From NCBI RefSeq assembly GCF_964019385.1, contig NC_088654.1:2490450-2554449 (forward strand): 64,000 bases of DNA. The letters run 5' to 3'. The position numbers and the translations under genes were made by a program. The notes below the pieces were generated by a model, which saw only the letters and a list, made by a program, of their open reading frames with translations, was not told where the DNA came from and did no database searches. Shown here one piece after another: positions 1 to 64,000 of the stretch (position 1 is its first letter; each line of letters opens with the position of its first letter). This stretch comes from Sycon ciliatum (taxonomy: Eukaryota; Porifera; Calcarea; Leucosolenida; Sycettidae).

Positions 1-3145
<3,145 letters not shown>

Positions 3146-3172
<27 letters not shown>

Positions 3173-3200
3173 TACCGATCACCTGTTAGACCTGTATCCT
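3146..3200 (-). pseudogene. Truncated 4C-module exon
   Basis: On the minus strand an acceptor (CCCTACAG) is followed by codons matching the first ~18 residues of the 4C exons at 9203, 26096 and 36290 (DTGLTG..YC..TNSI). The similarity stops at the foldback arm, so about 230 bp of the exon are missing here. This is a fourth copy of the module, broken by the foldback insertion or rearrangement. It sits where the next 4C exon would be expected downstream of the sushi exon at 4666. Confidence 0.6.
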
Positions 3201-3456
3201 CTGTAGGGGAATACGAGCAGATGTTAGAGTTAAGCACAAAACGAGGCAAAATCGTCATGCACAGCAACGGAAAAAATGCAAGAACATGAGCCCATTCAGT
3301 GCCCAGGACGAGATAACCCGTCCTGAAACACCCACCCTGAATGGCCAAGAACAAGAATACGTCACACATTAGCATTAGTATATTACATCAAATCCAAGGT
3401 AAATACTAAAAGGTCTGGGGAAGTGAACCACCTATAAAAGAGAAGAAAAAACCTAG

Positions 3457-3722
3457 ACCCACCACGTCTCGAACCACGTACTTTGCGTATCATGAGCAAA
3501 GCTCCAAATACTGAGCTATGGGACCAGGCCGAACCTATAAGGCGCTGACATGTTTTTCAATCTAAATGCAGCTCACAACACCTGCTACAAATAATCATGG
3601 CAGTTGGGTCTTTTTCCTTACCCCGTGTCAATGTGTTTGGCACGAGTTGTGGGCTGCATTTGGAGTGAAAAACATGGCAGCACCTTCTAGGCTGGGCCTC
3701 TTCCCATACCTGAGTGGTATGG
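3457..3722. mobile_element. tRNA-derived SINE-like repeat, inverted half plus 5' centre
   Basis: Read on the minus strand, 3541-3460 resembles a tRNA head. It has a box A-like TAGCTCAGTA (around 3509-3519), a 6-bp stem CTTTGC/GCAAAG closing a loop with TCATGA, and a box B GGTTCGAGAC (around 3466-3475) that fits GWTCRANNC. The plus-strand half (about 3590-3722) pairs with the left half (GGCGCTGACATG against a diverged GGCAGCACCTTCTAG), but its own tRNA head has diverged. It belongs to the same family as 9.70, 26.61 and 36.80 kb. Confidence 0.55.
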
Positions 3723-3927
3723 GACAACGTCTCAATGTCTCAATGCTCCGCTATTATAGTTTGCTACAGAGCCAGTTTCATTTCATTGTTCATTAATTTT
3801 TTACCCTCTGATGAAGCCCCAAGGGCGAAAATTTGGAGATTTCATTTCTTTTGAATAGAATTTGCAGCGTCAACAAACCTTGTGTGGTGGCGGTGACTGA
3901 CCGTGATATTGGACGAGGTACTTAAAT

Positions 3928-4072
3928 AAAGTACAAATTCCACCCTCTAAAGTACAAATTCCACCCTCTAAAGTACAAATTCCACTCTCTAAAGTACAAA
4001 TTCCACTCTCTAAAGTACAAGTTCCACTCTCTAAAGTACAAATTCCACTCTCTAAAGTACAAATTCCACTCT
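3928..4072 (+). repeat. 21-bp minisatellite, ~7 units
   Basis: AAAGTACAAATTCCACTCTCT is repeated head to tail about seven times, with C/T and A/G variants between units. It is non-coding and lies in sequence downstream of the modular gene. Confidence 0.95.
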
Positions 4073-4128
4073 AGATTCATAAGCAAGTAGTAGTGTATTG
4101 GGATGACGCTACAAGCAACAAAATATTA

Positions 4129-4538
4129 GGGAGGTTCCGGAGTACGATTTTTCGTGCCAAAATCCGTGGAGGCTCTACGGATTTTTTATACGTCGTTTTC
4201 GAGCAGTGAAAAGTTCCGGGGTACGGAACTTATGTGTTTGCCGTCATTGCCTAGGTTACGATCGCAAACACGTCACATTCCCGCGCTATGCCTTTTTATT
4301 TTGAAAATTTGTACCGAAATCAAAACTTCCCGCGAAAAATCGATGTTTCTCGTACCAAATTTGTACGCGAAAAATCTTTCTGCACCCGATGACGCAAAAT
4401 CTCCATACGAAGCATGGTTCGTATGAAAGCCAGTCTACACGGATTCTCGTGCCGAAAAATCGTATGGAGCAGGCCTGGAAAAAAATCCGTACCGCCCATA
4501 CGGATTTTGGCACGGAAAATCGTACCCCGGAACCTCTC
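4129..4538. mobile_element. MITE, GRGAGGTTCCGG ends, TA flanks
   Basis: The element is about 410 bp with ~36-bp terminal inverted repeats (GGGAGGTTCCGGAGTACGAT on the left, CCGGAACCTCTC on the right). TA lies immediately outside both ends, which fits a TA target duplication as in IS630/Tc1/mariner-type elements. A second copy is at 54881-55289. Open frames inside are by-products of the inverted repeats and do not encode a recognised transposase. Confidence 0.8.
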
Positions 4539-4665
4539 TATTAACACGTGTGTCGTGGTCGTGGTTCATCGCAGGTGCTGCAAGTTGCTTATCGTATCGC
4601 AAACGTTTCAGGGCCGATGGTCTGAATCACACACAGGCGGTTAAAAACCGGACAGCATTGCTTAC

Positions 4666-4830
4666 CTTTGCAGGTGGGTGTTGTCAATGAGCGATCAGCC
4701 TGGCAGGTCGGTTTGGCATCTCCATCAAGCACATAGTTAACTTTGCATGAGTATGTGACTGTTTCCTGGAAAGATATCTGTTTTGCATTTTTCAGCCCAT
4801 CTGGGATATCAGGTACTGTACACTTGACAG
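4666..4830 (-). CDS. Sushi (CCP) exon S165, diverged paralogue of S168b
   Basis: This is the most downstream intact exon of the modular gene. Minus-strand acceptor TTATTTACAG and donor CAAAG|GTAAGC bound 165 bp, phase 1 at both ends. The translation starts AVKCTVPDIPDG and has the four sushi cysteines (KC, YSC, PTC, PTC) with a normal ~55-residue length. The Trp usual between Cys3 and Cys4 is absent, as in its paralogues. The opening CTGTCAA.TG and position just after an S132 exon match S168b (19902, 46823), but the rest has diverged. It therefore predates the recent tandem duplication. Sushi modules typically mediate extracellular protein binding; the ligand is unknown. Confidence 0.8.
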
Positions 4831-5284
4831 CTGTAAATAACAAGAAAAAAACACCAGATATTCGCACTTGATATATGTTCGTTGCAACCAACCTTCCGTT
4901 TTCTTTCCTTTCTCTTTTTTCTTATATCTACTTTTCCACAATAACCTTTAACATTTTATTCACAGTGGGTCCAATGTGGTATACGCTACAGGCGCTAAGT
5001 GCGGTTTGCTGTGTGCGCTGTAGTTGTATGTTGTATGTGTATGCTTTTCTCAAACACGTTGTCATTTCCACGCTATAACTACCTGGTGGTATTAGCGTTA
5101 GTTATTCATTGTTAATTCGTCGATCGAAGTCATTATTATACTGTTGAGAATAAATAGTTGTCTCCGTGCCGTGTGGTCGTTTGTTCCTGACACTTTAGAG
5201 AACCAGAGGGTTCACAACAGCACTGAAGGATATAGCCATGATGCTGAATCCGTTCTATGTTGCGCATGCATGTAGCCATACGCT
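4831..5284. other. Intron and start of duplicated unit 1; LTR-like segment
   Basis: The sequence shared with unit 2 begins at about 4990. From there to ~5230 it includes an AATAAA signal near 5149, then GT-rich sequence and AGAACCAGAGGGTTC, and leads directly into retroelement coding debris. This looks like an R/U5-like segment or 5' leader of a degraded retroelement, but no matching second LTR was found. No host exon is seen. Confidence 0.3.
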
Positions 5285-5481
5285 CAACTGCCAAATCAGC
5301 TCTATTGCCCGATGGACGGCAACTGCCAAATCAGCTCTATTGCCCGATGGACGGCAACTGCCAAATCAGCTCTATTGCCCGATGGACGGCAACTGCCAAA
5401 TCAGCTCTATTGCCCGATGGACGGCAACTGCCAAATCAGCTCTATTGCCCGATGGACGGCAACTGCCAAATCAGCTCTATT
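5285..5481 (+). repeat. 35-bp minisatellite inside retroelement coding sequence, 5 units
   Basis: The 35-bp unit starts at 5307, 5342, 5377, 5412 and 5447, with a 22-bp partial unit before them. The unit contains GATGGACGGCAACTGCCAAA. The last copy is in frame with the GIY-YIG-like fragment that follows (CPMDGNCQISS). Because 35 is not a multiple of 3, earlier units shift frame each time. Unit 2 has only three units (21066-21170), and the 70-bp difference accounts for the offset change between the two duplicated blocks. Confidence 0.95.
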
Positions 5482-5612
5482 GTGTACAAGGCAACCATCC
5501 AAGTAGCCGGAGAGGACAGACAGAAGGAGTATATCGGTCTTACGGACCCTGCATTCGAGAGGAGAGGAGACACAACAACCATTAATTTTAACATCATTCA
5601 GACAGCTAGCTT
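5446..5612 (+). pseudogene. GIY-YIG-like retroelement fragment
   Basis: The frame reads CPMDGNCQISSIVYKATIQV, then EYIGLTDPAFERR. This is the Cys-rich lead-in followed by YIG and the downstream Arg helix seen in GIY-YIG endonuclease domains of Penelope-like and related eukaryotic retroelements. The fragment covers only the start of the domain, without the later catalytic Glu, and runs on into LINE-like sequence. It is a relic, not a working gene. Assignment rests on motif recognition alone. Confidence 0.55.
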
Positions 5613-5889
5613 GTGCTGCCTGTTCTCCTTTATAACTGTGACACATGGGGAGTGCCCCAGGCAGTCTTTGAGCGACTGGACTGTTTTCACCGTCGACAGC
5701 TCAGAAATCTGATAGCAGTGCGATATCCAGACAGAAATACAAATGATGAATCTGTATTCCAGATGTGGCTCGCAGCCACTGTCGGAGCTTGTTGCAAAGC
5801 GACGCCGTAGCCTCACTGGCCATGTGCTGAGGATGAATGAGCAATCATTCCCTTGCCTTGCGATGTCCTGCTATTTCGAGCGGGATCAA
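5613..5889 (+). pseudogene. LINE reverse-transcriptase C-terminal fragment, frameshifted
   Basis: In one frame the product contains LLYNCDTWG...DCFHRRQLRNLI...YPDR..ND, the region downstream of the RT core in many non-LTR elements. After a frame change near 5780 a second frame continues with LSELVAKRRRSLTGHVLRMNE and then SCYFERD. The same layout occurs in the LINE tail at 9880-10378 (YNC.VW, FHRKQLRRLLGI.YPE, RRARWKLFGHILR). It is broken by frameshift and lacks the RT catalytic core. An almost identical copy is in unit 2 (21302-21578). Confidence 0.65.
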
Positions 5890-6175
5890 ATTATTTAATT
5901 AAAACCGTGAAACTCAGAGTTACAGCAGAAACGCTTTTGATTCCGCTCAAGTGTATGACCTAGGCTCTGCACCTTGGTGTATTGAGCACTCTCACCAGCA
6001 ACCACAACTCCCTCCGAATTAACATAACACATACCGCTTTACTGCTAAATTTGCTTACAAAATGCTGAAAGTTGAAATCTGACAAGAATATCACATGTGA
6101 CCACATCTAAATTGCTTTCATCGTCCCCGCATTCTCATTGTCAAATGTTGAAACTTAGACAAAATAATTACTTAC

Positions 6176-6307
6176 GTGTGCATGTAGGGGCCTGAGTACT
6201 GCCGTTGCACACTGATTGATTACTCAGATACTCATATCCATTGTTGCATTGAACCTTACCATCGGCTGATATATTCCAAATATGATCACTTGCAGATCTA
6301 TTGCAAT
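6176..6307 (-). CDS. Sushi-like exon S132, unit 1
   Basis: Minus-strand exon of 132 bp bounded by acceptor CTTTAG and donor CACAC|GTAAGT, phase 1 at both ends. The 44-residue product has four cysteines (C at residue 2, VQCNNGYEY, VCNGS, PTC), a short form of the sushi fold with a conserved GYEYL turn. It lies between the 4C exon at 9203 (upstream in the gene) and S165 at 4666. The exon in unit 2 is identical, while unit 3 differs at eight sites. A more diverged homologue is at 47928. Its role as an extracellular binding module is inferred from family. Confidence 0.75.
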
Positions 6308-6500
6308 CTAAAGAGGATGAAAATCGGAGAGAAATCGACACCCTTACACTACTGATTCGCGTTTGTCAAAATCAATGCCAGTTATATGACTTTGCACATC
6401 AACTTGGCAAAAAAACCCAGTGGGTGAACTCGTCCCTAATACTGTCATGCATGAGGACTGCTGTTAGATAGGGGCGTCTGGTATTGTACAACTAGTTTTC

Positions 6501-6700
6501 NNNNNNNNNNNNNNNNNNNNNNNNNNNNNNNNNNNNNNNNNNNNNNNNNNNNNNNNNNNNNNNNNNNNNNNNNNNNNNNNNNNNNNNNNNNNNNNNNNNN
6601 NNNNNNNNNNNNNNNNNNNNNNNNNNNNNNNNNNNNNNNNNNNNNNNNNNNNNNNNNNNNNNNNNNNNNNNNNNNNNNNNNNNNNNNNNNNNNNNNNNNN
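6501..6700. other. Assembly gap (200 N)
   Basis: Two hundred Ns. The left flank ends ACTAGTTTTC and the right flank begins GCAAAGCTTCCCC. In units 2 (22189/22190) and 3 (33089/33090) these flanks are directly adjacent, so the gap probably contains no missing sequence. Confidence 0.95.
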
Positions 6701-6893
6701 GCAAAGCTTCCCCCTTTCTCTATCTCTGATATTGCTGACCCACCCCTGTTGGGATGAGCAGCGCCTTATGGTTCGACATAGGCAGTTTGTAGGTATAACA
6801 ATTGTTTTCGTACGCATTCAACATTTATGACGGTTTAGTACAACTGTATTAGCCTGAAAAAGACAAAAATTATATGGACCGGCTGTGGTAGGT

Positions 6894-7073
6894 GTTTGCT
6901 ACAAAGTGGGCAGTTGCTGCGAAGTGGGCGTTTGCTGTGAAGTGGGCGTTTGCTGCGAAGTGGGCGTTTGCTGCGAAGCGGGCGTTTGCTGCGAAGTTGG
7001 CGTTTGCTGTGAAGTTGGCGTTTGCTGCGAAGTTAGCGTTTGCTGCGAAGTTGGCGTTTGCTGCGAAGTGTTC
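6894..7073 (+). repeat. 18-bp minisatellite, 10 units
   Basis: GTTTGCTGCGAAGTGGGC and variants (GTTGGC, GTTAGC, GTGAAG) are repeated ten times. Units 2 and 3 carry fifteen copies each. Two frames stay open through it because 18 is a multiple of 3, giving AAKWAF-like or CCEVGV-like repeats. There is no evidence that these are translated. Confidence 0.95.
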
Positions 7074-7396
7074 GTTTCCAGGGGACTTTACGGCACTAGT
7101 AGAACCAATTCAAAAATGCTGCATAACATTGGATTTAGTTGCAAACTGCACATAACACCCGTTCTTTCTTTCTCCGAAATATTGGTCCCCTGTGGGGGTA
7201 GAGGTGGGAGGGGGGGGGGGGTTGAGGGGTGCATCCAACATAACCAGTGTTCGGTTATCCCGTTCCCTCGTCTATGCGGACATTGTTTTATGGAAAACGG
7301 ATGTGTGCTGCTAAACGAGGTCTGACTGTATTCAGTGGTTTCTATACACATTATTGTGAGCTCTTATTCTAGTTTTATAAGTATAAGAATGTATAA

Positions 7397-7829
7397 GGGC
7401 CGGGTTCCACTGCGGCTCCGCGGCTCCGCTGCTCAGCTGCTCCGCGGCTCCGCTGATCCGCGGCACTTGGCTGCATGCAGCGGAGCAGCGCGGTTTCACT
7501 GACACTCGCCATTCGCGGTACCGCGGTCGTGGTCCACACTTGTTGATGACGTTTCACCTGCCTGCGCGCGCGAAATCCAAAAATCCTCATGTTCTGGCCT
7601 GCGCAACGAATTAAAATTTGAATTTTAAAATTCTGGCGTACAAAACAATGCAAAGTACGGGAAACAGGTCGAGCCGCGACCGCGGCTCGCAGTTTTTGGT
7701 CAAGAATCTTAGCAAAAGCTTGCGGTGAGCCGCGGTCTCCCTGCTCCAGCTCAAGCCGCGGTCACTATGGTAATGATCACGTTTCAAGCCGCGAAAGACG
7801 AGCAGCGGAGCCGCAGTGGAACCTGGCCC
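7397..7829. mobile_element. MITE, GGGCCRGGTTCCACTGCGG ends, unit 1
   Basis: The element is 433 bp with ~27-bp inverted ends (GGGCCGGGTTCCACTGCGG against GGGCCAGGTTCCACTGCGG), a GC-rich interior and CCGCGG-rich subterminal repeats. The flanks are TAA and TTA, so no direct duplication is preserved. The same element sits at the same place in unit 2 (23577-24009) and unit 3 (34488-34920), so it predates the duplication. Confidence 0.75.
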
Positions 7830-9202
7830 TTAGACAAGATGCTGTGTTGCTCTCCCCTTTGCTAAAACGACCTCCCTTGTACACTCTCCACTCTTTGTTG
7901 CCTACTCTGCTTGGCTTGCGCTGCCCGCTACTACGCGCAATGCCAGTACCCTGGACGCACTTAAATCTCCTCACTAGATTCACCATCACCTGTCCCTCCC
8001 ATGCTTCTCCGTCTTGAACATTACTTTTCTTCTTTTCTTCTTTTATTCACCATGGTCGGTTAACACCCGCATCTCCCGTACCGGCTGATTTTATTTTTCA
8101 TGCCATGAGGTGTTGTCTATAATAATAATAATAATAAGAAGAAGAAGAAAAAACAGATGAGTGCAAACAACAGTTCGAATCATCTTTTTCCAATGACTGT
8201 TTCATCTTATGTGTACTTCTTTCTTTTTAGATTGTTTTCATATTATCTCCATCGCTTGGCACTAGACATGGTTGGCGTTTTACCATTCACGCTATTTCGA
8301 CCAGTGACCTGTACAGATTTTTGTGTGTGTAGACATGGCATTTCATCGTTCGCACGCTAGATACAACGGCACTCGTACCCAACACCCAAAATACCGTTGG
8401 TTTGGTACCGTTTCGATGATAGAAAGCTCTTTTTAGCAGGAGAACGGAACAGGAAGATTCCAACTAGGGTTGCATCAAAATTCGATCGCTGCATCAGGAG
8501 TTAGGACTCACAAGCTGAACTGCAACTGTGTCTCGAAAATACACAAAAAAAAAAGTAGACTCGCCCTTTACACGCCGACCGTCGACAATAGCGTGAACGG
8601 TAAACTGCTAACCATATAATTATATTGTTTAATAAAGTAATCCAATATCACTTCATCTCGTCCTCCTTGATGAACGGTATCAGCTGAAGCGACATGTTTT
8701 TTTTATTTATTATTTATTATTTAAAGGATCTCCCAGAGACGATGGCCTGTCGAGGGGATCTCCTGATGCAAATCATGCAATAGAAATAAACAGTGCGGAA
8801 AACTTCACGTGTCACAGTATATGCTACATAATGAGCAATAAACACAGGGCTGGGTTGTTCAAAATAAATGCTAGAAAGGTTTTATTGAAATGTAAAGTGG
8901 TGATGGACAAAGAAAATTGTGATTGAAATGTAATGTGAACGATGAAAAATATAAACATGCATCGAACTAGCTTTTGCACAATGCTCATCCGAAAGCATCG
9001 TTGTAACAAATTGCAACACAGATTACTATAAATGATCAATAGTGATATAGTAACACCTAAACAATGCCAAAAAAGTATCCATCGCCACTTTACATTTCAA
9101 TAAAATCTTTGTAACATGTCGCTTCAGCTGATTCTGTTCATTGCCATCTTTTAAAAAAATTGTCAAAATTGTTGTCTCTTCGCCAAATATTAATGTACTC
9201 AC
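7830..9202. other. Intron, unit 1; AAT/AAG microsatellite
   Basis: No exon is recognised. An (AAT)n(AAG)n microsatellite lies at about 8120-8150, with roughly 4 AAG units here, 6 in unit 2 and 10 in unit 3. The block 8870-9115 contains two related AT-rich segments (ATGCTAGAAAGGTTTTATTG and ATTTCAATAAAATCTTTG) that partly mirror each other. Confidence 0.6.
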
Positions 9203-9490
9203 CAAATTCGCATATAGCGTGGACGTCTTGATCAAGGGAACGTGTCCCGCCTGTGACATAAGCAACACTTGGATTATTGGGCTCCAGCTCATCAACCCAT
9301 GATATCAGTAGTGACGTAGCTAGAGTTCCTACGCAGTTCCCATTATATGCGGCTGCAGTAAGAAGCCTTCCGTTCTTCAACTGGCAATATGCATGGCTAG
9401 TTGTGTAATTGTACACTGTGTCGACCGCTGTTCTCCTTAAAATTGAATTGGTGATACTGCAATACTGATAACCTGTCAGACCTGTGTCCT
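9203..9490 (-). CDS. Four-cysteine (4C) module exon, unit 1
   Basis: Minus-strand exon of 288 bp, acceptor CCCCATGCAG, donor GAATTTG|GTGAGT, phase 1 at both ends. The ~96-residue product has cysteines in the contexts YQYC, AYC, GNCV and AICE, and conserved features TN..LRRT, VAYV and a single Trp (SWVDE). It aligns along its length with the exons at 26096, 36290 and 50194. The ending AICE and the spacing recall C-type-lectin-like folds, but WIG/WND signatures are missing, so I do not assign it. It is flanked by sushi exons and is probably an extracellular recognition or structural module. Confidence 0.7.
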
Positions 9491-9689
9491 CTGCATGGGG
9501 AATACATGTACATGCAAGAGTGAAGCACAAAACAAGGCAAAATAACGAAGCATTGCAGCACGTAGAAATTATTCTAACTTACAAACAAACGGCATGACCC
9601 CAAGCAGCAATATAAATAATAAGTTAAACTGGGAATGGGATAAACTTCATATTCAAGGTGAAAAAGCAGGTGAAATGAATTGCCTGCAA

Positions 9690-10735
9690 AGAGAAACAAA
9701 CCAAGTAAGACCCACCAAGACGCGAATCTGGTACCTTGCTTGTCATGAGAAATGCTCTAAATATTGACCTATGGGACTAAGCCAAACCTAGAAGGCGCTG
9801 ACATGTTTTCACTCGAAAGGCAGCTCACAACAGGTGACACACATACTGTCGGCACTTGGGTCTTTTTCCGTACCCCGTGGATGCGGAGACAAGTTATCTC
9901 TGAAGCAACCCGCCTGAGGTTGTTTGATGCATTTGTGCTATCTATTTTGACCTACAACTGCGTCGTGTGGGTGCTTTCATCCCGGGATGCTACAGCAATG
10001 GATGCGTTCCACAGAAAGCAGCTCCGCCGTCTATTAGGGATATCTTACCCGGAAATTATCTCCAACACAGACCTATATGCCCGCTGCAATGCCGAGCCAA
10101 TATCCGTACTAAGCAGAAGAGCACGGTGGAAACTGTTTGGTCATATTCTACGCCTCTCTGAAGCAACTCCAGCACAGGTGAGCATGACAGCGTATTTCCA
10201 GCGACAGAATCGGGGCTGGCTCGGACGCCCGCGCATCACCCTACCAGTGGTGATAGACAACAAATTAGCTAAGGCAACGTCCATGCGTCTCCGGAGTCTG
10301 AAGGACCTGGAGACACTGCGTTTGGTGGCTCGGAACAGGCAATCATTCAACGATATAATCGCACAGGTCACATTGTAGAGTGCAGATCACCTAGTGCTTT
10401 CAACAATAATAACGTACTTCCACATTATGGGAATTTGGTATAACCCCACACCCGTCATTGTTGAATATTCGATAATAGCGTGGATTTCCCCAACAATAAT
10501 TATATTTTCATTTTTTGTTATCCTCTCCCATGCCGTTGTACATCAGCGCCTTCTAGGTTCGGCCTAGTCCCATACCTCGGTGGTTAGAGTGTTGCTCATG
10601 ACAATCAAAGTCCTCAGTTTGAGTTCTGATGTGTCTGGCGTATTCTTCTCTTTTCAGGCAGCCACATTTGCGCAACCCTCCGCCAAGAAACCGAAAACCT
10701 ACTTTGCCGAGTGACTTGAATATTAATTTGAAAAC
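9690..10735. mobile_element. Head-to-head tRNA-like SINE, unit 1, split by LINE tail
   Basis: The left tRNA-like head reads leftward (9775-9700: CCCATAGGTCAATATTTAG then a loop with TCATGA). The right head reads rightward (10567-10640: TGGTTAGAGTGTTGCTCATG then GTTTGAGTTC). The centre pairs GGCGCTGACATG with CAGCGCCTTCTAGG. In units 2 and 3 the centre is continuous; here it is interrupted at 9880-10542. The right end has AATTTGAAAACAATGAGC, which also ends the foldback at 3.1 kb. Confidence 0.6.
9880..10542 (+). mobile_element. 5'-truncated LINE tail (RT C-terminal region and 3' UTR)
   Basis: From 9880 to the stop at 10376-10378 the frame encodes the domain downstream of a non-LTR reverse transcriptase core, with YNCVVW, FHRKQLRRLLGISYPE and RRARWKLFGHILRLSE in order. 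A ~165-bp untranslated tail follows. The RT catalytic region is absent, as expected for 5' truncation. Compared with units 2 and 3, about 48 bp of target sequence are missing at the insertion, so it landed with a target deletion instead of a duplication. The first ~39 codons of the open frame (from 9764) belong to the SINE, not the LINE. The clade is not assigned. Confidence 0.75.
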
Positions 10736-10836
10736 AATGAGCTATTTAACCCTGCAACAATAGATCAAGAATGGGTATTAACCCTCTAAACACCTGGTAA
10801 AACGATGGTGCCAACCATCATTATCTATCTACTTAC

Positions 10837-10998
10837 GATAGCATTCAGGCAAGGCCGTTATGGAAACATTGCACGACGTGGTTGCCTGTCCGAGCATCCA
10901 ATAGCCACTGTTACATGTGTACGTCACAGATTCAAGATGTTTTATAACTGATACTACAGTGGCTGCGTTGGCAACAACTGGGACACTGCAGTTGTGGG
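10837..10998 (-). CDS. Sushi (CCP) exon S162, unit 1
   Basis: Minus-strand exon of 162 bp, acceptor CCTGCTCAG, donor GCTATC|GTAAGT, phase 1 at both ends. The product (AHNCSVPVVANAATVV...) has the four sushi cysteines in contexts HNC, YTC, TSC and PEC, with SGYW after Cys2. The Trp normally before the last Pro-x-Cys is missing. It lies between EGF (12953) and 4C (9203). Unit 1 has Ala where units 2 and 3 have Gly (ANAATVV against ANAGTVV). Confidence 0.82.
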
Positions 10999-12500
10999 CT
11001 GAGCAGGAAAGGAACAAACAAGTGAAGGATTGATGCTTGAAAACTTTGAAAAATGTAGACCCGATAGATTTGTGGATTTCAACACTAGCAAAAACGCACG
11101 GCTCACATTAGAACTATTGGACAGGAGACTGCGCTCTTGAACATTATCCTTTCGAATTGTCACATGTTGTCACATGTTGCACGTTGATACTATTAGTGTA
11201 TTGTAGTTACGAATTGTGCACAGGACTGTCACATGCTGCAAGGGCAGTATTGTCAAGACATGCTAGGTCGCTTGCAATATTGGTGCGGTGCGTATTACTG
11301 CTATGTATTTTGCGAGTGTAATATTTATTTGTTAGTCTATTAGAATTACATCACGAGTGCATATCTGTTACGTCTACGTCGAGACACATTTTATGATACA
11401 GTAATTGCTATGCGTGTTCGTACCACGACATGTTCACGAGCGGAATATCTCAGTGTGAATTGTGCTAATTTATTATATAATTAGAAATTTTGACACACTA
11501 ATTGGTTGCAATGAACATGTACTTACTGCAGTCAACTTCTCTTATAACGACACTCGGCGGGGCATCAAAAAGGTGTCCTTATTCGGGAAGTGTCGTTATA
11601 CCCGAAGTCTCAATATGTATTACAGTGGGATGGGACTTTGCTATGGGCATGGAAATTCTGTCATTATTCGCGAAATGTCGTTATATCCGCAGCAGTCGTT
11701 ATTAGCCAAATTGACTGTAGTACTTGATCCGTTGCATTATCGCCATCCGCGGCAACTCCGCTACGATCTACTTGGCAAAACTTACTCTCGCTGACAGGGT
11801 GTGCTGTCACCCTGTCGCTGGGTGTAAGCACCCCTTGACAGACACTGTTTTCACCTCCGTAATCAACAATTTTTTATTCTTTCACTTCAGCAGATTGCGA
11901 GTTTCTGTTTGTTCTGCATTCAAATATTATTGCTTTTCTTTTTGTTGCACCTGCATTCCGCGCTGCACGCGGACTTTGGCAGTCGCCATATTTTGTATCT
12001 CTATGGCTACGATGATTCATGCATTTTCTGTACGCTGTATTTTTTTCTTATGCCACGTACATGTACATCGTTGTGTGCATGCATGCGGCGCAAGCCAAAT
12101 GCACGCACGCTGCACGTTTGCTCAGGACAGTGATTTGGCGATCGTTGTTCGGTGTGTTCTTTGGTGGTCTTGTTGAAACGAGTGGTAATGTCGATTAAAG
12201 GAGTTTCTGGGTTTTGTGGTCTGCCTGACGATGGTTAGTTGTGGGACCAAGTCGCACCGCAACAACCATCGTGTGTAATAGCATATCAGTTCTTGCACAT
12301 GTTTATGTAACACGTACTGCGCATGCTCAGCAAGAAAAGGAATCAATTTGATGGAAATGCAGCTGGTTGGGACGAACTAGCACCTGTCATTACGAGAAAG
12401 TTCCGAAACCCAAATTTGAAGCATTTTTTGCCACATGAAACGCAAACTGATAAAGCCCAGTAAAGACGGTTGGATTATAAAATAGACTGAAGCACACTTA
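10999..12500. other. Intron between EGF and S162 exons, unit 1
   Basis: No exon is recognised on either strand. The sequence is nearly identical in unit 3 and in unit 2. In unit 2 it is split at the position equivalent to 11348 by a 3.6-kb inverted-repeat insertion. Open frames here are not supported by homology or splice context. Confidence 0.55.
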
Positions 12501-12906
12501 GGGGCCGGTCACACGGAGGGAGAATTTGAAAAAAATCCTTGGTTACCATGGACATTTGCCGCTGTGCGGGGTATTTGTGAGATTTAATCCACTCGATGAA
12601 TATCAGCTCGAGGCCTCGCTTTTCCGCCGAAGATTATAATCATCCGCGGCTTTCACTGGATTTCTTTGAGTTTCCTTGTTTTTTTTATTACGATATGAAG
12701 TGGAACGATACTATAGAGGCTGTGCTGATGCAGTTCTGGCCCAGGAGCGGGGCTGACAGACTGCCAGAAGCGAGTGGTGACAAAAAAATTGCTCGTATGA
12801 GTGAAATTTTTTTCATTGTGCGTATGCAGTGTGGCAGTGATGAGAAGCAGAAAAAATTATTCCCGGTTTATAATCTGAGGATTGTTCCCTCAATGTGACC
12901 GGCCCC
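12501..12906. mobile_element. MITE with TTA target duplication, unit 1
   Basis: The element is 406 bp with inverted ends GGGGCCGGTCACAC and GTGACCGGCCCC, followed inward by GAGGGA/TCCCTC. TTA directly flanks both sides (12498-12500 and 12907-12909). The 3-bp TTA duplication fits the PIF/Harbinger pattern (TWA). It is complete in unit 3 (39592-39997) and cut by the unit 2/3 junction in unit 2 (from 32415). Confidence 0.8.
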
Positions 12907-12952
12907 TTAGAAATCTACAGTAGTGGCCATTGCGTCGCTTGCCAGTACTTAC

Positions 12953-13078
12953 GGACACAATCATGATTCTCCACAATGTATCCAGGGTCGCAGTAACATA
13001 GATAGCTGCCAATAGTATTACGACACTTGATCCTGGTGCCACAAACAGGACTGATTGTGTCCGAACATTCGTCGACAT
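12953..13078 (-). CDS. Calcium-binding EGF exon, unit 1
   Basis: Minus-strand exon of 126 bp, acceptor GATCTAG, donor GTGTCC|GTAAGT, phase 1 at both ends. The 42-residue product starts DVDEC, the calcium-binding signature. It contains CRNTIGSYLCYC, matching the Asx-hydroxylation consensus C-x-[DN]-x4-[FY]-x-C-x-C, then GY and a final cysteine (six in total). Such domains rigidify extracellular tandem modules when calcium is bound. It lies between S168a (16551) and S162 (10837). Unit 3 has one synonymous difference; unit 2 lacks this exon. Confidence 0.88.
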
Positions 13079-13143
13079 CTAGATCATCCAAATCATGACA
13101 CAAATAGCTTTCAAGACAGAATTACAATTCTGCAGCAAATGAT

Positions 13144-13371
13144 ATGTCTGTCTGTCTGTCTTTCTGTCTGTCTGTCTGGCTGCCTGTGTGTGTCTGTGTG
13201 TCTGTGTGTCTGTCTGTGTGTGTGTGTCTGTTTGTGTGTGTCTGTGTGTGTGTCTGTGTGTCTGTGTGTGTGTGTGTGTGTGTGTCTGTCTGTCTGTCCA
13301 TCGGTCCGTCGGTCCGTCTGTCTGTCTCTTTGTCCTTTTTTCTCTCTCTCTCTCTGCCTTTCCCTCTCTGA
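13144..13371. repeat. TGTC/TG microsatellite, unit 1
   Basis: Compound (TGTC)n, (TGTGTGTC)n and (TC)n simple repeat 66 bp upstream of the EGF exon. Length and composition differ from the unit 3 copy (40235-40452). All six frames give low-complexity Cys/Val/Ser or Thr/His/Gln strings with no coding meaning. Confidence 0.95.
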
Positions 13372-14490
13372 GAGACATTTCGATAACTAAAAGATCACTG
13401 CTAATATAATCAACCCATCAGGTCACAGTGCGACGTTTGGGCTTCACGCTAAAACGACAATGAAGAATGGTAGCAGTAGGTGAATTGTAGCGACAAAGGC
13501 ACTGACCCTCAGGTTAATCGGAGCTGCCGTTCCTGTGTTACAACAGCTTGAAGTTTGCACTTAATTTGATGACATAATTACGATGTCATCGACACAAGGG
13601 CTCACGGTTGGGATGCCAAAACTCGATTACGTGGGAGGACATCTTGAAATCTGATCACCATAGAAATGAGCTCGCGTGACTCGAGCTATGCACGCGGCAG
13701 TGCACGCTTACGCGACGCGGAGCACAGCAAGGACTCGAGAGAGAGTTGCAGTGACCTGGTGACTGACAAGAAGAAGTAGAACTGAGGAAGACGGAGACCA
13801 GCTGGGGACTTGCGTTTCACTTAAAAAGCAACCAAAGTCTTTGGTTGCCGTTCACTGTCGTTGTTATTGCTTCTTTCCGAGCGAGTGTGTTGCGAGCAGT
13901 GCTTGCCTCGTAAGCCGAAGGCTTCAGACAGTTCGTTCGCACGCTGAGTCCTGCGATGAGAAGTCGCGAGTTCTGCCGCCGAGTCTTTGCTGAGAAAGGG
14001 ATCGACATCTATGTCGTCTGCTGATGCACTGGCGCAGGTGAGGAGAGGTAGAGGACAAGAGCTCCTTGATGGAATGAAGCAAAGACTCACACCGTGTTCT
14101 AGTTCTCAGAGCGTTTTCTAAATGCACTTACATGAGTGAAAGAGCCGTGCCACGCTCCTGTGAGAAGTGACGATGGAGAGTTGTGAATTATTTGATTTGC
14201 CACTCTCTTTCGTTGCAAGAGGAGGAATCAAATGGCTTCGCCGTTGTACTGGTCATGTATTTTCGGTTCGCCATAGCTGCTGAAGCACACAGCAGTAGAG
14301 TGCCCATGAGCGAAACAGCAAACGGTCAATAGAATTTCAAGAGTTTGTCAGTCAGGGAGGAAACATTGAAAAAAACGCCTTGCTGCTGCCTCGCTGGTGT
14401 AGTTTCCGCATCGTACAACGCATATGCACAGGCTTCCTTCCTTGTCGTCGCGCACGGGAGTTCGCGTGCGCCCCTGCCGACTTAGCTCAC
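13372..14490. other. Intron, unit 1
   Basis: No exon, RNA gene or repeat boundary is recognised. The sequence is nearly identical to 40455-41573 in unit 3. Confidence 0.5.
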
Positions 14491-14765
14491 TTCAAAACAG
14501 AATAAGGTAGCACAATATTGGCTGATTCTGACGATCGATGGCTCAAAATCTTCAGGAGATACTAAGCTACAGTTTAACCGAAGCGATTTTTTCCTAGATG
14601 AAGGGATCGCTGTAGAGCATTCACGGACTTTGTGACCATATCTTTAGTTTCCCAGGGCCAAAATCAAAAATTCCTTCGGTTGAACCCCTAGTTCACATTT
14701 TGCCTGGTTCCACCCAAATTTTCAGTGTCGTACTGTCTACCTGTGCTACCTTATTCTATTTTGAA
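14491..14765. mobile_element. MITE, TTCAAAAYAGAATAAGG ends, unit 1
   Basis: The element is 275 bp with 24-bp inverted ends (TTCAAAACAGAATAAGGTAG on the left, CTACCTTATTCTATTTTGAA on the right, one mismatch). No coding capacity. The target duplication is not clear. It is present at the same place in unit 3 (41574-41848). Confidence 0.7.
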
Positions 14766-15244
14766 CAGGCATGTGTCGCACTGAAAATGCGCTGCGAGAT
14801 GGCTAGAGTTTGTGTACAAGGGGTGGTCGAGCTGTGGTCGCGTGACTGTCAACCTGTCGTCGCGTGAGCTGGCCAGACACAAAATGGCGCCCACGTATTT
14901 GTACACAACCGTGAGCCCTGAACATGCCCGGACTAGACGGATTTATGACGTCATAAAGATAGACTTTGATTGGGAGTACATGGGGAAAGACCAACATATT
15001 TCTCTTTTTCTCTTTTTTCATACTAAAATTTTTCCAGTTGAGATACCGGTAGGCCTATAGGGTGCAATATGTGCCATACCGAAGTTTGAAAAAGATCTTT
15101 TTTGGGACCATGGAGAGCTGAAATACTGAAATTTCCATATCTACTCCCATGCAAAAGTCTGTCAACTTGAAGTCAACAGATGAGAGCCATCCGGCTCGGT
15201 AGCGTGCCTCCTCTCACATCGCAAAGCGCTGCAACCTCTCCTCA

Positions 15245-16131
15245 GGCCGCGGTCACTCACGAAAAGCTTGCACCGCTTTCAAGGAGGCGAAAAGCGTAAC
15301 TTCCGCAGCCGCTTTCGCGGAACACATGATGCAGCGGTCACACATACATGTAGACTACTGGGCTCCTCAACGCTCTGCTTTGGCGGAGATAATGCAAATG
15401 CAGCATATCCTATGCAATTTTAGATGTTCTTGTCCGAGGTGAAGCGACCTTCTCTTGTATAAGACTTGAAGCAGAGGTATCGTGGATCGCTTACAGGCTG
15501 CTGAATATCTCCTGTCAAGTACACTCGTGGATTTGGGGCACATTCACTGGCGGCCCAGTATGGGTGCATTTGAATATTAGTTTAGTTTACATCAATATCA
15601 AATTATAAATAAGTTGTATAGCAGGGTGTCGTTGATTCCTCCATGTTCCATAATCGACCCAAGCGACTGCATGGATGTCTGCAGTTGCAGGGGGGTGTAC
15701 TCTACTACTACCTGATTGCAGTCCTAGTGTTGCATACTCTGGTCGACGCATTGATTGGAGAGTGTTGGAGATCGTCCGCGATCGGGGCCAATGAGTTGGG
15801 AGACGGATTGCCTCACCAACTATTCACTCATAACGAGGCAGTATTGTTTGCGAGATCTCCAGAACAAACAGTTCATTGGCAAAGAAGAACAATATGAAAA
15901 CTGAATACCAAACGGCAACCAAGCAACACCAGAACTCAGGGCAGAAGTAGCACACAAACTTCAAGGCCATCACCATGCAGGTTCCGCCATAGCGGATCCG
16001 CGAAAGCGGCGGTTGCGCTCGCATTTTTTTGGCGTAGCGAAATCCAAATTTTCTGCCAAAGCGTAACTTACGCTTCCGCCGTTGCCGAGAAAAAAACGCA
16101 TAAGTTACGCATTGCATGTGTGACCGTGGCC
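15245..16131. mobile_element. Probable non-autonomous DNA transposon, unit 1
   Basis: The element is 887 bp bounded by GGCCGCGGTCAC and GTGACCGTGGCC. The subterminal regions share AAGCGTAACTT and CCGCTTTCGCGGA in inverted orientation. The flanks are TCA and TTA, so a TTA-type duplication is possible but mutated. It is present in unit 3 (42329-43215). No transposase. Confidence 0.5.
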
Positions 16132-16550
16132 TTAGCCGAGAAGTACCAAATCCTTGCATCAGATCGCAGAATCTCACTCACCAAGCGCACGGAGATTGTG
16201 TCGAAGTGTCTCCATGCATTGAAGTTCCTGCTGGGCAAGTACACAAATCACTCCTAATAGGCCCTCTGAATCCATGTATGAAACTCCTCACTACTAGGTA
16301 CACACATCACTGCCTCAACACTACTGGTTGTAATCGGACATTGGCTGTTCATGCAGTATACGTCTCGCTGACGTCATAAATACAACCTAGTCTGGGCAAG
16401 GTAATGATGTCATCGTGATATCACCAGATATAGTTCAAATTTCAAGCTGGTGTAATTCGGGAATGGCAGCTCCGGTCAGCCTGGGACCTTCCCTATTGGA
16501 ATTGGTTCAATAAAGTTTAAAAGCAACAACTAGATAAAAACTTGACATAC

Positions 16551-16718
16551 CCAGGCAAGTAGGTGCGGTAATTGTTCCGTCCGCTGCACATGTTGACTCT
16601 GCTTTTCCAACCAGGCTAAATCCACGATCACACGTAAAGTTGACCTTTTGTCCCTCTAGAACTCCACCTATGAAACTGACCTTGCCATTGGTCAGGGGAT
16701 GAACCGCACAATCACCAT
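16551..16718 (-). CDS. Sushi (CCP) exon S168a, unit 1
   Basis: Minus-strand exon of 168 bp, acceptor TGTGGCAG, donor TGCCTGG|GTATGT, phase 1 at both ends. The product starts DGDCAVHPLTNGK and has four cysteines (GDC, FTC, STC, PTC) and the sushi-typical RGFSL.G turn after Cys2. It lies between S168b (19902) and the EGF exon (12953). Four amino-acid changes and no silent change separate it from the unit 3 copy at 43635. Confidence 0.83.
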
Positions 16719-17704
16719 CTGCCACACGACATGGAACGCACAGCCAAGGAAAACAATAGAATTAATCACTGCTACGTGATGCACAATCATGTAGCTACAT
16801 TGTCGGCTTTAACCCTTGGTGGACGACGTATGTCCGTTTTTAAGGTAAAGCTGGACTCCTAAAGACGAGTATATCCGTTTTCAAATGTTCAGTTTGTGCA
16901 GCACATATAGACCACTGTACAAACTGTCGTAATAACATTGTCCGTTCTCCGATTGCCAAAGTTGAGGGCTTGATGGAAATCTGATAGAACAAGCGTTCCA
17001 ATGGGTAGTCTTGTTATATGGTGCAGTGAGGAATCACTGAGCTCCGAGGAGCGAAACACGATGTACGTTTCGTTTAACTCGGATACTAATTGTAATATTT
17101 ATTGGCTCAGTATCCGAGTTAAATGTGAACACCCGATGAGCTGTCACGAACAATACGGCGAAACTTACATCGTGTGGAACTACTTGTTATCATGGTCAAC
17201 TCGTCGACAATAGTGCCATACATGAGGAGTACCGTTAGAGTTTGGTGTCGGTTTTGTATAATTTGTTGTCACAAAGCTTCCCCCTTCCTTTATCCCTGAT
17301 ATCGCTGACCCATGCAAGTTGAGTGCTGTGTTGCTTTGCTGGTTCGAATAATATAGTTCGACCGCATTGTCATGTTAATAACTGGTGAACTCATTGTCCT
17401 GTAGCGGTCAGCATTATTTGTTGCCGTGGGACTTAGCTTGTGCACATTTTCGCTGCGTTTACCTTCCCCTCCTTGACCCTATCATAACAATGAACTTTCC
17501 AAGCTGGAGGGTTGTTTGTTTGTGCACTGGAGATGAGTGAGAGGTAGGTGTCAGGTCGTTGAATGTCTCAGTAACGTGCCAGTTTTGTGCCCTGTTATCG
17601 CGCATCTGACTGCTTATTATCGTGTTACGGTCGTGGATAGTTTTGATGTGATTTCTTCTATTTTAATTATAATTATTCATTGGCTCAGTTTCCGAGTTTA
17701 ATTT
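16719..17704. other. Intron with small inverted repeats, unit 1
   Basis: A perfect 14-bp stem (TTAACTCGGATACT/AGTATCCGAGTTAA) lies at about 17070-17124, itself inside a wider inverted pair (CACGATGTACGTTTCG near 17058 and CGAAACTTACATCGTG near 17160). A dispersed repeat at 17220-17380 resembles 6440-6790 (AAAGCTTCCCCCTT, then GCTGACCCA). About 200 bp (17371-17572) are absent from unit 3. Confidence 0.5.
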
Positions 17705-17868
17705 GAACTACAAGCTACGCTATAATGTCCACTGAGAAGTTCTAGAGCTGTTAGCCAGTTAGTTGTACCTCGTCATTAGCGCAGGTCAGTGTCATGCAAT
17801 GTCATCACATGAGCTGATTGTTTAGTAACTGGTGGTGCTATTGGACATTATAGTGTAACTTGTAGTTC
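17705..17868. mobile_element. Short MITE, GAACTACAAG ends, unit 1
   Basis: The element is 164 bp with inverted ends (GAACTACAAGCTACGCTATA on the left, TATAGTGTAACTTGTAGTTC on the right). It is too short to code. Matching copy at 44592-44755 in unit 3. Confidence 0.6.
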
Positions 17869-18668
17869 CTGGATATCTTGATTTTGCATTCGTTCGTTGG
17901 CATTACACTTGTGTGACGTTAACCTGACCCGTGAAAATCGATAAACTGTGAAGATTCTCGCCTCAATACGTCTGTGTGAATATGGCAGTACGGTGGTCAC
18001 ATGGCACCTTTCGAGGTTCCTGTTACCCTTTGAACAGGTCGTTCGTTCAACCCGGCCGGCCCTCCCCATCGGTGCGAGCGCAATATGGTCCGATAAACGA
18101 GAACTTCGATCTTTTCTTTCCTTTTTTTTTGGAAAAAGCGAAAAACAAAATTGAGGGAAACTCGATTCTATCAGGGCAAACTGCAAGTATAACAATGGCG
18201 GGAGGAAATTGAATGCGACTCTTGTGTCATGTAGAGGCTGGACAATCTTGAGTAACAAAACGTTAATGCAACTTTGGAGTTAGTGTTGTGAAACATTTTC
18301 TAGGCAGTGTTATATTTGGAAATTCCACCAGTCTACGAGGTGCAACAAGACGCATGTGGACGCATTCGTGCCGTTTGAATCCTGCACCACATATGAAATT
18401 CTATTAATTATTTATTTTATTCCACGCGATACATGGCTGGGGTAGGCAGTGACCACTTTGCGTGGCGATTGCAGGGTATTATAGCCAACCACGCCGCCAA
18501 AAGCTAGTGCAGATGATCTTGTCAAGCATGTCCCTCAGAACTGTCACCATGAGAACAGATCCATTATCTCCCCTTCCATTGCTGTTATTGCTGCTGTTGC
18601 AACTGCAAAACTAATAAAGTGAATGTTGGAAATGAAGTTCCAGAACCCCCTACTATAGTCGGTTATTG

Positions 18669-18782
18669 CAAACAATAAGAGGGCGAAAAAATCTGAGTTT
18701 CCCGCACTATAAAGCAATCATCAAAAAACGCGCTAAGTAACGCTTAGTTCATTAAAACACTTTTCCGTCCTCTTATTGTTTG
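18669..18782. mobile_element. Short MITE, CAAACAATAAGAGG ends, unit 1
   Basis: The element is 114 bp with perfect 14-bp inverted ends and an inner CTAAGTAACGCTTAG stem. Copy at 45556-45669 in unit 3. Confidence 0.55.
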
Positions 18783-19901
18783 AACTAGTTCTGCATCTCG
18801 GTATTGAGCTCTCTCTCTCTTTGCTAGCCTGAAAGTCTCTCTTTTAGTCTGTAATTGTTATGACATGGAAACAATATTTGGTAGTGGTAATCACGGTGAT
18901 CGAACATTATCATAATCATTATAAAAAAGCACAATTCATAACACGACTCCTATCCACAAAATGATCCAGCGCAAGCGAAAAAGGGACGTTATCACACTTC
19001 AAGTGAATTAGCTGATTTCCGGCTGTCACGTTCAGATCGAACTTAAAATCGTGTGTTTGTCTGTGATACGTGATTTCTTTGGATCAAATTCAACTGTGGA
19101 TAGGAGAGTCAGTATCCTACAGCTCCGGTAGAAGAAACCCCTGTCTAAATCGACCCACATCCATGCATTGGCGATCAAAAATCGATCGATCGACCGCGCG
19201 ACCTCCGCTGCACGCGCAGCATGCGCGAGTGTAAAAGACAAAGGAACTTGCTTTCAGCGCAGCTGTCTTGCTCCCTTCGCTTTCCCCTTAGTCCTTGGGT
19301 TGGCGTAGCTACTCACCATGAGCTACAGTAAACGTTTCACCGTTAACGAAACGTTGGTCTCTCCTGGCCTGGGAGATGAGGCTGAATTTTTTGGCGAGGG
19401 AGAGAATGCCACTGAAAATTCTAATCAATCTGACAACGGGAACGATGACTCGCGATGACCAAAGTGAACATTATCTTGACCAGCGAGTGAATGTGGACAC
19501 AGCAGCAGAACTGTGGGTTATAACGACTGCACCCAAACCTTCCCAGGCTACCTAGTACCTCCGAAGCTGAGCAGCATGAAGATTTTACATGAAAATTGTG
19601 TGTAATAAATGCCCGTAACTTTGCTATCCGTGAATGAATTTTACTCGGTTTTTTCCATGTGCTTCGTACATCTTGTGGCTGCAAGAATCTGTTGATAACT
19701 CAAAATGCACAAAAATAGGGATATTTCGCTTGCTCTGGCTCAAAGGCATTGCTACATTGTCGCTTTTGGTCTGATGGTCGTAAAACAAAGTCACAACACA
19801 CCCTAAAGTCAAGACATCAAGATTTCAGTCAAGATTTTTCAAACATCTGGCGACACTTAGCTGTATACTGGATTACAACAGACTTTATCATATGCACTCA
19901 C
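18783..19901. other. Intron, unit 1
   Basis: No exon or repeat boundary is recognised. It contains GATCGATCGATCG near 19185 and is nearly identical to 45670-46822. Confidence 0.45.
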
Positions 19902-20069
19902 CTTGACAAAATGGTACCGATGTAAGAGTGCTACTGGGTGTGCATGCCGGCATTGCATCACCTATGAGCAGCAACCCCGATGTGCAGGCGTATCTGACTT
20001 TCTGGCCAAAGTGGATGACACTAGCATTTGCAGTTCCATTCAAAATCCCTGGTACAGTGCAGTTGACAG
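19902..20069 (-). CDS. Sushi (CCP) exon S168b, unit 1
   Basis: Minus-strand exon of 168 bp, acceptor TTTCACGCAG, donor TGTCAAG|GTGAGT, phase 1 at both ends. The product starts AVNCTVPGILNG and carries the four cysteines NC, YAC, PAC and PFC. The Trp before the last cysteine is absent. The exon start resembles S165 (4666), its older paralogue. It is the most upstream exon of unit 1, and the duplication junction lies 680 bp further upstream in the gene. Confidence 0.83.
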
Positions 20070-20747
20070 CTGCGTGAAAAAAAGACACCACAGGAAGAGA
20101 GAAATCATGCTAGGCTTAAATGGTCCGTTTACATGGCTGAAGCCAGTCACTGCAATCTTATCTTCTTTCTAGTCTATGCATATAGTCCTTTTGACAAAAT
20201 TGTGCCTGCAACGAGATTCGGTGGTTTCTATGCAAATCTATAATTTGATGTTTAGTTCCTCTGTGCTGCGCTGATGAGACCGCAAAGTACGAAAAATGTT
20301 CTGTCAGCGGATTGAGTAATTTGTTGTGTAAGAAGAAATGAGGACGAAGGAGCTTCAAGCTAAGCTGCAATGATGAGTAACACCACCCGGTACATTACAA
20401 TCAGGTCATGCGACAACATTGCATGACACTGATCAGTGGTAACATCAAGAATGTGCCAGGATTTGAAAACCGTTTTATAGGGCAATAGAACAGAGACTAG
20501 GGTGATAGTAAAAGGTTTGCTGTAGTTGTACCAGCCTCTTCTTTAGCATAATAATAAAGCTAGGAGTGAAACGGCGGGCAAATATTCTTTATCGACTAGA
20601 TCCAATCCTATCGACTGACTATCGACTGGTGATCGACTGACATTGCGCTCACACATAAAGACAACAGAAGCACAAAATGAGCGTATTGTAGGTTTCAATG
20701 TCAATCACACCAATACAAAATGTGCAGTTTTGCACCGTTCTGGAACT

Positions 20748-20749
20748 CA
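20748..20749. other. Duplication junction, unit 1 / unit 2
   Basis: Left of this point the sequence matches unit 3 up to 47665 (CCGTTCTGGAACTC). To the right it matches unit 1 from 4990 (AGGCGCTAAGTGCGG). Only one base is shared between the two parents, so the joint looks like end joining, not recombination in a long repeat. Confidence 0.8.
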
Positions 20750-21065
20750 GGCGCTAAGTGCGGTTTGCTGTGTGCGCTGTAGTTGTATGTTGTATGTGTA
20801 TGCTTTTCTCAAACACGTTGTCATTTCCACGCTATAACTACCTGGTGGTATTAGCGTTAGTTATTCATTGTTAATTCGTCGATCGAAGTCATTATTATAC
20901 TGTTGAGAATAAATAGTTGTCTCCGTGCCGTGTGGTCGTTTGTTCCTGACACTTTAGAGAACCAGAGGGTTCACAACAGCACTGAAGGATATAGCCATGA
21001 TGCTGAATCTGTTCTATGTTCCGCATGCATGTAGCCATACACTCGACTGCCAAATCAGCTCTATT

Positions 21066-21170
21066 GCCCGATGGACGGCAACTGCCAAATCAGCTCTATT
21101 GCCCGATGGACGGCAACTGCCAAATCAGCTCTATTGCCCGATGGACGGCAACTGCCAAATCAGCTCTATT
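21066..21170 (+). repeat. 35-bp minisatellite, unit 2, 3 units
   Basis: The same 35-bp unit as at 5307, with three copies starting at 21066, 21101 and 21136. Confidence 0.95.
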
Positions 21171-21301
21171 GTGTACAAGGCAACCATCCAAGTAGCCGGA
21201 GAGGACAGACAGAAGGAGTATATCGGTCTTACGGACCCTGCATTCGAGAGGAGAGGAGACACAACAACCATTAATTTTAACATCATTCAGACAGCTAGCT
21301 T
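21135..21301 (+). pseudogene. GIY-YIG-like fragment, unit 2
   Basis: Copy of 5446-5612 with the same reading (VYKATIQV, EYIGLTDPAF). No intact domain. Confidence 0.55.
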
Positions 21302-21578
21302 GTGCTGCCTGTTCTCCTTTATAACTGTGACACATGGGGAGTGCCCCAGGCAGTCTTTGAGCGACTGGACTGTTTTCACCGTCGACAGCTCAGAAATCTG
21401 ATAGCAGTGCGATATCCAGACAGAATTACAAATGATGAATCTGTATTCCAGATGTGGCTCGCAGCCACTGTCGGAGCTTGTTGCAAAGCGACGCCGTAGC
21501 CTCACTGGCCATGTGCTGAGGATGAATGAGCAATCATTCCCTTGCCTTGCGATGTCCTGCTATTTCGAGCGGGATCAA
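21302..21578 (+). pseudogene. LINE RT C-terminal fragment, unit 2
   Basis: Copy of 5613-5889 carrying the same frameshift, with one amino-acid difference (PDRITND against PDRNTND). The break therefore predates the duplication. Confidence 0.65.
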
Positions 21579-21864
21579 ATTATTTAATTAAAACCGTGAA
21601 ACTCAGAGTTACAGCAGAAACGCTTTTGATTCCGCTCAAGTGTATGACCTAGGCTCTGCACCTTGGTGTATTGAGCACTCTCACCAGCAACCACAACTCC
21701 CTCCGAATTAACATAACACATACCGCTTTACTGCTAAATTTGCTTACAAAATGCTGAAAGTTGAAATCTGACAAGAATATCACATGTGACCACATCTAAA
21801 TTGCTTTCATCGTCCCCGCATTCTCATTGTCAAATGTTGAAACTTAGACAAAATAATTACTTAC

Positions 21865-21996
21865 GTGTGCATGTAGGGGCCTGAGTACTGCCGTTGCACA
21901 CTGATTGATTACTCAGATACTCATATCCATTGTTGCATTGAACCTTACCATCGGCTGATATATTCCAAATATGATCACTTGCAGATCTATTGCAAT
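21865..21996 (-). CDS. Sushi-like exon S132, unit 2
   Basis: Identical to the unit 1 exon at 6176-6307, including both splice sites. In gene order it follows the 4C exon at 26096 and precedes S168b of unit 1 (20069). Confidence 0.75.
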
Positions 21997-22340
21997 CTAA
22001 AGAGGATGAAAATCGGAGAGAAATCGACACCCTTACACTACTGATTCGCGTTTGTCAAAATCAATGCCAGTTATATGACTTTGCACATCAACTTGGCAAA
22101 AAAACCCAGTGGGTGAACTCGTCCCTAATACTGTCATGCATGAGGAGTGCTGTTAGATAGGGGCGTCGGGTATTGTACAACTAGTTTTCGCAAAGCTTCC
22201 CCCTTTCTCTATCTCTGATATTGCTGACCCACCCCTGTTGGGATGAGCAGCGCCTTATGGTTCGACATAGGCAGTTTGTAGGTATAACAATTATTTTCGT
22301 ACGCATTCAACATTTATGACGGTTTAGTACAACTGTATTA

Positions 22341-22939
22341 GGCCACACCAAGTTTTTTCATTGTTTCTCGTCACCGCGCGCGTACCTTTCTTGAGGATTG
22401 GACCAAAAAAAAAAATCTCGCGTCCCGGTAAACACGCATAAAAAGGCGTTGTAAAAGTACGCGCGGCGTCAAATCTGGAGTGCAGTGCTAGTGCACGAAC
22501 CGAAGGACGACTTTTGCACCGTGTATGTACGCATACCGGTAGTTCAAGTACCACACCACCACACGACCTGGTCGTCTTCTTTGCTACACACAGTTCCGGT
22601 ACAAGTCAAGACAGTGCATGACAGTGCACCGTTTTGGACTGACAGTGTTCCGGGCATCGGTAAACTTGCGGCATTGCGGACTACAAGCACTGTGAAGTTG
22701 CCGTGATTCCTTGAGTTCTTTATCAGTTCATCTCGTCGTGGGCGACGATGGCATCTGAAATAGTCAGCTTCGCTGTGACTGTGGATAGTGTATAGTCTGA
22801 TTTTAGGTCATAAATTGGGCCTTTGTAGTGTAAATAGCAGTTTTTGTTTTTCAAACCCTATTTTGTTTTTTTTCCGCCCGCCCGCGTTCCTTTTGAGATT
22901 TTCAGGTGACGAGAAACAATGAAATAACTTGGTGTGGCC
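22341..22939. mobile_element. PIF/Harbinger-type MITE, unit 2
   Basis: The element is 599 bp with 35-bp inverted ends differing at one base (GGCCACACCAAGTTTTTTCA on the left, TTGGTGTGGCC closing the right). TTA is duplicated at 22338-22340 and 22940-22942. The empty site survives in unit 1 (GTATTAGCCTG near 6850), which proves the exact ends. The 3-bp TTA duplication supports PIF/Harbinger. No transposase frame. Confidence 0.9.
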
Positions 22940-22987
22940 TTAGCCTGAAAAAGACAAAAATTATATTATGGACCGGCTGTGGTGGGT

Positions 22988-23257
22988 GTTTGCTACAAGG
23001 TGGGCAGTTGCTGCGAAGTTAGCGTTTGCTGCGAAGTGGGCGTTTGCTGCGAAGTGGGCGTTTGCTGCGAAGTTAGCGTTTGCTGCGAAGTGGGCGTTTG
23101 CTGCGAAGTGGGAGTTTGCTGCGAAGTTAGCGTTTGCTGCGAAGTGGGCGTTTGCTGCGAAGTGGGGGTTTGCTGCGAAGTTGGCGTTTGCTGTGAAGTT
23201 GGCGTTTGCTGCGAAGTTAGCGTTTGCTGCGACGTTGGCGTTTGCTGCGAAGTGTAC
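22988..23257 (+). repeat. 18-bp minisatellite, unit 2, 15 units
   Basis: Same unit as at 6894, expanded by five copies relative to unit 1, with the same order of variants as unit 3 apart from one GGG/GGC change. Confidence 0.95.
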
Positions 23258-23576
23258 GTTTCCAGGGGACTTTACGGCACTGGTAGAACCAATTCAAAAA
23301 TGCTGCATAACATTGAATTTAGCTGCAAACTGCACATAACACCCGTTCTTTCTTTCTCCGAAATATTGGTCCCCTGTGGGGTAGAGGTGGGAGGGGGGGG
23401 GTTGAGGGGTGCATCCAACATAACCAGTGTTCGGTTATCCCGTTCCCTCGTCTATGCGGACATTGTTTTATGGAAAACGGATGTGTGCTGCTAAACGAGG
23501 TCTGACTGTATTCAGTGGTTTCTATACACATTATTGTGAGCTCTTATTCTAGTTTTATAAGTATAAGAATGTATAA

Positions 23577-24009
23577 GGGCCGGGTTCCACTGCGGCTCCG
23601 CGGCTCCGCTGCTCAGCTGCTCCGCGGCTCCGCTGATCCGCGGCACTTGGCTGCATGCAGCGGAGCAGCGCGGTTTCACTGACACTCGCCATTCGCGGTA
23701 CCGCGGTCGTGGTCCACACTTGTTGATGACGTTTCACCTGCCTGCGCGCGCGAAATCCAAAAATCCTCATGTTCTGGCCTGCGCAACGAATTAAAATTTG
23801 AATTTTAAAATTCTGGCGTACAAAACAATGCAAAGTACGGGAAACAGGTCGAGCCGCGACCGCGGCTCGCAGTTTTTGGTCAAGAATCTTAGCAAAAGCT
23901 TGCGGTGAGCCGCGGTCTCGCTGCTCCAGCTCAAGCCGCGGTCACTATGGTAATGATGACGTTTCAAGCCGCGAAAGACGAGCAGCGGAGCCGCAGTGGA
24001 ACCTGGCCC
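23577..24009. mobile_element. MITE, GGGCCGGGTTCCAC ends, unit 2
   Basis: Counterpart of 7397-7829, the same length of 433 bp. Confidence 0.75.
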
Positions 24010-24798
24010 TTAGACAAGATGCTGTGTTGCTCTCCCCTTTGCTAAAACGACCTCCCTTGTACACTCTCCACTCTTTGTTGCCTACTCTGCTTGGCTTGCG
24101 CTGCCCGCTACTACGCGCAATGCCAGTACCCTGGACGCACTTAAATCTCGTCACTAGATTCACCATCACCTGTCCCTCCCATGCTTCTCCGTCTTGAACA
24201 TTACTTTTCTTCTTTTCTTCTTTTATTCACCATGGTCGGTTAACACCCACATCTCCCGTACCGGCTGATTTTCTTTTTCATGCCATGAGGTGTTGTCTAT
24301 AATAATAATAATAAGAAGAAGAAGAAGAAGAAAAAACAGATGAGTGCAAACAACAGTTCGAATCATCTTTTTCCAATGACTGTTTCATCTTATGTGTACT
24401 TCTTTCTTTTTAGATTGTTTTCATATTATCTCCATCGCTTGGCACTAGACATGGTTGGCGTTTTACCGTTGACGCTATTTCGACCAGTGACCTGTACAGA
24501 TTTTTGTGTGTGTAGACATGGCATTTCATCGTTCGCACGCTAGATCCAACGGCACTCGTACCCAACACCCAAAATACCGTTGGTTTGGTACCGTTTCGAT
24601 GATAGAAAGCTCTTTTTAGCAGGAGAACGGAACAGGAAGATTCCAACTAGGGTTGCGTCAAAATTCGATCGCTGCATCAGGAGTTAGGACTCACAAGGTG
24701 AACTGCAACTGTGTCTCGAAAACACACAAAAAAAACAGTAGACTCGCCCTTTACACGCCGACCGTCGACAATAGCGTGAACGATAAACTGCTAACCAT

Positions 24799-25500
24799 TA
24801 GTGTTGAAGCGATCTCACCGGATACTCGTTAGATCGCTCGCCAGAAACTCGGCTCGTTTGTGCGGCCAGCTCGTTTGCACTAACGAACACCGTACACTGT
24901 ACTCCGTACACATGGCAGTACATGTCGACTGGGGAGTCGTAAAATATTTTACGACTCCCTGGTCGATCGAGAGTCCAGTCCCGAGCAAACAGCAAAGTGA
25001 AAATCACTCGCAGTTAGGGTGACTGTATGCCTGCACGACACTTGAGTTGTTTCAGTTGTCGTTGCAGCTTTGGTGGACTCTACTGATGTCTTGTTCCGCA
25101 TCTGCTAACCTGTCGCAGTATATGCTTCGCCGTTCGGTCACCTCTCCATTCGAGTGAAAGTTACGCTCAGTCGTTTGGAAGTTTTCTCCCGCGATGCAGC
25201 GAAGACCAGGGCTACTTGCAATCTTTGCAAAATGGTCTATTCTTACAAAGGCTACTCAACGACGGCGCTGAAAAGACATATCGACACCAATCAGAAAGTC
25301 CGAAGTGAAGCAGCAGCAATCCCAAATGCCGGGGGTGATGATTTGTACCAGCTGAAAAAAATCTACTTCGAAGTAGCTTAGAAAAAAACATTCAAAAAAA
25401 CATATTTGCCACATCAATGAAACTCGTTAGCTCGCTCGATAGATTGCTCGTTAGTGGAACCGATCGCTCGTTTGTTATAGATACGCTCGTTTCAACACTA
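24799..25500 (+). mobile_element. hAT-type non-autonomous element, unit 2 only
   Basis: The element is 702 bp with ends TAGTGTTGAAGCGATC and GATACGCTCGTTTCAACACTA, flanked by the 8-bp duplication CTAACCAT (24791-24798 and 25501-25508). The empty site CTGCTAACCATATAAT is present in units 1 and 3. The 8-bp duplication and the TAGTGTTG end fit hAT. It carries a BED-finger-like frame but no transposase core. Confidence 0.92.
25154..25381 (+). pseudogene. BED-type zinc-finger remnant of hAT transposase
   Basis: The open frame opens with GTG, not ATG, so no natural start is shown. It encodes DAAKTRATCNLC at residues ~14-25, then SYKGYSTTALKRHID. This is the C-x2-C and LKRH core of a BED finger as found at the N-terminus of hAT transposases. 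The second zinc-binding His is replaced (RHIDTNQ), so metal binding is doubtful. The DDE/hAT dimerisation regions are absent. It is a fragment internal to the 702-bp element. Confidence 0.6.
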
Positions 25501-26095
25501 CTAACCATATAATCATATTGTTTAATAAAGTAATCCAATATCACTTCATCTCGTCCTCCTTGATGAACGGTATCAGCTGAAGCGACATGTTTTTTTTATT
25601 TATTATTTATTATTTAAAGGATCTCCCAGAGACGATGGCCTGTGGAGGGGATCTCCTGATGCAAATCATGCAATAGAAATAAACAGTGCGGAAAACTTCA
25701 CGTGTCACAGTATATGCTACATAATGAGCAATAAACACAGGGCTGGGTTGTTCAAAATAAATGCTAGAAAGGTTTTATTGAAATGTAAAGTGGTGATGGA
25801 CAAAGAAAATTGTGATTGAAATGTAATGTGAACGATGAAAAATATAAACATGCATCGAACTAGCTTTTGCACAATGCTCATCCGAAAGCATCGTTGTAAC
25901 AAATTGCAACACAGATTACTATAAATGATCAATAGTGATATAGTAACACCTAAACAATGCCAAAAAAGTATCCATCGCCACTTTACATTTCAATAAAATC
26001 TTTGTAACATGTCGCTTCAGCTGATTCTGTTCATTGCCATCTTTTAAAAAAATTGTCAAAATTGTTGTCTCTTCGCCAAATATTAATGTACTCAC

Positions 26096-26383
26096 CAAAT
26101 TCGCATATAGCGTGGACGTCTTGATCAAGGGAACGTGTCCCGCCTGTGACATAAGCAACACTTGGATTATTGGGCTCCAGCTCATCAACCCATGATATCA
26201 GTAGTGACGTAGCTAGAGTTCCTACGCAGTTCCCATTATATGCGGCTGCAGTAAGAAGCCTTCCGTTCTTCAACTGGCAATATGCATGGCTAGTTGTGTA
26301 ATTGTACACTGTGTCGACCGCTGTTCTCCTTAAAATTGAATTGGTGATACTGCAATACTGATAACCTGTCAGACCTGTGTCCT
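26096..26383 (-). CDS. 4C module exon, unit 2
   Basis: 288 bp, the same splice sites and the same translation as the unit 1 exon at 9203. In gene order it follows S162 (27119) and precedes S132 (21865). Confidence 0.7.
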
Positions 26384-26606
26384 CTGCATGGGGAATACAT
26401 GTACATGCAAGAGTGAAGCACAAAACAAGGCAAAATAACCAAGCATTGCAGCACGTAGAAATTATTCTAACTTACAAAGAAACGGCATGACCCCAAGCAG
26501 CAATATAAATAATAATAAGTTAAACTGGGAATGGGATAAACTTCATATTCAAGGTGAAAAAGCAGGTGAAATGAATTGCCTGCAAAGACAAACAAACCAA
26601 GTAAGA

Positions 26607-27030
26607 CCCACCAAGACGCCAATCTGCTACCTTGCTTGTCATGAGAAATGCTCTAAATATTGACCTATGGGACTAAGCCAAACCTAGAAGGCGCTGACAT
26701 GTTTTCACTCGAAAGGCAGCTCACAACAGGTGACACACATACTGTCGGCACTTGGGTCTTTTTCCGTACCCCGTGTCAGTATGTTTAGCATGTGCTGCGA
26801 GCTGACTTTGGAGTGAAACACAAGTCAGCGCCTTCTAGGTTCGGCCTAGTCCCATACCTCGGTGGTTAGAGTGTTGCTCATGACAATCAAAGTCCTCAGT
26901 TTGAGTTCTGATGTGTCTGGCGTATTCTTCTCTTTTCAGGCAGCCACATTTGCGCAACCCTCCGCCAAGAAACCGAAAACCTACTTTGCCGAGTGACTTG
27001 AATATTAATTTGAAAACAATGAGCTATTTA
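26607..27030. mobile_element. Head-to-head tRNA-like SINE, unit 2, uninterrupted
   Basis: Shows the centre that is interrupted in unit 1: GGCGCTGACATG...GTGCTGCGAGCTGACTTTGG...CAGCGCCTTCTAGG. The right head (26863-26930) includes TGGTTAGAGTG and a CTCATGA anticodon-like loop (anticodon position CAT). The left head reads on the minus strand from ~26670 to 26607. Confidence 0.6.
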
Positions 27031-27118
27031 ACCCTGCAACAATAGATCAAGAATGGGTATTAACCCTCTAAACACCTGGTAAAACGATGGTGCCAACCAT
27101 CATTATCTATCTACTTAC

Positions 27119-27280
27119 GATAGCATTCAGGCAAGGCCGTTATGGAAACATTGCACGACGTGGTTGCCTGTCCGAGCATCCAATAGCCACTGTTACATGT
27201 GTACGTCACAGATTCAAGATGTTTTATAACTGATACTACAGTGCCTGCGTTGGCAACAACTGGGACACTGCAGTTGTGGG
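27119..27280 (-). CDS. Sushi (CCP) exon S162, unit 2
   Basis: 162 bp, the same borders as 10837-10998, with Gly for Ala at ANAGTVV as in unit 3. Upstream in the gene the next exon is S132 of unit 3 (32764), because the EGF, S168a and S168b exons were lost at the junction near 32700. All are phase 1, so the frame is preserved. Confidence 0.82.
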
Positions 27281-28392
27281 CTGAGCAGGAAAGGAACAAA
27301 CAAGAGAAGGATTGATGCTTGAAAACTTTGAAAAATGTAGACCCGATAGATTTGTGGATTTCAACACTAGCAAAAACGCACGGCTCACATTAGAACTATT
27401 GGACAGGAGACTGCGCTCTTGAACATTATCCTTTCGAATTGTCACATGTTGTCACATGTTGCACGTTGATACTATTAGTGTATTGTAGTTACGAATTGTG
27501 CACAGGACTGTCACATGCTGCAAGGGCAGTATTGTCAAAACATGCTAGGTCGCTTGCAATATTGGTGCGGTGCGTATTACTGCTATGTATTTTGCGAGTG
27601 TAATATTTATTTGTTAGTCTATTAGAATCCGCGATATTCATGTTAAAACAAAATGGCGTCACGATTTATTGAAAGTGGTATAGTTGGTGGTACGAGTGTT
27701 CAAAACCATTTGAACTTCATACTGTTCGTCTTCTTTTTGACATGCTCTCTTTCCATCGTCCTTAGCTTTTGTTTGTTGTGAGCTGTTTTGGCTTTCTCCT
27801 GTACCTCTGGGGGATGCCAAGTGATGGTTTTGAGAGGCTGGTGATGGCTGTGAGCGAGAGTTTGCCGATCGGCGTCGTCCTCGCTGTAGCGATGAAAATA
27901 CTAGTTACTGCGCACCTGGCAGATATCACAACACGTCGGAGCGTCCAGGAGCAAAGGAATCTTGGGTTTTCACTGGAATCTAGTTCCTCCAGCATCGTGT
28001 AGCCCACCGTCGGTGAATGGCGGTCCAGAAAGGTCGAACCTGGTCTTCTGCAGCACCTCGCAGTCCTGAGAGGCACACCGTGTACGCCTGCCATGTATTG
28101 TACAAATAAAACTCATGCAGTAGTGGACTCTACAGTGATGGGTCTCAGCCTGTATGCTGCAAAAGACACAGGAAATGTGACTGGTGTCTGTACACTCAGT
28201 GACTGGACGCCAACACCCCAGTCTTCTCCTGCAGGATCTGTTTGACATTGACATTATGCAGTAGGTCGGCATTGACCTGGTTTGGCAGCTATCGTAATAG
28301 TATCTGCCTGGTTGGATGTAGCAGGTTGGCGTTTGCTCGTCGTCCAGCCCGGAATTTTCTTGTAACTCACGGTGGAGTACACGCAGGGTTTG

Positions 28393-29396
28393 TGATCATC
28401 CCTGTTCACGTCAATATTATCAAACACAACGTTCCCTTTGTCACTCATCTTATCCTAAGTACTGAATTTGCTGAAAATATTGCACCACACTTGTCACAAC
28501 CTACCGCCACTGCTGGCGGTGGCGACTGGTTCGTCAATGGCGGTGACCAGGCTGACTGACTAGCTTCGAGACAGCGGCCTCGTTGTCAACCCCGCGACAG
28601 CCTAAAGGTTGATTTTATCGATCCAGCCTCAGCGCCATGTTGACGATGCCCTAGTGACTGTGTGTCATGGATTGCCTTGCCATCAGCGGTCATTGCCGTC
28701 CACCTTGGTGCAGCCCTCAACAACTGGCTCAGCCGATGGGAGTCTCAAGTGGACAAAGTTGTTGCCAAAGTAGCTCAGAAGATTGGTGCATCGTGGTGTA
28801 GGTGAGCACATAACTAGGACTTCCCAGCGCCTATTTGTCCAGGCTGCGATACTACGTGACATGCTGTACTGCACATTCTTTTCAGCACTGCAAGGCCGGC
28901 AGCTGGACCGACTGCAGGGGCCGCGCACATGCAGGCCGCCTGTTGCCAGTGCAGCATTCTGGAACGTTCCTTCCTTCTGAGATCCGTGGAATAATAACTT
29001 TCTTTGCTTCAAAGCAAGTTGCTTACCTTTCTGTTATGCTCCCAGTGTCCTTACAACAATAACCTACAGCAATGTTTTATTTTCCTTTCCATTCCCCAAC
29101 CAATGAATACTACAATGTCGATTATATTGCTGAATACTTTAGTGTGTGCCCACGCACGCACGTGTGTGTGTGTATACCTCACTCGCCACTCAAAGTTTTG
29201 TTCCCCATTACTGGAACACTGCCTGTTCTTTCAGGACCTGCCATCATCTGCGGATGGGCATTCAATGATTGTATTGTGTGTGTGTTTCATTCAGAATCAG
29301 ATCCGCTATCGTTGCTATAAGAGAAAATCTGTGGGTTCACATCCAGTGCATTTTTAGATTTGCGTGCTTTTCTCGCCACGGGCGCATACATGGGAC

Positions 29397-29477
<81 letters not shown>

Positions 29478-30510
29478 CTGTGTGTATGGGGATATTGTCT
29501 GTATCGGCTTTTGGTACTAATGTTCAGGTCTGTGCTTGCATGTGTGAACATGAAATTGTTCGGTTCTGTGCATGCTATTGCTATGTTGTATATTATTGTA
29601 TGTATGTGTGCATTTCCACGAACAGTGTAGATGAGCGTGGAGAGTGCATTCATCCCTCATCAACCACTTCCCCTGGGCTTACGAGAGTTTTTTCTGAGTA
29701 CCTCTCATTTTTGTTTGTTTCTCTCTGATACTGTATTGATGCCGGTACCTGTACCTCGATGTGTTCCTCTATCTGCAGTCGCCTTTATCCTTCGGTCAAG
29801 TTAACGTTTGTGCTCTATTTATCGTGCGAATCAAAATAAACAATAATAACACAAGTCATGCTAGAGTGACGACATGTGCGTGTAGTAGGGTTGATGCGAT
29901 GGGACGTTATAATTAGGTGGAACAGAAAACGCATTGGGCAGATTGATTGGGCATCATTGATTGTGCTCAGTCTAAACAGTGAACATAATAATTATCTCCA
30001 GTGACAGACTGTAGCGGCTAGCCTCCAATAGGTAGCTGCCACTAGTCGCTACTGCTTGTTTGACAGGTGCCGCCAGAACCCCTGTTGTGTCATGCTATAG
30101 ATGCACATGCCCTATTCTGGGGCATACTGAGGTACTTTGATTTTGTTGACTGCATGTAGACAGCATCCAATAGTAGTACTCGTAGACCATGGCTCTTTGT
30201 AGGTCAACCACCATCGCATGGATCGATCGGTGACTATGCACTTGGAGGTTGGAATAGCCCGCGCTGAACAGATCTTGCCATGGCCCAGGGAGTGAACTCG
30301 CTTACTCGACTATCCCGGTTTTAGTTAACCAGCATGAGTGGTGCGATTTGTCCATACCATGTTGCGAGCTGACAGTTGTTTGGGCAGGTTTTGAGCTGCA
30401 CCACGAAACAAAGCGAAATAACGGCGCGACTGTAGAGCAAGGAAGCGGCGAGACGGCACTTCCAGGACGAGGCAGGCAGTAGAGATGCGTTCACAGCACG
30501 AGCAACCTCT
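28393..30510. other. Loop of the inverted-repeat insertion
   Basis: Unique sequence between the two arms. It contains a (TG)n tract at 29399-29475 and no recognised transposase. A minus-strand frame at 28683-29012 (109 residues) has no recognisable motif. The loop may be captured genomic DNA. Confidence 0.5.
29399..29486. repeat. (TG)n microsatellite
   Basis: About 40 TG dinucleotides with two GC interruptions. Confidence 0.95.
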
Positions 30511-31260
30511 CAAACCCTGCCGGTACTCCACAGTTACAAGAAAATGTCGGACTGGACGACGCGCCAATGCAAACCTGCTACATCCACCCAGGCAGATAGC
30601 TGCCAAACCAGGCCTATGTCGACCCACTGCATACCGGTATGTCAATGTCAAACAGATCCTGCAGGAGAAGACTGGGATGATATTGGCGTCCAGTGTACGG
30701 ACACCAGTCACATTTCCTGCGTCTTTTGCAGCATACAGGATAGACTCATCACTATAAAGTCCACTAGTTCGTGATTTTTATTTGTAGAATACATGACAGG
30801 CGTATTCAGTGTGCCTCGCAGGACTGCGAGATGCTACAGAAGACCAGGTTCGACCTTTCTGGACCGCCATTCACCGACGGTGGGCTACACGATGCTGGAG
30901 GAACTAGATTCCAGTGAAAACCCAATATTCCTTTGCTCCTGGACGCTCCGACGTGTTGTGATATCTGCCAGGTGTGCAGTAACTAGTATTTTCATCGCTA
31001 TAGCGAGGACGACGCCGATCGGCAAACTCTCGCTCACAGCCATCACCAGCCTCTCAAAACCATCATTTGGCATCCCCCAGAGGTTTAGGAGAAAGCCAAA
31101 ACAGCTCTCAACAAACAAAAGCTAAGGACGATGGAAAGAGAGCATGTCAAAAAGAAGACGAACAGTATGAAGTTCAAATGGGTTTGAACACTCGTACCAC
31201 CAACTATACCACTTTCAATAAATCGTGACGCCATTTTGTTTTAACACGCATACGGTCCAT

Positions 31261-32414
31261 TACATCACGAGTGCATATCTGTTACGTCTACGTCGAGACA
31301 CATTTTATGATACAGTAATTGCTATGCGTGTTCGTACCACGACATGTTCACGAGCGGAATATCTCAGTGTGAATTGTGCTAATTTATTATATAATTAGAA
31401 ATTTTGACACACTAATTGGTTGCAATGAACATGTACTTACTGCAGTCAACTTCTCCTATAACGACACTCGGCGGGGCATCAAAAAGGTGTCCTTATTCGC
31501 GAAGTGTCGTTATACCCGAAGTCTCAATATGTATTACAGTGGGATGGGACTTTGCTCTGGGCATGGAAATTCTGTCATTATTCGCGAAATGTCGTTATAT
31601 CCGCAGCAGTCGTTATTAGCCAAATTGACTGTAGTACTTGATCCGTTGCATTATCGCCATCCGCGGCAACTCCGCTACGATCTACTTGGCAAAACTTACT
31701 CTCGCTGACAGGGTGTGCTGTCACCCTGTCGCTGGGTGTAAGCACCCCTTGACAGACACTGTTTTCACCTCCGTAATCAACAATTTTTTATTCTTTCACT
31801 TCAGCAGATTGCGAGTTTCTGTTTGTTCTGCATTCAAATATTATTGCTTTTCTTTTTGTTGCACCTGCATTCCGCGCTGCACGCGGACTTTGGCAGTCGC
31901 CATATTTTGTATCTCTATGGCTACGATGATTCATGCATTTTCTGTACGCTGTATTTTTTTCTTATGCCACGTACATGTACATCGTTGTGTGCATGCATGC
32001 GGCGCAAGCCAAATGCACGCACGCTGCACGTTTGCTCAGGACAGTGATTTGGCGATCGTTGTTCGGTGTGTTCTTTGGTGGTCTTGTTGAAACGAGTGGT
32101 AATGTCGATTAAAGGAGTTTCTGGGTTTTGTGGTCTGCCTGACGATGGTTAGTTGTGGGACCAAGTCGCACCGCAACAACCATCGTGTGTAATAGCATAT
32201 CAGTTCTTGCACATGTTTATGTAACACGTACTGCGCATGCTCAGCAAGAAAAGGAATCATATTGATGGAAATGCAGCTGGTTGGGACGAACCAGCACCTG
32301 TCATTACGAGAAAGTTCCGAAACCCAAATTTGAAGCATTTTTTGCCACATGAAACGCAAACTGATAAAGCCCAGTAAAGACGGTTGGATTATAAAATAGA
32401 CTGAAGCACGCTTA
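31261..32414. other. Intron, unit 2, right of the insertion
   Basis: Counterpart of 11349-12500 in unit 1 with only scattered substitutions. No exon is recognised. Confidence 0.55.
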
Positions 32415-32702
32415 GGGGCCAGTCACACTGAGGGAGAATTTGAAAAAATCCTTGGTTACCATGGACATTTGCCGCTGTGCGGGGTATTTGTGAGATTTAA
32501 TCCACTCGATGAATATCAGCTCGAGGCCTCGCTTTTCCGCCGAAGATTATAATCATCCGCGGCTTTCACTGGATTTCTTTGAGTTTCCTTGTTTTTTTAT
32601 TACGATGTGAAGTGGAACGATACTATAGAGGCTGTGCTGATGCAGTTCTGGCCCAGGAGCGGGGCTGACAGACTGCCAGAAGCGAGTGGTGACAAAAAAT
32701 TG
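32415..32702. mobile_element. MITE with TTA flank, truncated by junction, unit 2
   Basis: The left 288 bp of the 406-bp element seen at 12501 and 39592. It ends where unit 3 begins, and its right inverted end is gone. Confidence 0.85.
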
Positions 32703-32704
32703 CT
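32697..32704. other. Duplication junction, unit 2 / unit 3 (AAATTGCT microhomology)
   Basis: AAATTGCT is present in both parents: within the MITE (12786-12793 in unit 1) and 5' of the S132 region (6109-6116 in unit 1). The junction keeps one copy. Relative to a full unit, about 8 kb with three exons is missing. Confidence 0.85.
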
Positions 32705-32763
32705 TTCATCGTCCCCGCATTCTCATTGTCAAATGTTGAAACTTAGACAAAATAATCACTTAC

Positions 32764-32895
32764 GTGTGCATGTAGGGGCCTTATTACTGCCGTTGCACGC
32801 TGGTTGGTTACCTAGATACTCATATCCATTGTTGCATTGAACCTTACCATCGGCTGATATATTCCAAATATGATCACTTGCAGTTCTATTGCAAT
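32764..32895 (-). CDS. Sushi-like exon S132, unit 3, diverged
   Basis: 132 bp, the same phase-1 borders as 6176-6307. Eight substitutions separate it from units 1 and 2, seven of them within ~45 bp. They change S to G, S to P, V to A, T to N and Q to K around the third cysteine, and S to T near the start; only two are silent. The four cysteines and the GYEYL turn are kept, so the module should still fold. Confidence 0.75.
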
Positions 32896-33240
32896 CTAAA
32901 GAGAATGAAAATCGGAGAGAAATCGACTCCCTTACACTACTGATTCGCGTTTGTCAAAATCAATGCCAGTTATATGACTTTGCACATCAACTTGGCAAAA
33001 AAACCCAGTGGGTGAACTCGTCCCTAATACTGTCATGCATGAGGAGTGCTGTTAGATAGGGGCGTCGGGTATTGTACAACTAGTTTTCGCAAAGCTTCCC
33101 CCCTTTCTCTATCTCTGATATTGCTGACCCACCCCTGTTGGGATGAGCAGCGCCTTATGGTTCGACATAGGCAGTTTGTAGGTATAACAATTATTTTCGT
33201 ACGCATTCAACATTTATGACGGTTTAGTACAACTGTATTA

Positions 33241-33838
33241 GGCCACACCAAGTTTTTTCATTGTTTCTCGTCACCGCGCGCGTACCTTTCTTGAGGATTG
33301 GACCAAAAAAAAAATCTCGCGTCCCGGTAAACACGCATAAAAAGGCGTTGTAAAAGTACGCGCGGCGTCAAATCTGGAGTGCAGTGCTAGTGCACGAACC
33401 GAAGGACGACTTTTGCACCGTGTATGTACGCATACCGGTAGTTCAAGTACCACACCACCACACGACCTGGTCGTCTTCTTTGCTACACACAGTTCCGGTA
33501 CAAGTCAAGACAGTGCATGACAGTGCACCGTTTTGGACTGACAGTGTTCCGGGCATCGGTAAACTTGCGGCATTGCGGACTACAAGCACTGTGAAGTTGC
33601 CGTGATTCCTTGAGTTCTTTATCAGTTCATCTCGTCGTGGGCGACGATGGCATCTGAAATAGTCAGCTTCGCTGTGACTGTGGATAGTGTATAGTCTGAT
33701 TTTAGGTCATAAATTGGGCCTTTGTAGTGTAAATAGCAGTTTTTGTTTTTCAAACCCTATTTTGTTTTTTTTCCGCCCGCCCGCGTTCCTTTTGAGATTT
33801 TCAGGTGATGAGAAACAATGAAATAACTTGGTGTGGCC
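33241..33838. mobile_element. PIF/Harbinger-type MITE, unit 3
   Basis: 598-bp copy of 22341-22939 at the homologous site with the same TTA flanks (33238-33240 and 33839-33841). Units 2 and 3 therefore share an ancestor not shared with unit 1 at this position. Confidence 0.9.
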
Positions 33839-33886
33839 TTAGCCTGAAAAAGACAAAAATTATATTATGGACCGGCTGTGGTGGGT

Positions 33887-34156
33887 GTTTGCTACAAGGT
33901 GGGCAGTTGCTGCGAAGTTAGCGTTTGCTGCGAAGTGGGCGTTTGCTGCGAAGTGGGCGTTTGCTGCGAAGTTAGCGTTTGCTGCGAAGTGGGCGTTTGC
34001 TGCGAAGTGGGAGTTTGCTGCGAAGTTAGCGTTTGCTGCGAAGTGGGCGTTTGCTGCGAAGTGGGCGTTTGCTGCGAAGTTGGCGTTTGCTGTGAAGTTG
34101 GCGTTTGCTGCGAAGTTAGCGTTTGCTGCGACGTTGGCGTTTGCTGCGAAGTGTAC
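33887..34156 (+). repeat. 18-bp minisatellite, unit 3, 15 units
   Basis: Fifteen copies, one base different from unit 2. Confidence 0.95.
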
Positions 34157-34487
34157 GTTTCCAGGGGACTTTACGGCACTAGTAGAACCAATTCAAAAAT
34201 GCTGCATAACATTGAATTTAGTTGCAAACTGCACATAACACCCGTTCTTTCTTTCTCCGAAATATTGGTCCCCTGTGGGGAAGAGGTGGGGTAGAGGTGG
34301 GAGGGGGGGGGGTTGAGGGGTGCATCCAACATAACCAGTGTTCGGTTATCCCGTTCCCTCGTCTATGCGGACATTGTTTTATGGAAAACGGATGTGTGCT
34401 GCTAAACGAGGTCTGACTGTATTCAGTGGTTTCTATACACATTATTGTGAGCTCTTATTCTAGTTTTATAAGTATAAGAATGTATAA

Positions 34488-34920
34488 GGGCCGGGTTCCA
34501 CTGCGGCTCCGCGGCTCCGCTGCTCAGCTGCTCCGCGGCTCCGCTGATCCGCGGCACTTGGCTGCATGCAGCGGAGCAGCGCGGTTTCACTGACACTCGC
34601 CGTTCGCGGTACCGCGGTCGTGGTCCACACTTGTTGATGACGTTTCACCTGCCTGCGCGCGCGAAATCCAAAAATCCTCATGTTCTGGCCTGCGCAACGA
34701 ATTAAAATTTGAATTTTAAAATTCTGGCGTTCAAAACAATGCAAAGTACGGGAAACAGGTCGAGCCGCGACCGCGGCTCGCAGTTTTTGGTCAAGAATCT
34801 TAGCAAAAGCTTGCGGTGAGCCGCGGTCTCGCTGCTCCAGCTCAAGCCGCGGTCACTATGGTAATGATGACGTTTCAAACCGCTAAAGACGAGCAGCGGA
34901 GCCGCAGTGGAACCTGGCCC
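34488..34920. mobile_element. MITE, GGGCCGGGTTCCAC ends, unit 3
   Basis: Counterpart of 7397-7829. A 16-17 bp deletion (CAGTACCCTGGACGCAC missing) lies just outside it near 35036 relative to units 1 and 2. Confidence 0.75.
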
Positions 34921-35204
34921 TTAGACAAGATGCTGTGTTGCTCTCCCCTTTGCTAAAACGACCTCCCTTGTACACTCTCCACTCTTTGTTGCCTACTCTG
35001 CTTGGCTTGCGCTGCCCGCTACTACGCGCAATGCCAAATCTCCTCACTAGATTCACCATCACCTGTCCCTCCCATGCTTCTCCGTCTTGAACATTACTTT
35101 TCTTCTTTTCTTCTTTTATTCACCATGGTCGGTTAACACCCACATCTCCCGTACCGGCTGATTTTCTTTTTCATGCCATGAAGTGTTGTCTATAATAATA
35201 ATAA

Positions 35205-35235
<31 letters not shown>

Positions 35236-36289
35236 AAAAAACAGATGAGTGCAAACAACAGTTCGAATCATCTTTTTCCAATGAGTGTTTCATCTTATGT
35301 GTACTTCTTTCTTTTTAGATTGTTTTCATATTATCTCCATCGCTTGGCACTAGACATGGTTGGCGTTTTACCGTTCACGCTATTTCGACCAGTGACCTGT
35401 ACAGATTTTTGTGTGTGTAGACATGGCATTTCATCGTTCGCACGCTAGATCCAACGGCACTCGTACCCAACACCCAAAATACCGTTGGTTTGGTACCGTT
35501 TCGATGATAGAAAGCTCTTTTTAGCAGGAGAACGGAACAGGAAGATTCCAACTAGGGTTGCGTCAAAATTCGATCGCTGCATCAGGAGTTAGGACTCACA
35601 AGGTGAACTGCAACTGTGTCTCGAAAACACACAAAAAAACAGTAGACTCGCCCTTTACACGCCGACCGTCGACAATAGCGTGAACGATAAACTGCTAACC
35701 ATATAATCATATTGTTTAATAAAGTAATCCAATATCACTTCATCTCGTCCTCCTTGATGAACGGTATCAGCTGAAGCGACATGTTTTTTTTATTTATTAT
35801 TTATTATTTAAAGGATCTCCCAGAGACGATGGCCTGTGGAGGGGATCTCCTGATGCAAATCATGCAATAGAAATAAACAGTGCGGAAAACTTCACGTGTC
35901 ACAGTATATGCTACATAATGAGCAATAAACACAGGGCTGGGTTGTTCAAAATAAATGCTAGAAAGGTTTTATTGAAATGTAAAGTGGTGATGGACAAAGA
36001 AAATTGTGATTGAAATGTAATGTGAACGATGAAAAATATAAACATGCATCGAACTAGCTTTTGCACAATGCTCATCCGAAAGCATCGTTGTAACAAATTG
36101 CAACACAGATTACTATAAATGATCAATAGTGATATAGTAACACCTAAACAATGCCAAAAAAGTATCCATCGCCACTTTACATTTCAATAAAATCTTTGTA
36201 ACATGTCGCTTCAGCTGATTCTGTTCATTGCCATCTTTTAAAAAAATTGTCAAAATTGTTGTCTCTTCGCCAAATATTAATGTACTCAC

Positions 36290-36577
36290 CAAATTCGCAT
36301 ATAGCGTGGACGTCTTGATCAAGGGAACGTGTCCCGCCTGTGACATAAGCAACACTTGGATTATTGGGCTCCAGCTCATCAACCCATGATATCAGTAGTG
36401 ACGTAGCTAGAGTTCCTACGCAGTTCCCATTATATGCGGCTGCAGTAAGAAGCCTTCCGTTCTTCAACTGGCAATATGCATGGCTAGTTGTGTAATTGTA
36501 CACTGTGTCGACCACTGTTCTCCTTAAAATTGAATTGGTGATACTGCAATACTGATAACCTGTCAGGCCTGTGTCCT
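36290..36577 (-). CDS. 4C module exon, unit 3
   Basis: 288 bp with the same borders as 9203-9490. One amino-acid change (RRTVVD for RRTAVD) and one silent change. It follows S162 (37930) and precedes S132 (32764) in the gene. Confidence 0.7.
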
Positions 36578-36799
36578 CTGCATGGGGAATACATGTACAT
36601 GCAAGAGTGAAGCACAAAACAAGGCAAAATAACCAAGCATTGCAGCACGTAGAAATTATTCTAACTTACAAAGAAACGGCATGACCCCAAGCAGCAATAT
36701 AAATAATAAGTTAAACTGGGAATGGGATAAACTTCATATTCAAGGTGAAAAAGCAGGTGAAATGAATTGCCTGCAAAGACAAACAAACCAAGTAAGACC

Positions 36800-37225
36800 C
36801 ACCAAGACGCGAATCTGGTACCTTGCTTGTCATGAGAAATGCTCTAAATATTGACCTATGGGACTAAGCCAAACCTAGAAGGCGCTGACATGTTTTCACT
36901 CGAAAGGCAGCTCACAACAGGTGACACACATACTGTCGGCACTTGGGTCTTTTTCCGTACCCCGTGTCAGTATGTTTAGCATGTGCTGCGAGCTGACTTT
37001 GGAGTGAAACACAAGTCAGCGCCTTCTAGGTTCGGCCTAGTCCCATACCTCGGTGGTTAGAGTGTTGCTCATGACAATCAAAGTCCTCAGTTTGAGTTCT
37101 GATGTGTCTGGCGTATTCTTCTCTTTTCAGGCAGCCACATTTGCGCAACCCTCCGCCAAGAAACCGAAAACCTACTTTGCCGAGTGACTTGAATATTAAT
37201 TTGAAAACAATGAGCTATTTAACCC
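36800..37225. mobile_element. Head-to-head tRNA-like SINE, unit 3
   Basis: Uninterrupted copy equivalent to 26607-27030. Confidence 0.6.
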
Positions 37226-37254
37226 TGCAACAATAGATCAAGAATGGGTATTAA

Positions 37255-37870
37255 CCCTTTGGAGTCCATGGTTCGATTTCGAACCATAGACATTTTGTAT
37301 GCATGTGTGCGCAGTCAAACTTCTGGTTCTCGGCCAAATCTTGACCAAATTCCACAATCGAAGGGTCTAAATGGTGAAGAAAACTCTCAGCTATCGCCTC
37401 GAACAGGTCCAAAGTCTCTCCGGTGAAGTTTGTGTGAGCGGCAAGCGATCAAACATTTCGAATTTTCTGCGCTGCGTGCTGCGAGTCAGCAGTGCGTGAA
37501 AAAAAGGGATTTTCCCAGCTTCATGACAGGCGGCACGTGCCAGGACCGGCGCGGCGCGAAGTCACGGCAAGGTAAGCTTCTACTCGAAAAAATTGAACAG
37601 TTCCGAGCTAGATTCAGTGAAATAGCTACAGGAGACCGATTTCGTCTCAGATCTGGAGCTGGACTCGCGTTTGGGGCGCGTTGTGGCGGACAATGAATAG
37701 TGCTCTTGGCGAGTTTGGGCTAATTGTATTTCTCTCATCAAGAGCTTTCCAACGAGCCCAAGATCTTCAAAATCGGTGAAGTAGAACCAAAGTTATGTTG
37801 GAAATGGAGTGCGCATTTTCGTGACTGCCACAAATTCTGCGGAAGCAAAAAAGTTACGGACTCCAAAGGG
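37255..37870. mobile_element. piggyBac-type MITE, unit 3 only
   Basis: The element is 616 bp with ends CCCTTTGGAGTCC and GGACTCCAAAGGG. It duplicates TTAA (37251-37254 and 37871-37874). The empty site GGTATTAACCCTCTAAAC is present in units 1 and 2. A TTAA target with CCC-starting ends fits piggyBac. No transposase; an open frame at 37430-37696 is unrecognised. Confidence 0.9.
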
Positions 37871-37929
37871 TTAACCCTCTAAACACCTGGTAAAACGATG
37901 GTGCCAACCATCATTATCTATCTACTTAC

Positions 37930-38091
37930 GATAGCATTCAGGCAAGGCCGTTATGGAAACATTGCACGACGTGGTTGCCTGTCCGAGCATCCAATAGCCA
38001 CTGTTACATGTGTACGTCACAGATTCAAGATGTTTTATAACTGATACTACAGTGCCTGCGTTGGCAACAACTGGGACACTACAGTTGTGGG
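37930..38091 (-). CDS. Sushi (CCP) exon S162, unit 3
   Basis: 162 bp with the same splice borders as 10837. It shares ANAGTVV with unit 2. A change at the first cysteine codon (TGC to TGT) is silent. It follows the EGF exon at 40044. Confidence 0.82.
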
Positions 38092-39591
38092 CTGAGCAGG
38101 AAAGAAACAAACAAGAGAATGATTGATGCTTGAAAACTTTGAAAAATGTAGACCCGATAGATTTGTGGATTTCAACACTAGCAAAAACGCACGGCTCACA
38201 TTAGAACTATTGGACAGGAGACTGCGCTCTTGAACATTATCCTTTCGAATTGTCACATGTTGTCACATGTTGCACGTTGATACTATTAGTGTATTGTAGT
38301 TACGAATTGTGCACAGGACTGTCACATGCTGCAAGGGCAGTATTGTCAAGACATGCTAGGTCGCTTGCAATATTGGTGCGGTGCGTATTACTGCTATGTA
38401 TTTTGCGAGTGTAATATTTATTTGTTAGTCTATTAGAATTACATCACGAGTGCATATCTGTTACGTCTACGTCGAGACACATTTTATGATACAGTAATTG
38501 CTATGCGTGTTCGTACCACGACATGTTCACGAGCGGAATATCTCAGTGTGAATTGTGCTAATTTATTATATAATTAGAAATTTTGACACACTAATTGGTT
38601 GCAATGAACATGTACTTACTGCAGTCAACTTCTCTTATAACGACACTCGGCGGGGCATCAAAAAGGTGTCCTTATTCGGGAAGTGTCGTTATACCCGAAG
38701 TCTCAATATGTATTACAGTGGGATGGGACTTTGCTCTGGGCATGGAAATTCTGTCATTATTCGCGAAATGTCGTTATATCCGCAGCAGTCGTTATTAGCC
38801 AAGTTGACTGTAGTACTTGATCCGTTGCATTATCGTCATCCGCGGCAACTCCGCTACGATCTACTTGGCAAAACTTACTCTCGCTGACAGGGTGTGCTGT
38901 CACCCTGTCGCTGGGTGTAAGCACCCCTTGACAGACACTGTTTTCACCTCCGTAATCAACAATTTTTTATTCTTTCACTTCAGCAGATTGCGAGTTTCTG
39001 TTTGTTCTGCATTCAAATATTATTGCTTTTTTTTTGTTGCACCTGCATTCCGCGCTGCACGCGGACTTTGGCAGTCGCCATATTTTGTATCTCTATGGCT
39101 ACGATGATTCATGCATTTTCTGTACGCTGTATTTTTTTCTTATGCCACGTACATGTACATCGTTGTGTGCATGCATGCGGCGCAAGCCAAATGCACGCAC
39201 GCTGCACGTTTGCTCAGGACAGTGATTTGGCGATCGTTGTTCGGTGTGTTCTTTGGTGGTCTTGTTGAAACGAGTGGTAATGTCGATTAAAGGAGTTTCT
39301 GGGTTTGTGGTCTGCCTGACGATGGTTAGTTGTGGGACCAAGTCGCACCGCAACAACCATCGTGTGTAATAGCATATCAGTTCTTGCACATGTTTATGTA
39401 ACACGTACTGCGCATGCTCAGCAAGAAAAGGAATCAATTTGATGGAAATGCAGCTGGTTGGGACGAACCAGCACCTGTCATTACGAGAAAGTTCCGAAAC
39501 CCAAATTTGAAGCATTTTTTGTCACATGAAACGCAAACTGATAAAGCCCAGTAAAGACGGTTGGATTATAAAATAGACTGAAGCACGCTTA

Positions 39592-39997
39592 GGGGCCAGT
39601 CACACTGAGGGAGAATTTGAAAAAAATCCTTGGTTACCATGGACATTTGCCGCTGTGCGGGGTATTTGTGAGATTTAATCCACTCGATGAATATCAGCTC
39701 GAGGCCTCGCTTTTCCGCCGAAGATTATAATCATCCGCGGCTTTCACTGGATTTCTTTGAGTTTCCTTGTTTTTTTTATTACGATATGAAGTGGAACGAT
39801 ACTATAGAGGCTGTGCTGATGCAGTTCTGGCCCAGGAGCGGGGCTGACAGACTGCCAGAAGCGAGTGGTGACAAACAAATTGCTCGTATGAGTGAGATTT
39901 TTTTCATTGTGCGGATGCAGTGTGGCAGTGATGAGAAGCAGAAAAAATTATTCCCGGTTTATAATCTGAGGATTGTTCCCTCAATGTGACCGGCCCC
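39592..39997. mobile_element. MITE with TTA target duplication, unit 3
   Basis: Complete counterpart of 12501-12906 with TTA on both sides; GGGGCCAGTCACAC replaces GGGGCCGGTCACAC at the left end. Confidence 0.8.
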
Positions 39998-40043
39998 TTA
40001 GAAATCTACAGTAGTGGCCATTGCGTCGCTTGCCAGTACTTAC

Positions 40044-40169
40044 GGACACAATCATGATTCTCCACAATGTATCCAGGGTCGCAGTAACATAAATAGCTGC
40101 CAATAGTATTACGACACTTGATCCTGGTGCCACAAACAGGACTGATTGTGTCCGAACATTCGTCGACAT
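40044..40169 (-). CDS. Calcium-binding EGF exon, unit 3
   Basis: 126 bp, protein identical to the unit 1 exon (12953-13078), with one silent change (CTA to TTA). All six cysteines, DVDEC and the hydroxylation motif are intact. Confidence 0.88.
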
Positions 40170-40234
40170 CTAGATCATCCAAATCATGACACAAATAGCT
40201 TTCAAGACAGAATTACAATTCTGCAGCAAATGAT

Positions 40235-40452
40235 ATGTCTGTCTGTCTGTCTTTCTGTCTGTCTGTCTGGCTGCCTGTGTGTGTCTGTGTGTATGTGTGT
40301 CTGTCTGTGTGTGTGTCTGTGTGTGTGTGTCTGTGTGTGTGTCTGTGTGTGTGTGTCTGTGTGTGTGTCTGTCTGTCTGTCCATCGGTCCGTCGGTCCGT
40401 CTGTCTGTCTCTCTGTCCTTTTTTCTCTCTCTCTCTCTGCCTTTCCCTCTCT
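40235..40452. repeat. TGTC/TG microsatellite, unit 3
   Basis: Counterpart of 13144-13371 with a different internal pattern and shorter length. Confidence 0.95.
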
Positions 40453-41573
40453 GAGAGACATTTCGATAACTAAAAGATCACTGCTAATATAATCAACCCA
40501 TCAGGTCACAGTGCGACGTTTGGGCTTCACGCTAAAACGACAATGAAGAATGGTAGCAGTAGGTGAATTGTAGCGACAAAGGCACTGACCCTCAGGTTAA
40601 TCGGAGCTGCCGTTCCTGTGTTACAACAGCTTGAAGTTTGCACTTAATTTGATGACATAATTACGATGTCATCGACACAAGGGCTCACGGTTGGGATGCC
40701 AAAACTCGATTACGTGGGAGGACATCTTGAAATCTGATCACCATAGAAATGAGCTCGCGTGACTCGAGCTATGCACGCGGCAGTGCACGCTTACGCGACG
40801 CGGAGCACAGCAAGGACTCGAGAGAGAGTTGCAGTGACCTGGTGACTGACAAGAAGAAGTAGAACTGAGGAAGACGGAGACCAGCTGGGGACTTGCGTTT
40901 CACTTAAAAAGCAACCAAAGTCATTGGTTGCCGTTCACTGTCGTTGTTATTGCTTCTTTCCGAGCGAGTGTGTTGCGAGCAGTGCTTGCCTCGTAAGCCG
41001 AAGGCTTCAGACAGTTCGTTCGCACGCTGAGTCCTGCGATGAGAAGTCGCGAGTTCTGCCGCCGAGTCTTTGCTGAGAAAGGGATCGACATCTATGTCGT
41101 CTGCTGATGCACTGGCGCAGGTGAGGAGAGGTAGAGGACAAGAGCTCCTTGATGGAATGAAGCAAAGACTCACACCGTGTTCTAGTTCTCAGAGCGTTTT
41201 CTAAATGCACTTACATGAGTGAAAGAGCCGTGCCACGCTCCTGTGAGAAGTGACGATGGAGAGTTGTGAATTATTTGATTTGCCACTCTCTTTTGTTGCA
41301 AGAGGAGGAATCAAATGGCTTCGCCGTTGTACTGGTCATGTATTTTCGGTTCGCCATAGCTGCTGAAGCACACAGCAGTAGAGTGCCCATGAGCGAAACA
41401 GCAAACGGTCAATAGAATTTCAAGAGTTTGTCAGTCAGGGAGGAAACATTGCAAAAAACGCCTTGCTGCTGCCTCGCTGGTGTAGTTTCCGCATCGTACA
41501 ATGCATATGCACAGGCTTCCTTCCTTGTCGTCGCGCACGGGAGTTCGCGTGCGCCCCTGCCGACTTAGCTCAC

Positions 41574-41848
41574 TTCAAAACAGTATAAGGTAGCAAAATA
41601 TTGGCTGATTCTGACGATCGATGGCTCAAAATCTTCAGGAGATACTAAGCTACAGTTTAACCGAAGCGATTTTTTCCTAGATGAAGGGATCGCTGTAGAG
41701 CATTCACGGACTTTGTGACCATATCTTTAGTTTCCCAGGGCCAAAATCAAAAATTCCTTCGGTTGAACCCCTAGTTCACATTTTGCCTGGTTCCACCCAA
41801 ATTTTCAGTGTCGTACTGTCTACCTGTGCTACCTTATTCTATTTTGAA
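41574..41848. mobile_element. MITE, TTCAAAAYAGAATAAGG ends, unit 3
   Basis: Counterpart of 14491-14765, the same 275-bp length. Confidence 0.7.
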
Positions 41849-42328
41849 CAGGCATGTGTCGCACTGAAAATGCGCTGCGAGATGGCTAGAGTTTGTGTAC
41901 AAGGGGTGGTCGAGCTGTGGTCGCGTGACTGTCAACCTGTCGTCGCGTGAGCTGGCCAGACACAAAATGGCGCCCACGTATTTGTACACAACCGTGAGCC
42001 CTGAACATGCCCGGACTAGACGGATTTATGACGTCATAAAGATAGACTTTGATTGGGAGTACATGGGGAAAGACCAACATATTTCTCTTTTTCTCTTTTT
42101 TCATACTAAAATTTTTCCAGTTGAGATACCGGTAGGCCTATAGGGTGCAATATGTGTCATACCGAAGTTTGAAAAAGATCTTTTTTTGGGACCATGGAGA
42201 GCTGAAATACTGAAATTTCCATATCTACTCCCATGCAAAAGTCTGTCAACTTGAAGTCAACAGATGAGAGCCATCCGGCTCGGTAGCGTGCCTCCTCTCA
42301 CATCGCAAAGCGCTGCAACCTCTCCTCA

Positions 42329-43215
42329 GGCCGCGGTCACTCACGAAAAGCTTGCACCGCTTTCAAGGAGGCGAAAAGCGTAACTTCCGCAGCCGCTTTC
42401 GCGGAACACATGATGCAGCGGTCACACATACATGTAGACTACTGGGCTCCTCAACGCTCTGCTTTGGCGGAGATAATGCAAATGCAGCATATCCTATGCA
42501 ATTTTAGATGTTCTTGTCCGAGGTGAAGCGACCTTCTCTTGTATAAGACTTGAAGCAGAGGTATCGTGGATCGCTTACAGGCTGCTGAATATCTCCTGTC
42601 AAGTACACTCGTGGATTTGGGGCACATTCACTGGCGGCCCAGTATGGGTGCATTTGAATATTAGTTTAGTTTACATCAATATCAAATTATAAATAAGTTG
42701 TATAGCAGGGTGTCGTTGATTCCTCCATGTTCCATAATCGACCCAAGCGACTGCATGGATGTCTGCAGTTGCAGGGGGGTGTACTCTACTACTACCTGAT
42801 TGCAGTCCTAGTGTTGCATACTCTGGTCGACGCATTGATTGGAGAGTGTTGGAGATCGTCCGCGATCGGGGCCAATGAGTTGGGAGACGGATTGCCTCAC
42901 CAACTATTCACTCATAACGAGGCAGTATTGTTTGCGAGATCTCCAGAACGTACAGTTCATTGGCAAAGAAGAACAATATGAAAACTGAATACCAAACGGC
43001 AACCAAGCAACACCAGAACTCAGGGCAGAAGTAGCACACAAACTTCAAGGCCATCACCATGCAGGTTCCGCCATAGCGGATCCGCGAAAGCGGCGGTTGC
43101 GCTCGCATTTTTTTGGCGTAGCGAAATCCAAATTTTCTGCCAAAGCGTAACTTACGCTTCCGCCGTTGCCGAGAAAAAAACGCATAAGTTACGCATTGCA
43201 TGTGTGACCGTGGCC
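42329..43215. mobile_element. Probable non-autonomous DNA transposon, unit 3
   Basis: Counterpart of 15245-16131, the same 887-bp length. Confidence 0.5.
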
Positions 43216-43634
43216 TTAGCCGAGAAGTACCAAATCCTTGCATCAGATCGCAGAATCTCACTCACCAAGCGCACGGAGATTGTGTCGAAGTGTCTCCATG
43301 CATTGAAGTTCCTGCTGGGCAAGTACACAAATCACTCCTAATAGGCCCTCTGAATCCATGTATGAAACTCCTCACTACTAGGTACCCACATCACTGCCTC
43401 AACACTACTGGTTGTAATCGGACATTGGCTGTTCATGCAGTATACGTCTCGCTGACGTCATAAATACAACCTAGTCTGGGCAAGGTAATGATGTCATCGT
43501 GATATCACCAGATATAGTTCAAATTTCAAGCTGGTGTAATTCGGGAATGGCAGCTCCGGTCAGCCTGGGACCTTCCCTATTGGAATTGGCTCAATAAAGT
43601 TTAAAAGCAACAACTAGATAAAAACTTGACATAC

Positions 43635-43802
43635 CCAGGCAAGTAGGTGCGGTAAGTGTTCCGTCCGCTGCACATGTTGACTCTGCTTTTCCAACCAGGC
43701 TAAATCCACGATCACACGTAAAGTTGACCTTTTGTCCCTCTGGAACTCCACCTATGACACTGATCTTGCCATTGGTCAGGGGATGAACCGCACAATCACC
43801 AT
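43635..43802 (-). CDS. Sushi (CCP) exon S168a, unit 3
   Basis: 168 bp, the same borders as 16551-16718. The four differences from unit 1 all change amino acids (V to I, F to V and L to P between Cys1 and Cys2; I to L before the last cysteine). Cysteines and the RGFSL turn are kept. Confidence 0.83.
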
Positions 43803-44591
43803 CTGCCACACGACATGGAACGCACAGCCAAGGAAAACAATAGAATTAATCACTGCTACGTGATGCACAATCATGTAGCTACATTGTCGGCTTTAACCCT
43901 TGGTGGACGACGTATGTCCGTTTTTAAGGTAAAGCTGGACTCCTAAAGACGAGTATATCCGTTTTCAAATGTTCAGTTTGTGCAGCACATATAGACCACT
44001 GTACAAACTGTCGTAATAACATTGTCCGTTCTCCGATTGCCAAAGTTGAGGGCTTGATGGAAATCTGATAGAACAAGCGTTCCAATGGGTAGTCTTGTTA
44101 TATGGTGCAGTGAGGAATCACTGAGCTCCGAGGAGCGAAACACGATGTACGTTTCGTTTAACTCGGATACTAATTGTAATATTTATTGGCTCAGTATCCG
44201 AGTTAAATGTGAACACCCGATGAGCTGTCACGAACAATACGGCGAAACTTACATCGTGTGGAACTACTTGTTATCATGGTCAACTCGTCGACAATAGTGC
44301 CATACATGAGGAGTACCGTTAGAGTTTGGTGTCGGTTTTGTATAATTTGTTGTCACAAAGCTTCCCCCTTCCTTTATCCCTGATATCGCTGACCCATGCA
44401 AGTTGAGTGCTGTGTTGCTTTGCTGGTTCGAATAATATAGTTCGACCGCATGTCTCAGTAACATGCCAGTTTTGTGCCCTGTTATCGCGCATCTGACTGC
44501 TTATTATCGTGTTACGGTCGTGGATAGTTTTGATGTGATTTCTTCTATTTTAATTATAATTATTCATTGGCTCAGTTTCCGAGTTTAATTT

Positions 44592-44755
44592 GAACTACAA
44601 GCTACGCTATAATGTCCACTGAGAAGTTCTAGAGCTGTTAGCCAGTTAGTTGTACCTCGTCATTAGCGCAGGTCAGTGTCATGCAATGTTATCACATGAG
44701 CTGATTGTTTAGTAACTGGTGGTGCTATTGGACATTATAGTGTAACTTGTAGTTC
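44592..44755. mobile_element. Short MITE, GAACTACAAG ends, unit 3
   Basis: Counterpart of 17705-17868. Confidence 0.6.
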
Positions 44756-45555
44756 CTGGATATCTTAATTTTGCATTCGTCCGTTGGCATTACACTTGTG
44801 TGACGTTAACCTGACCCGTGAAAATCGATAAACTGTGAAGATTCTCGCCTCAATACGTCTGTGTGAATATGGCAGTACGGTGGTCACATGGCACCTTTCG
44901 AGGTTCCTGTTACCCTTTGAACAGGTCGTTCGTTCAACCCGGCCGGCCCTCCCCATCGGTGTGAGCGCAATATGGTCCGATAAACGAGAACTTCGATCTT
45001 TTCTTTCCTTTTTTTTTGGAAAAAGCGAAAAACAAAATTGAAGGAAAATCGATTCTATCAGGGCAAACTGCAAGTATAACAATGGCGGGAGGAAATTGAA
45101 TGCGACTCTTGTGTCATGTAGAGTCTGGACAATCTTGAGTAACAAAACGTTAATGCAACTTTGGAGTTAGTGTTGTGAAACATTTTCAAGGCAGTGTTAT
45201 GTTTGGAAATTCCAGCAGTCTACGAGGTGCAACAAGACGCATGTGGACGCATTCGTGCCGTTTGAATCCTGCACAACATATGAAATTCTATTAATTATTT
45301 ATTTTATTCCACGCGATACATGGCTGGGGTAGGCAGTGACCACTTTGCGTGGTGATTGCAGGGTATTATAGCCAACCACGCCGCCAAAAGCTAGTGCAGA
45401 TGATCTTGTCAAGCATGTCCCTCAGAACTGTCACCATGAGAACAGATCCATTATCTCCCCTTCCATTGCTGTTATTGCTGCTGTTGCAACTGCAAAACTA
45501 ATAAAGTGAATGTTGGAAATGAAGTTCCAGAACCCCCTACTATAGTCGGTTATTG

Positions 45556-45669
45556 CAAACAATAAGAGGGCGAAAAAATCTGAGTTTCCCGCACTATAAA
45601 GCAATCATCAAAAAACGCGCTAAGTAACGCTTAGTTCATTAAAACACTTTTCCGTCCTCTTATTGTTTG
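45556..45669. mobile_element. Short MITE, CAAACAATAAGAGG ends, unit 3
   Basis: Counterpart of 18669-18782. Confidence 0.55.
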
Positions 45670-46822
45670 AACTAGTTCTGCATCTCGGTATTGAGCTCTC
45701 TCTCTCTTTGCTAGCCTGAAAGTCTCTCTTTTAGTCTGTAATTGTTATGACATGGAAACAATATTTGGTAGTGGTAATCACGGTGATCGAACATGATCTA
45801 TCATAATCATTATAAAAAAAAGCACAATTCATAACACGACTCCTATCCACAAAATGATCCAGCGCAAGCGAAAAAGGGACGTTATCCCGCGGCACGTGAT
45901 TTTGAGAAAATCACACTTCAAGTGAATTAGCTGATTTCCGGCTGTCACGTTCAGATCGAACTTAAAATTGTGTGTTTGTCTGTGATACGTGATTTCTTTG
46001 GATCAAATTCAACTGTGGATAGGAGAGTCAGTATCCTACAGCTCCGGTAGAAGAAAACCCTGTCTAAATCGACCCACATCCATGCATTGGCGATCAAAAA
46101 TTGATCGATCGACCGCGCGACCTCCGCTGCACGCGCAGCATGCGCGAGTGTAAAAGACAAAGGAACTTGCTTTCAGCGCAGCTGTCTTGCTCCCTTCGCT
46201 TTCCCCTTAGTCCTTGGGTTGGCGTAGCTACTCACCATGAGCTACAGTAAACGTTTCACCGTTAACGAAACGTTGGTCTCTCCTGGCCTGGGAGAAGATG
46301 AGGCTGAATTTTTTGGCGAGGGAGAGAATGCCACTGAAAATTCTAATCAATCTGACAACGGGAACGATGACTCGCGATGACCAAAGTGAACATTATCTTG
46401 ACCAGCGAGTGAATGTGGACGCAGCAGCAGAACTGTGGGTTATAACGACTGCACCCAAACCTTCCCAGGCTACCTAGTACCTCCGAAGCTGAGCAGCATG
46501 AAGATTTCATATGAAAATTGTGTGTAATAAATGCCCGTAACTTTGCTATCCGTGAATGAATTTTACTCGTTTTTTCCATGTGCTTCGTACATCTTGTGGC
46601 TGCAAGAATCTGTTTATAACTCAAAATGCACAAAAATAGGGATATTTCGCTTGCTCTGGCTCAAAGGCATTGCTACATTGTCGCTTTTGGTCTGATGGTC
46701 GTAAAACAAAGTCACAACACACCCTAAAGTCAAGACATCAAGATTTCAGTCAAGATTTTTCAAACATCTGGCGACAATTAGCTGTATACTAGATTACAAC
46801 AGACTTTATCATATGCACTCAC

Positions 46823-46990
46823 TTTGACAAAATGGTACCGATGTAAGAGTGCTACTGGGTGTGCATGCCGGCATTGCATCACCTATGAGCAGTAACCCCG
46901 ATGTGCAGGCGTATCTGACTTTCTGGCCAAAGTGGATGACACTAGCATTTGCAGTTCCATTCAAAATCCCTGGTACAGTGCAGTTGACAG
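46823..46990 (-). CDS. Sushi (CCP) exon S168b, unit 3
   Basis: 168 bp, the same borders as 19902-20069. One silent change (TTG to TTA). The last exon base is A instead of G, so the donor reads CAAA|GTGAGT instead of CAAG|GTGAGT. This weakens the donor and changes the split codon from G.. to A... It follows the older S132 exon at 47928. Confidence 0.8.
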
Positions 46991-47664
46991 CTGCGTGAAA
47001 AAAAGACACCACAGGAAGAGAGAAATCATGCTAGGCTTAATGGTCCGTTTACATGGCTGAAGCCAGTCACTGCAATCTTATCTTCTTTCTAGTCTATGCA
47101 TATAGTCCTTTTGACAAAATTGTGCCTGCAACGAGATTCGGTGGTTTCTATGCAAATCTATAATTTGATGTTCAGTTCCTCTGTGCTGCGCTGATGAGAC
47201 CGCAAAGTACGAAAAATGTTCTGTCAGCAGATTGAGTAATTTGTTGTGTAAGAAGAAATGAGGATGAAGGAGCTTCAAGCTAAGCTGTAATGATGAGTAA
47301 CACCACCCGGTACATTACAATCAGGTCATGCGACAACATTGCATGACACTGACCAGTGGTAACATCAAGAATGTGCCAGGATTTGAAAACCGTTTTATAG
47401 GGCAATAGAACAGAGACTGGGGTGATAGTAAAAGGTTTGCTGTAGTTGTACCAGCCTCTTCTTTAGCATAATAAAGCTAGGAGTGAAACGGCGGGCCCAT
47501 ATTCTTTATCGACTAGATCCAATCCTATCGACTGACTATCGACTGGTGATCGACTGACATTGCCCTCACACATAAAGACAACAGAAGCACAAAATGAGCG
47601 TATTGTAGGTTTCAACGTCAATCACACCAATACAAAATGTGCAGTTTTGCACCGTTCTGGAACT

Positions 47665-47666
47665 CG
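47665..47666. other. Right end of the duplicated block
   Basis: Identity with the end of unit 1 (20748) stops here after GGAACTC. Sequence beyond it (GACTGTGTGC) is single copy in the window and is presumably the ancestral continuation. Confidence 0.75.
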
Positions 47667-47927
47667 ACTGTGTGCTAAAGCGAAATGGATCCATTTGTCA
47701 AGTGTACTTCACAGGTAAGGACCTGAAATAGCAGAACAAGCCATAGAGCCACATGTACTTCTGGGCATTTTGGCAACATACGTGCGAGTTGGTATGGGGT
47801 TTCCTTCTATCGACTAAAACCTTATCGACAGGCCAGTCGACTCATCGACTCAGTCGCTTTGCCCCTAAATAGAGCTTGCCAAAAGATCAGTTGATGAAGT
47901 GTAGAGAAGATGCCCTCCTTCACTTAC

Positions 47928-48059
47928 CAGTACACATTTCAACTGTTGTAGTACCTTTGCATACCGGCTGGTCATCCAGATATTCATAGCCAATGTCACA
48001 TGTGACGTTACCATTGCTAGATACATCCAAAATATGATCGCCAAGTTGACGCGTACAGC
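47928..48059 (-). CDS. Sushi-like exon S132, older upstream paralogue
   Basis: 132 bp, acceptor TGTTTTCAG, donor GTACTG|GTAAGT, phase 1 at both ends. It shares the layout of the unit S132 exons: a near-N-terminal cysteine, DHI, GNVTC, GYEYLDDQPVC and MC near the end. Many residues differ. It lies between the 4C exon at 50194 and S168b of unit 3, the position expected for S132 in a cassette, and marks an older round of duplication. Confidence 0.75.
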
Positions 48060-50193
48060 CTGAAAACAGGGGATAGAAATAGAAAATGGAGAGAAGAGCA
48101 AGTGGAATTGGTGTTTTTCTGGCCCGCAGTGCCGAAGGAAACGTGAAAATAAAGGTGACTCGCGCCTATTTCCAGACTCGTCATGTTACCTCACAAAAAT
48201 TACACTGTGTTTGTGACAGGGGGAAGTTGAAACTGACCCATACTGATCAGGTCATATGTGTGAGCTGGACCTTTCGAAACTGGAGTGCGCTACAAGCTCG
48301 CTAAGCAAATCCGCATGCTCTTTCTCGAATGTTGGATGCACGAGAACCTGCGCAGAAGACGGGTTTAGAAAAAGGCGCTGGCCGCCTTAAGGGCTCATGG
48401 TCCACATTGTAATCCCACAGTTTATTTTTTGAGAGGTCAATGTTTTACCCAGTGCTGGCCACTGTTGGGACGTACAAAGGGGAAATCCCCTCATGAACAA
48501 AATGTAGATATGCCTAGATAAGCCCTGCCTGTTGCTCATTTTCTCCGATATCTTTCCTTGCACCTGCAATTAGCAATTTTCGATAGGATGGCGATATTTG
48601 TGCTGTTTTCTAGTTTAGAAACATTGAATGAGAACTGATGCACTTTGATGTCTCCTTTGTGTTGCATTGAGGAGCTGAACAGTGGTTGGAGTTCGGTGAG
48701 TGTTTGTGTGGAATTTGGTTTTGTGCTAGTGCAGGATGAAAATGTGCACAATTCAACACATATACATCGAGTCTGATCCTCCACGTTGTTGTACATCGTA
48801 CTGCACTTGACAGCCTTGATCTAATTCCCACCCACTGCCGAAAACCCAGCTGGGAAACGACATGGCGCGGGGGGTGAAGGGGATCAACGGTACTTTACGG
48901 TAGTCGTGGAGGTAAGTTCACTCAGCTCAGGTAAGTGCTGTACTTTTACTGTTCCGAAGGCATGCATGCTGCCGCCCTTTAATGGTTCTGTGTAGTATAT
49001 TTGTGGCTGGGTTTCTGATCGAAAGGACCCCAGTGGCAAGATGCATTGCATCGAATCGAGAGGGGGGGGGGGCGCGGTGTATGCCAATAAAAGTGAACCC
49101 AGTTAATAAAAGCCAATACAATCCCGCGCAGGATTTTATTGGCTATTATTTCCCGATCAGCAAGTCCGCAGGTTGGCTGAAACGGATTTGGTACAGTAGC
49201 ATGGGCTAAACCTGCACACAAACCACTGCTTGGAAAAGGCTCGGTTCGTATACAGGTTTATATTTCGCATACAATCAACTGGTTAGGTTGTACTTCCTCC
49301 GCGTCATTAAAATTGTCGCTTCCCAGAGCGATTTTTCTAATTTATTTTGTCCACTCGATGGGCTAAGAAACCAGCTATAAGTTTAGGCAGAGCATCGTCG
49401 ACGAACCAAGCTTTAGGTAGTGGCCCCCCGCTTCACAGCACTTGCAGCCTGGTAAGTCGACGTCTTCATCAGAGTTCGAGGCAGAAAGTGACCTTTAGCA
49501 CTCAACAAAACAAGACGCGCGTTCAAATTCAGATCAAGAAACTTCGTTTTCCAGCGATCCATGCCTCCAGGTGGCAGGCGAAGAAGGCAAGCTAGCATTT
49601 TTCAAGTACACTGTAACGACCCTCCAGCGGGATAGGGTGAGTAGTTTCGCACCTTCTTTCCTTGGCAAGCGCTTCGCTGATTTTGTTGGTGTTTTCAGAC
49701 CTGCTACCTTCGCAGCAACATGCGCCACAAGTAGGGCATTTTAGGAATTTGAGAACACTTTGTTCTTGCCATCATCACCTTCAGCATTTCGTATTCAGGA
49801 GAGATACCAGGATTCTTGTACCTGAGCTTGCCGTCTTGATAAATGCCCACGGCAACGATGTGGAACGACACGAACTCCAGAAAAATTATATGCGCTCTGG
49901 GGCGGAATAGTGCGGAGCGCGATGAGTTTGCTTGGTGCGGAAGAGAACTCCGACAAAGTCCGAGACCAGCAAGGCTTCAGTAACAAGTAGACAAATTGCG
50001 CAGGAAGGGTCGCACCAATGTTTGAACACATAAAACAGCGATTCTGATAGTTTGACTAAGACGAACCAAGTCACAAACTTTGCGATGTGCGAAGCGACAG
50101 TTTCAATGACGCGGAGGAAGTAGTATGCACATAATAGAACTTATCATTTGCTGAATCACCATTGCAGTTATACGACCAGTAAGAAACGCTTAC
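48060..50193. other. Intron between 4C and S132 exons (older cassette)
   Basis: No exon or terminal inverted repeat is recognised. A G-run (about 49063-49073) and weak open frames are present without support. Confidence 0.45.
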
Positions 50194-50490
50194 TTGTCTC
50201 ACACATGGCATAAAGTACTTGTGTCTTATCACGTGTTCCAGTTTTCGGTGAAGTATCAGCCACTAAGGCCACTCCTGGATCACCATCCTTGTTCAACCAG
50301 GCTATCATATTCTCTTCGAGTGCAGCGGACACGCAACCAGCCTTGTAAGTACCAAAGGTAGCCATGTATGCATTGTTCATACTACACAATGCCGTAGCAT
50401 CTGCAAAATTCAAGTACGTCAGCAGAGGCGTGCGTCGGAGGACTGTGTTGGTTTGGTGACAGTAGTAGGGACTCACAAGCTTAATATCTC
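50194..50490 (-). CDS. 4C module exon, older upstream paralogue
   Basis: 297 bp, acceptor TTCCCTCTGCAG, donor GAGACAA|GTAAGC, phase 1 at both ends. The ~99-residue product aligns with the unit 4C exons: YYC, TNTVLRRT, ALC, AGCV, a single Trp (AWLNKDGD), VALVADT and AMCE. The four cysteines and TN..LRRT are kept despite low overall identity, so the module is under constraint. It is the most upstream exon recognised in the window; the 5' part of the gene is not found. Confidence 0.7.
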
Positions 50491-50527
50491 CTGCAGAGGG
50501 AAAAAGACACGTCCAACAGATAGAGAA

Positions 50528-50590
50528 ACTCACACTCACACACACACACACACACACGCATGCACACACACACACACATGCACACACACA
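50528..50590. repeat. (CA)n microsatellite
   Basis: Interrupted CA repeat 38 bp upstream (gene direction) of the 4C exon at 50194-50490. Confidence 0.9.
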
Positions 50591-52278
50591 CAAAGAAACA
50601 CAACCGCAGAAACATGCATAGCCGCGTGTACAAGTATATTCCACTTTTACAACCGAGAAAGTACCAAGGAAGTAAACAAGCGTTATGGAGACAGCAAAAG
50701 TTTTAAAACTTTTTTTAAATATACCTACAAAAAGGACTAATTATACTGTCAGCATTACCTATATGTCGACATGTATGTGTAAAACTTTATACGACGATCG
50801 CAAGGCACACGACGAAAGTGAAAGAGAGGATTTGTTCAGAACTGTTTGCTTGTTACATTCATCAGTGAATCTACGTAACAATGGAATGGGGGCTATTTGA
50901 AACTAATCTTGTGTGCTTAGAAGTTGCAACTTCGGCGGTGATCTTTTGTGGACTAATAAAAGTGAAAGAGATGGAAAAAGCGAAACAAAAGGTGACTCTA
51001 CTGCATGTATTTGGCGGGGGACGATTTCAGCGGGTAATAACATGCATGTGTGAATTATCATTAGGATCAGCAAAACAAAGCAAACCTGAGTAGACGGAAG
51101 GCAATCTCCATTTACTTGTACAAGCCAGTGTTGTGTGTACAGACGGAAAGTGTTATCACCCTCACATTGTTTACCTACTTGGTCCGTGAGCAATATTGTC
51201 GCTTATCTTTCGACAATTTGAACTTAGACTTTGGACATGAACGCGTGCACTTGAAGTGATAAAACTTGGTACGATGGACGGTAAGGTTTAGAATGACAAC
51301 TAACTGTAAGGAATTTATTGTCCAAGGAAGGGTTCCTACTTTTTCGGTCCTCTTCGTCGCTGCTGTCGACGGTGGTGACAAATATTTTTGCTCAGGTTCG
51401 ACTCTCTTGCTTTTGCAAGCTCATCTCTCTTCCTCTCCGCTGCCTGGCTAGTTTCTAAACAGAGGTCGATTGTGACGGTCGCTTTCTCTATAGGACTTCG
51501 CGTGGACAGTACGACAGCCTGTGTGGTTCAAATCAGACGCCGTTCTTTGCAAGATTTATTTTGAACGACGACGATGACGCGTACAGTACTTGGAAATCTC
51601 CACGACACGCTGAATACTCCGAGCGTTGAGTTGGAGGTAAGGGAGCTGAGATCTCAGCTTGACGAGCGATCCCTGAGGTGAGCGATCTCGGCCGTTCAGC
51701 AAAATGGAGCTGATTCCGAGTAGCCGATTACTTTCTTGTGGCTGGCGCTGCTCTTGCCTGCACAGCGTAACAAGAGAATCTATTTTGATTCGGCGCTGTA
51801 TCAATCAGAATCACCCACCCATTGCTCTCGAAATCCACTCGAACTGTAGCTAGACCTTTCAGGTACTAGTAAACTAACTTACTAACCAAAATTGCGATGA
51901 AATGGGCTGCCGAGTGAGCTTTGGCGACATAAAAACAAAGCTGAAATATAAGCGACAATATCGCTGACGCGGACCAAGTAGTAGTTTAGTGCAAGTGTGA
52001 TGAGTGTGATTGCCCCCCCCCCCCCCTCCTACGTTCACACATCCTTCCGTCTTTTCAGGTTTGCTTTGTTTTGCTGCTGCTAATGATGATTCAAGTCATT
52101 GCTCCGGGGACCTATGGGAGCAAGATTTTAAAAAAACTATTAGGATCGACACTGTTGAACTATTGTTTGGATTTATTTAAAACTTGGATGTTGAGCCATA
52201 CAAAAAATTGATGTAGAAAGGAAAAGCCGGACATATGGATACGAGTTAAGAGTAACTCTCCATCACTGTAACTGGATA
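50591..52278. other. No feature recognised
   Basis: No splice-bounded homologous exon, RNA gene or repeat end is recognised. A C-run lies at about 52014-52027. Confidence 0.4.
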
Positions 52279-52438
52279 CTATAATTATACAGTCAGAAAG
52301 TACAATAACTAGTCACAAAACTGACAGAGTACTGAGACATGTTGAGATGTGTTGAAGCTAGGTGTCAGGACGGCGAATGTCTCAGTACTCTGTCCGTTTT
52401 GTGCCTAGTTATTGTACTTTCTGACTGTATAATTATAG
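52279..52438. mobile_element. Short MITE with ~62-bp inverted ends
   Basis: 160 bp, almost a complete hairpin: CTATAATTATACAGTCAGAA on the left, TTCTGACTGTATAATTATAG on the right. The arms continue to CTGAGACAT/ATGTCTCAG. The centre (GGTGTCAGG...GAATGTCTCAG) resembles 17545-17580. Confidence 0.75.
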
Positions 52439-54010
52439 GATTTATTTACTCAAGCTTTTTTGAAAATTTGAAATGAAGCTCAAATTTGCGAAATGCCTTC
52501 AACATCGTAAGACACACCTGCAAAGACAAGTCCAATAACAGACAATAGGTGTAAAATCCTGGAGGACAATATTTATGAAACAAACAAGGCCAAATGCAGT
52601 GCAGAAAGACGGCGAGATTCACGTACCAAGCTGTGTTGATTGAGCGACCGTCGGCGCATAAATGCCGGCTACCACAGCCACAAACATTAGCAAACACATT
52701 GCTTACGCTGAGTAGAAAAGAAAACATGGAAGGACACATGTGGGAAACGAAGACACCGCCAAGTAGGCTAGCTGGATCTTCCTCCTCTGTATTACAGTGT
52801 TCTATGATGCGTTCCCAGCTGTCTATGTACAGCGATCAGTACAGCTCTTTTTTTCTCTTTTTTTTACGCGCGCATACCACGCAATTGGTGCAATTTCTCA
52901 AACATCGACCTGAGTATGCCGCTCGGCCTGGCGTGCCTTGGCCGATTTTCGCTATTGTTCTTGTTGTCGAGTGCTGGTCTGGGTCCTACCTACCACTGCC
53001 TGTGGTTTTGGCTCCCAAAGATTTCACGACTTGACATAGCCAAGGTTTGAATATTTTCAAAAAAGACCATTTTCTTACGTGGTGCACTGACAAACAGCCC
53101 CACGCTCAAGGGGTTAATCAACATATCTGTTATAATTACTAATTCGAGACATAGAGCGAACCTCACACTCAGTACAAACCTCATTAGTAAACACTTGTTC
53201 TCGTGTATATGCAGTTGATAAAAATGTTCACCAAGGGCCGCAGAGCAACATCCATTCGGATCAAACAGCTAAAATGCAAGTGAAGCTGCCTGCCTGAGTA
53301 CATGAGTGCTTGAGTAACCCTCAGATTTTTGTAACTCGGCTTTTCCTTGACGGAACCCGTCAAGTTCTAAGCTATCGGCTCGAACAAGTCCGAAGTCGAT
53401 GAGACGCCAAATGGTGGAGTTATGGCACTCGCAAGGTATTTTACGTCCTGCAGCAAATTTTCCCTGCCGCGCACTGTGCCAGGCAGGGGATTTCCCCTTT
53501 TTGCTTGACACGCCAGGCAGGCCCAGAGCAGTGTGACGTCAGGCACTGATCTGGACCTATCAGCGACAACAAAATCAGCACTCTACTGTGAATATTACGA
53601 AAATACCAGTAATTCTAACAAATCGGCTCAAAGTGCCGTTTCGTATGTCTGCCGAGCACTATAGCACCAATGTGGTGGCACTGTGGTGAGTGGTATTTAC
53701 ACCGGTGTGCTCCTCTGGCCAAGAGCTTTCCAGGAAGTCCAAGATTATCAAAATTGAAGAAAGGAAACGCACGTTATGATCCAAACTGCTTCTACACGTA
53801 GTGAATGTGGCAAGTTGGCTGAATAAAGTCGGTCCTGAAAGGGGTACAGTCGAGCAGGAAACAGTCAATTTCAGTGTTTCTGCTCCAAACAGCAACTAAC
53901 TTTGTAATTGAATAGATACAAAGAGTACATTAAAGGATCAAACAACAACCATGTCCTTGATTACAGGTCCTGTAGTCATAATTATGGACACAGTACGAGC
54001 ACTCTGGAGC
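52439..54010. other. No supported gene
   Basis: A possible 81-bp minus-strand exon (52627-52707) has splice-like borders but the wrong phase. A GGGGTTAA at about 53110 could be a piggyBac-type right end, but no left end was found. Confidence 0.35.
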
Positions 54011-54100
54011 GTGCAGTCATGTGTGCAGTCATGTGTGCAGTCATGTGTGCAGTCATGTGTGCAGTCATGTGTGCAGTCATGTGTGCAGTCATGTGTGCAG
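54011..54100 (+). repeat. 12-bp minisatellite, left part
   Basis: GTGTGCAGTCAT is repeated about 7.5 times and continues at 54465 after an inserted element. Confidence 0.95.
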
Positions 54101-54464
54101 TAGGCATAGCCCGATTTTGCTAGCAATTCTGCTAGCAAAATATCGAGGAATTTTGAAAGGGAATTTGCTGGCAAAATGGAGCAAAATATCAGTGTGTTGG
54201 CTGGGAATTGGGAGATTTTACACATATACGGTGCACATGACTCATTTCGGCACAGTTTTACCAACACGTGACTCACTTTTTCCCATTTTTGCCAACATGT
54301 AACCCACTTTCGGTCAGTTTTCTCACACGTGACACAAATTTTGGAGCAAAAAGGGAGCAAAATATCGAGTGGCCTGGCAAAATGAAAGCAAAATATCGAC
54401 GATGAGCCAGCAAAATTTTGCGGCAAAATATCGAAGCTTCCCTGGCAAAATCGGGCTTTGCCTA
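54101..54464. mobile_element. hAT-type MITE inside the minisatellite
   Basis: 364 bp with ends TAGGCATAGCCCGATTTTGC and GCAAAATCGGGCTTTGCCTA (one mismatch in 20). GTGTGCAG is duplicated at 54093-54100 and 54465-54472. The duplication can be told from the satellite because the 12-bp phase restarts 8 bases early. The interior is rich in GCAAAATATCG repeats. No coding. Confidence 0.75.
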
Positions 54465-54528
54465 GTGTGCAGTCATGTGTGCAGTCATGTGTGCAGTCAT
54501 GTGTGCAGTCATGTGTGCAGTCATGTGC
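54465..54528 (+). repeat. 12-bp minisatellite, right part
   Basis: About five further units of GTGTGCAGTCAT. Confidence 0.95.
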
Positions 54529-54880
54529 TACGGAAAAATGAAGTGCATTGTGGCCTATACAAACCTCAAGGAAAAGAAGGCAACACAATCAAAAGATTTG
54601 GAGCTGTAAAAAACTTCAGATCATGTGTTTTCATACTTTCCGCAAAAAAAGGGGGTCCCGATAAGAAAACAGTGCTCCTCAGGCCGGCGATAACACCACC
54701 AACCCGAGCCCCAAAGGAACGCAATGTAGGTACGTGAAGGCGATTCACCTGGCGATGTTGCTGAAGATGCAGATGACAAACTCCGACATCTTTCATTTCA
54801 GCGCTGGGTGGGCAACACCGCCACTTTCAGCTTCGATACAACGACATCATTTTCAATCAAGAGGTATGTGTGTCACACTA

Positions 54881-55289
54881 GGGAGGTTCCGGAGTACGAT
54901 TTTTCGTGCCAAAATCCGTGGAGGCTCTACGGATTTTTTATACGTCGTTTTCGAGCAGTGAAAAGTTCCGGGGTACGGAACTTATGTGTTTGCCGTCATT
55001 GCCTAGGCTACGATCGCAAACACGTCACATTCCCGCGCTATGCCTTTTTATTTTGAAAATTTGTACCGAAATCAAAACTTCCCGCGAAAAATCGATGTTT
55101 CTCGTACCAAATTTGTACGCGAAAAAACTTTCTGCACCCGATGACGCAAAATCTCCATACGAAGCATGGTTCGTATGAAAGACAGTCCACACGGATTCTC
55201 GTGCCGAAAAATCGTATGGAGCACGCCTGGAAAAAATCCGTAGCGCCCGTACCGATTTTGGCACGGAAAATCGTACCCCGGAACCTCTC
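54881..55289. mobile_element. MITE, GRGAGGTTCCGG ends, second copy
   Basis: 409 bp, ~97% similar by eye to 4129-4538, with TA on both sides (CACTA|GGGAGG, CTCTC|TATTAAC). Confidence 0.8.
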
Positions 55290-55454
55290 TATTAACAGCA
55301 AACAAACATCCTTCCACTCCTTCGTAATCACAAATAAAACAAAGAGCTGGAGTTTCGTGCACGCGTGGAGGAAGTACCATTGCGACAAACTGCTGTCGAC
55401 TTTTGTTTATTTTGTCCCTTTTTGGCGTTCTCATTTTGTACAACGTACACGTAG

Positions 55455-56236
55455 CTGTCCCTCCAGAAACTTGCGGAGACATTTCGGAAATATCGCGGAA
55501 AAAGTTGCGAGGTAAAATGCCACAAATTGCGGGGAATATTGCGGATTTTGTCAAATATTGCGGGATTATTGTGGTAAAATTGCGGGAATTGCGGCCGATT
55601 TTGGTACTTGTACTGTAGTGGTGTACGATGTACGAGTCGTACAGCATAAATCATGCATGACAAAACAGAACGTATGCCGCGCTGACTGTGTTCAACTGCC
55701 NNNNNNNNNNNNNNNNNNNNNNNNNNNNNNNNNNNNNNNNNNNNNNNNNNNNNNNNNNNNNNNNNNNNNNNNNNNNNNNNNNNNNNNNNNNNNNNNNNNN
55801 NNNNNNNNNNNNNNNNNNNNNNNNNNNNNNNNNNNNNNNNNNNNNNNNNNNNNNNNNNNNNNNNNNNNNNNNNNNNNNNNNNNNNNNNNNNNNNNNNNNN
55901 TGACAGGAGCTTGCAAGACAGCTTTCCTCCATCCTCGGACAACACTCGACGCGAGCCTTATTTTGTGACTTGTCAGCCGCTGATTTCCCCAGAAACTTCT
56001 CCATTCTGGTGTCGATCTCACAAGTAAACTACTGACGAGCTTGAAGACCTAAACAACATCGAAGAAAGACTCGAATATCGCGGTTGCTTTTCGAAATATC
56101 GCGGTGCTTTTCAAGTATCAAGGACAGTTTTCTACAATAACGCGGATGATTTTTCAAATATCGCTGATATCACGGACTTTTGTTCAAATCGCGGAAAACA
56201 ACGCGGCCGCGGAATCGCAAGTTCCTGGAGGGACAG
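55455..56236. mobile_element. MITE with CTGTCCCTCCAG ends, 6-bp duplication
   Basis: The ends CTGTCCCTCCAGAAACTTGC and GCAAGTTCCTGGAGGGACAG are inverted repeats, and ACGTAG is duplicated at 55449-55454 and 56237-56242. The interior is full of AATATCGCGG/ATTGCGGG words. It spans the 200-N gap, so its true length is unknown. Confidence 0.65.
55701..55900. other. Assembly gap (200 N)
   Basis: Inside the element at 55455-56236, probably where its repetitive interior blocked assembly. Confidence 0.95.
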
Positions 56237-56598
56237 ACGTAGATCTACACATCGAGTGTCCGAGTTCAGAAGGCAAGCGTGCACCGTACATAGAACAGTT
56301 GGCTCGATCGACCAGCACAACAAGGACTGGACTTCGTTTTTGACGATGAATGTACGCGTGGAGGTCAAGTCCGGCGTGACGTCACTCGGTACTTCGGGAC
56401 AATTTTGGGCACCTTCTTTTCAAGTTTTCACCCACTTCCATGCATTGCAGAGAAAAACGAATGACACCATCGTGACCAGGAGCCAAAGAACTATAAGATA
56501 AGACAAAGAAAAATTTTGGTGACAGTTCCCCTTTACCGAAGAATCATTTTGATATTGATCAGCACGGACAGTTCAAATACAGAGGCAAGCCCCGGTGA

Positions 56599-59500
56599 CT
56601 TGGCTGCAGCGACTGGCATTCGGTTATCGATGTTATCTTTTTTTCTCAATCAAATGTTATCTACTATTCGCCCTTTGTTGCCAAATTGCCTTCAGCTAAC
56701 CCGCCGACAGCCGACCGGCCATCTGTGGAAAGCATGTTTATCAGTGGCCGACAAGCTCGTCATGCCCTGAGGAGTGGAGCCGAGGGGTTTCTTGCATGGG
56801 TCACTGCTGCAAACGAGGAGAATCGTTCCGGGCCACAACTCCAGGAATCAGAGCAACAAGACATCCAGAACCTGCTCAAGAGGTACCAGGATTTATTTCC
56901 AGACGAGCTGCCGAATGAGCTTCCACCGAAGAGACCAGTCGACCATGAAATCCAGATAGAAGATGGAGCCAGACCACCGTCTCGACCCGCCTACCGCCTG
57001 CCGAAACCAGAGATGGACGAGCTCCAGTCACAGCTATCAGAATTACTTGAGAAGGGATTCATTGAGCCAAGTAAGTCGCCATACGGTGCACCTGTGTTTT
57101 TCGTGAAAAAGTCGGATGGTACTCTGAGAATGGTGTGCGATTGGCGAGAATTGAATAGAATTACGATCAAAAACAAAGCTTGTCTTCCTAATATTGATGA
57201 CTTATTCGACACGATCCAGGGCAGTGCATATTTCTCCAAGTTGGACTTGCGGTCAGGCTACAATCAAATCAGAATTCAAGACTCGGATGTTTCTAAGACG
57301 GCCATTAATACGCCGTTCGGCCACTTCCAATTTAGAGTCATGGGATTCGGGCTGACTAATGCCCCGGCCACCTTTCAGTCACTCATGAACTCTATTCTGC
57401 AACCGCATCTCCGAAAATTCGTTGTAGTATTCTTGGATGACATTCTAGTTTTCAGCAAGACCTGGGAAGATCATCAGCATCATCTTCAAACAGTTCTAGA
57501 AACACTTAGAAATAGTGAGCTGTATTGCAAACAGTCTAAATGCGAGTTCGGCGTGAGAGATGTTCTCTTCTTGGGGCATAAAATCAACGGCACATCAATT
57601 TCCCCTGATCCCAAGAAGATAAGTGCTGTGGAAACATGGCCAACTCCGTCGTCAGTAACTGATGTGAGGAAGTTTCTTGGCTTTGCAAACTATTTCCGAA
57701 GGTTCATAGATCGACACTCAACCATCTCTCGTCCATTAGAAGAAATCACCGGAAAAAATTCACGCTTTGAATGGAGCGCTGCTAGGCAGAAGGCATTCGA
57801 GTCTCTAAAATCAGCATTACTCGAGGCGCCAGTGTTGCAACTGGCCGATGTTGAGAAAAGCTTCATGGTAGAAACTGACGCAAGTGACTTTGCCGTGGCG
57901 GGTGTGCTCCTGCAGCAGGGAGAAGATATGGATTTGCATCCCGTAGCCTATTGTAGTCGGAAACTGTCAGCTGCAGAACGCAACTATACTGCGGCCGAGA
58001 GGGAAACGTTGGCTGTGGTATTTGCATTAAAGTGCTGGAGAATCTATCTATTCCGCCACTTTGACCTGATGACTGATAATATGGGTGTTGTCTATTTACG
58101 AACTAAACCGACTCTCACCAAGCGTGAGGCAAGATGGGTAGAGTTTTTAGCTGACTATGACTTTACGGTCTTTCACAAACCAGGAAAGAAAAACATTGCC
58201 GACCCGCTTTCACGCCGTCCAGATCTGTTCAGTGATTCTGAAATAGGCGGGTCATCCTATCCTCCTAACATTCAGTTGAATGCCATAGAGCATACCCTAG
58301 AGATTAATCCAGACTTAGCGCAGTTAATTGTCAGCGGTTACAAGTGCGACAAGGATCTTGCTCCCATTATCAGGAGACTGAAAAATTCAAGCCATGACAA
58401 TCTGCACGACCGTTACCTTCTAAATGAAACACCCGGTTATCTTTATCTCAGATCTTCACCACAGAACAGGTTATGCATTCCAAAGAGTAGCAAACTCCGA
58501 CTCGCACTGCTTCAAGAATACCATGACTGTGTGACTGCGGGGCATCCCGGTCGAGATCGCACCTATTTCAGACTCTCTAGATATTTCTATTGGCCCAGAA
58601 TGGGACTGGATGTAAAGGCGTTTGTCAAGTCATGTGACGTCTGCCAACGAGTTAAAGGCGGCCAGCTAAAAACTGGTCTCTTGCAGAATTTACCAGTGCC
58701 CAGTCAGCCGTGGGCGGATATCTCGATGGATTTTATCATGGGTTTGCCTAGGACCGATACAGGTCATGATGCTATATATGTATTTGTAGACCGCTTGACA
58801 AAGTGTGTACATTTAGCACCTACTTCCTCTACTATTGACGCTAAAGGAAGTGCTGATCTGTATATTCAACATGTATTTCGACTTCATGGTTTGAGTTCTA
58901 GTATTGTATGTGATCGTGATCCAAGATTTACGGCAGCATTTTTTCAGGAATTGTTTGATCGCTTAGGAACGAAACTAGCATTTAGTACTGCCAATCACCC
59001 TCAGACAGATGGCCTAACTGAACGAGTAAACAGAATAGTAGAGGATGTGCTGAGGGCTTTTGTAAATCATAAACAAGATAACTGGGATATGCTCCTACCT
59101 CTCTGTGAGTTTTCTATCAACAGCGCTACTCAATCATCTACAGGAAACACACCGTTCTTCTTAAATTACGGTCTAAATCCCAGAGCGCCACCCGACTTCC
59201 TCAACCCTATTCAGGGAGGCAGAGATTCAGCTGATTGGTTGCAAGCAAGACAAGACGCGGTCAAGATCTCACAAGATGCGCTAGTGGCAGCTCAAGCTCG
59301 TCAGGCCTTCTATGCAGATCGGACAAGGGTCGAGGGAAAGCTGAAGGTGGGAGATTTGGTAATGGTCTACCGGGATTTCCTCCTGACTCCTGAAGCTCGG
59401 GACCGACCATCCCATAAATTACGCCCCAAGTGGTTTGGCCCCTTTCCTATAACCCATGTGGTCGGCCCGAATGCCTACAAGCTCAAGTTGCCTCATACCA

Positions 59501-59790
59501 GCCGCTGTCACCCGGTATTTAATGTGTCGGCACTCCGTGCCTACGAGAAGAACGCTATTCCTAATAGGAGACAGCCTACGCCTCCGCCGATCACGGACCT
59601 TGATGGTCATGCCCGCTATGTGGTGGAGAACATTCTCAGTCACCGCCGCCGGCAGAATCAGCTTCAGTACCTAGTCAAGTGGCAAGGCTACTCTGATGCC
59701 ACTTGGGAGCCTGAACATTATTTGTTGGATGAATCTGGTAATGACATTGTTCCACTTCAGAAGTACAAAACCTTGGCTTCTGCCCGCTGA
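56599..59790 (+). CDS. pol: Ty3/Gypsy (chromovirus) pol polyprotein, 5'-truncated
   Basis: The open frame has no in-frame stop from 56599 to the TGA at 59788-59790; the first in-frame ATG is 56734. Numbered from 56686 (TTG), the order is RT (~105-300, D187 and FLDD at 249-252), RNase H (~390-510, D398, E440, D464), zinc-binding HHCC (H613, H620, C650, C653), integrase core (D682, D743, E779, exact D35E spacing), GPF module (~918) and a C-terminal chromodomain (~978-1018, Trp-rich WQGYSDATWEPE). The chromodomain defines chromoviruses and normally guides insertion to modified histones. Residues before ~56680 (FFSQSNV) recall the end of a protease. Gag and most protease are missing. All catalytic residues are present, so pol itself is young. 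Confidence 0.93.
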   Translation, partial: LGCSDWHSVIDVIFFSQSNVIYYSPFVAKLPSANPPTADRPSVESMFISGRQARHALRSGAEGFLAWVTAANEENRSGPQLQESEQQDIQNLLKRYQDLFPDELPNELPPKRPVDHEIQIEDGARPPSRPAYRLPKPEMDELQSQLSELLEKGFIEPSKSPYGAPVFFVKKSDGTLRMVCDWRELNRITIKNKACLPNIDDLFDTIQGSAYFSKLDLRSGYNQIRIQDSDVSKTAINTPFGHFQFRVMGFGLTNAPATFQSLMNSILQPHLRKFVVVFLDDILVFSKTWEDHQHHLQTVLETLRNSELYCKQSKCEFGVRDVLFLGHKINGTSISPDPKKISAVETWPTPSSVTDVRKFLGFANYFRRFIDRHSTISRPLEEITGKNSRFEWSAARQKAFESLKSALLEAPVLQLADVEKSFMVETDASDFAVAGVLLQQGEDMDLHPVAYCSRKLSAAERNYTAAERETLAVVFALKCWRIYLFRHFDLMTDNMGVVYLRTKPTLTKREARWVEFLADYDFTVFHKPGKKNIADPLSRRPDLFSDSEIGGSSYPPNIQLNAIEHTLEINPDLAQLIVSGYKCDKDLAPIIRRLKNSSHDNLHDRYLLNETPGYLYLRSSPQNRLCIPKSSKLRLALLQEYHDCVTAGHPGRDRTYFRLSRYFYWPRMGLDVKAFVKSCDVCQRVKGGQLKTGLLQNLPVPSQPWADISMDFIMGLPRTDTGHDAIYVFVDRLTKCVHLAPTSSTIDAKGSADLYIQHVFRLHGLSSSIVCDRDPRFTAAFFQELFDRLGTKLAFSTANHPQTDGLTERVNRIVEDVLRAFVNHKQDNWDMLLPLCEFSINSATQSSTGNTPFFLNYGLNPRAPPDFLNPIQGGRDSADWLQARQDAVKISQDALVAAQARQAFYADRTRVEGKLKVGDLVMVYRDFLLTPEARDRPSHKLRPKWFGPFPITHVVGPNAYKLKLPHTSRCHPVFNVSALRAYEKNAIPNRRQPTPPPITDLDGHARYVVENILSHRRRQNQLQYLVKWQGYSDATWEPEHYLLDESGNDIVPLQKYKTLASAR

Positions 59791-59977
59791 GTTTTGCAGT
59801 TGAACTTCTAGTTTCACCTTACACATTTGTTGAGCTTATTACACTTTATTTCCATGGAGTTTCAGTCGTCTGATTGTGTTACTTCAGTGCGAAGCCTTTT
59901 TTCGTCTCGCACGTGTTTGCGCTTATTGTACTCTATTCCACTTGAGCATTTGGGTTATAAGCTCCTTCCTCTCCATT

Positions 59978-59986
59978 GGAGGGGGA
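59978..59986 (+). other. Polypurine tract of the Gypsy element
   Basis: GGAGGGGGA directly before the 3' LTR, the usual plus-strand primer position. Confidence 0.7.
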
Positions 59987-59989
59987 TGA

Positions 59990-60171
59990 TGTAACAGTTT
60001 TCCCCTGTTCTCTATAACTTTACACTCCCTCGCACCTCATGCGTCTTACGCCTGTCTATTAGCACCTTCATTGGCGCCATTGCCACATGTATACTATCAC
60101 ATTTGCATATAACTGGTCGAGGCACGCTCAACCAGGCCTCTTACTTTTCAAGTTTGATTAAACCTGTTACA
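59990..60171 (+). repeat. 3' LTR of the Gypsy element (182 bp)
   Basis: Starts TGTAACAG and ends CTGTTACA (perfect 8-bp inverted ends), 3 bp after the polypurine tract. It contains CTATAACTTT near 60012 and ATTAAA at 60157-60162 as possible TATA and polyadenylation signals. No second copy is found upstream, consistent with 5' truncation. The length is short for an LTR. Confidence 0.75.
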
Positions 60172-60706
60172 GTTGTGCACTGGTGCACGTCGTTTCGGTG
60201 TCGTCGGACTGCTCCGATCCTGTGTCGTCCGATTTGTTTCAGTTTGGTAGATGTCCCCATCGATTTACTCGATGTGGTGGCACTCCGTCGTTTCCAGTTT
60301 CAAGTACAAGTGCTTTCTTTTTCGTTTTACTAGTAATCATGTTTTGTGTCGAACGTTTTAGTGCTCCGCCTGGTTGTCCCGCTTATGTGGAATGGCTGAC
60401 GCCCAGTGGTGTAACATGCTTCTGAGATTCTCGTTGACGGTCCGGGTGGCAATATTTCTGTGAGTGTGTTGTTTGGTATTTGTGTTTTGGCACGTGGGTC
60501 TCTTCATTTCACCTAGGGGGGGCGTCCGATCATAGTGAGCCACGGTCTGCCTGGTGGGCTGGTGGGATCCAGCGCTTATTTGTATCGGTTCGCCTTGCGG
60601 GTGTTCGGTTTCCGTGTTTTGCTGGCTGGCTTTTGTGCGTCCCAGTAGGGTTCAGGACGGTGTTTTTTTTGTGTTTCGTGAGCGGTTGTGTTTCACGCGT
60701 GATATT
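60172..60706. other. T/G-rich sequence, no gene seen
   Basis: The plus strand is strongly T+G biased from about 60180 to 61600. No LTR, exon or RNA gene is recognised. Confidence 0.4.
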
Positions 60707-60793
60707 CAGGTTCAATCCCTGTGGGTTTTTTCAGGTTAGAGACCTGTGGTTTTTTCAGGTTAGAGGCCTGTGGTTATTCAGGGTAGCGCCCTG
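60707..60793 (+). repeat. Four tandem stem-loops, ~24-bp unit
   Basis: 15-nt hairpins (5-bp stem, 5-nt loop) at 60707-60721, 60732-60746, 60756-60770 and 60779-60793, each followed by TGTGG and a T-run. The innermost pair is T/C, T-A, T-G and G-C in the four units. Confidence 0.7.
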
Positions 60794-62800
60794 TGGTTTT
60801 TCTATGTTAATTTTTGTTTGCGTATTTGTGACCGATTTGTTTGTGTGCTATCTGGTGTCCTCATGGATAGACTGCCCCTGTATCCGTAGGCGTGTTCAAC
60901 GTTGCTGTTCTGCCATTCCTTCTTGTGGTTTTTCTTGTCTGAATTTTGGCTCCTAGTATTGCTGAGATGTTTGCGTCAGTCCTTGTTTCTTTCTTTCTGT
61001 GTGTGTATCTGTGAGTTTTCGTAGCCCCATCGGCTGCGTGATGGTTTTCCGGACAACTCCTGTGCTGTCAGATGACTGGTCACCCAGTTCAGCTGCCGCG
61101 GTCTTCGCCGTACCGTCGGTTTGCCTTGGCTTCGCACCAGGGCGAGGTGGTTGTTTTCCGGGGGCCCACGCCTGAAAGATGGCGGTTCCCTCTATGGGTG
61201 GGCCCAGTCTGTTTTCTTTCCACCCCTTTGCTTTGACTTTTCCCCGTTGTCCGGAGTTACTAATGTATCCTACTGTTTTGGCCCTGCGTATCTGCATGTG
61301 TATGTTGTTCACATTTTGATTTCTTTTTCTCCTGTCTGTCTTCTCGTTTTCTTTTCTTCTCTCCCATCCTCAGGAGAGGATGCATTTTTTTCATGTGGAA
61401 GTATGTTGTCCCTGCCCTTTTGGCACGTGTGTGCCCCTTTTGGCACGTTGGTGCGGACCGCGCGCGGACTGCGCCGGTTGGAGATTATCGTACATGTTCT
61501 TGTTGTTGTGCGCATGCTTGCATGCTGATCGTGCGCATTCTGGCTGTTTTCGGTGCCTTCTTCCTGAGACTCTCCTTGGAACAACAATGATAATCTGTCC
61601 TCTGAGTGTGGCGTACGTGTGATGTATAATTAAGAGAGTAATCGGAAGGGTATCGTGCGAGGGAATAAAAACCCCCGACGACAATGTAAACGCGCCATTC
61701 ATTTTATGCACATGGCGGGTTGAAATCTGACCCGGGTCGCACTCAACCCGGGTTGAAACGCTTCATGTAAACACAGCCTACGTAGAGACCCGTCAAAACT
61801 CAGGGTTTGTGCGGCCCTTGGTCAAGTAGTCCGGGATCCGGATTTTGAGAAATCAATTTTTCGCAGTAGGTGTGCCACTTTGGAAGGAGGATTTGGGCAT
61901 ATTCCAGTTAGATAGGGAAGGGGTTTAGTAGCATGGATCCACTTGTCGGACTCCTGAAAGCTGTGCCATAAGCTTGCTACGAGGGGGTTTTCACGGCAAT
62001 TTCTCCTCGCTGATTTCAAGATCTTCGTGCACCTGAGCATTGATTGGGCACGCTCACCTGAAGCATTTTACGCGCAGTGAGGGAAATGCATCAGTACAGT
62101 ACAGTATTTTTGAATTATTTCAAAAACGTTGTCAAGTACCGTAAATTCCCGCCAGAGCGCTCCTACCTCCTCGACGCTTCACGTGGGGAGGGGCGGATGG
62201 GCGAGTCCTACTTGCCGCATTCAGTGCTACATGAAAAAGTACTCACCCTACGAAAACTGTTCATGCATCTCGTACACCGAGCCACGAGTCGTACAGACCC
62301 GTCAAAACTCATTTAGAAAAGCGATCCTGTCAGCTTTTCTATTATTGTGTTCACATGGCAAGAAAAACGACACCGCTATGCTACGTAACTTTCTACGTAA
62401 GGTGCTCGGTATTTCACTTAGGCTACGTAAGTCTCTACGTAAGGTGCTCGGTATTAGATCTACCAGCGGGTGGTAGCCGCGTGCTGTGCACGTGCACGGC
62501 AGACATTGTGTTGCAGTGCAGTCCGTGTTCGGTCGGATGTACATGCGCAAGGAACTAACTTCCTTCTTTGGAACTGCTTCTTGTATGAGCTGTTTCGGAT
62601 ATTTCGACTCCTGGCCTGGCTTATTTCGTTTCGGTGCTGCTGAGACCTCCTTTCGCGGAATATTACTGACAGGTGAGTTGACCAGTTCCCTTTGATTCAT
62701 TTGCTTGTGTTCACTCTTTCATTTACGAAAAGTGTGCTGATTTTGGGCGGAATGCAATAAATAATGGAAAAGCTGACAGGATCTCTTTTCTAAATTATTA
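60794..62800. other. No gene recognised; small repeats
   Basis: Contains a palindrome CAACCCGGGTTG near 61754 with GTAAACGCG and GTAAACACAG on its two sides (a possible MITE core, ends not defined). AGACCCGTCAAAACTC is repeated at about 61788 and 62297. A direct repeat built on CTACGTAAGGTGCTCGGTATT lies at about 62389-62455. Confidence 0.45.
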
Positions 62801-63173
62801 GAGAGGTTAAGTTTCACGTAAAAGTCTTACGTCCGTGAACTTTTACGTCAAAAAGTGAAAAACTCAAAAAAAAAAACTCACGTAAAATTTGACGTGTTTT
62901 ACGTGAGTTGACTGTCCCGCACGTAAGTTCATGACGTGAGTTTTTGGAAGTTTCGCTTGGTTTTTCCGACCGAATTTGTGTGAGTTTCCGGAATTTCATC
63001 GAGTTTTATCGAGTTTGTTGGAAGATTTGATATTTTGTGCGAACTAAACCCGAATTCTGCCAGGCAAAATTTCACGTCACGTCGCACGTGTAACTTAACC
63101 TCTAAAAATTACACGTAACGTGAGATTTGCACCGCGTTTTGAAAAAGGGCAAAAACGTGTAACTTAACCTCTC
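62801..63173. mobile_element. MITE, GAGAGGTTAAG ends, TA flanks
   Basis: 373 bp with ends GAGAGGTTAAGTTTCACGTA and ACGTGTAACTTAACCTCTC and TA on both sides. The interior is a set of ACGTGA/TCACGT-type palindromes. It shares the first eight bases with the elements at 4129, 54881 and 63921. Confidence 0.75.
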
Positions 63174-63179
63174 TATTTA

Positions 63180-63275
63180 GCTTTTCCGCTGCCGAGGCCT
63201 CCTTTTACGGAATACTCGATGACAGGTGAGCTTTTCTGCTGTCGAGGCCTCCTTTTACGGAATATTCAATGACAG
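63180..63275 (+). repeat. ~50-bp direct repeat
   Basis: Two copies of a block containing GAGGCCTCCTTTTACGGAAT and GACAGGTGA; a third, diverged version is at about 62636-62680 (GAGACCTCC, GACAGGTGA). Downstream sequence (CATTTGCTT.TG.TCAC) is also shared between 62697 and 63310, so a larger local duplication is likely. Confidence 0.65.
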
Positions 63276-63920
63276 GTGATCTCTGAGTTGACCGGTTTCC
63301 TTCGATTCATTTGCTTATGCTCACCCTTTCATTTACGGAAACGTGTGCTGATTTTATTCGGATTTAGATCCATTTTTATCTCTTTGCCCTTGTCTACAGT
63401 GTACGAAGAACGCGAGTTCACCTTCTTGACGGTAAGGCTTACCGGTATGTTAGATGTGTTGTCGAAATACTCATATTCATTGTACATTGGTACGTTACAA
63501 GTAAGGCACTGGTCAGTGGCATACTATCGTTGGCAGTTCCCAATCTGGAGGGAAAGGTTCAAGGACCCATTGACCGAATTTGCAAAATAAATTCGCATAT
63601 CAGGGAAAATCTCCATTCTGGATAGGTTCAGTAAACTTGTTTGCTTCATACGAAACAAGCCAATGGGTGCAGTCTCGTCTCGTGAAGATCTCGTACTTGT
63701 ATGATTGGATTTGTTTACTCGAGTCTGGGCTGTTTGATTTATTATTTGTGAGTACCGCCGAGATTGCACTGCCCCAAATAAAGTTTCGTGCCGCCAAAGC
63801 AAGAATTACGATCTGCAATCTGTTTGTAGTACATGTACCTGCAAGAATGTGCTGCACATGTATCGTACTTTCTCTGTTGCTGTTTCAGTTGCCGTCATGT
63901 TTCTGAAGAAAGGTTCAGTA
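63276..63920. other. No gene recognised
   Basis: Open frames of ~100 residues (for example 63276-63590) have no recognised motif or splice support. Confidence 0.35.
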
Positions 63921-64000
63921 GAGAGGTTCTGCAAAACGAAAATTCGAACGAAGTTTCGCGACAGTCCTTGCGAAAGTGTGTACGAATTTTGCGTTCTGCA
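63921..64000. mobile_element. Partial MITE, GAGAGGTTCTGC end
   Basis: Starts GAGAGGTTCTGCAAAACGAA after TA, and the window's last bases (GTTCTGCA) begin to repeat inversely. The element runs off the right edge. Confidence 0.5.

Follow-up and report, generated by a model that had tools for sequence, protein, structure and literature searches.

An array of phase 1-1 lectin-like, sushi and EGF cassettes on two chromosome-size contigs of the calcareous sponge Sycon ciliatum

A C-type-lectin fold, EGF and sushi modules are combined in one extracellular protein in the selectins, the lecticans and others, and selectins are characterised by the lectin–EGF–sushi order and a transmembrane segment. SVEP1/polydom carries many sushi domains together with EGF, von Willebrand A and pentraxin modules. 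Hydractinia Alr is a polymorphic multigene recognition locus. According to the parts of the published accounts used here, class 1-1 modules are the usual units of animal extracellular proteins (PMC8001218), the haplotypes of ascidian and cnidarian recognition loci vary in gene content and the Botryllus receptors evolve fast (PMC12065747), and the sushi-thrombospondins, present in S. ciliatum and Leucosolenia, carry, towards the N-terminus, at least three sushi domains in tandem together with one EGF (PMC6526912).

The window analysed here is a stretch of 64,000 nt on the chromosome-size contig C13 of Sycon ciliatum (NC_088654.1, positions 2,490,450–2,554,449). Among the systems compared, P0013 (RefSeq 'SVEP1-like', S. 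ciliatum) is encoded by an array on contig C12 that is collinear with the window and mostly 92–97% identical to it; it shares the signal peptide (24/25 residues), the module types, the six-exon and three-exon cassettes and the phase, and differs in how many cassettes it has and of which types. SVEP1/polydom shares the abundance of sushi domains and the EGF, but the cassettes of P0013 include C-type-lectin-like domains and its Pfam scan (E 0.1), which covers the modelled part only and perhaps not the true C-terminus, gave neither von Willebrand A nor pentraxin, and SVEP1 membership was rejected. The combination of C-type-lectin fold, EGF and sushi modules is that of selectins and lecticans; however, the order here is lectin, S132, sushi, sushi, EGF, sushi, repeated, which is not the selectin order, no transmembrane exon was found with the P0020 tail as the only query, and the Pfam scores of the lectin-like domains do not reach the cut-off. 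Sushi-thrombospondins resemble the array in their tandem sushi domains and EGF, whereas the Pfam scan of P0013 did not show the thrombospondin C-terminal region by which they are defined (the gene was recovered without its 3' end) and the part of PMC6526912 used here does not mention a 4C-type lectin-like domain for them. In P0020 (S. ciliatum LOC135827344) an S132-like module comes after a 4C domain, and sushi domains are also present; the latter do not match those of the window, and P0020 has a transmembrane-like stretch of its own, with seven Y-x-x-hydrophobic motifs in its tail. Botryllus fuhc and Hydractinia Alr consist of other genes, and we do not claim membership for the Sycon locus, which is seen in one assembly.

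Exon structure and module identity

All 18 exons listed in the preliminary description (4666..50490) were recovered on the minus strand, each bounded by AG/GT, open, a multiple of 3 in length and flanked by phase-1 introns on both sides, as in class 1-1 exon-shuffled modular proteins. The absence of stops is the weaker part of this evidence because the exon finders required open frames. Without the frame rule the top-scoring splice pair was the annotated one in 15/18 exons, where one third would be expected in frame by chance, and in the three misses (U3_4C and both EGF exons) the chosen site lay 28–34 bases off and out of frame; the same test on the C12 array gave 49/56. In a tblastn search P0013 matched every one of the 18 exons (best E per exon ≤4.3e-21), which rules out chance exons, and had no plus-strand match in the window at E 0.01.

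The exon order proposed earlier was confirmed. Unit U3 consists of a 4C exon of 297 nt (50194..50490), encoding the first C-type-lectin-like domain, S132 (47928..48059), S168b (46823..46990), S168a (43635..43802), EGF (40044..40169) and S162 (37930..38091). Unit U2 contains a 4C exon of 288 nt (36290..36577), S132 (32764..32895) and S162 (27119..27280), and S168b, S168a and EGF are absent from it. The full set returns in U1, with 4C (288 nt, 26096..26383), S132 (21865..21996), S168b (19902..20069), S168a (16551..16718), EGF (12953..13078) and S162 (10837..10998), and U0 is made up of 4C (288 nt, 9203..9490), S132 (6176..6307) and S165 (4666..4830), a sushi exon of another type. Two 200-N gaps bound the gap-free stretch 6701–55700, which holds most of the array, namely U3, U2, U1 and the 4C of U0; S132 and S165 of U0 lie to the left of the gap at 6501–6700, beyond the rest of the array, at a place where C12 is contiguous (window 6500/6701 = C12:3561794/3561795). 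Two C13 probes to the left of the window (L028 and L030) were all N.

While its 18 exons stand, the preliminary list had overlooked a putative signal-peptide exon, recognised by eye at 52627..52699 on the same strand (24 codons + 1 base, with a phase-1 donor). Exon and donor were checked; it was matched in tblastn by P0001, with which 24/25 residues agree, and by P0013 (E 6e-9). The span given for the array was likewise correct, except for its left end: a broken first part of another 4C exon lies at 3142..3201 on the minus strand (P0013 tblastn, E 4e-5), and the array continues leftward past U0. Searching the window and 180 kb of C12 with the tail of P0020 revealed neither a C-terminal exon nor an anchor exon.

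The model of the U1 copy of the 4C domain has a C-type-lectin fold, and the possibility of an unknown fold was rejected on this ground. No Pfam Lectin_C match was listed for two window 4C domains, and only weak Pfam matches were obtained, to Xlink in the U3 copy (E 0.031, below the cut-off) and to Lectin_C in P0014 (0.021); by sequence, the PDB returned only arginine deiminase at E 1.5 or worse. We class 4C as C-type-lectin-like by its predicted fold and not as a Pfam member. Five of nine type-2 4C copies contain the triplet EPN and the remaining four QPN, which may bear on calcium-dependent sugar binding. A 4C profile, built from an alignment (A2) itself containing pieces of P0001, P0013, P0014 and P0020, matched 8/25 proteins returned by the protein searches, all eight from Sycon. 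Against the Pfam Sushi cut-off of 20.7 bits, S168a (32.7 bits; U1 copy, E 1e-7) and S165 (30.9 bits; E 3.8e-7) lie above, and the sushi-like S162 (19.1 bits; 0.0018, narrowly) and S168b (14.2 bits; E 0.059) below. The sushi label is not established for S132, a four-cysteine module that is sushi-like in its second half only, without a match to Pfam Sushi and with a fold model (pLDDT 65.6) that had no structural matches. The EGF exon encodes a calcium-binding EGF (Pfam EGF_CA 36.3 bits versus a cut-off of 27; 6.5e-9 for the U3 copy). Searches of phage and viral collections yielded nothing informative.

Duplication and loss within the array

Growth of the array by tandem duplication, as suggested in the preliminary description, is supported by recent copies that are 97.3–99.7% identical over stretches of 0.8–6.6 kb; 4C and S132 of the oldest unit are far diverged from those of the other units. 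The suggestion that cassettes can be gained and lost in frame is supported by the lack of three exons in U2, which looks like one frame-keeping deletion with its junction near 32697–32704, and by the other cassette content of the C12 copy. It had been recognised that the units might be assembled haplotypes of a single copy; this is unlikely and was rejected, because U3, U2, U1 and the 4C of U0 share one gap-free stretch.

Between copies within the window the differences are in excess in exons (19/1044 versus 81/13269, rows 1–4 of the comparison summed by hand; 2/9 rows have p <0.05), and this excess is concentrated mainly in two exons. The U2 S132 exon differs from that of U1 at 8 positions inside a near-identical stretch, and the S168a exon of U1 differs from that of U3 at 4, all amino-acid changing. 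The S132 part of the excess includes silent changes, and S132 adjoins the U2 deletion junction, with unrelated sequence on one side. Exon-sized gene conversion accounts equally well for the excess.

Collinearity of C12 and C13 takes in introns and flanks, with different TE insertions. The C12 exon finder imposed an open frame and a length that is a multiple of 3, and it gives the signal-peptide exon a wrong start. The automated P0013 model leaves out a lectin-like exon (C12:3596099), and the few residues at its end form no recognisable C-terminal domain.

Origin of the two copies and possible function

We consider it probable (about 0.7) that the locus is a real S. ciliatum gene, or the 5' part of one, composed of shuffled cassettes, present as copies on C12 and C13 and predicted to encode an extracellular binding protein. 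Counting against this reading, transcripts from precisely this locus were not found, and the C12 gene bears the RefSeq name SVEP1-like. The product would be secreted or surface-anchored, with a signal peptide followed by repeated C-type-lectin-like, four-cysteine, sushi and calcium-binding EGF modules. Since each module corresponds to one phase 1-1 exon, unequal exchange, deletion and duplication alter the cassettes with the frame kept, as the comparison of copies shows. A block of ~70 kb with the gene was probably copied between chromosomes C12 and C13, and both copies have since gained and lost cassettes independently, unless one of them is an unpurged allele.

That the C13 block is such an allele of the C12 locus, misplaced by scaffolding, so that the cassette differences would be structural polymorphism within one sponge, seems to us unlikely. 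The identity level, extending into the flanks, and the differing TE insertions would suit alleles, as would the 200-N gaps on both sides of 6701–55700 and the lengths of C12 and C13, only 1.8 kb apart (C7/C8 and C10/C11 are likewise similar in size). However, the chromosome-size contigs are 13, an odd number, the largest, of 98 Mb, is unpaired, and together they make up 529.6 of 538.4 Mb. Moreover, the collinearity dissolves near C13:2559087 in sequence that is gap-free on both contigs, with only scattered matching pieces beyond, and a probe 46 kb to the right of the window (L031) matched the 20 kb of C12 compared around the expected position only in scattered, short, repeat-like pieces. With its 43 matches, another probe (L032) turned out to be repetitive. 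The gap-free state of 6701–55700 and the break of collinearity in gap-free sequence favour, without proving, a real duplication over merged haplotypes, and the gene was probably copied between two chromosomes.

Between C12 and C13 divergence is 0.048 at amino-acid-changing sites and 0.051 in introns, with pN/pS ~1.1 (16 exon pairs, U0_S165 being counted twice for its two C12 partners; 2/16 had no usable intron flank). We do not claim positive selection, as pN is no different from pS (p 0.60) or from introns (p 0.68); near-neutral pN could reflect weak constraint on a redundant copy. None of 64 cysteines is changed, against ~7 losses expected in a simulation of 15 exon pairs, which points to a constrained cysteine scaffold with a surface that would be freely drifting or diversified. 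The ratio and the broken 4C piece would also be expected if the C13 array were a decaying or non-expressed duplicate of the C12 gene, and the matches listed, from which the window's own proteins were possibly excluded, contained no protein nearly 100% identical to the window exons. We regard such a pseudogene array as distinctly improbable in view of 18 exons and a signal peptide that are all open with intact splice sites, and of the unchanged cysteines. An ordinary modular extracellular-matrix protein, in which cassettes turn over neutrally because the exons are symmetric and the region rich in repeats, and which has no recognition role, is a real possibility that we hold at somewhat below even odds. 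Class 1-1 modules are usual in animal extracellular proteins (PMC8001218, the part used here), the similarity of pN, pS and intron divergence is a weak-constraint pattern, and the few within-window differences could be gene conversion; yet strict conservation of the cysteine frame means that selection does act on the protein, and the family includes P0020 with its transmembrane-like stretch and tyrosine-rich tail.

For the binding protein that we prefer, a role in recognition or adhesion is the best inference: it would most likely bind extracellular glycans or proteins, in adhesion or in microbe or non-self recognition, through its variable lectin-like surface; between copies the cysteine frame is kept, and the remaining positions change at the intron rate by drift or diversification. 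The immune or self-recognition role suggested earlier remains a putative one, indirectly supported by the lectin-like fold, by the intron-rate amino-acid divergence on a fixed cysteine frame and by the transmembrane-like stretch and tyrosine motifs of P0020. A germline recognition system, in which several loci share the signal-peptide and first lectin-like exons, the cassettes behind them differ and vary in number and order between copies or haplotypes, the cysteine frame is selected and the lectin-like surface diversifies for self or microbe recognition, is a tentative proposal that we consider rather doubtful. To our knowledge, no recognition locus of such kind is known in calcareous sponges.

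The array provides a readable case of ongoing exon shuffling in an early-branching animal, in which whole phase 1-1 modules travel as cassettes, and the cassettes carried already differ between two copies that appear to lie on different chromosomes. The public label 'SVEP1-like' conceals a lectin-like family, and the locus supplies candidates, together with their exact exons, that may bear on variable lectin-like recognition proteins in calcareous sponges.

Units of the exon array and their divergence

The eighteen splice-bounded exons of the preliminary description lie on the minus strand of the window exactly where it had placed them, and all 18 are of phase 1-1 and a multiple of 3 in length. 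From high to low coordinates they form U3 (50490-37930), with the full six-exon cassette of a C-type-lectin-like exon (4C), a four-cysteine module (S132), the sushi or sushi-like exons S168b and S168a, a calcium-binding EGF exon and the sushi-like exon S162; U2 (36577-27119), with 4C, S132 and S162; U1 (26383-10837), again with all six; and U0 (9490-4666), with 4C, S132 and the sushi-type S165. With no frame imposed, the annotated splice pair was the best-scoring pair near the exon in 15 of the 18, while in the other three the preferred splice site lay 28-34 bases off the annotated one. Joined in order, the exons give a single open frame of 1087 residues. A protein search matched P0013, a 1386-residue 'SVEP1-like' RefSeq protein of Sycon ciliatum, at 88% across the whole query. 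Two features are additional to the preliminary description: a signal-peptide exon called by eye at 52627-52699, which shares 24 of 25 residues with the Sycon protein P0001 and has a phase-1 donor that the first 4C exon fits, and a broken 4C start at 3142-3201, from which it follows that the array extends further left. At the left end of the window, positions 1-2074 are filled by the triplet AGT, repeated about 691 times in perfect tandem. The window holds two gaps of 200 N (6501-6700 and 55701-55900), and the gap-free stretch 6701-55700 contains all the unit exons except S132 and S165 of U0, which lie left of the gap.

U1 matches U3 over stretches of 6.6 kb (99.3%) and 3.2 kb (97.7%), and U2 over stretches of 3.0 kb (97.8%) and 1.6 kb (99.5%). 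The absence of S168b, S168a and EGF from U2, with a junction near 32697-32704 and the reading frame kept, looks like one deletion; U2 also carries an insertion (27641-31246), an element with inverted ends of about 755 bases, 90% alike, for which there is an empty site near 11345. The exons were free of indels in nine alignments of recent copies, and a hand sum over four of the nine gave 19 differences in 1044 exon positions versus 81 in 13269 noncoding ones, the exons thus being the more diverged. These exon differences are mainly in S132 of U2 (six amino-acid and two silent) and in S168a (four and none), and the excess is most simply read as gene conversion in exon-sized tracts. Between old copies of 4C and S132, pN of 0.31-0.49 versus a saturated pS of 0.76-0.85 points to long-term purifying selection. 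An 18/54-base minisatellite occurs in three units (6894-7070, the shortest copy, 22982-23261 and 33881-34160). The interval 9880-10542 has no copy in the other units; it is overlapped by a plus-strand ORF (9761-10378) that we take to resemble the terminal part of a non-LTR reverse transcriptase.

A collinear array on a second contig

The window is collinear, flanks included, with C12:3554098-3625584, mostly at 92-97% identity, and contig C12 is unbroken at the point matching the gap at 6501-6700. Within 180 kb of C12 (3450001-3630000) there are 57 non-overlapping homologous matches, all on the minus strand and the signal peptide among them; the remaining 56 each yield an open splice-bounded exon under an imposed frame rule, and 49 of the 56 keep the same splice pair once that rule is dropped. 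The whole 180 kb looks like one long exon array. The C12 gene runs from the signal peptide through a six-exon cassette and three 4C-S132-S165 cassettes to another six-exon cassette, one more 4C-S132-S165 and a final S132-S165; where it has the three short cassettes, the window carries a single shortened six-exon cassette. Adjoining the P0013 locus, C12:3452639-3549936 holds more exons of the sushi and lectin-like kinds, all on the minus strand and many belonging to other types. The automated RefSeq model of P0013 seems to translate intron-like sequence at residues 571-604 and to leave out an intact lectin-like exon at C12:3596099-3596380. A plus-strand ORF of 1063 residues (56599-59790), identified by eye as a gypsy-type retrotransposon, sits in window 56671-62137, a stretch without counterpart in the collinear C12 sequence. 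Another copy of the first 4C is found at C8:31235478.

The C12 array and that of the window, which spans C13:2490450-2554449, might be alleles of one locus. The two contigs are nearly the same length, their identity is attainable in a very heterozygous sponge, the window body has gaps at both bounds, and C13 immediately left of the window reads N for 4 kb. The assembly comprises 538.4 Mb in 313 contigs, of which 13 chromosome-size ones, counted among 16 whose length was examined, hold 529.6 Mb; their odd number, with the largest one lacking a partner, favours duplication, as does the fact that collinearity breaks near C13:2559087 and C12:3627143 with N runs absent nearby on both sides. Beyond these points the matches are scattered pieces only, some to C12 stretches used already. 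We put the probability that the arrays arose by duplication at about 0.75 to 0.8, the allelic reading being the less probable one.

Constraint on the disulfide frame

Over 16 C12-C13 exon pairs, one window exon being entered twice, pN was 0.048 (103/2147), pS 0.042 (27/651) and intron-flank divergence 0.051 (281/5516, flanks counted only at <15% mismatch and two of the 16 pairs having no usable flank), and the differences are not significant. Divergence is lower in the array flank beyond the gene, with 3.0% mismatches in 4606 aligned bases. In 15 exon pairs an amino acid is altered in 87 of 879 codons; none of 64 cysteines is altered and none is gained. Random substitutions would yield cysteine loss in 5.5%, a stop in 3.6% and cysteine gain in 1.9% of cases, so that about seven losses and 2-3 gains would be expected from the ~127 substitutions (the total of the 16-pair comparison less the doubled exon). 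The disulfide frame is therefore under selection; the absence of stops is weaker evidence, because the exon finders required open frames. Positions outside this frame diverge at the intron rate, which allows either weak constraint or a mixture of constraint and diversification. The most variable residues are 81-90 (7/10) and 31-50 (12/20) in five first-4C copies, and 71-90 (16/20) and 21-30 (8/10) in nine type-2 4C copies.

Related proteins and a possible role

P0001 and P0002 (code scpid, which stands for S. ciliatum in PMC6526912) have the array's signal peptide and a first 4C domain, followed by four other 4C-like domains, as judged by eye. The first 53 residues of P0001 and P0013 are identical, P0001, starting immediately after its first 4C exon, resembles P0023 (62% over 201 residues), and P0014, which begins within the first 4C, has the rest of 4C, S132 and S168b in common and is then more divergent; these comparisons indicate different genes with a common 5' end, switching at exon borders. 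P0020 (LOC135827344), which combines sushi, 4C and S132-like modules with a transmembrane-like stretch and has seven Y-x-x-hydrophobic motifs in the tail, is possibly a signalling member of the family. Eight of the 25 proteins returned by our searches matched the 4C profile with E values of at most 1e-8, and all eight are Sycon proteins; the best of the others reached E 0.31. The searches were length-limited and word-filtered, and the result leaves room for 4C beyond Sycon. Class 1-1 modules are described in PMC8001218 as the general rule in animal exon shuffling, so the principle behind the Sycon array is already known; among the open-licence titles listed for Sycon with sushi, with C-type lectin or with receptor and link-domain terms, none concerned this cassette.

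The putative signal peptide would export the protein, which would fold as a string of disulfide-bonded beads (4C, EGF and two of the sushi types are shown to be domains) and may display several lectin-like domains for multivalent binding. Symmetric exons permit lengthening, shortening and re-ordering of the chain in evolution, and change in its length and order is demonstrated by U2 and by C12 versus C13. C-type lectin expression is reported to go up when cells of the sponge Oscarella reaggregate (PMC8380372), and one sushi gene and one C-type-lectin gene of Aplysina aerophoba to respond to microbial signals (PMC6208332); neither the genes nor the sponges are those of the Sycon array. For the Sycon protein, fold and divergence suggest a role in recognition of microbial glycans or of self/non-self cells, or in adhesion.
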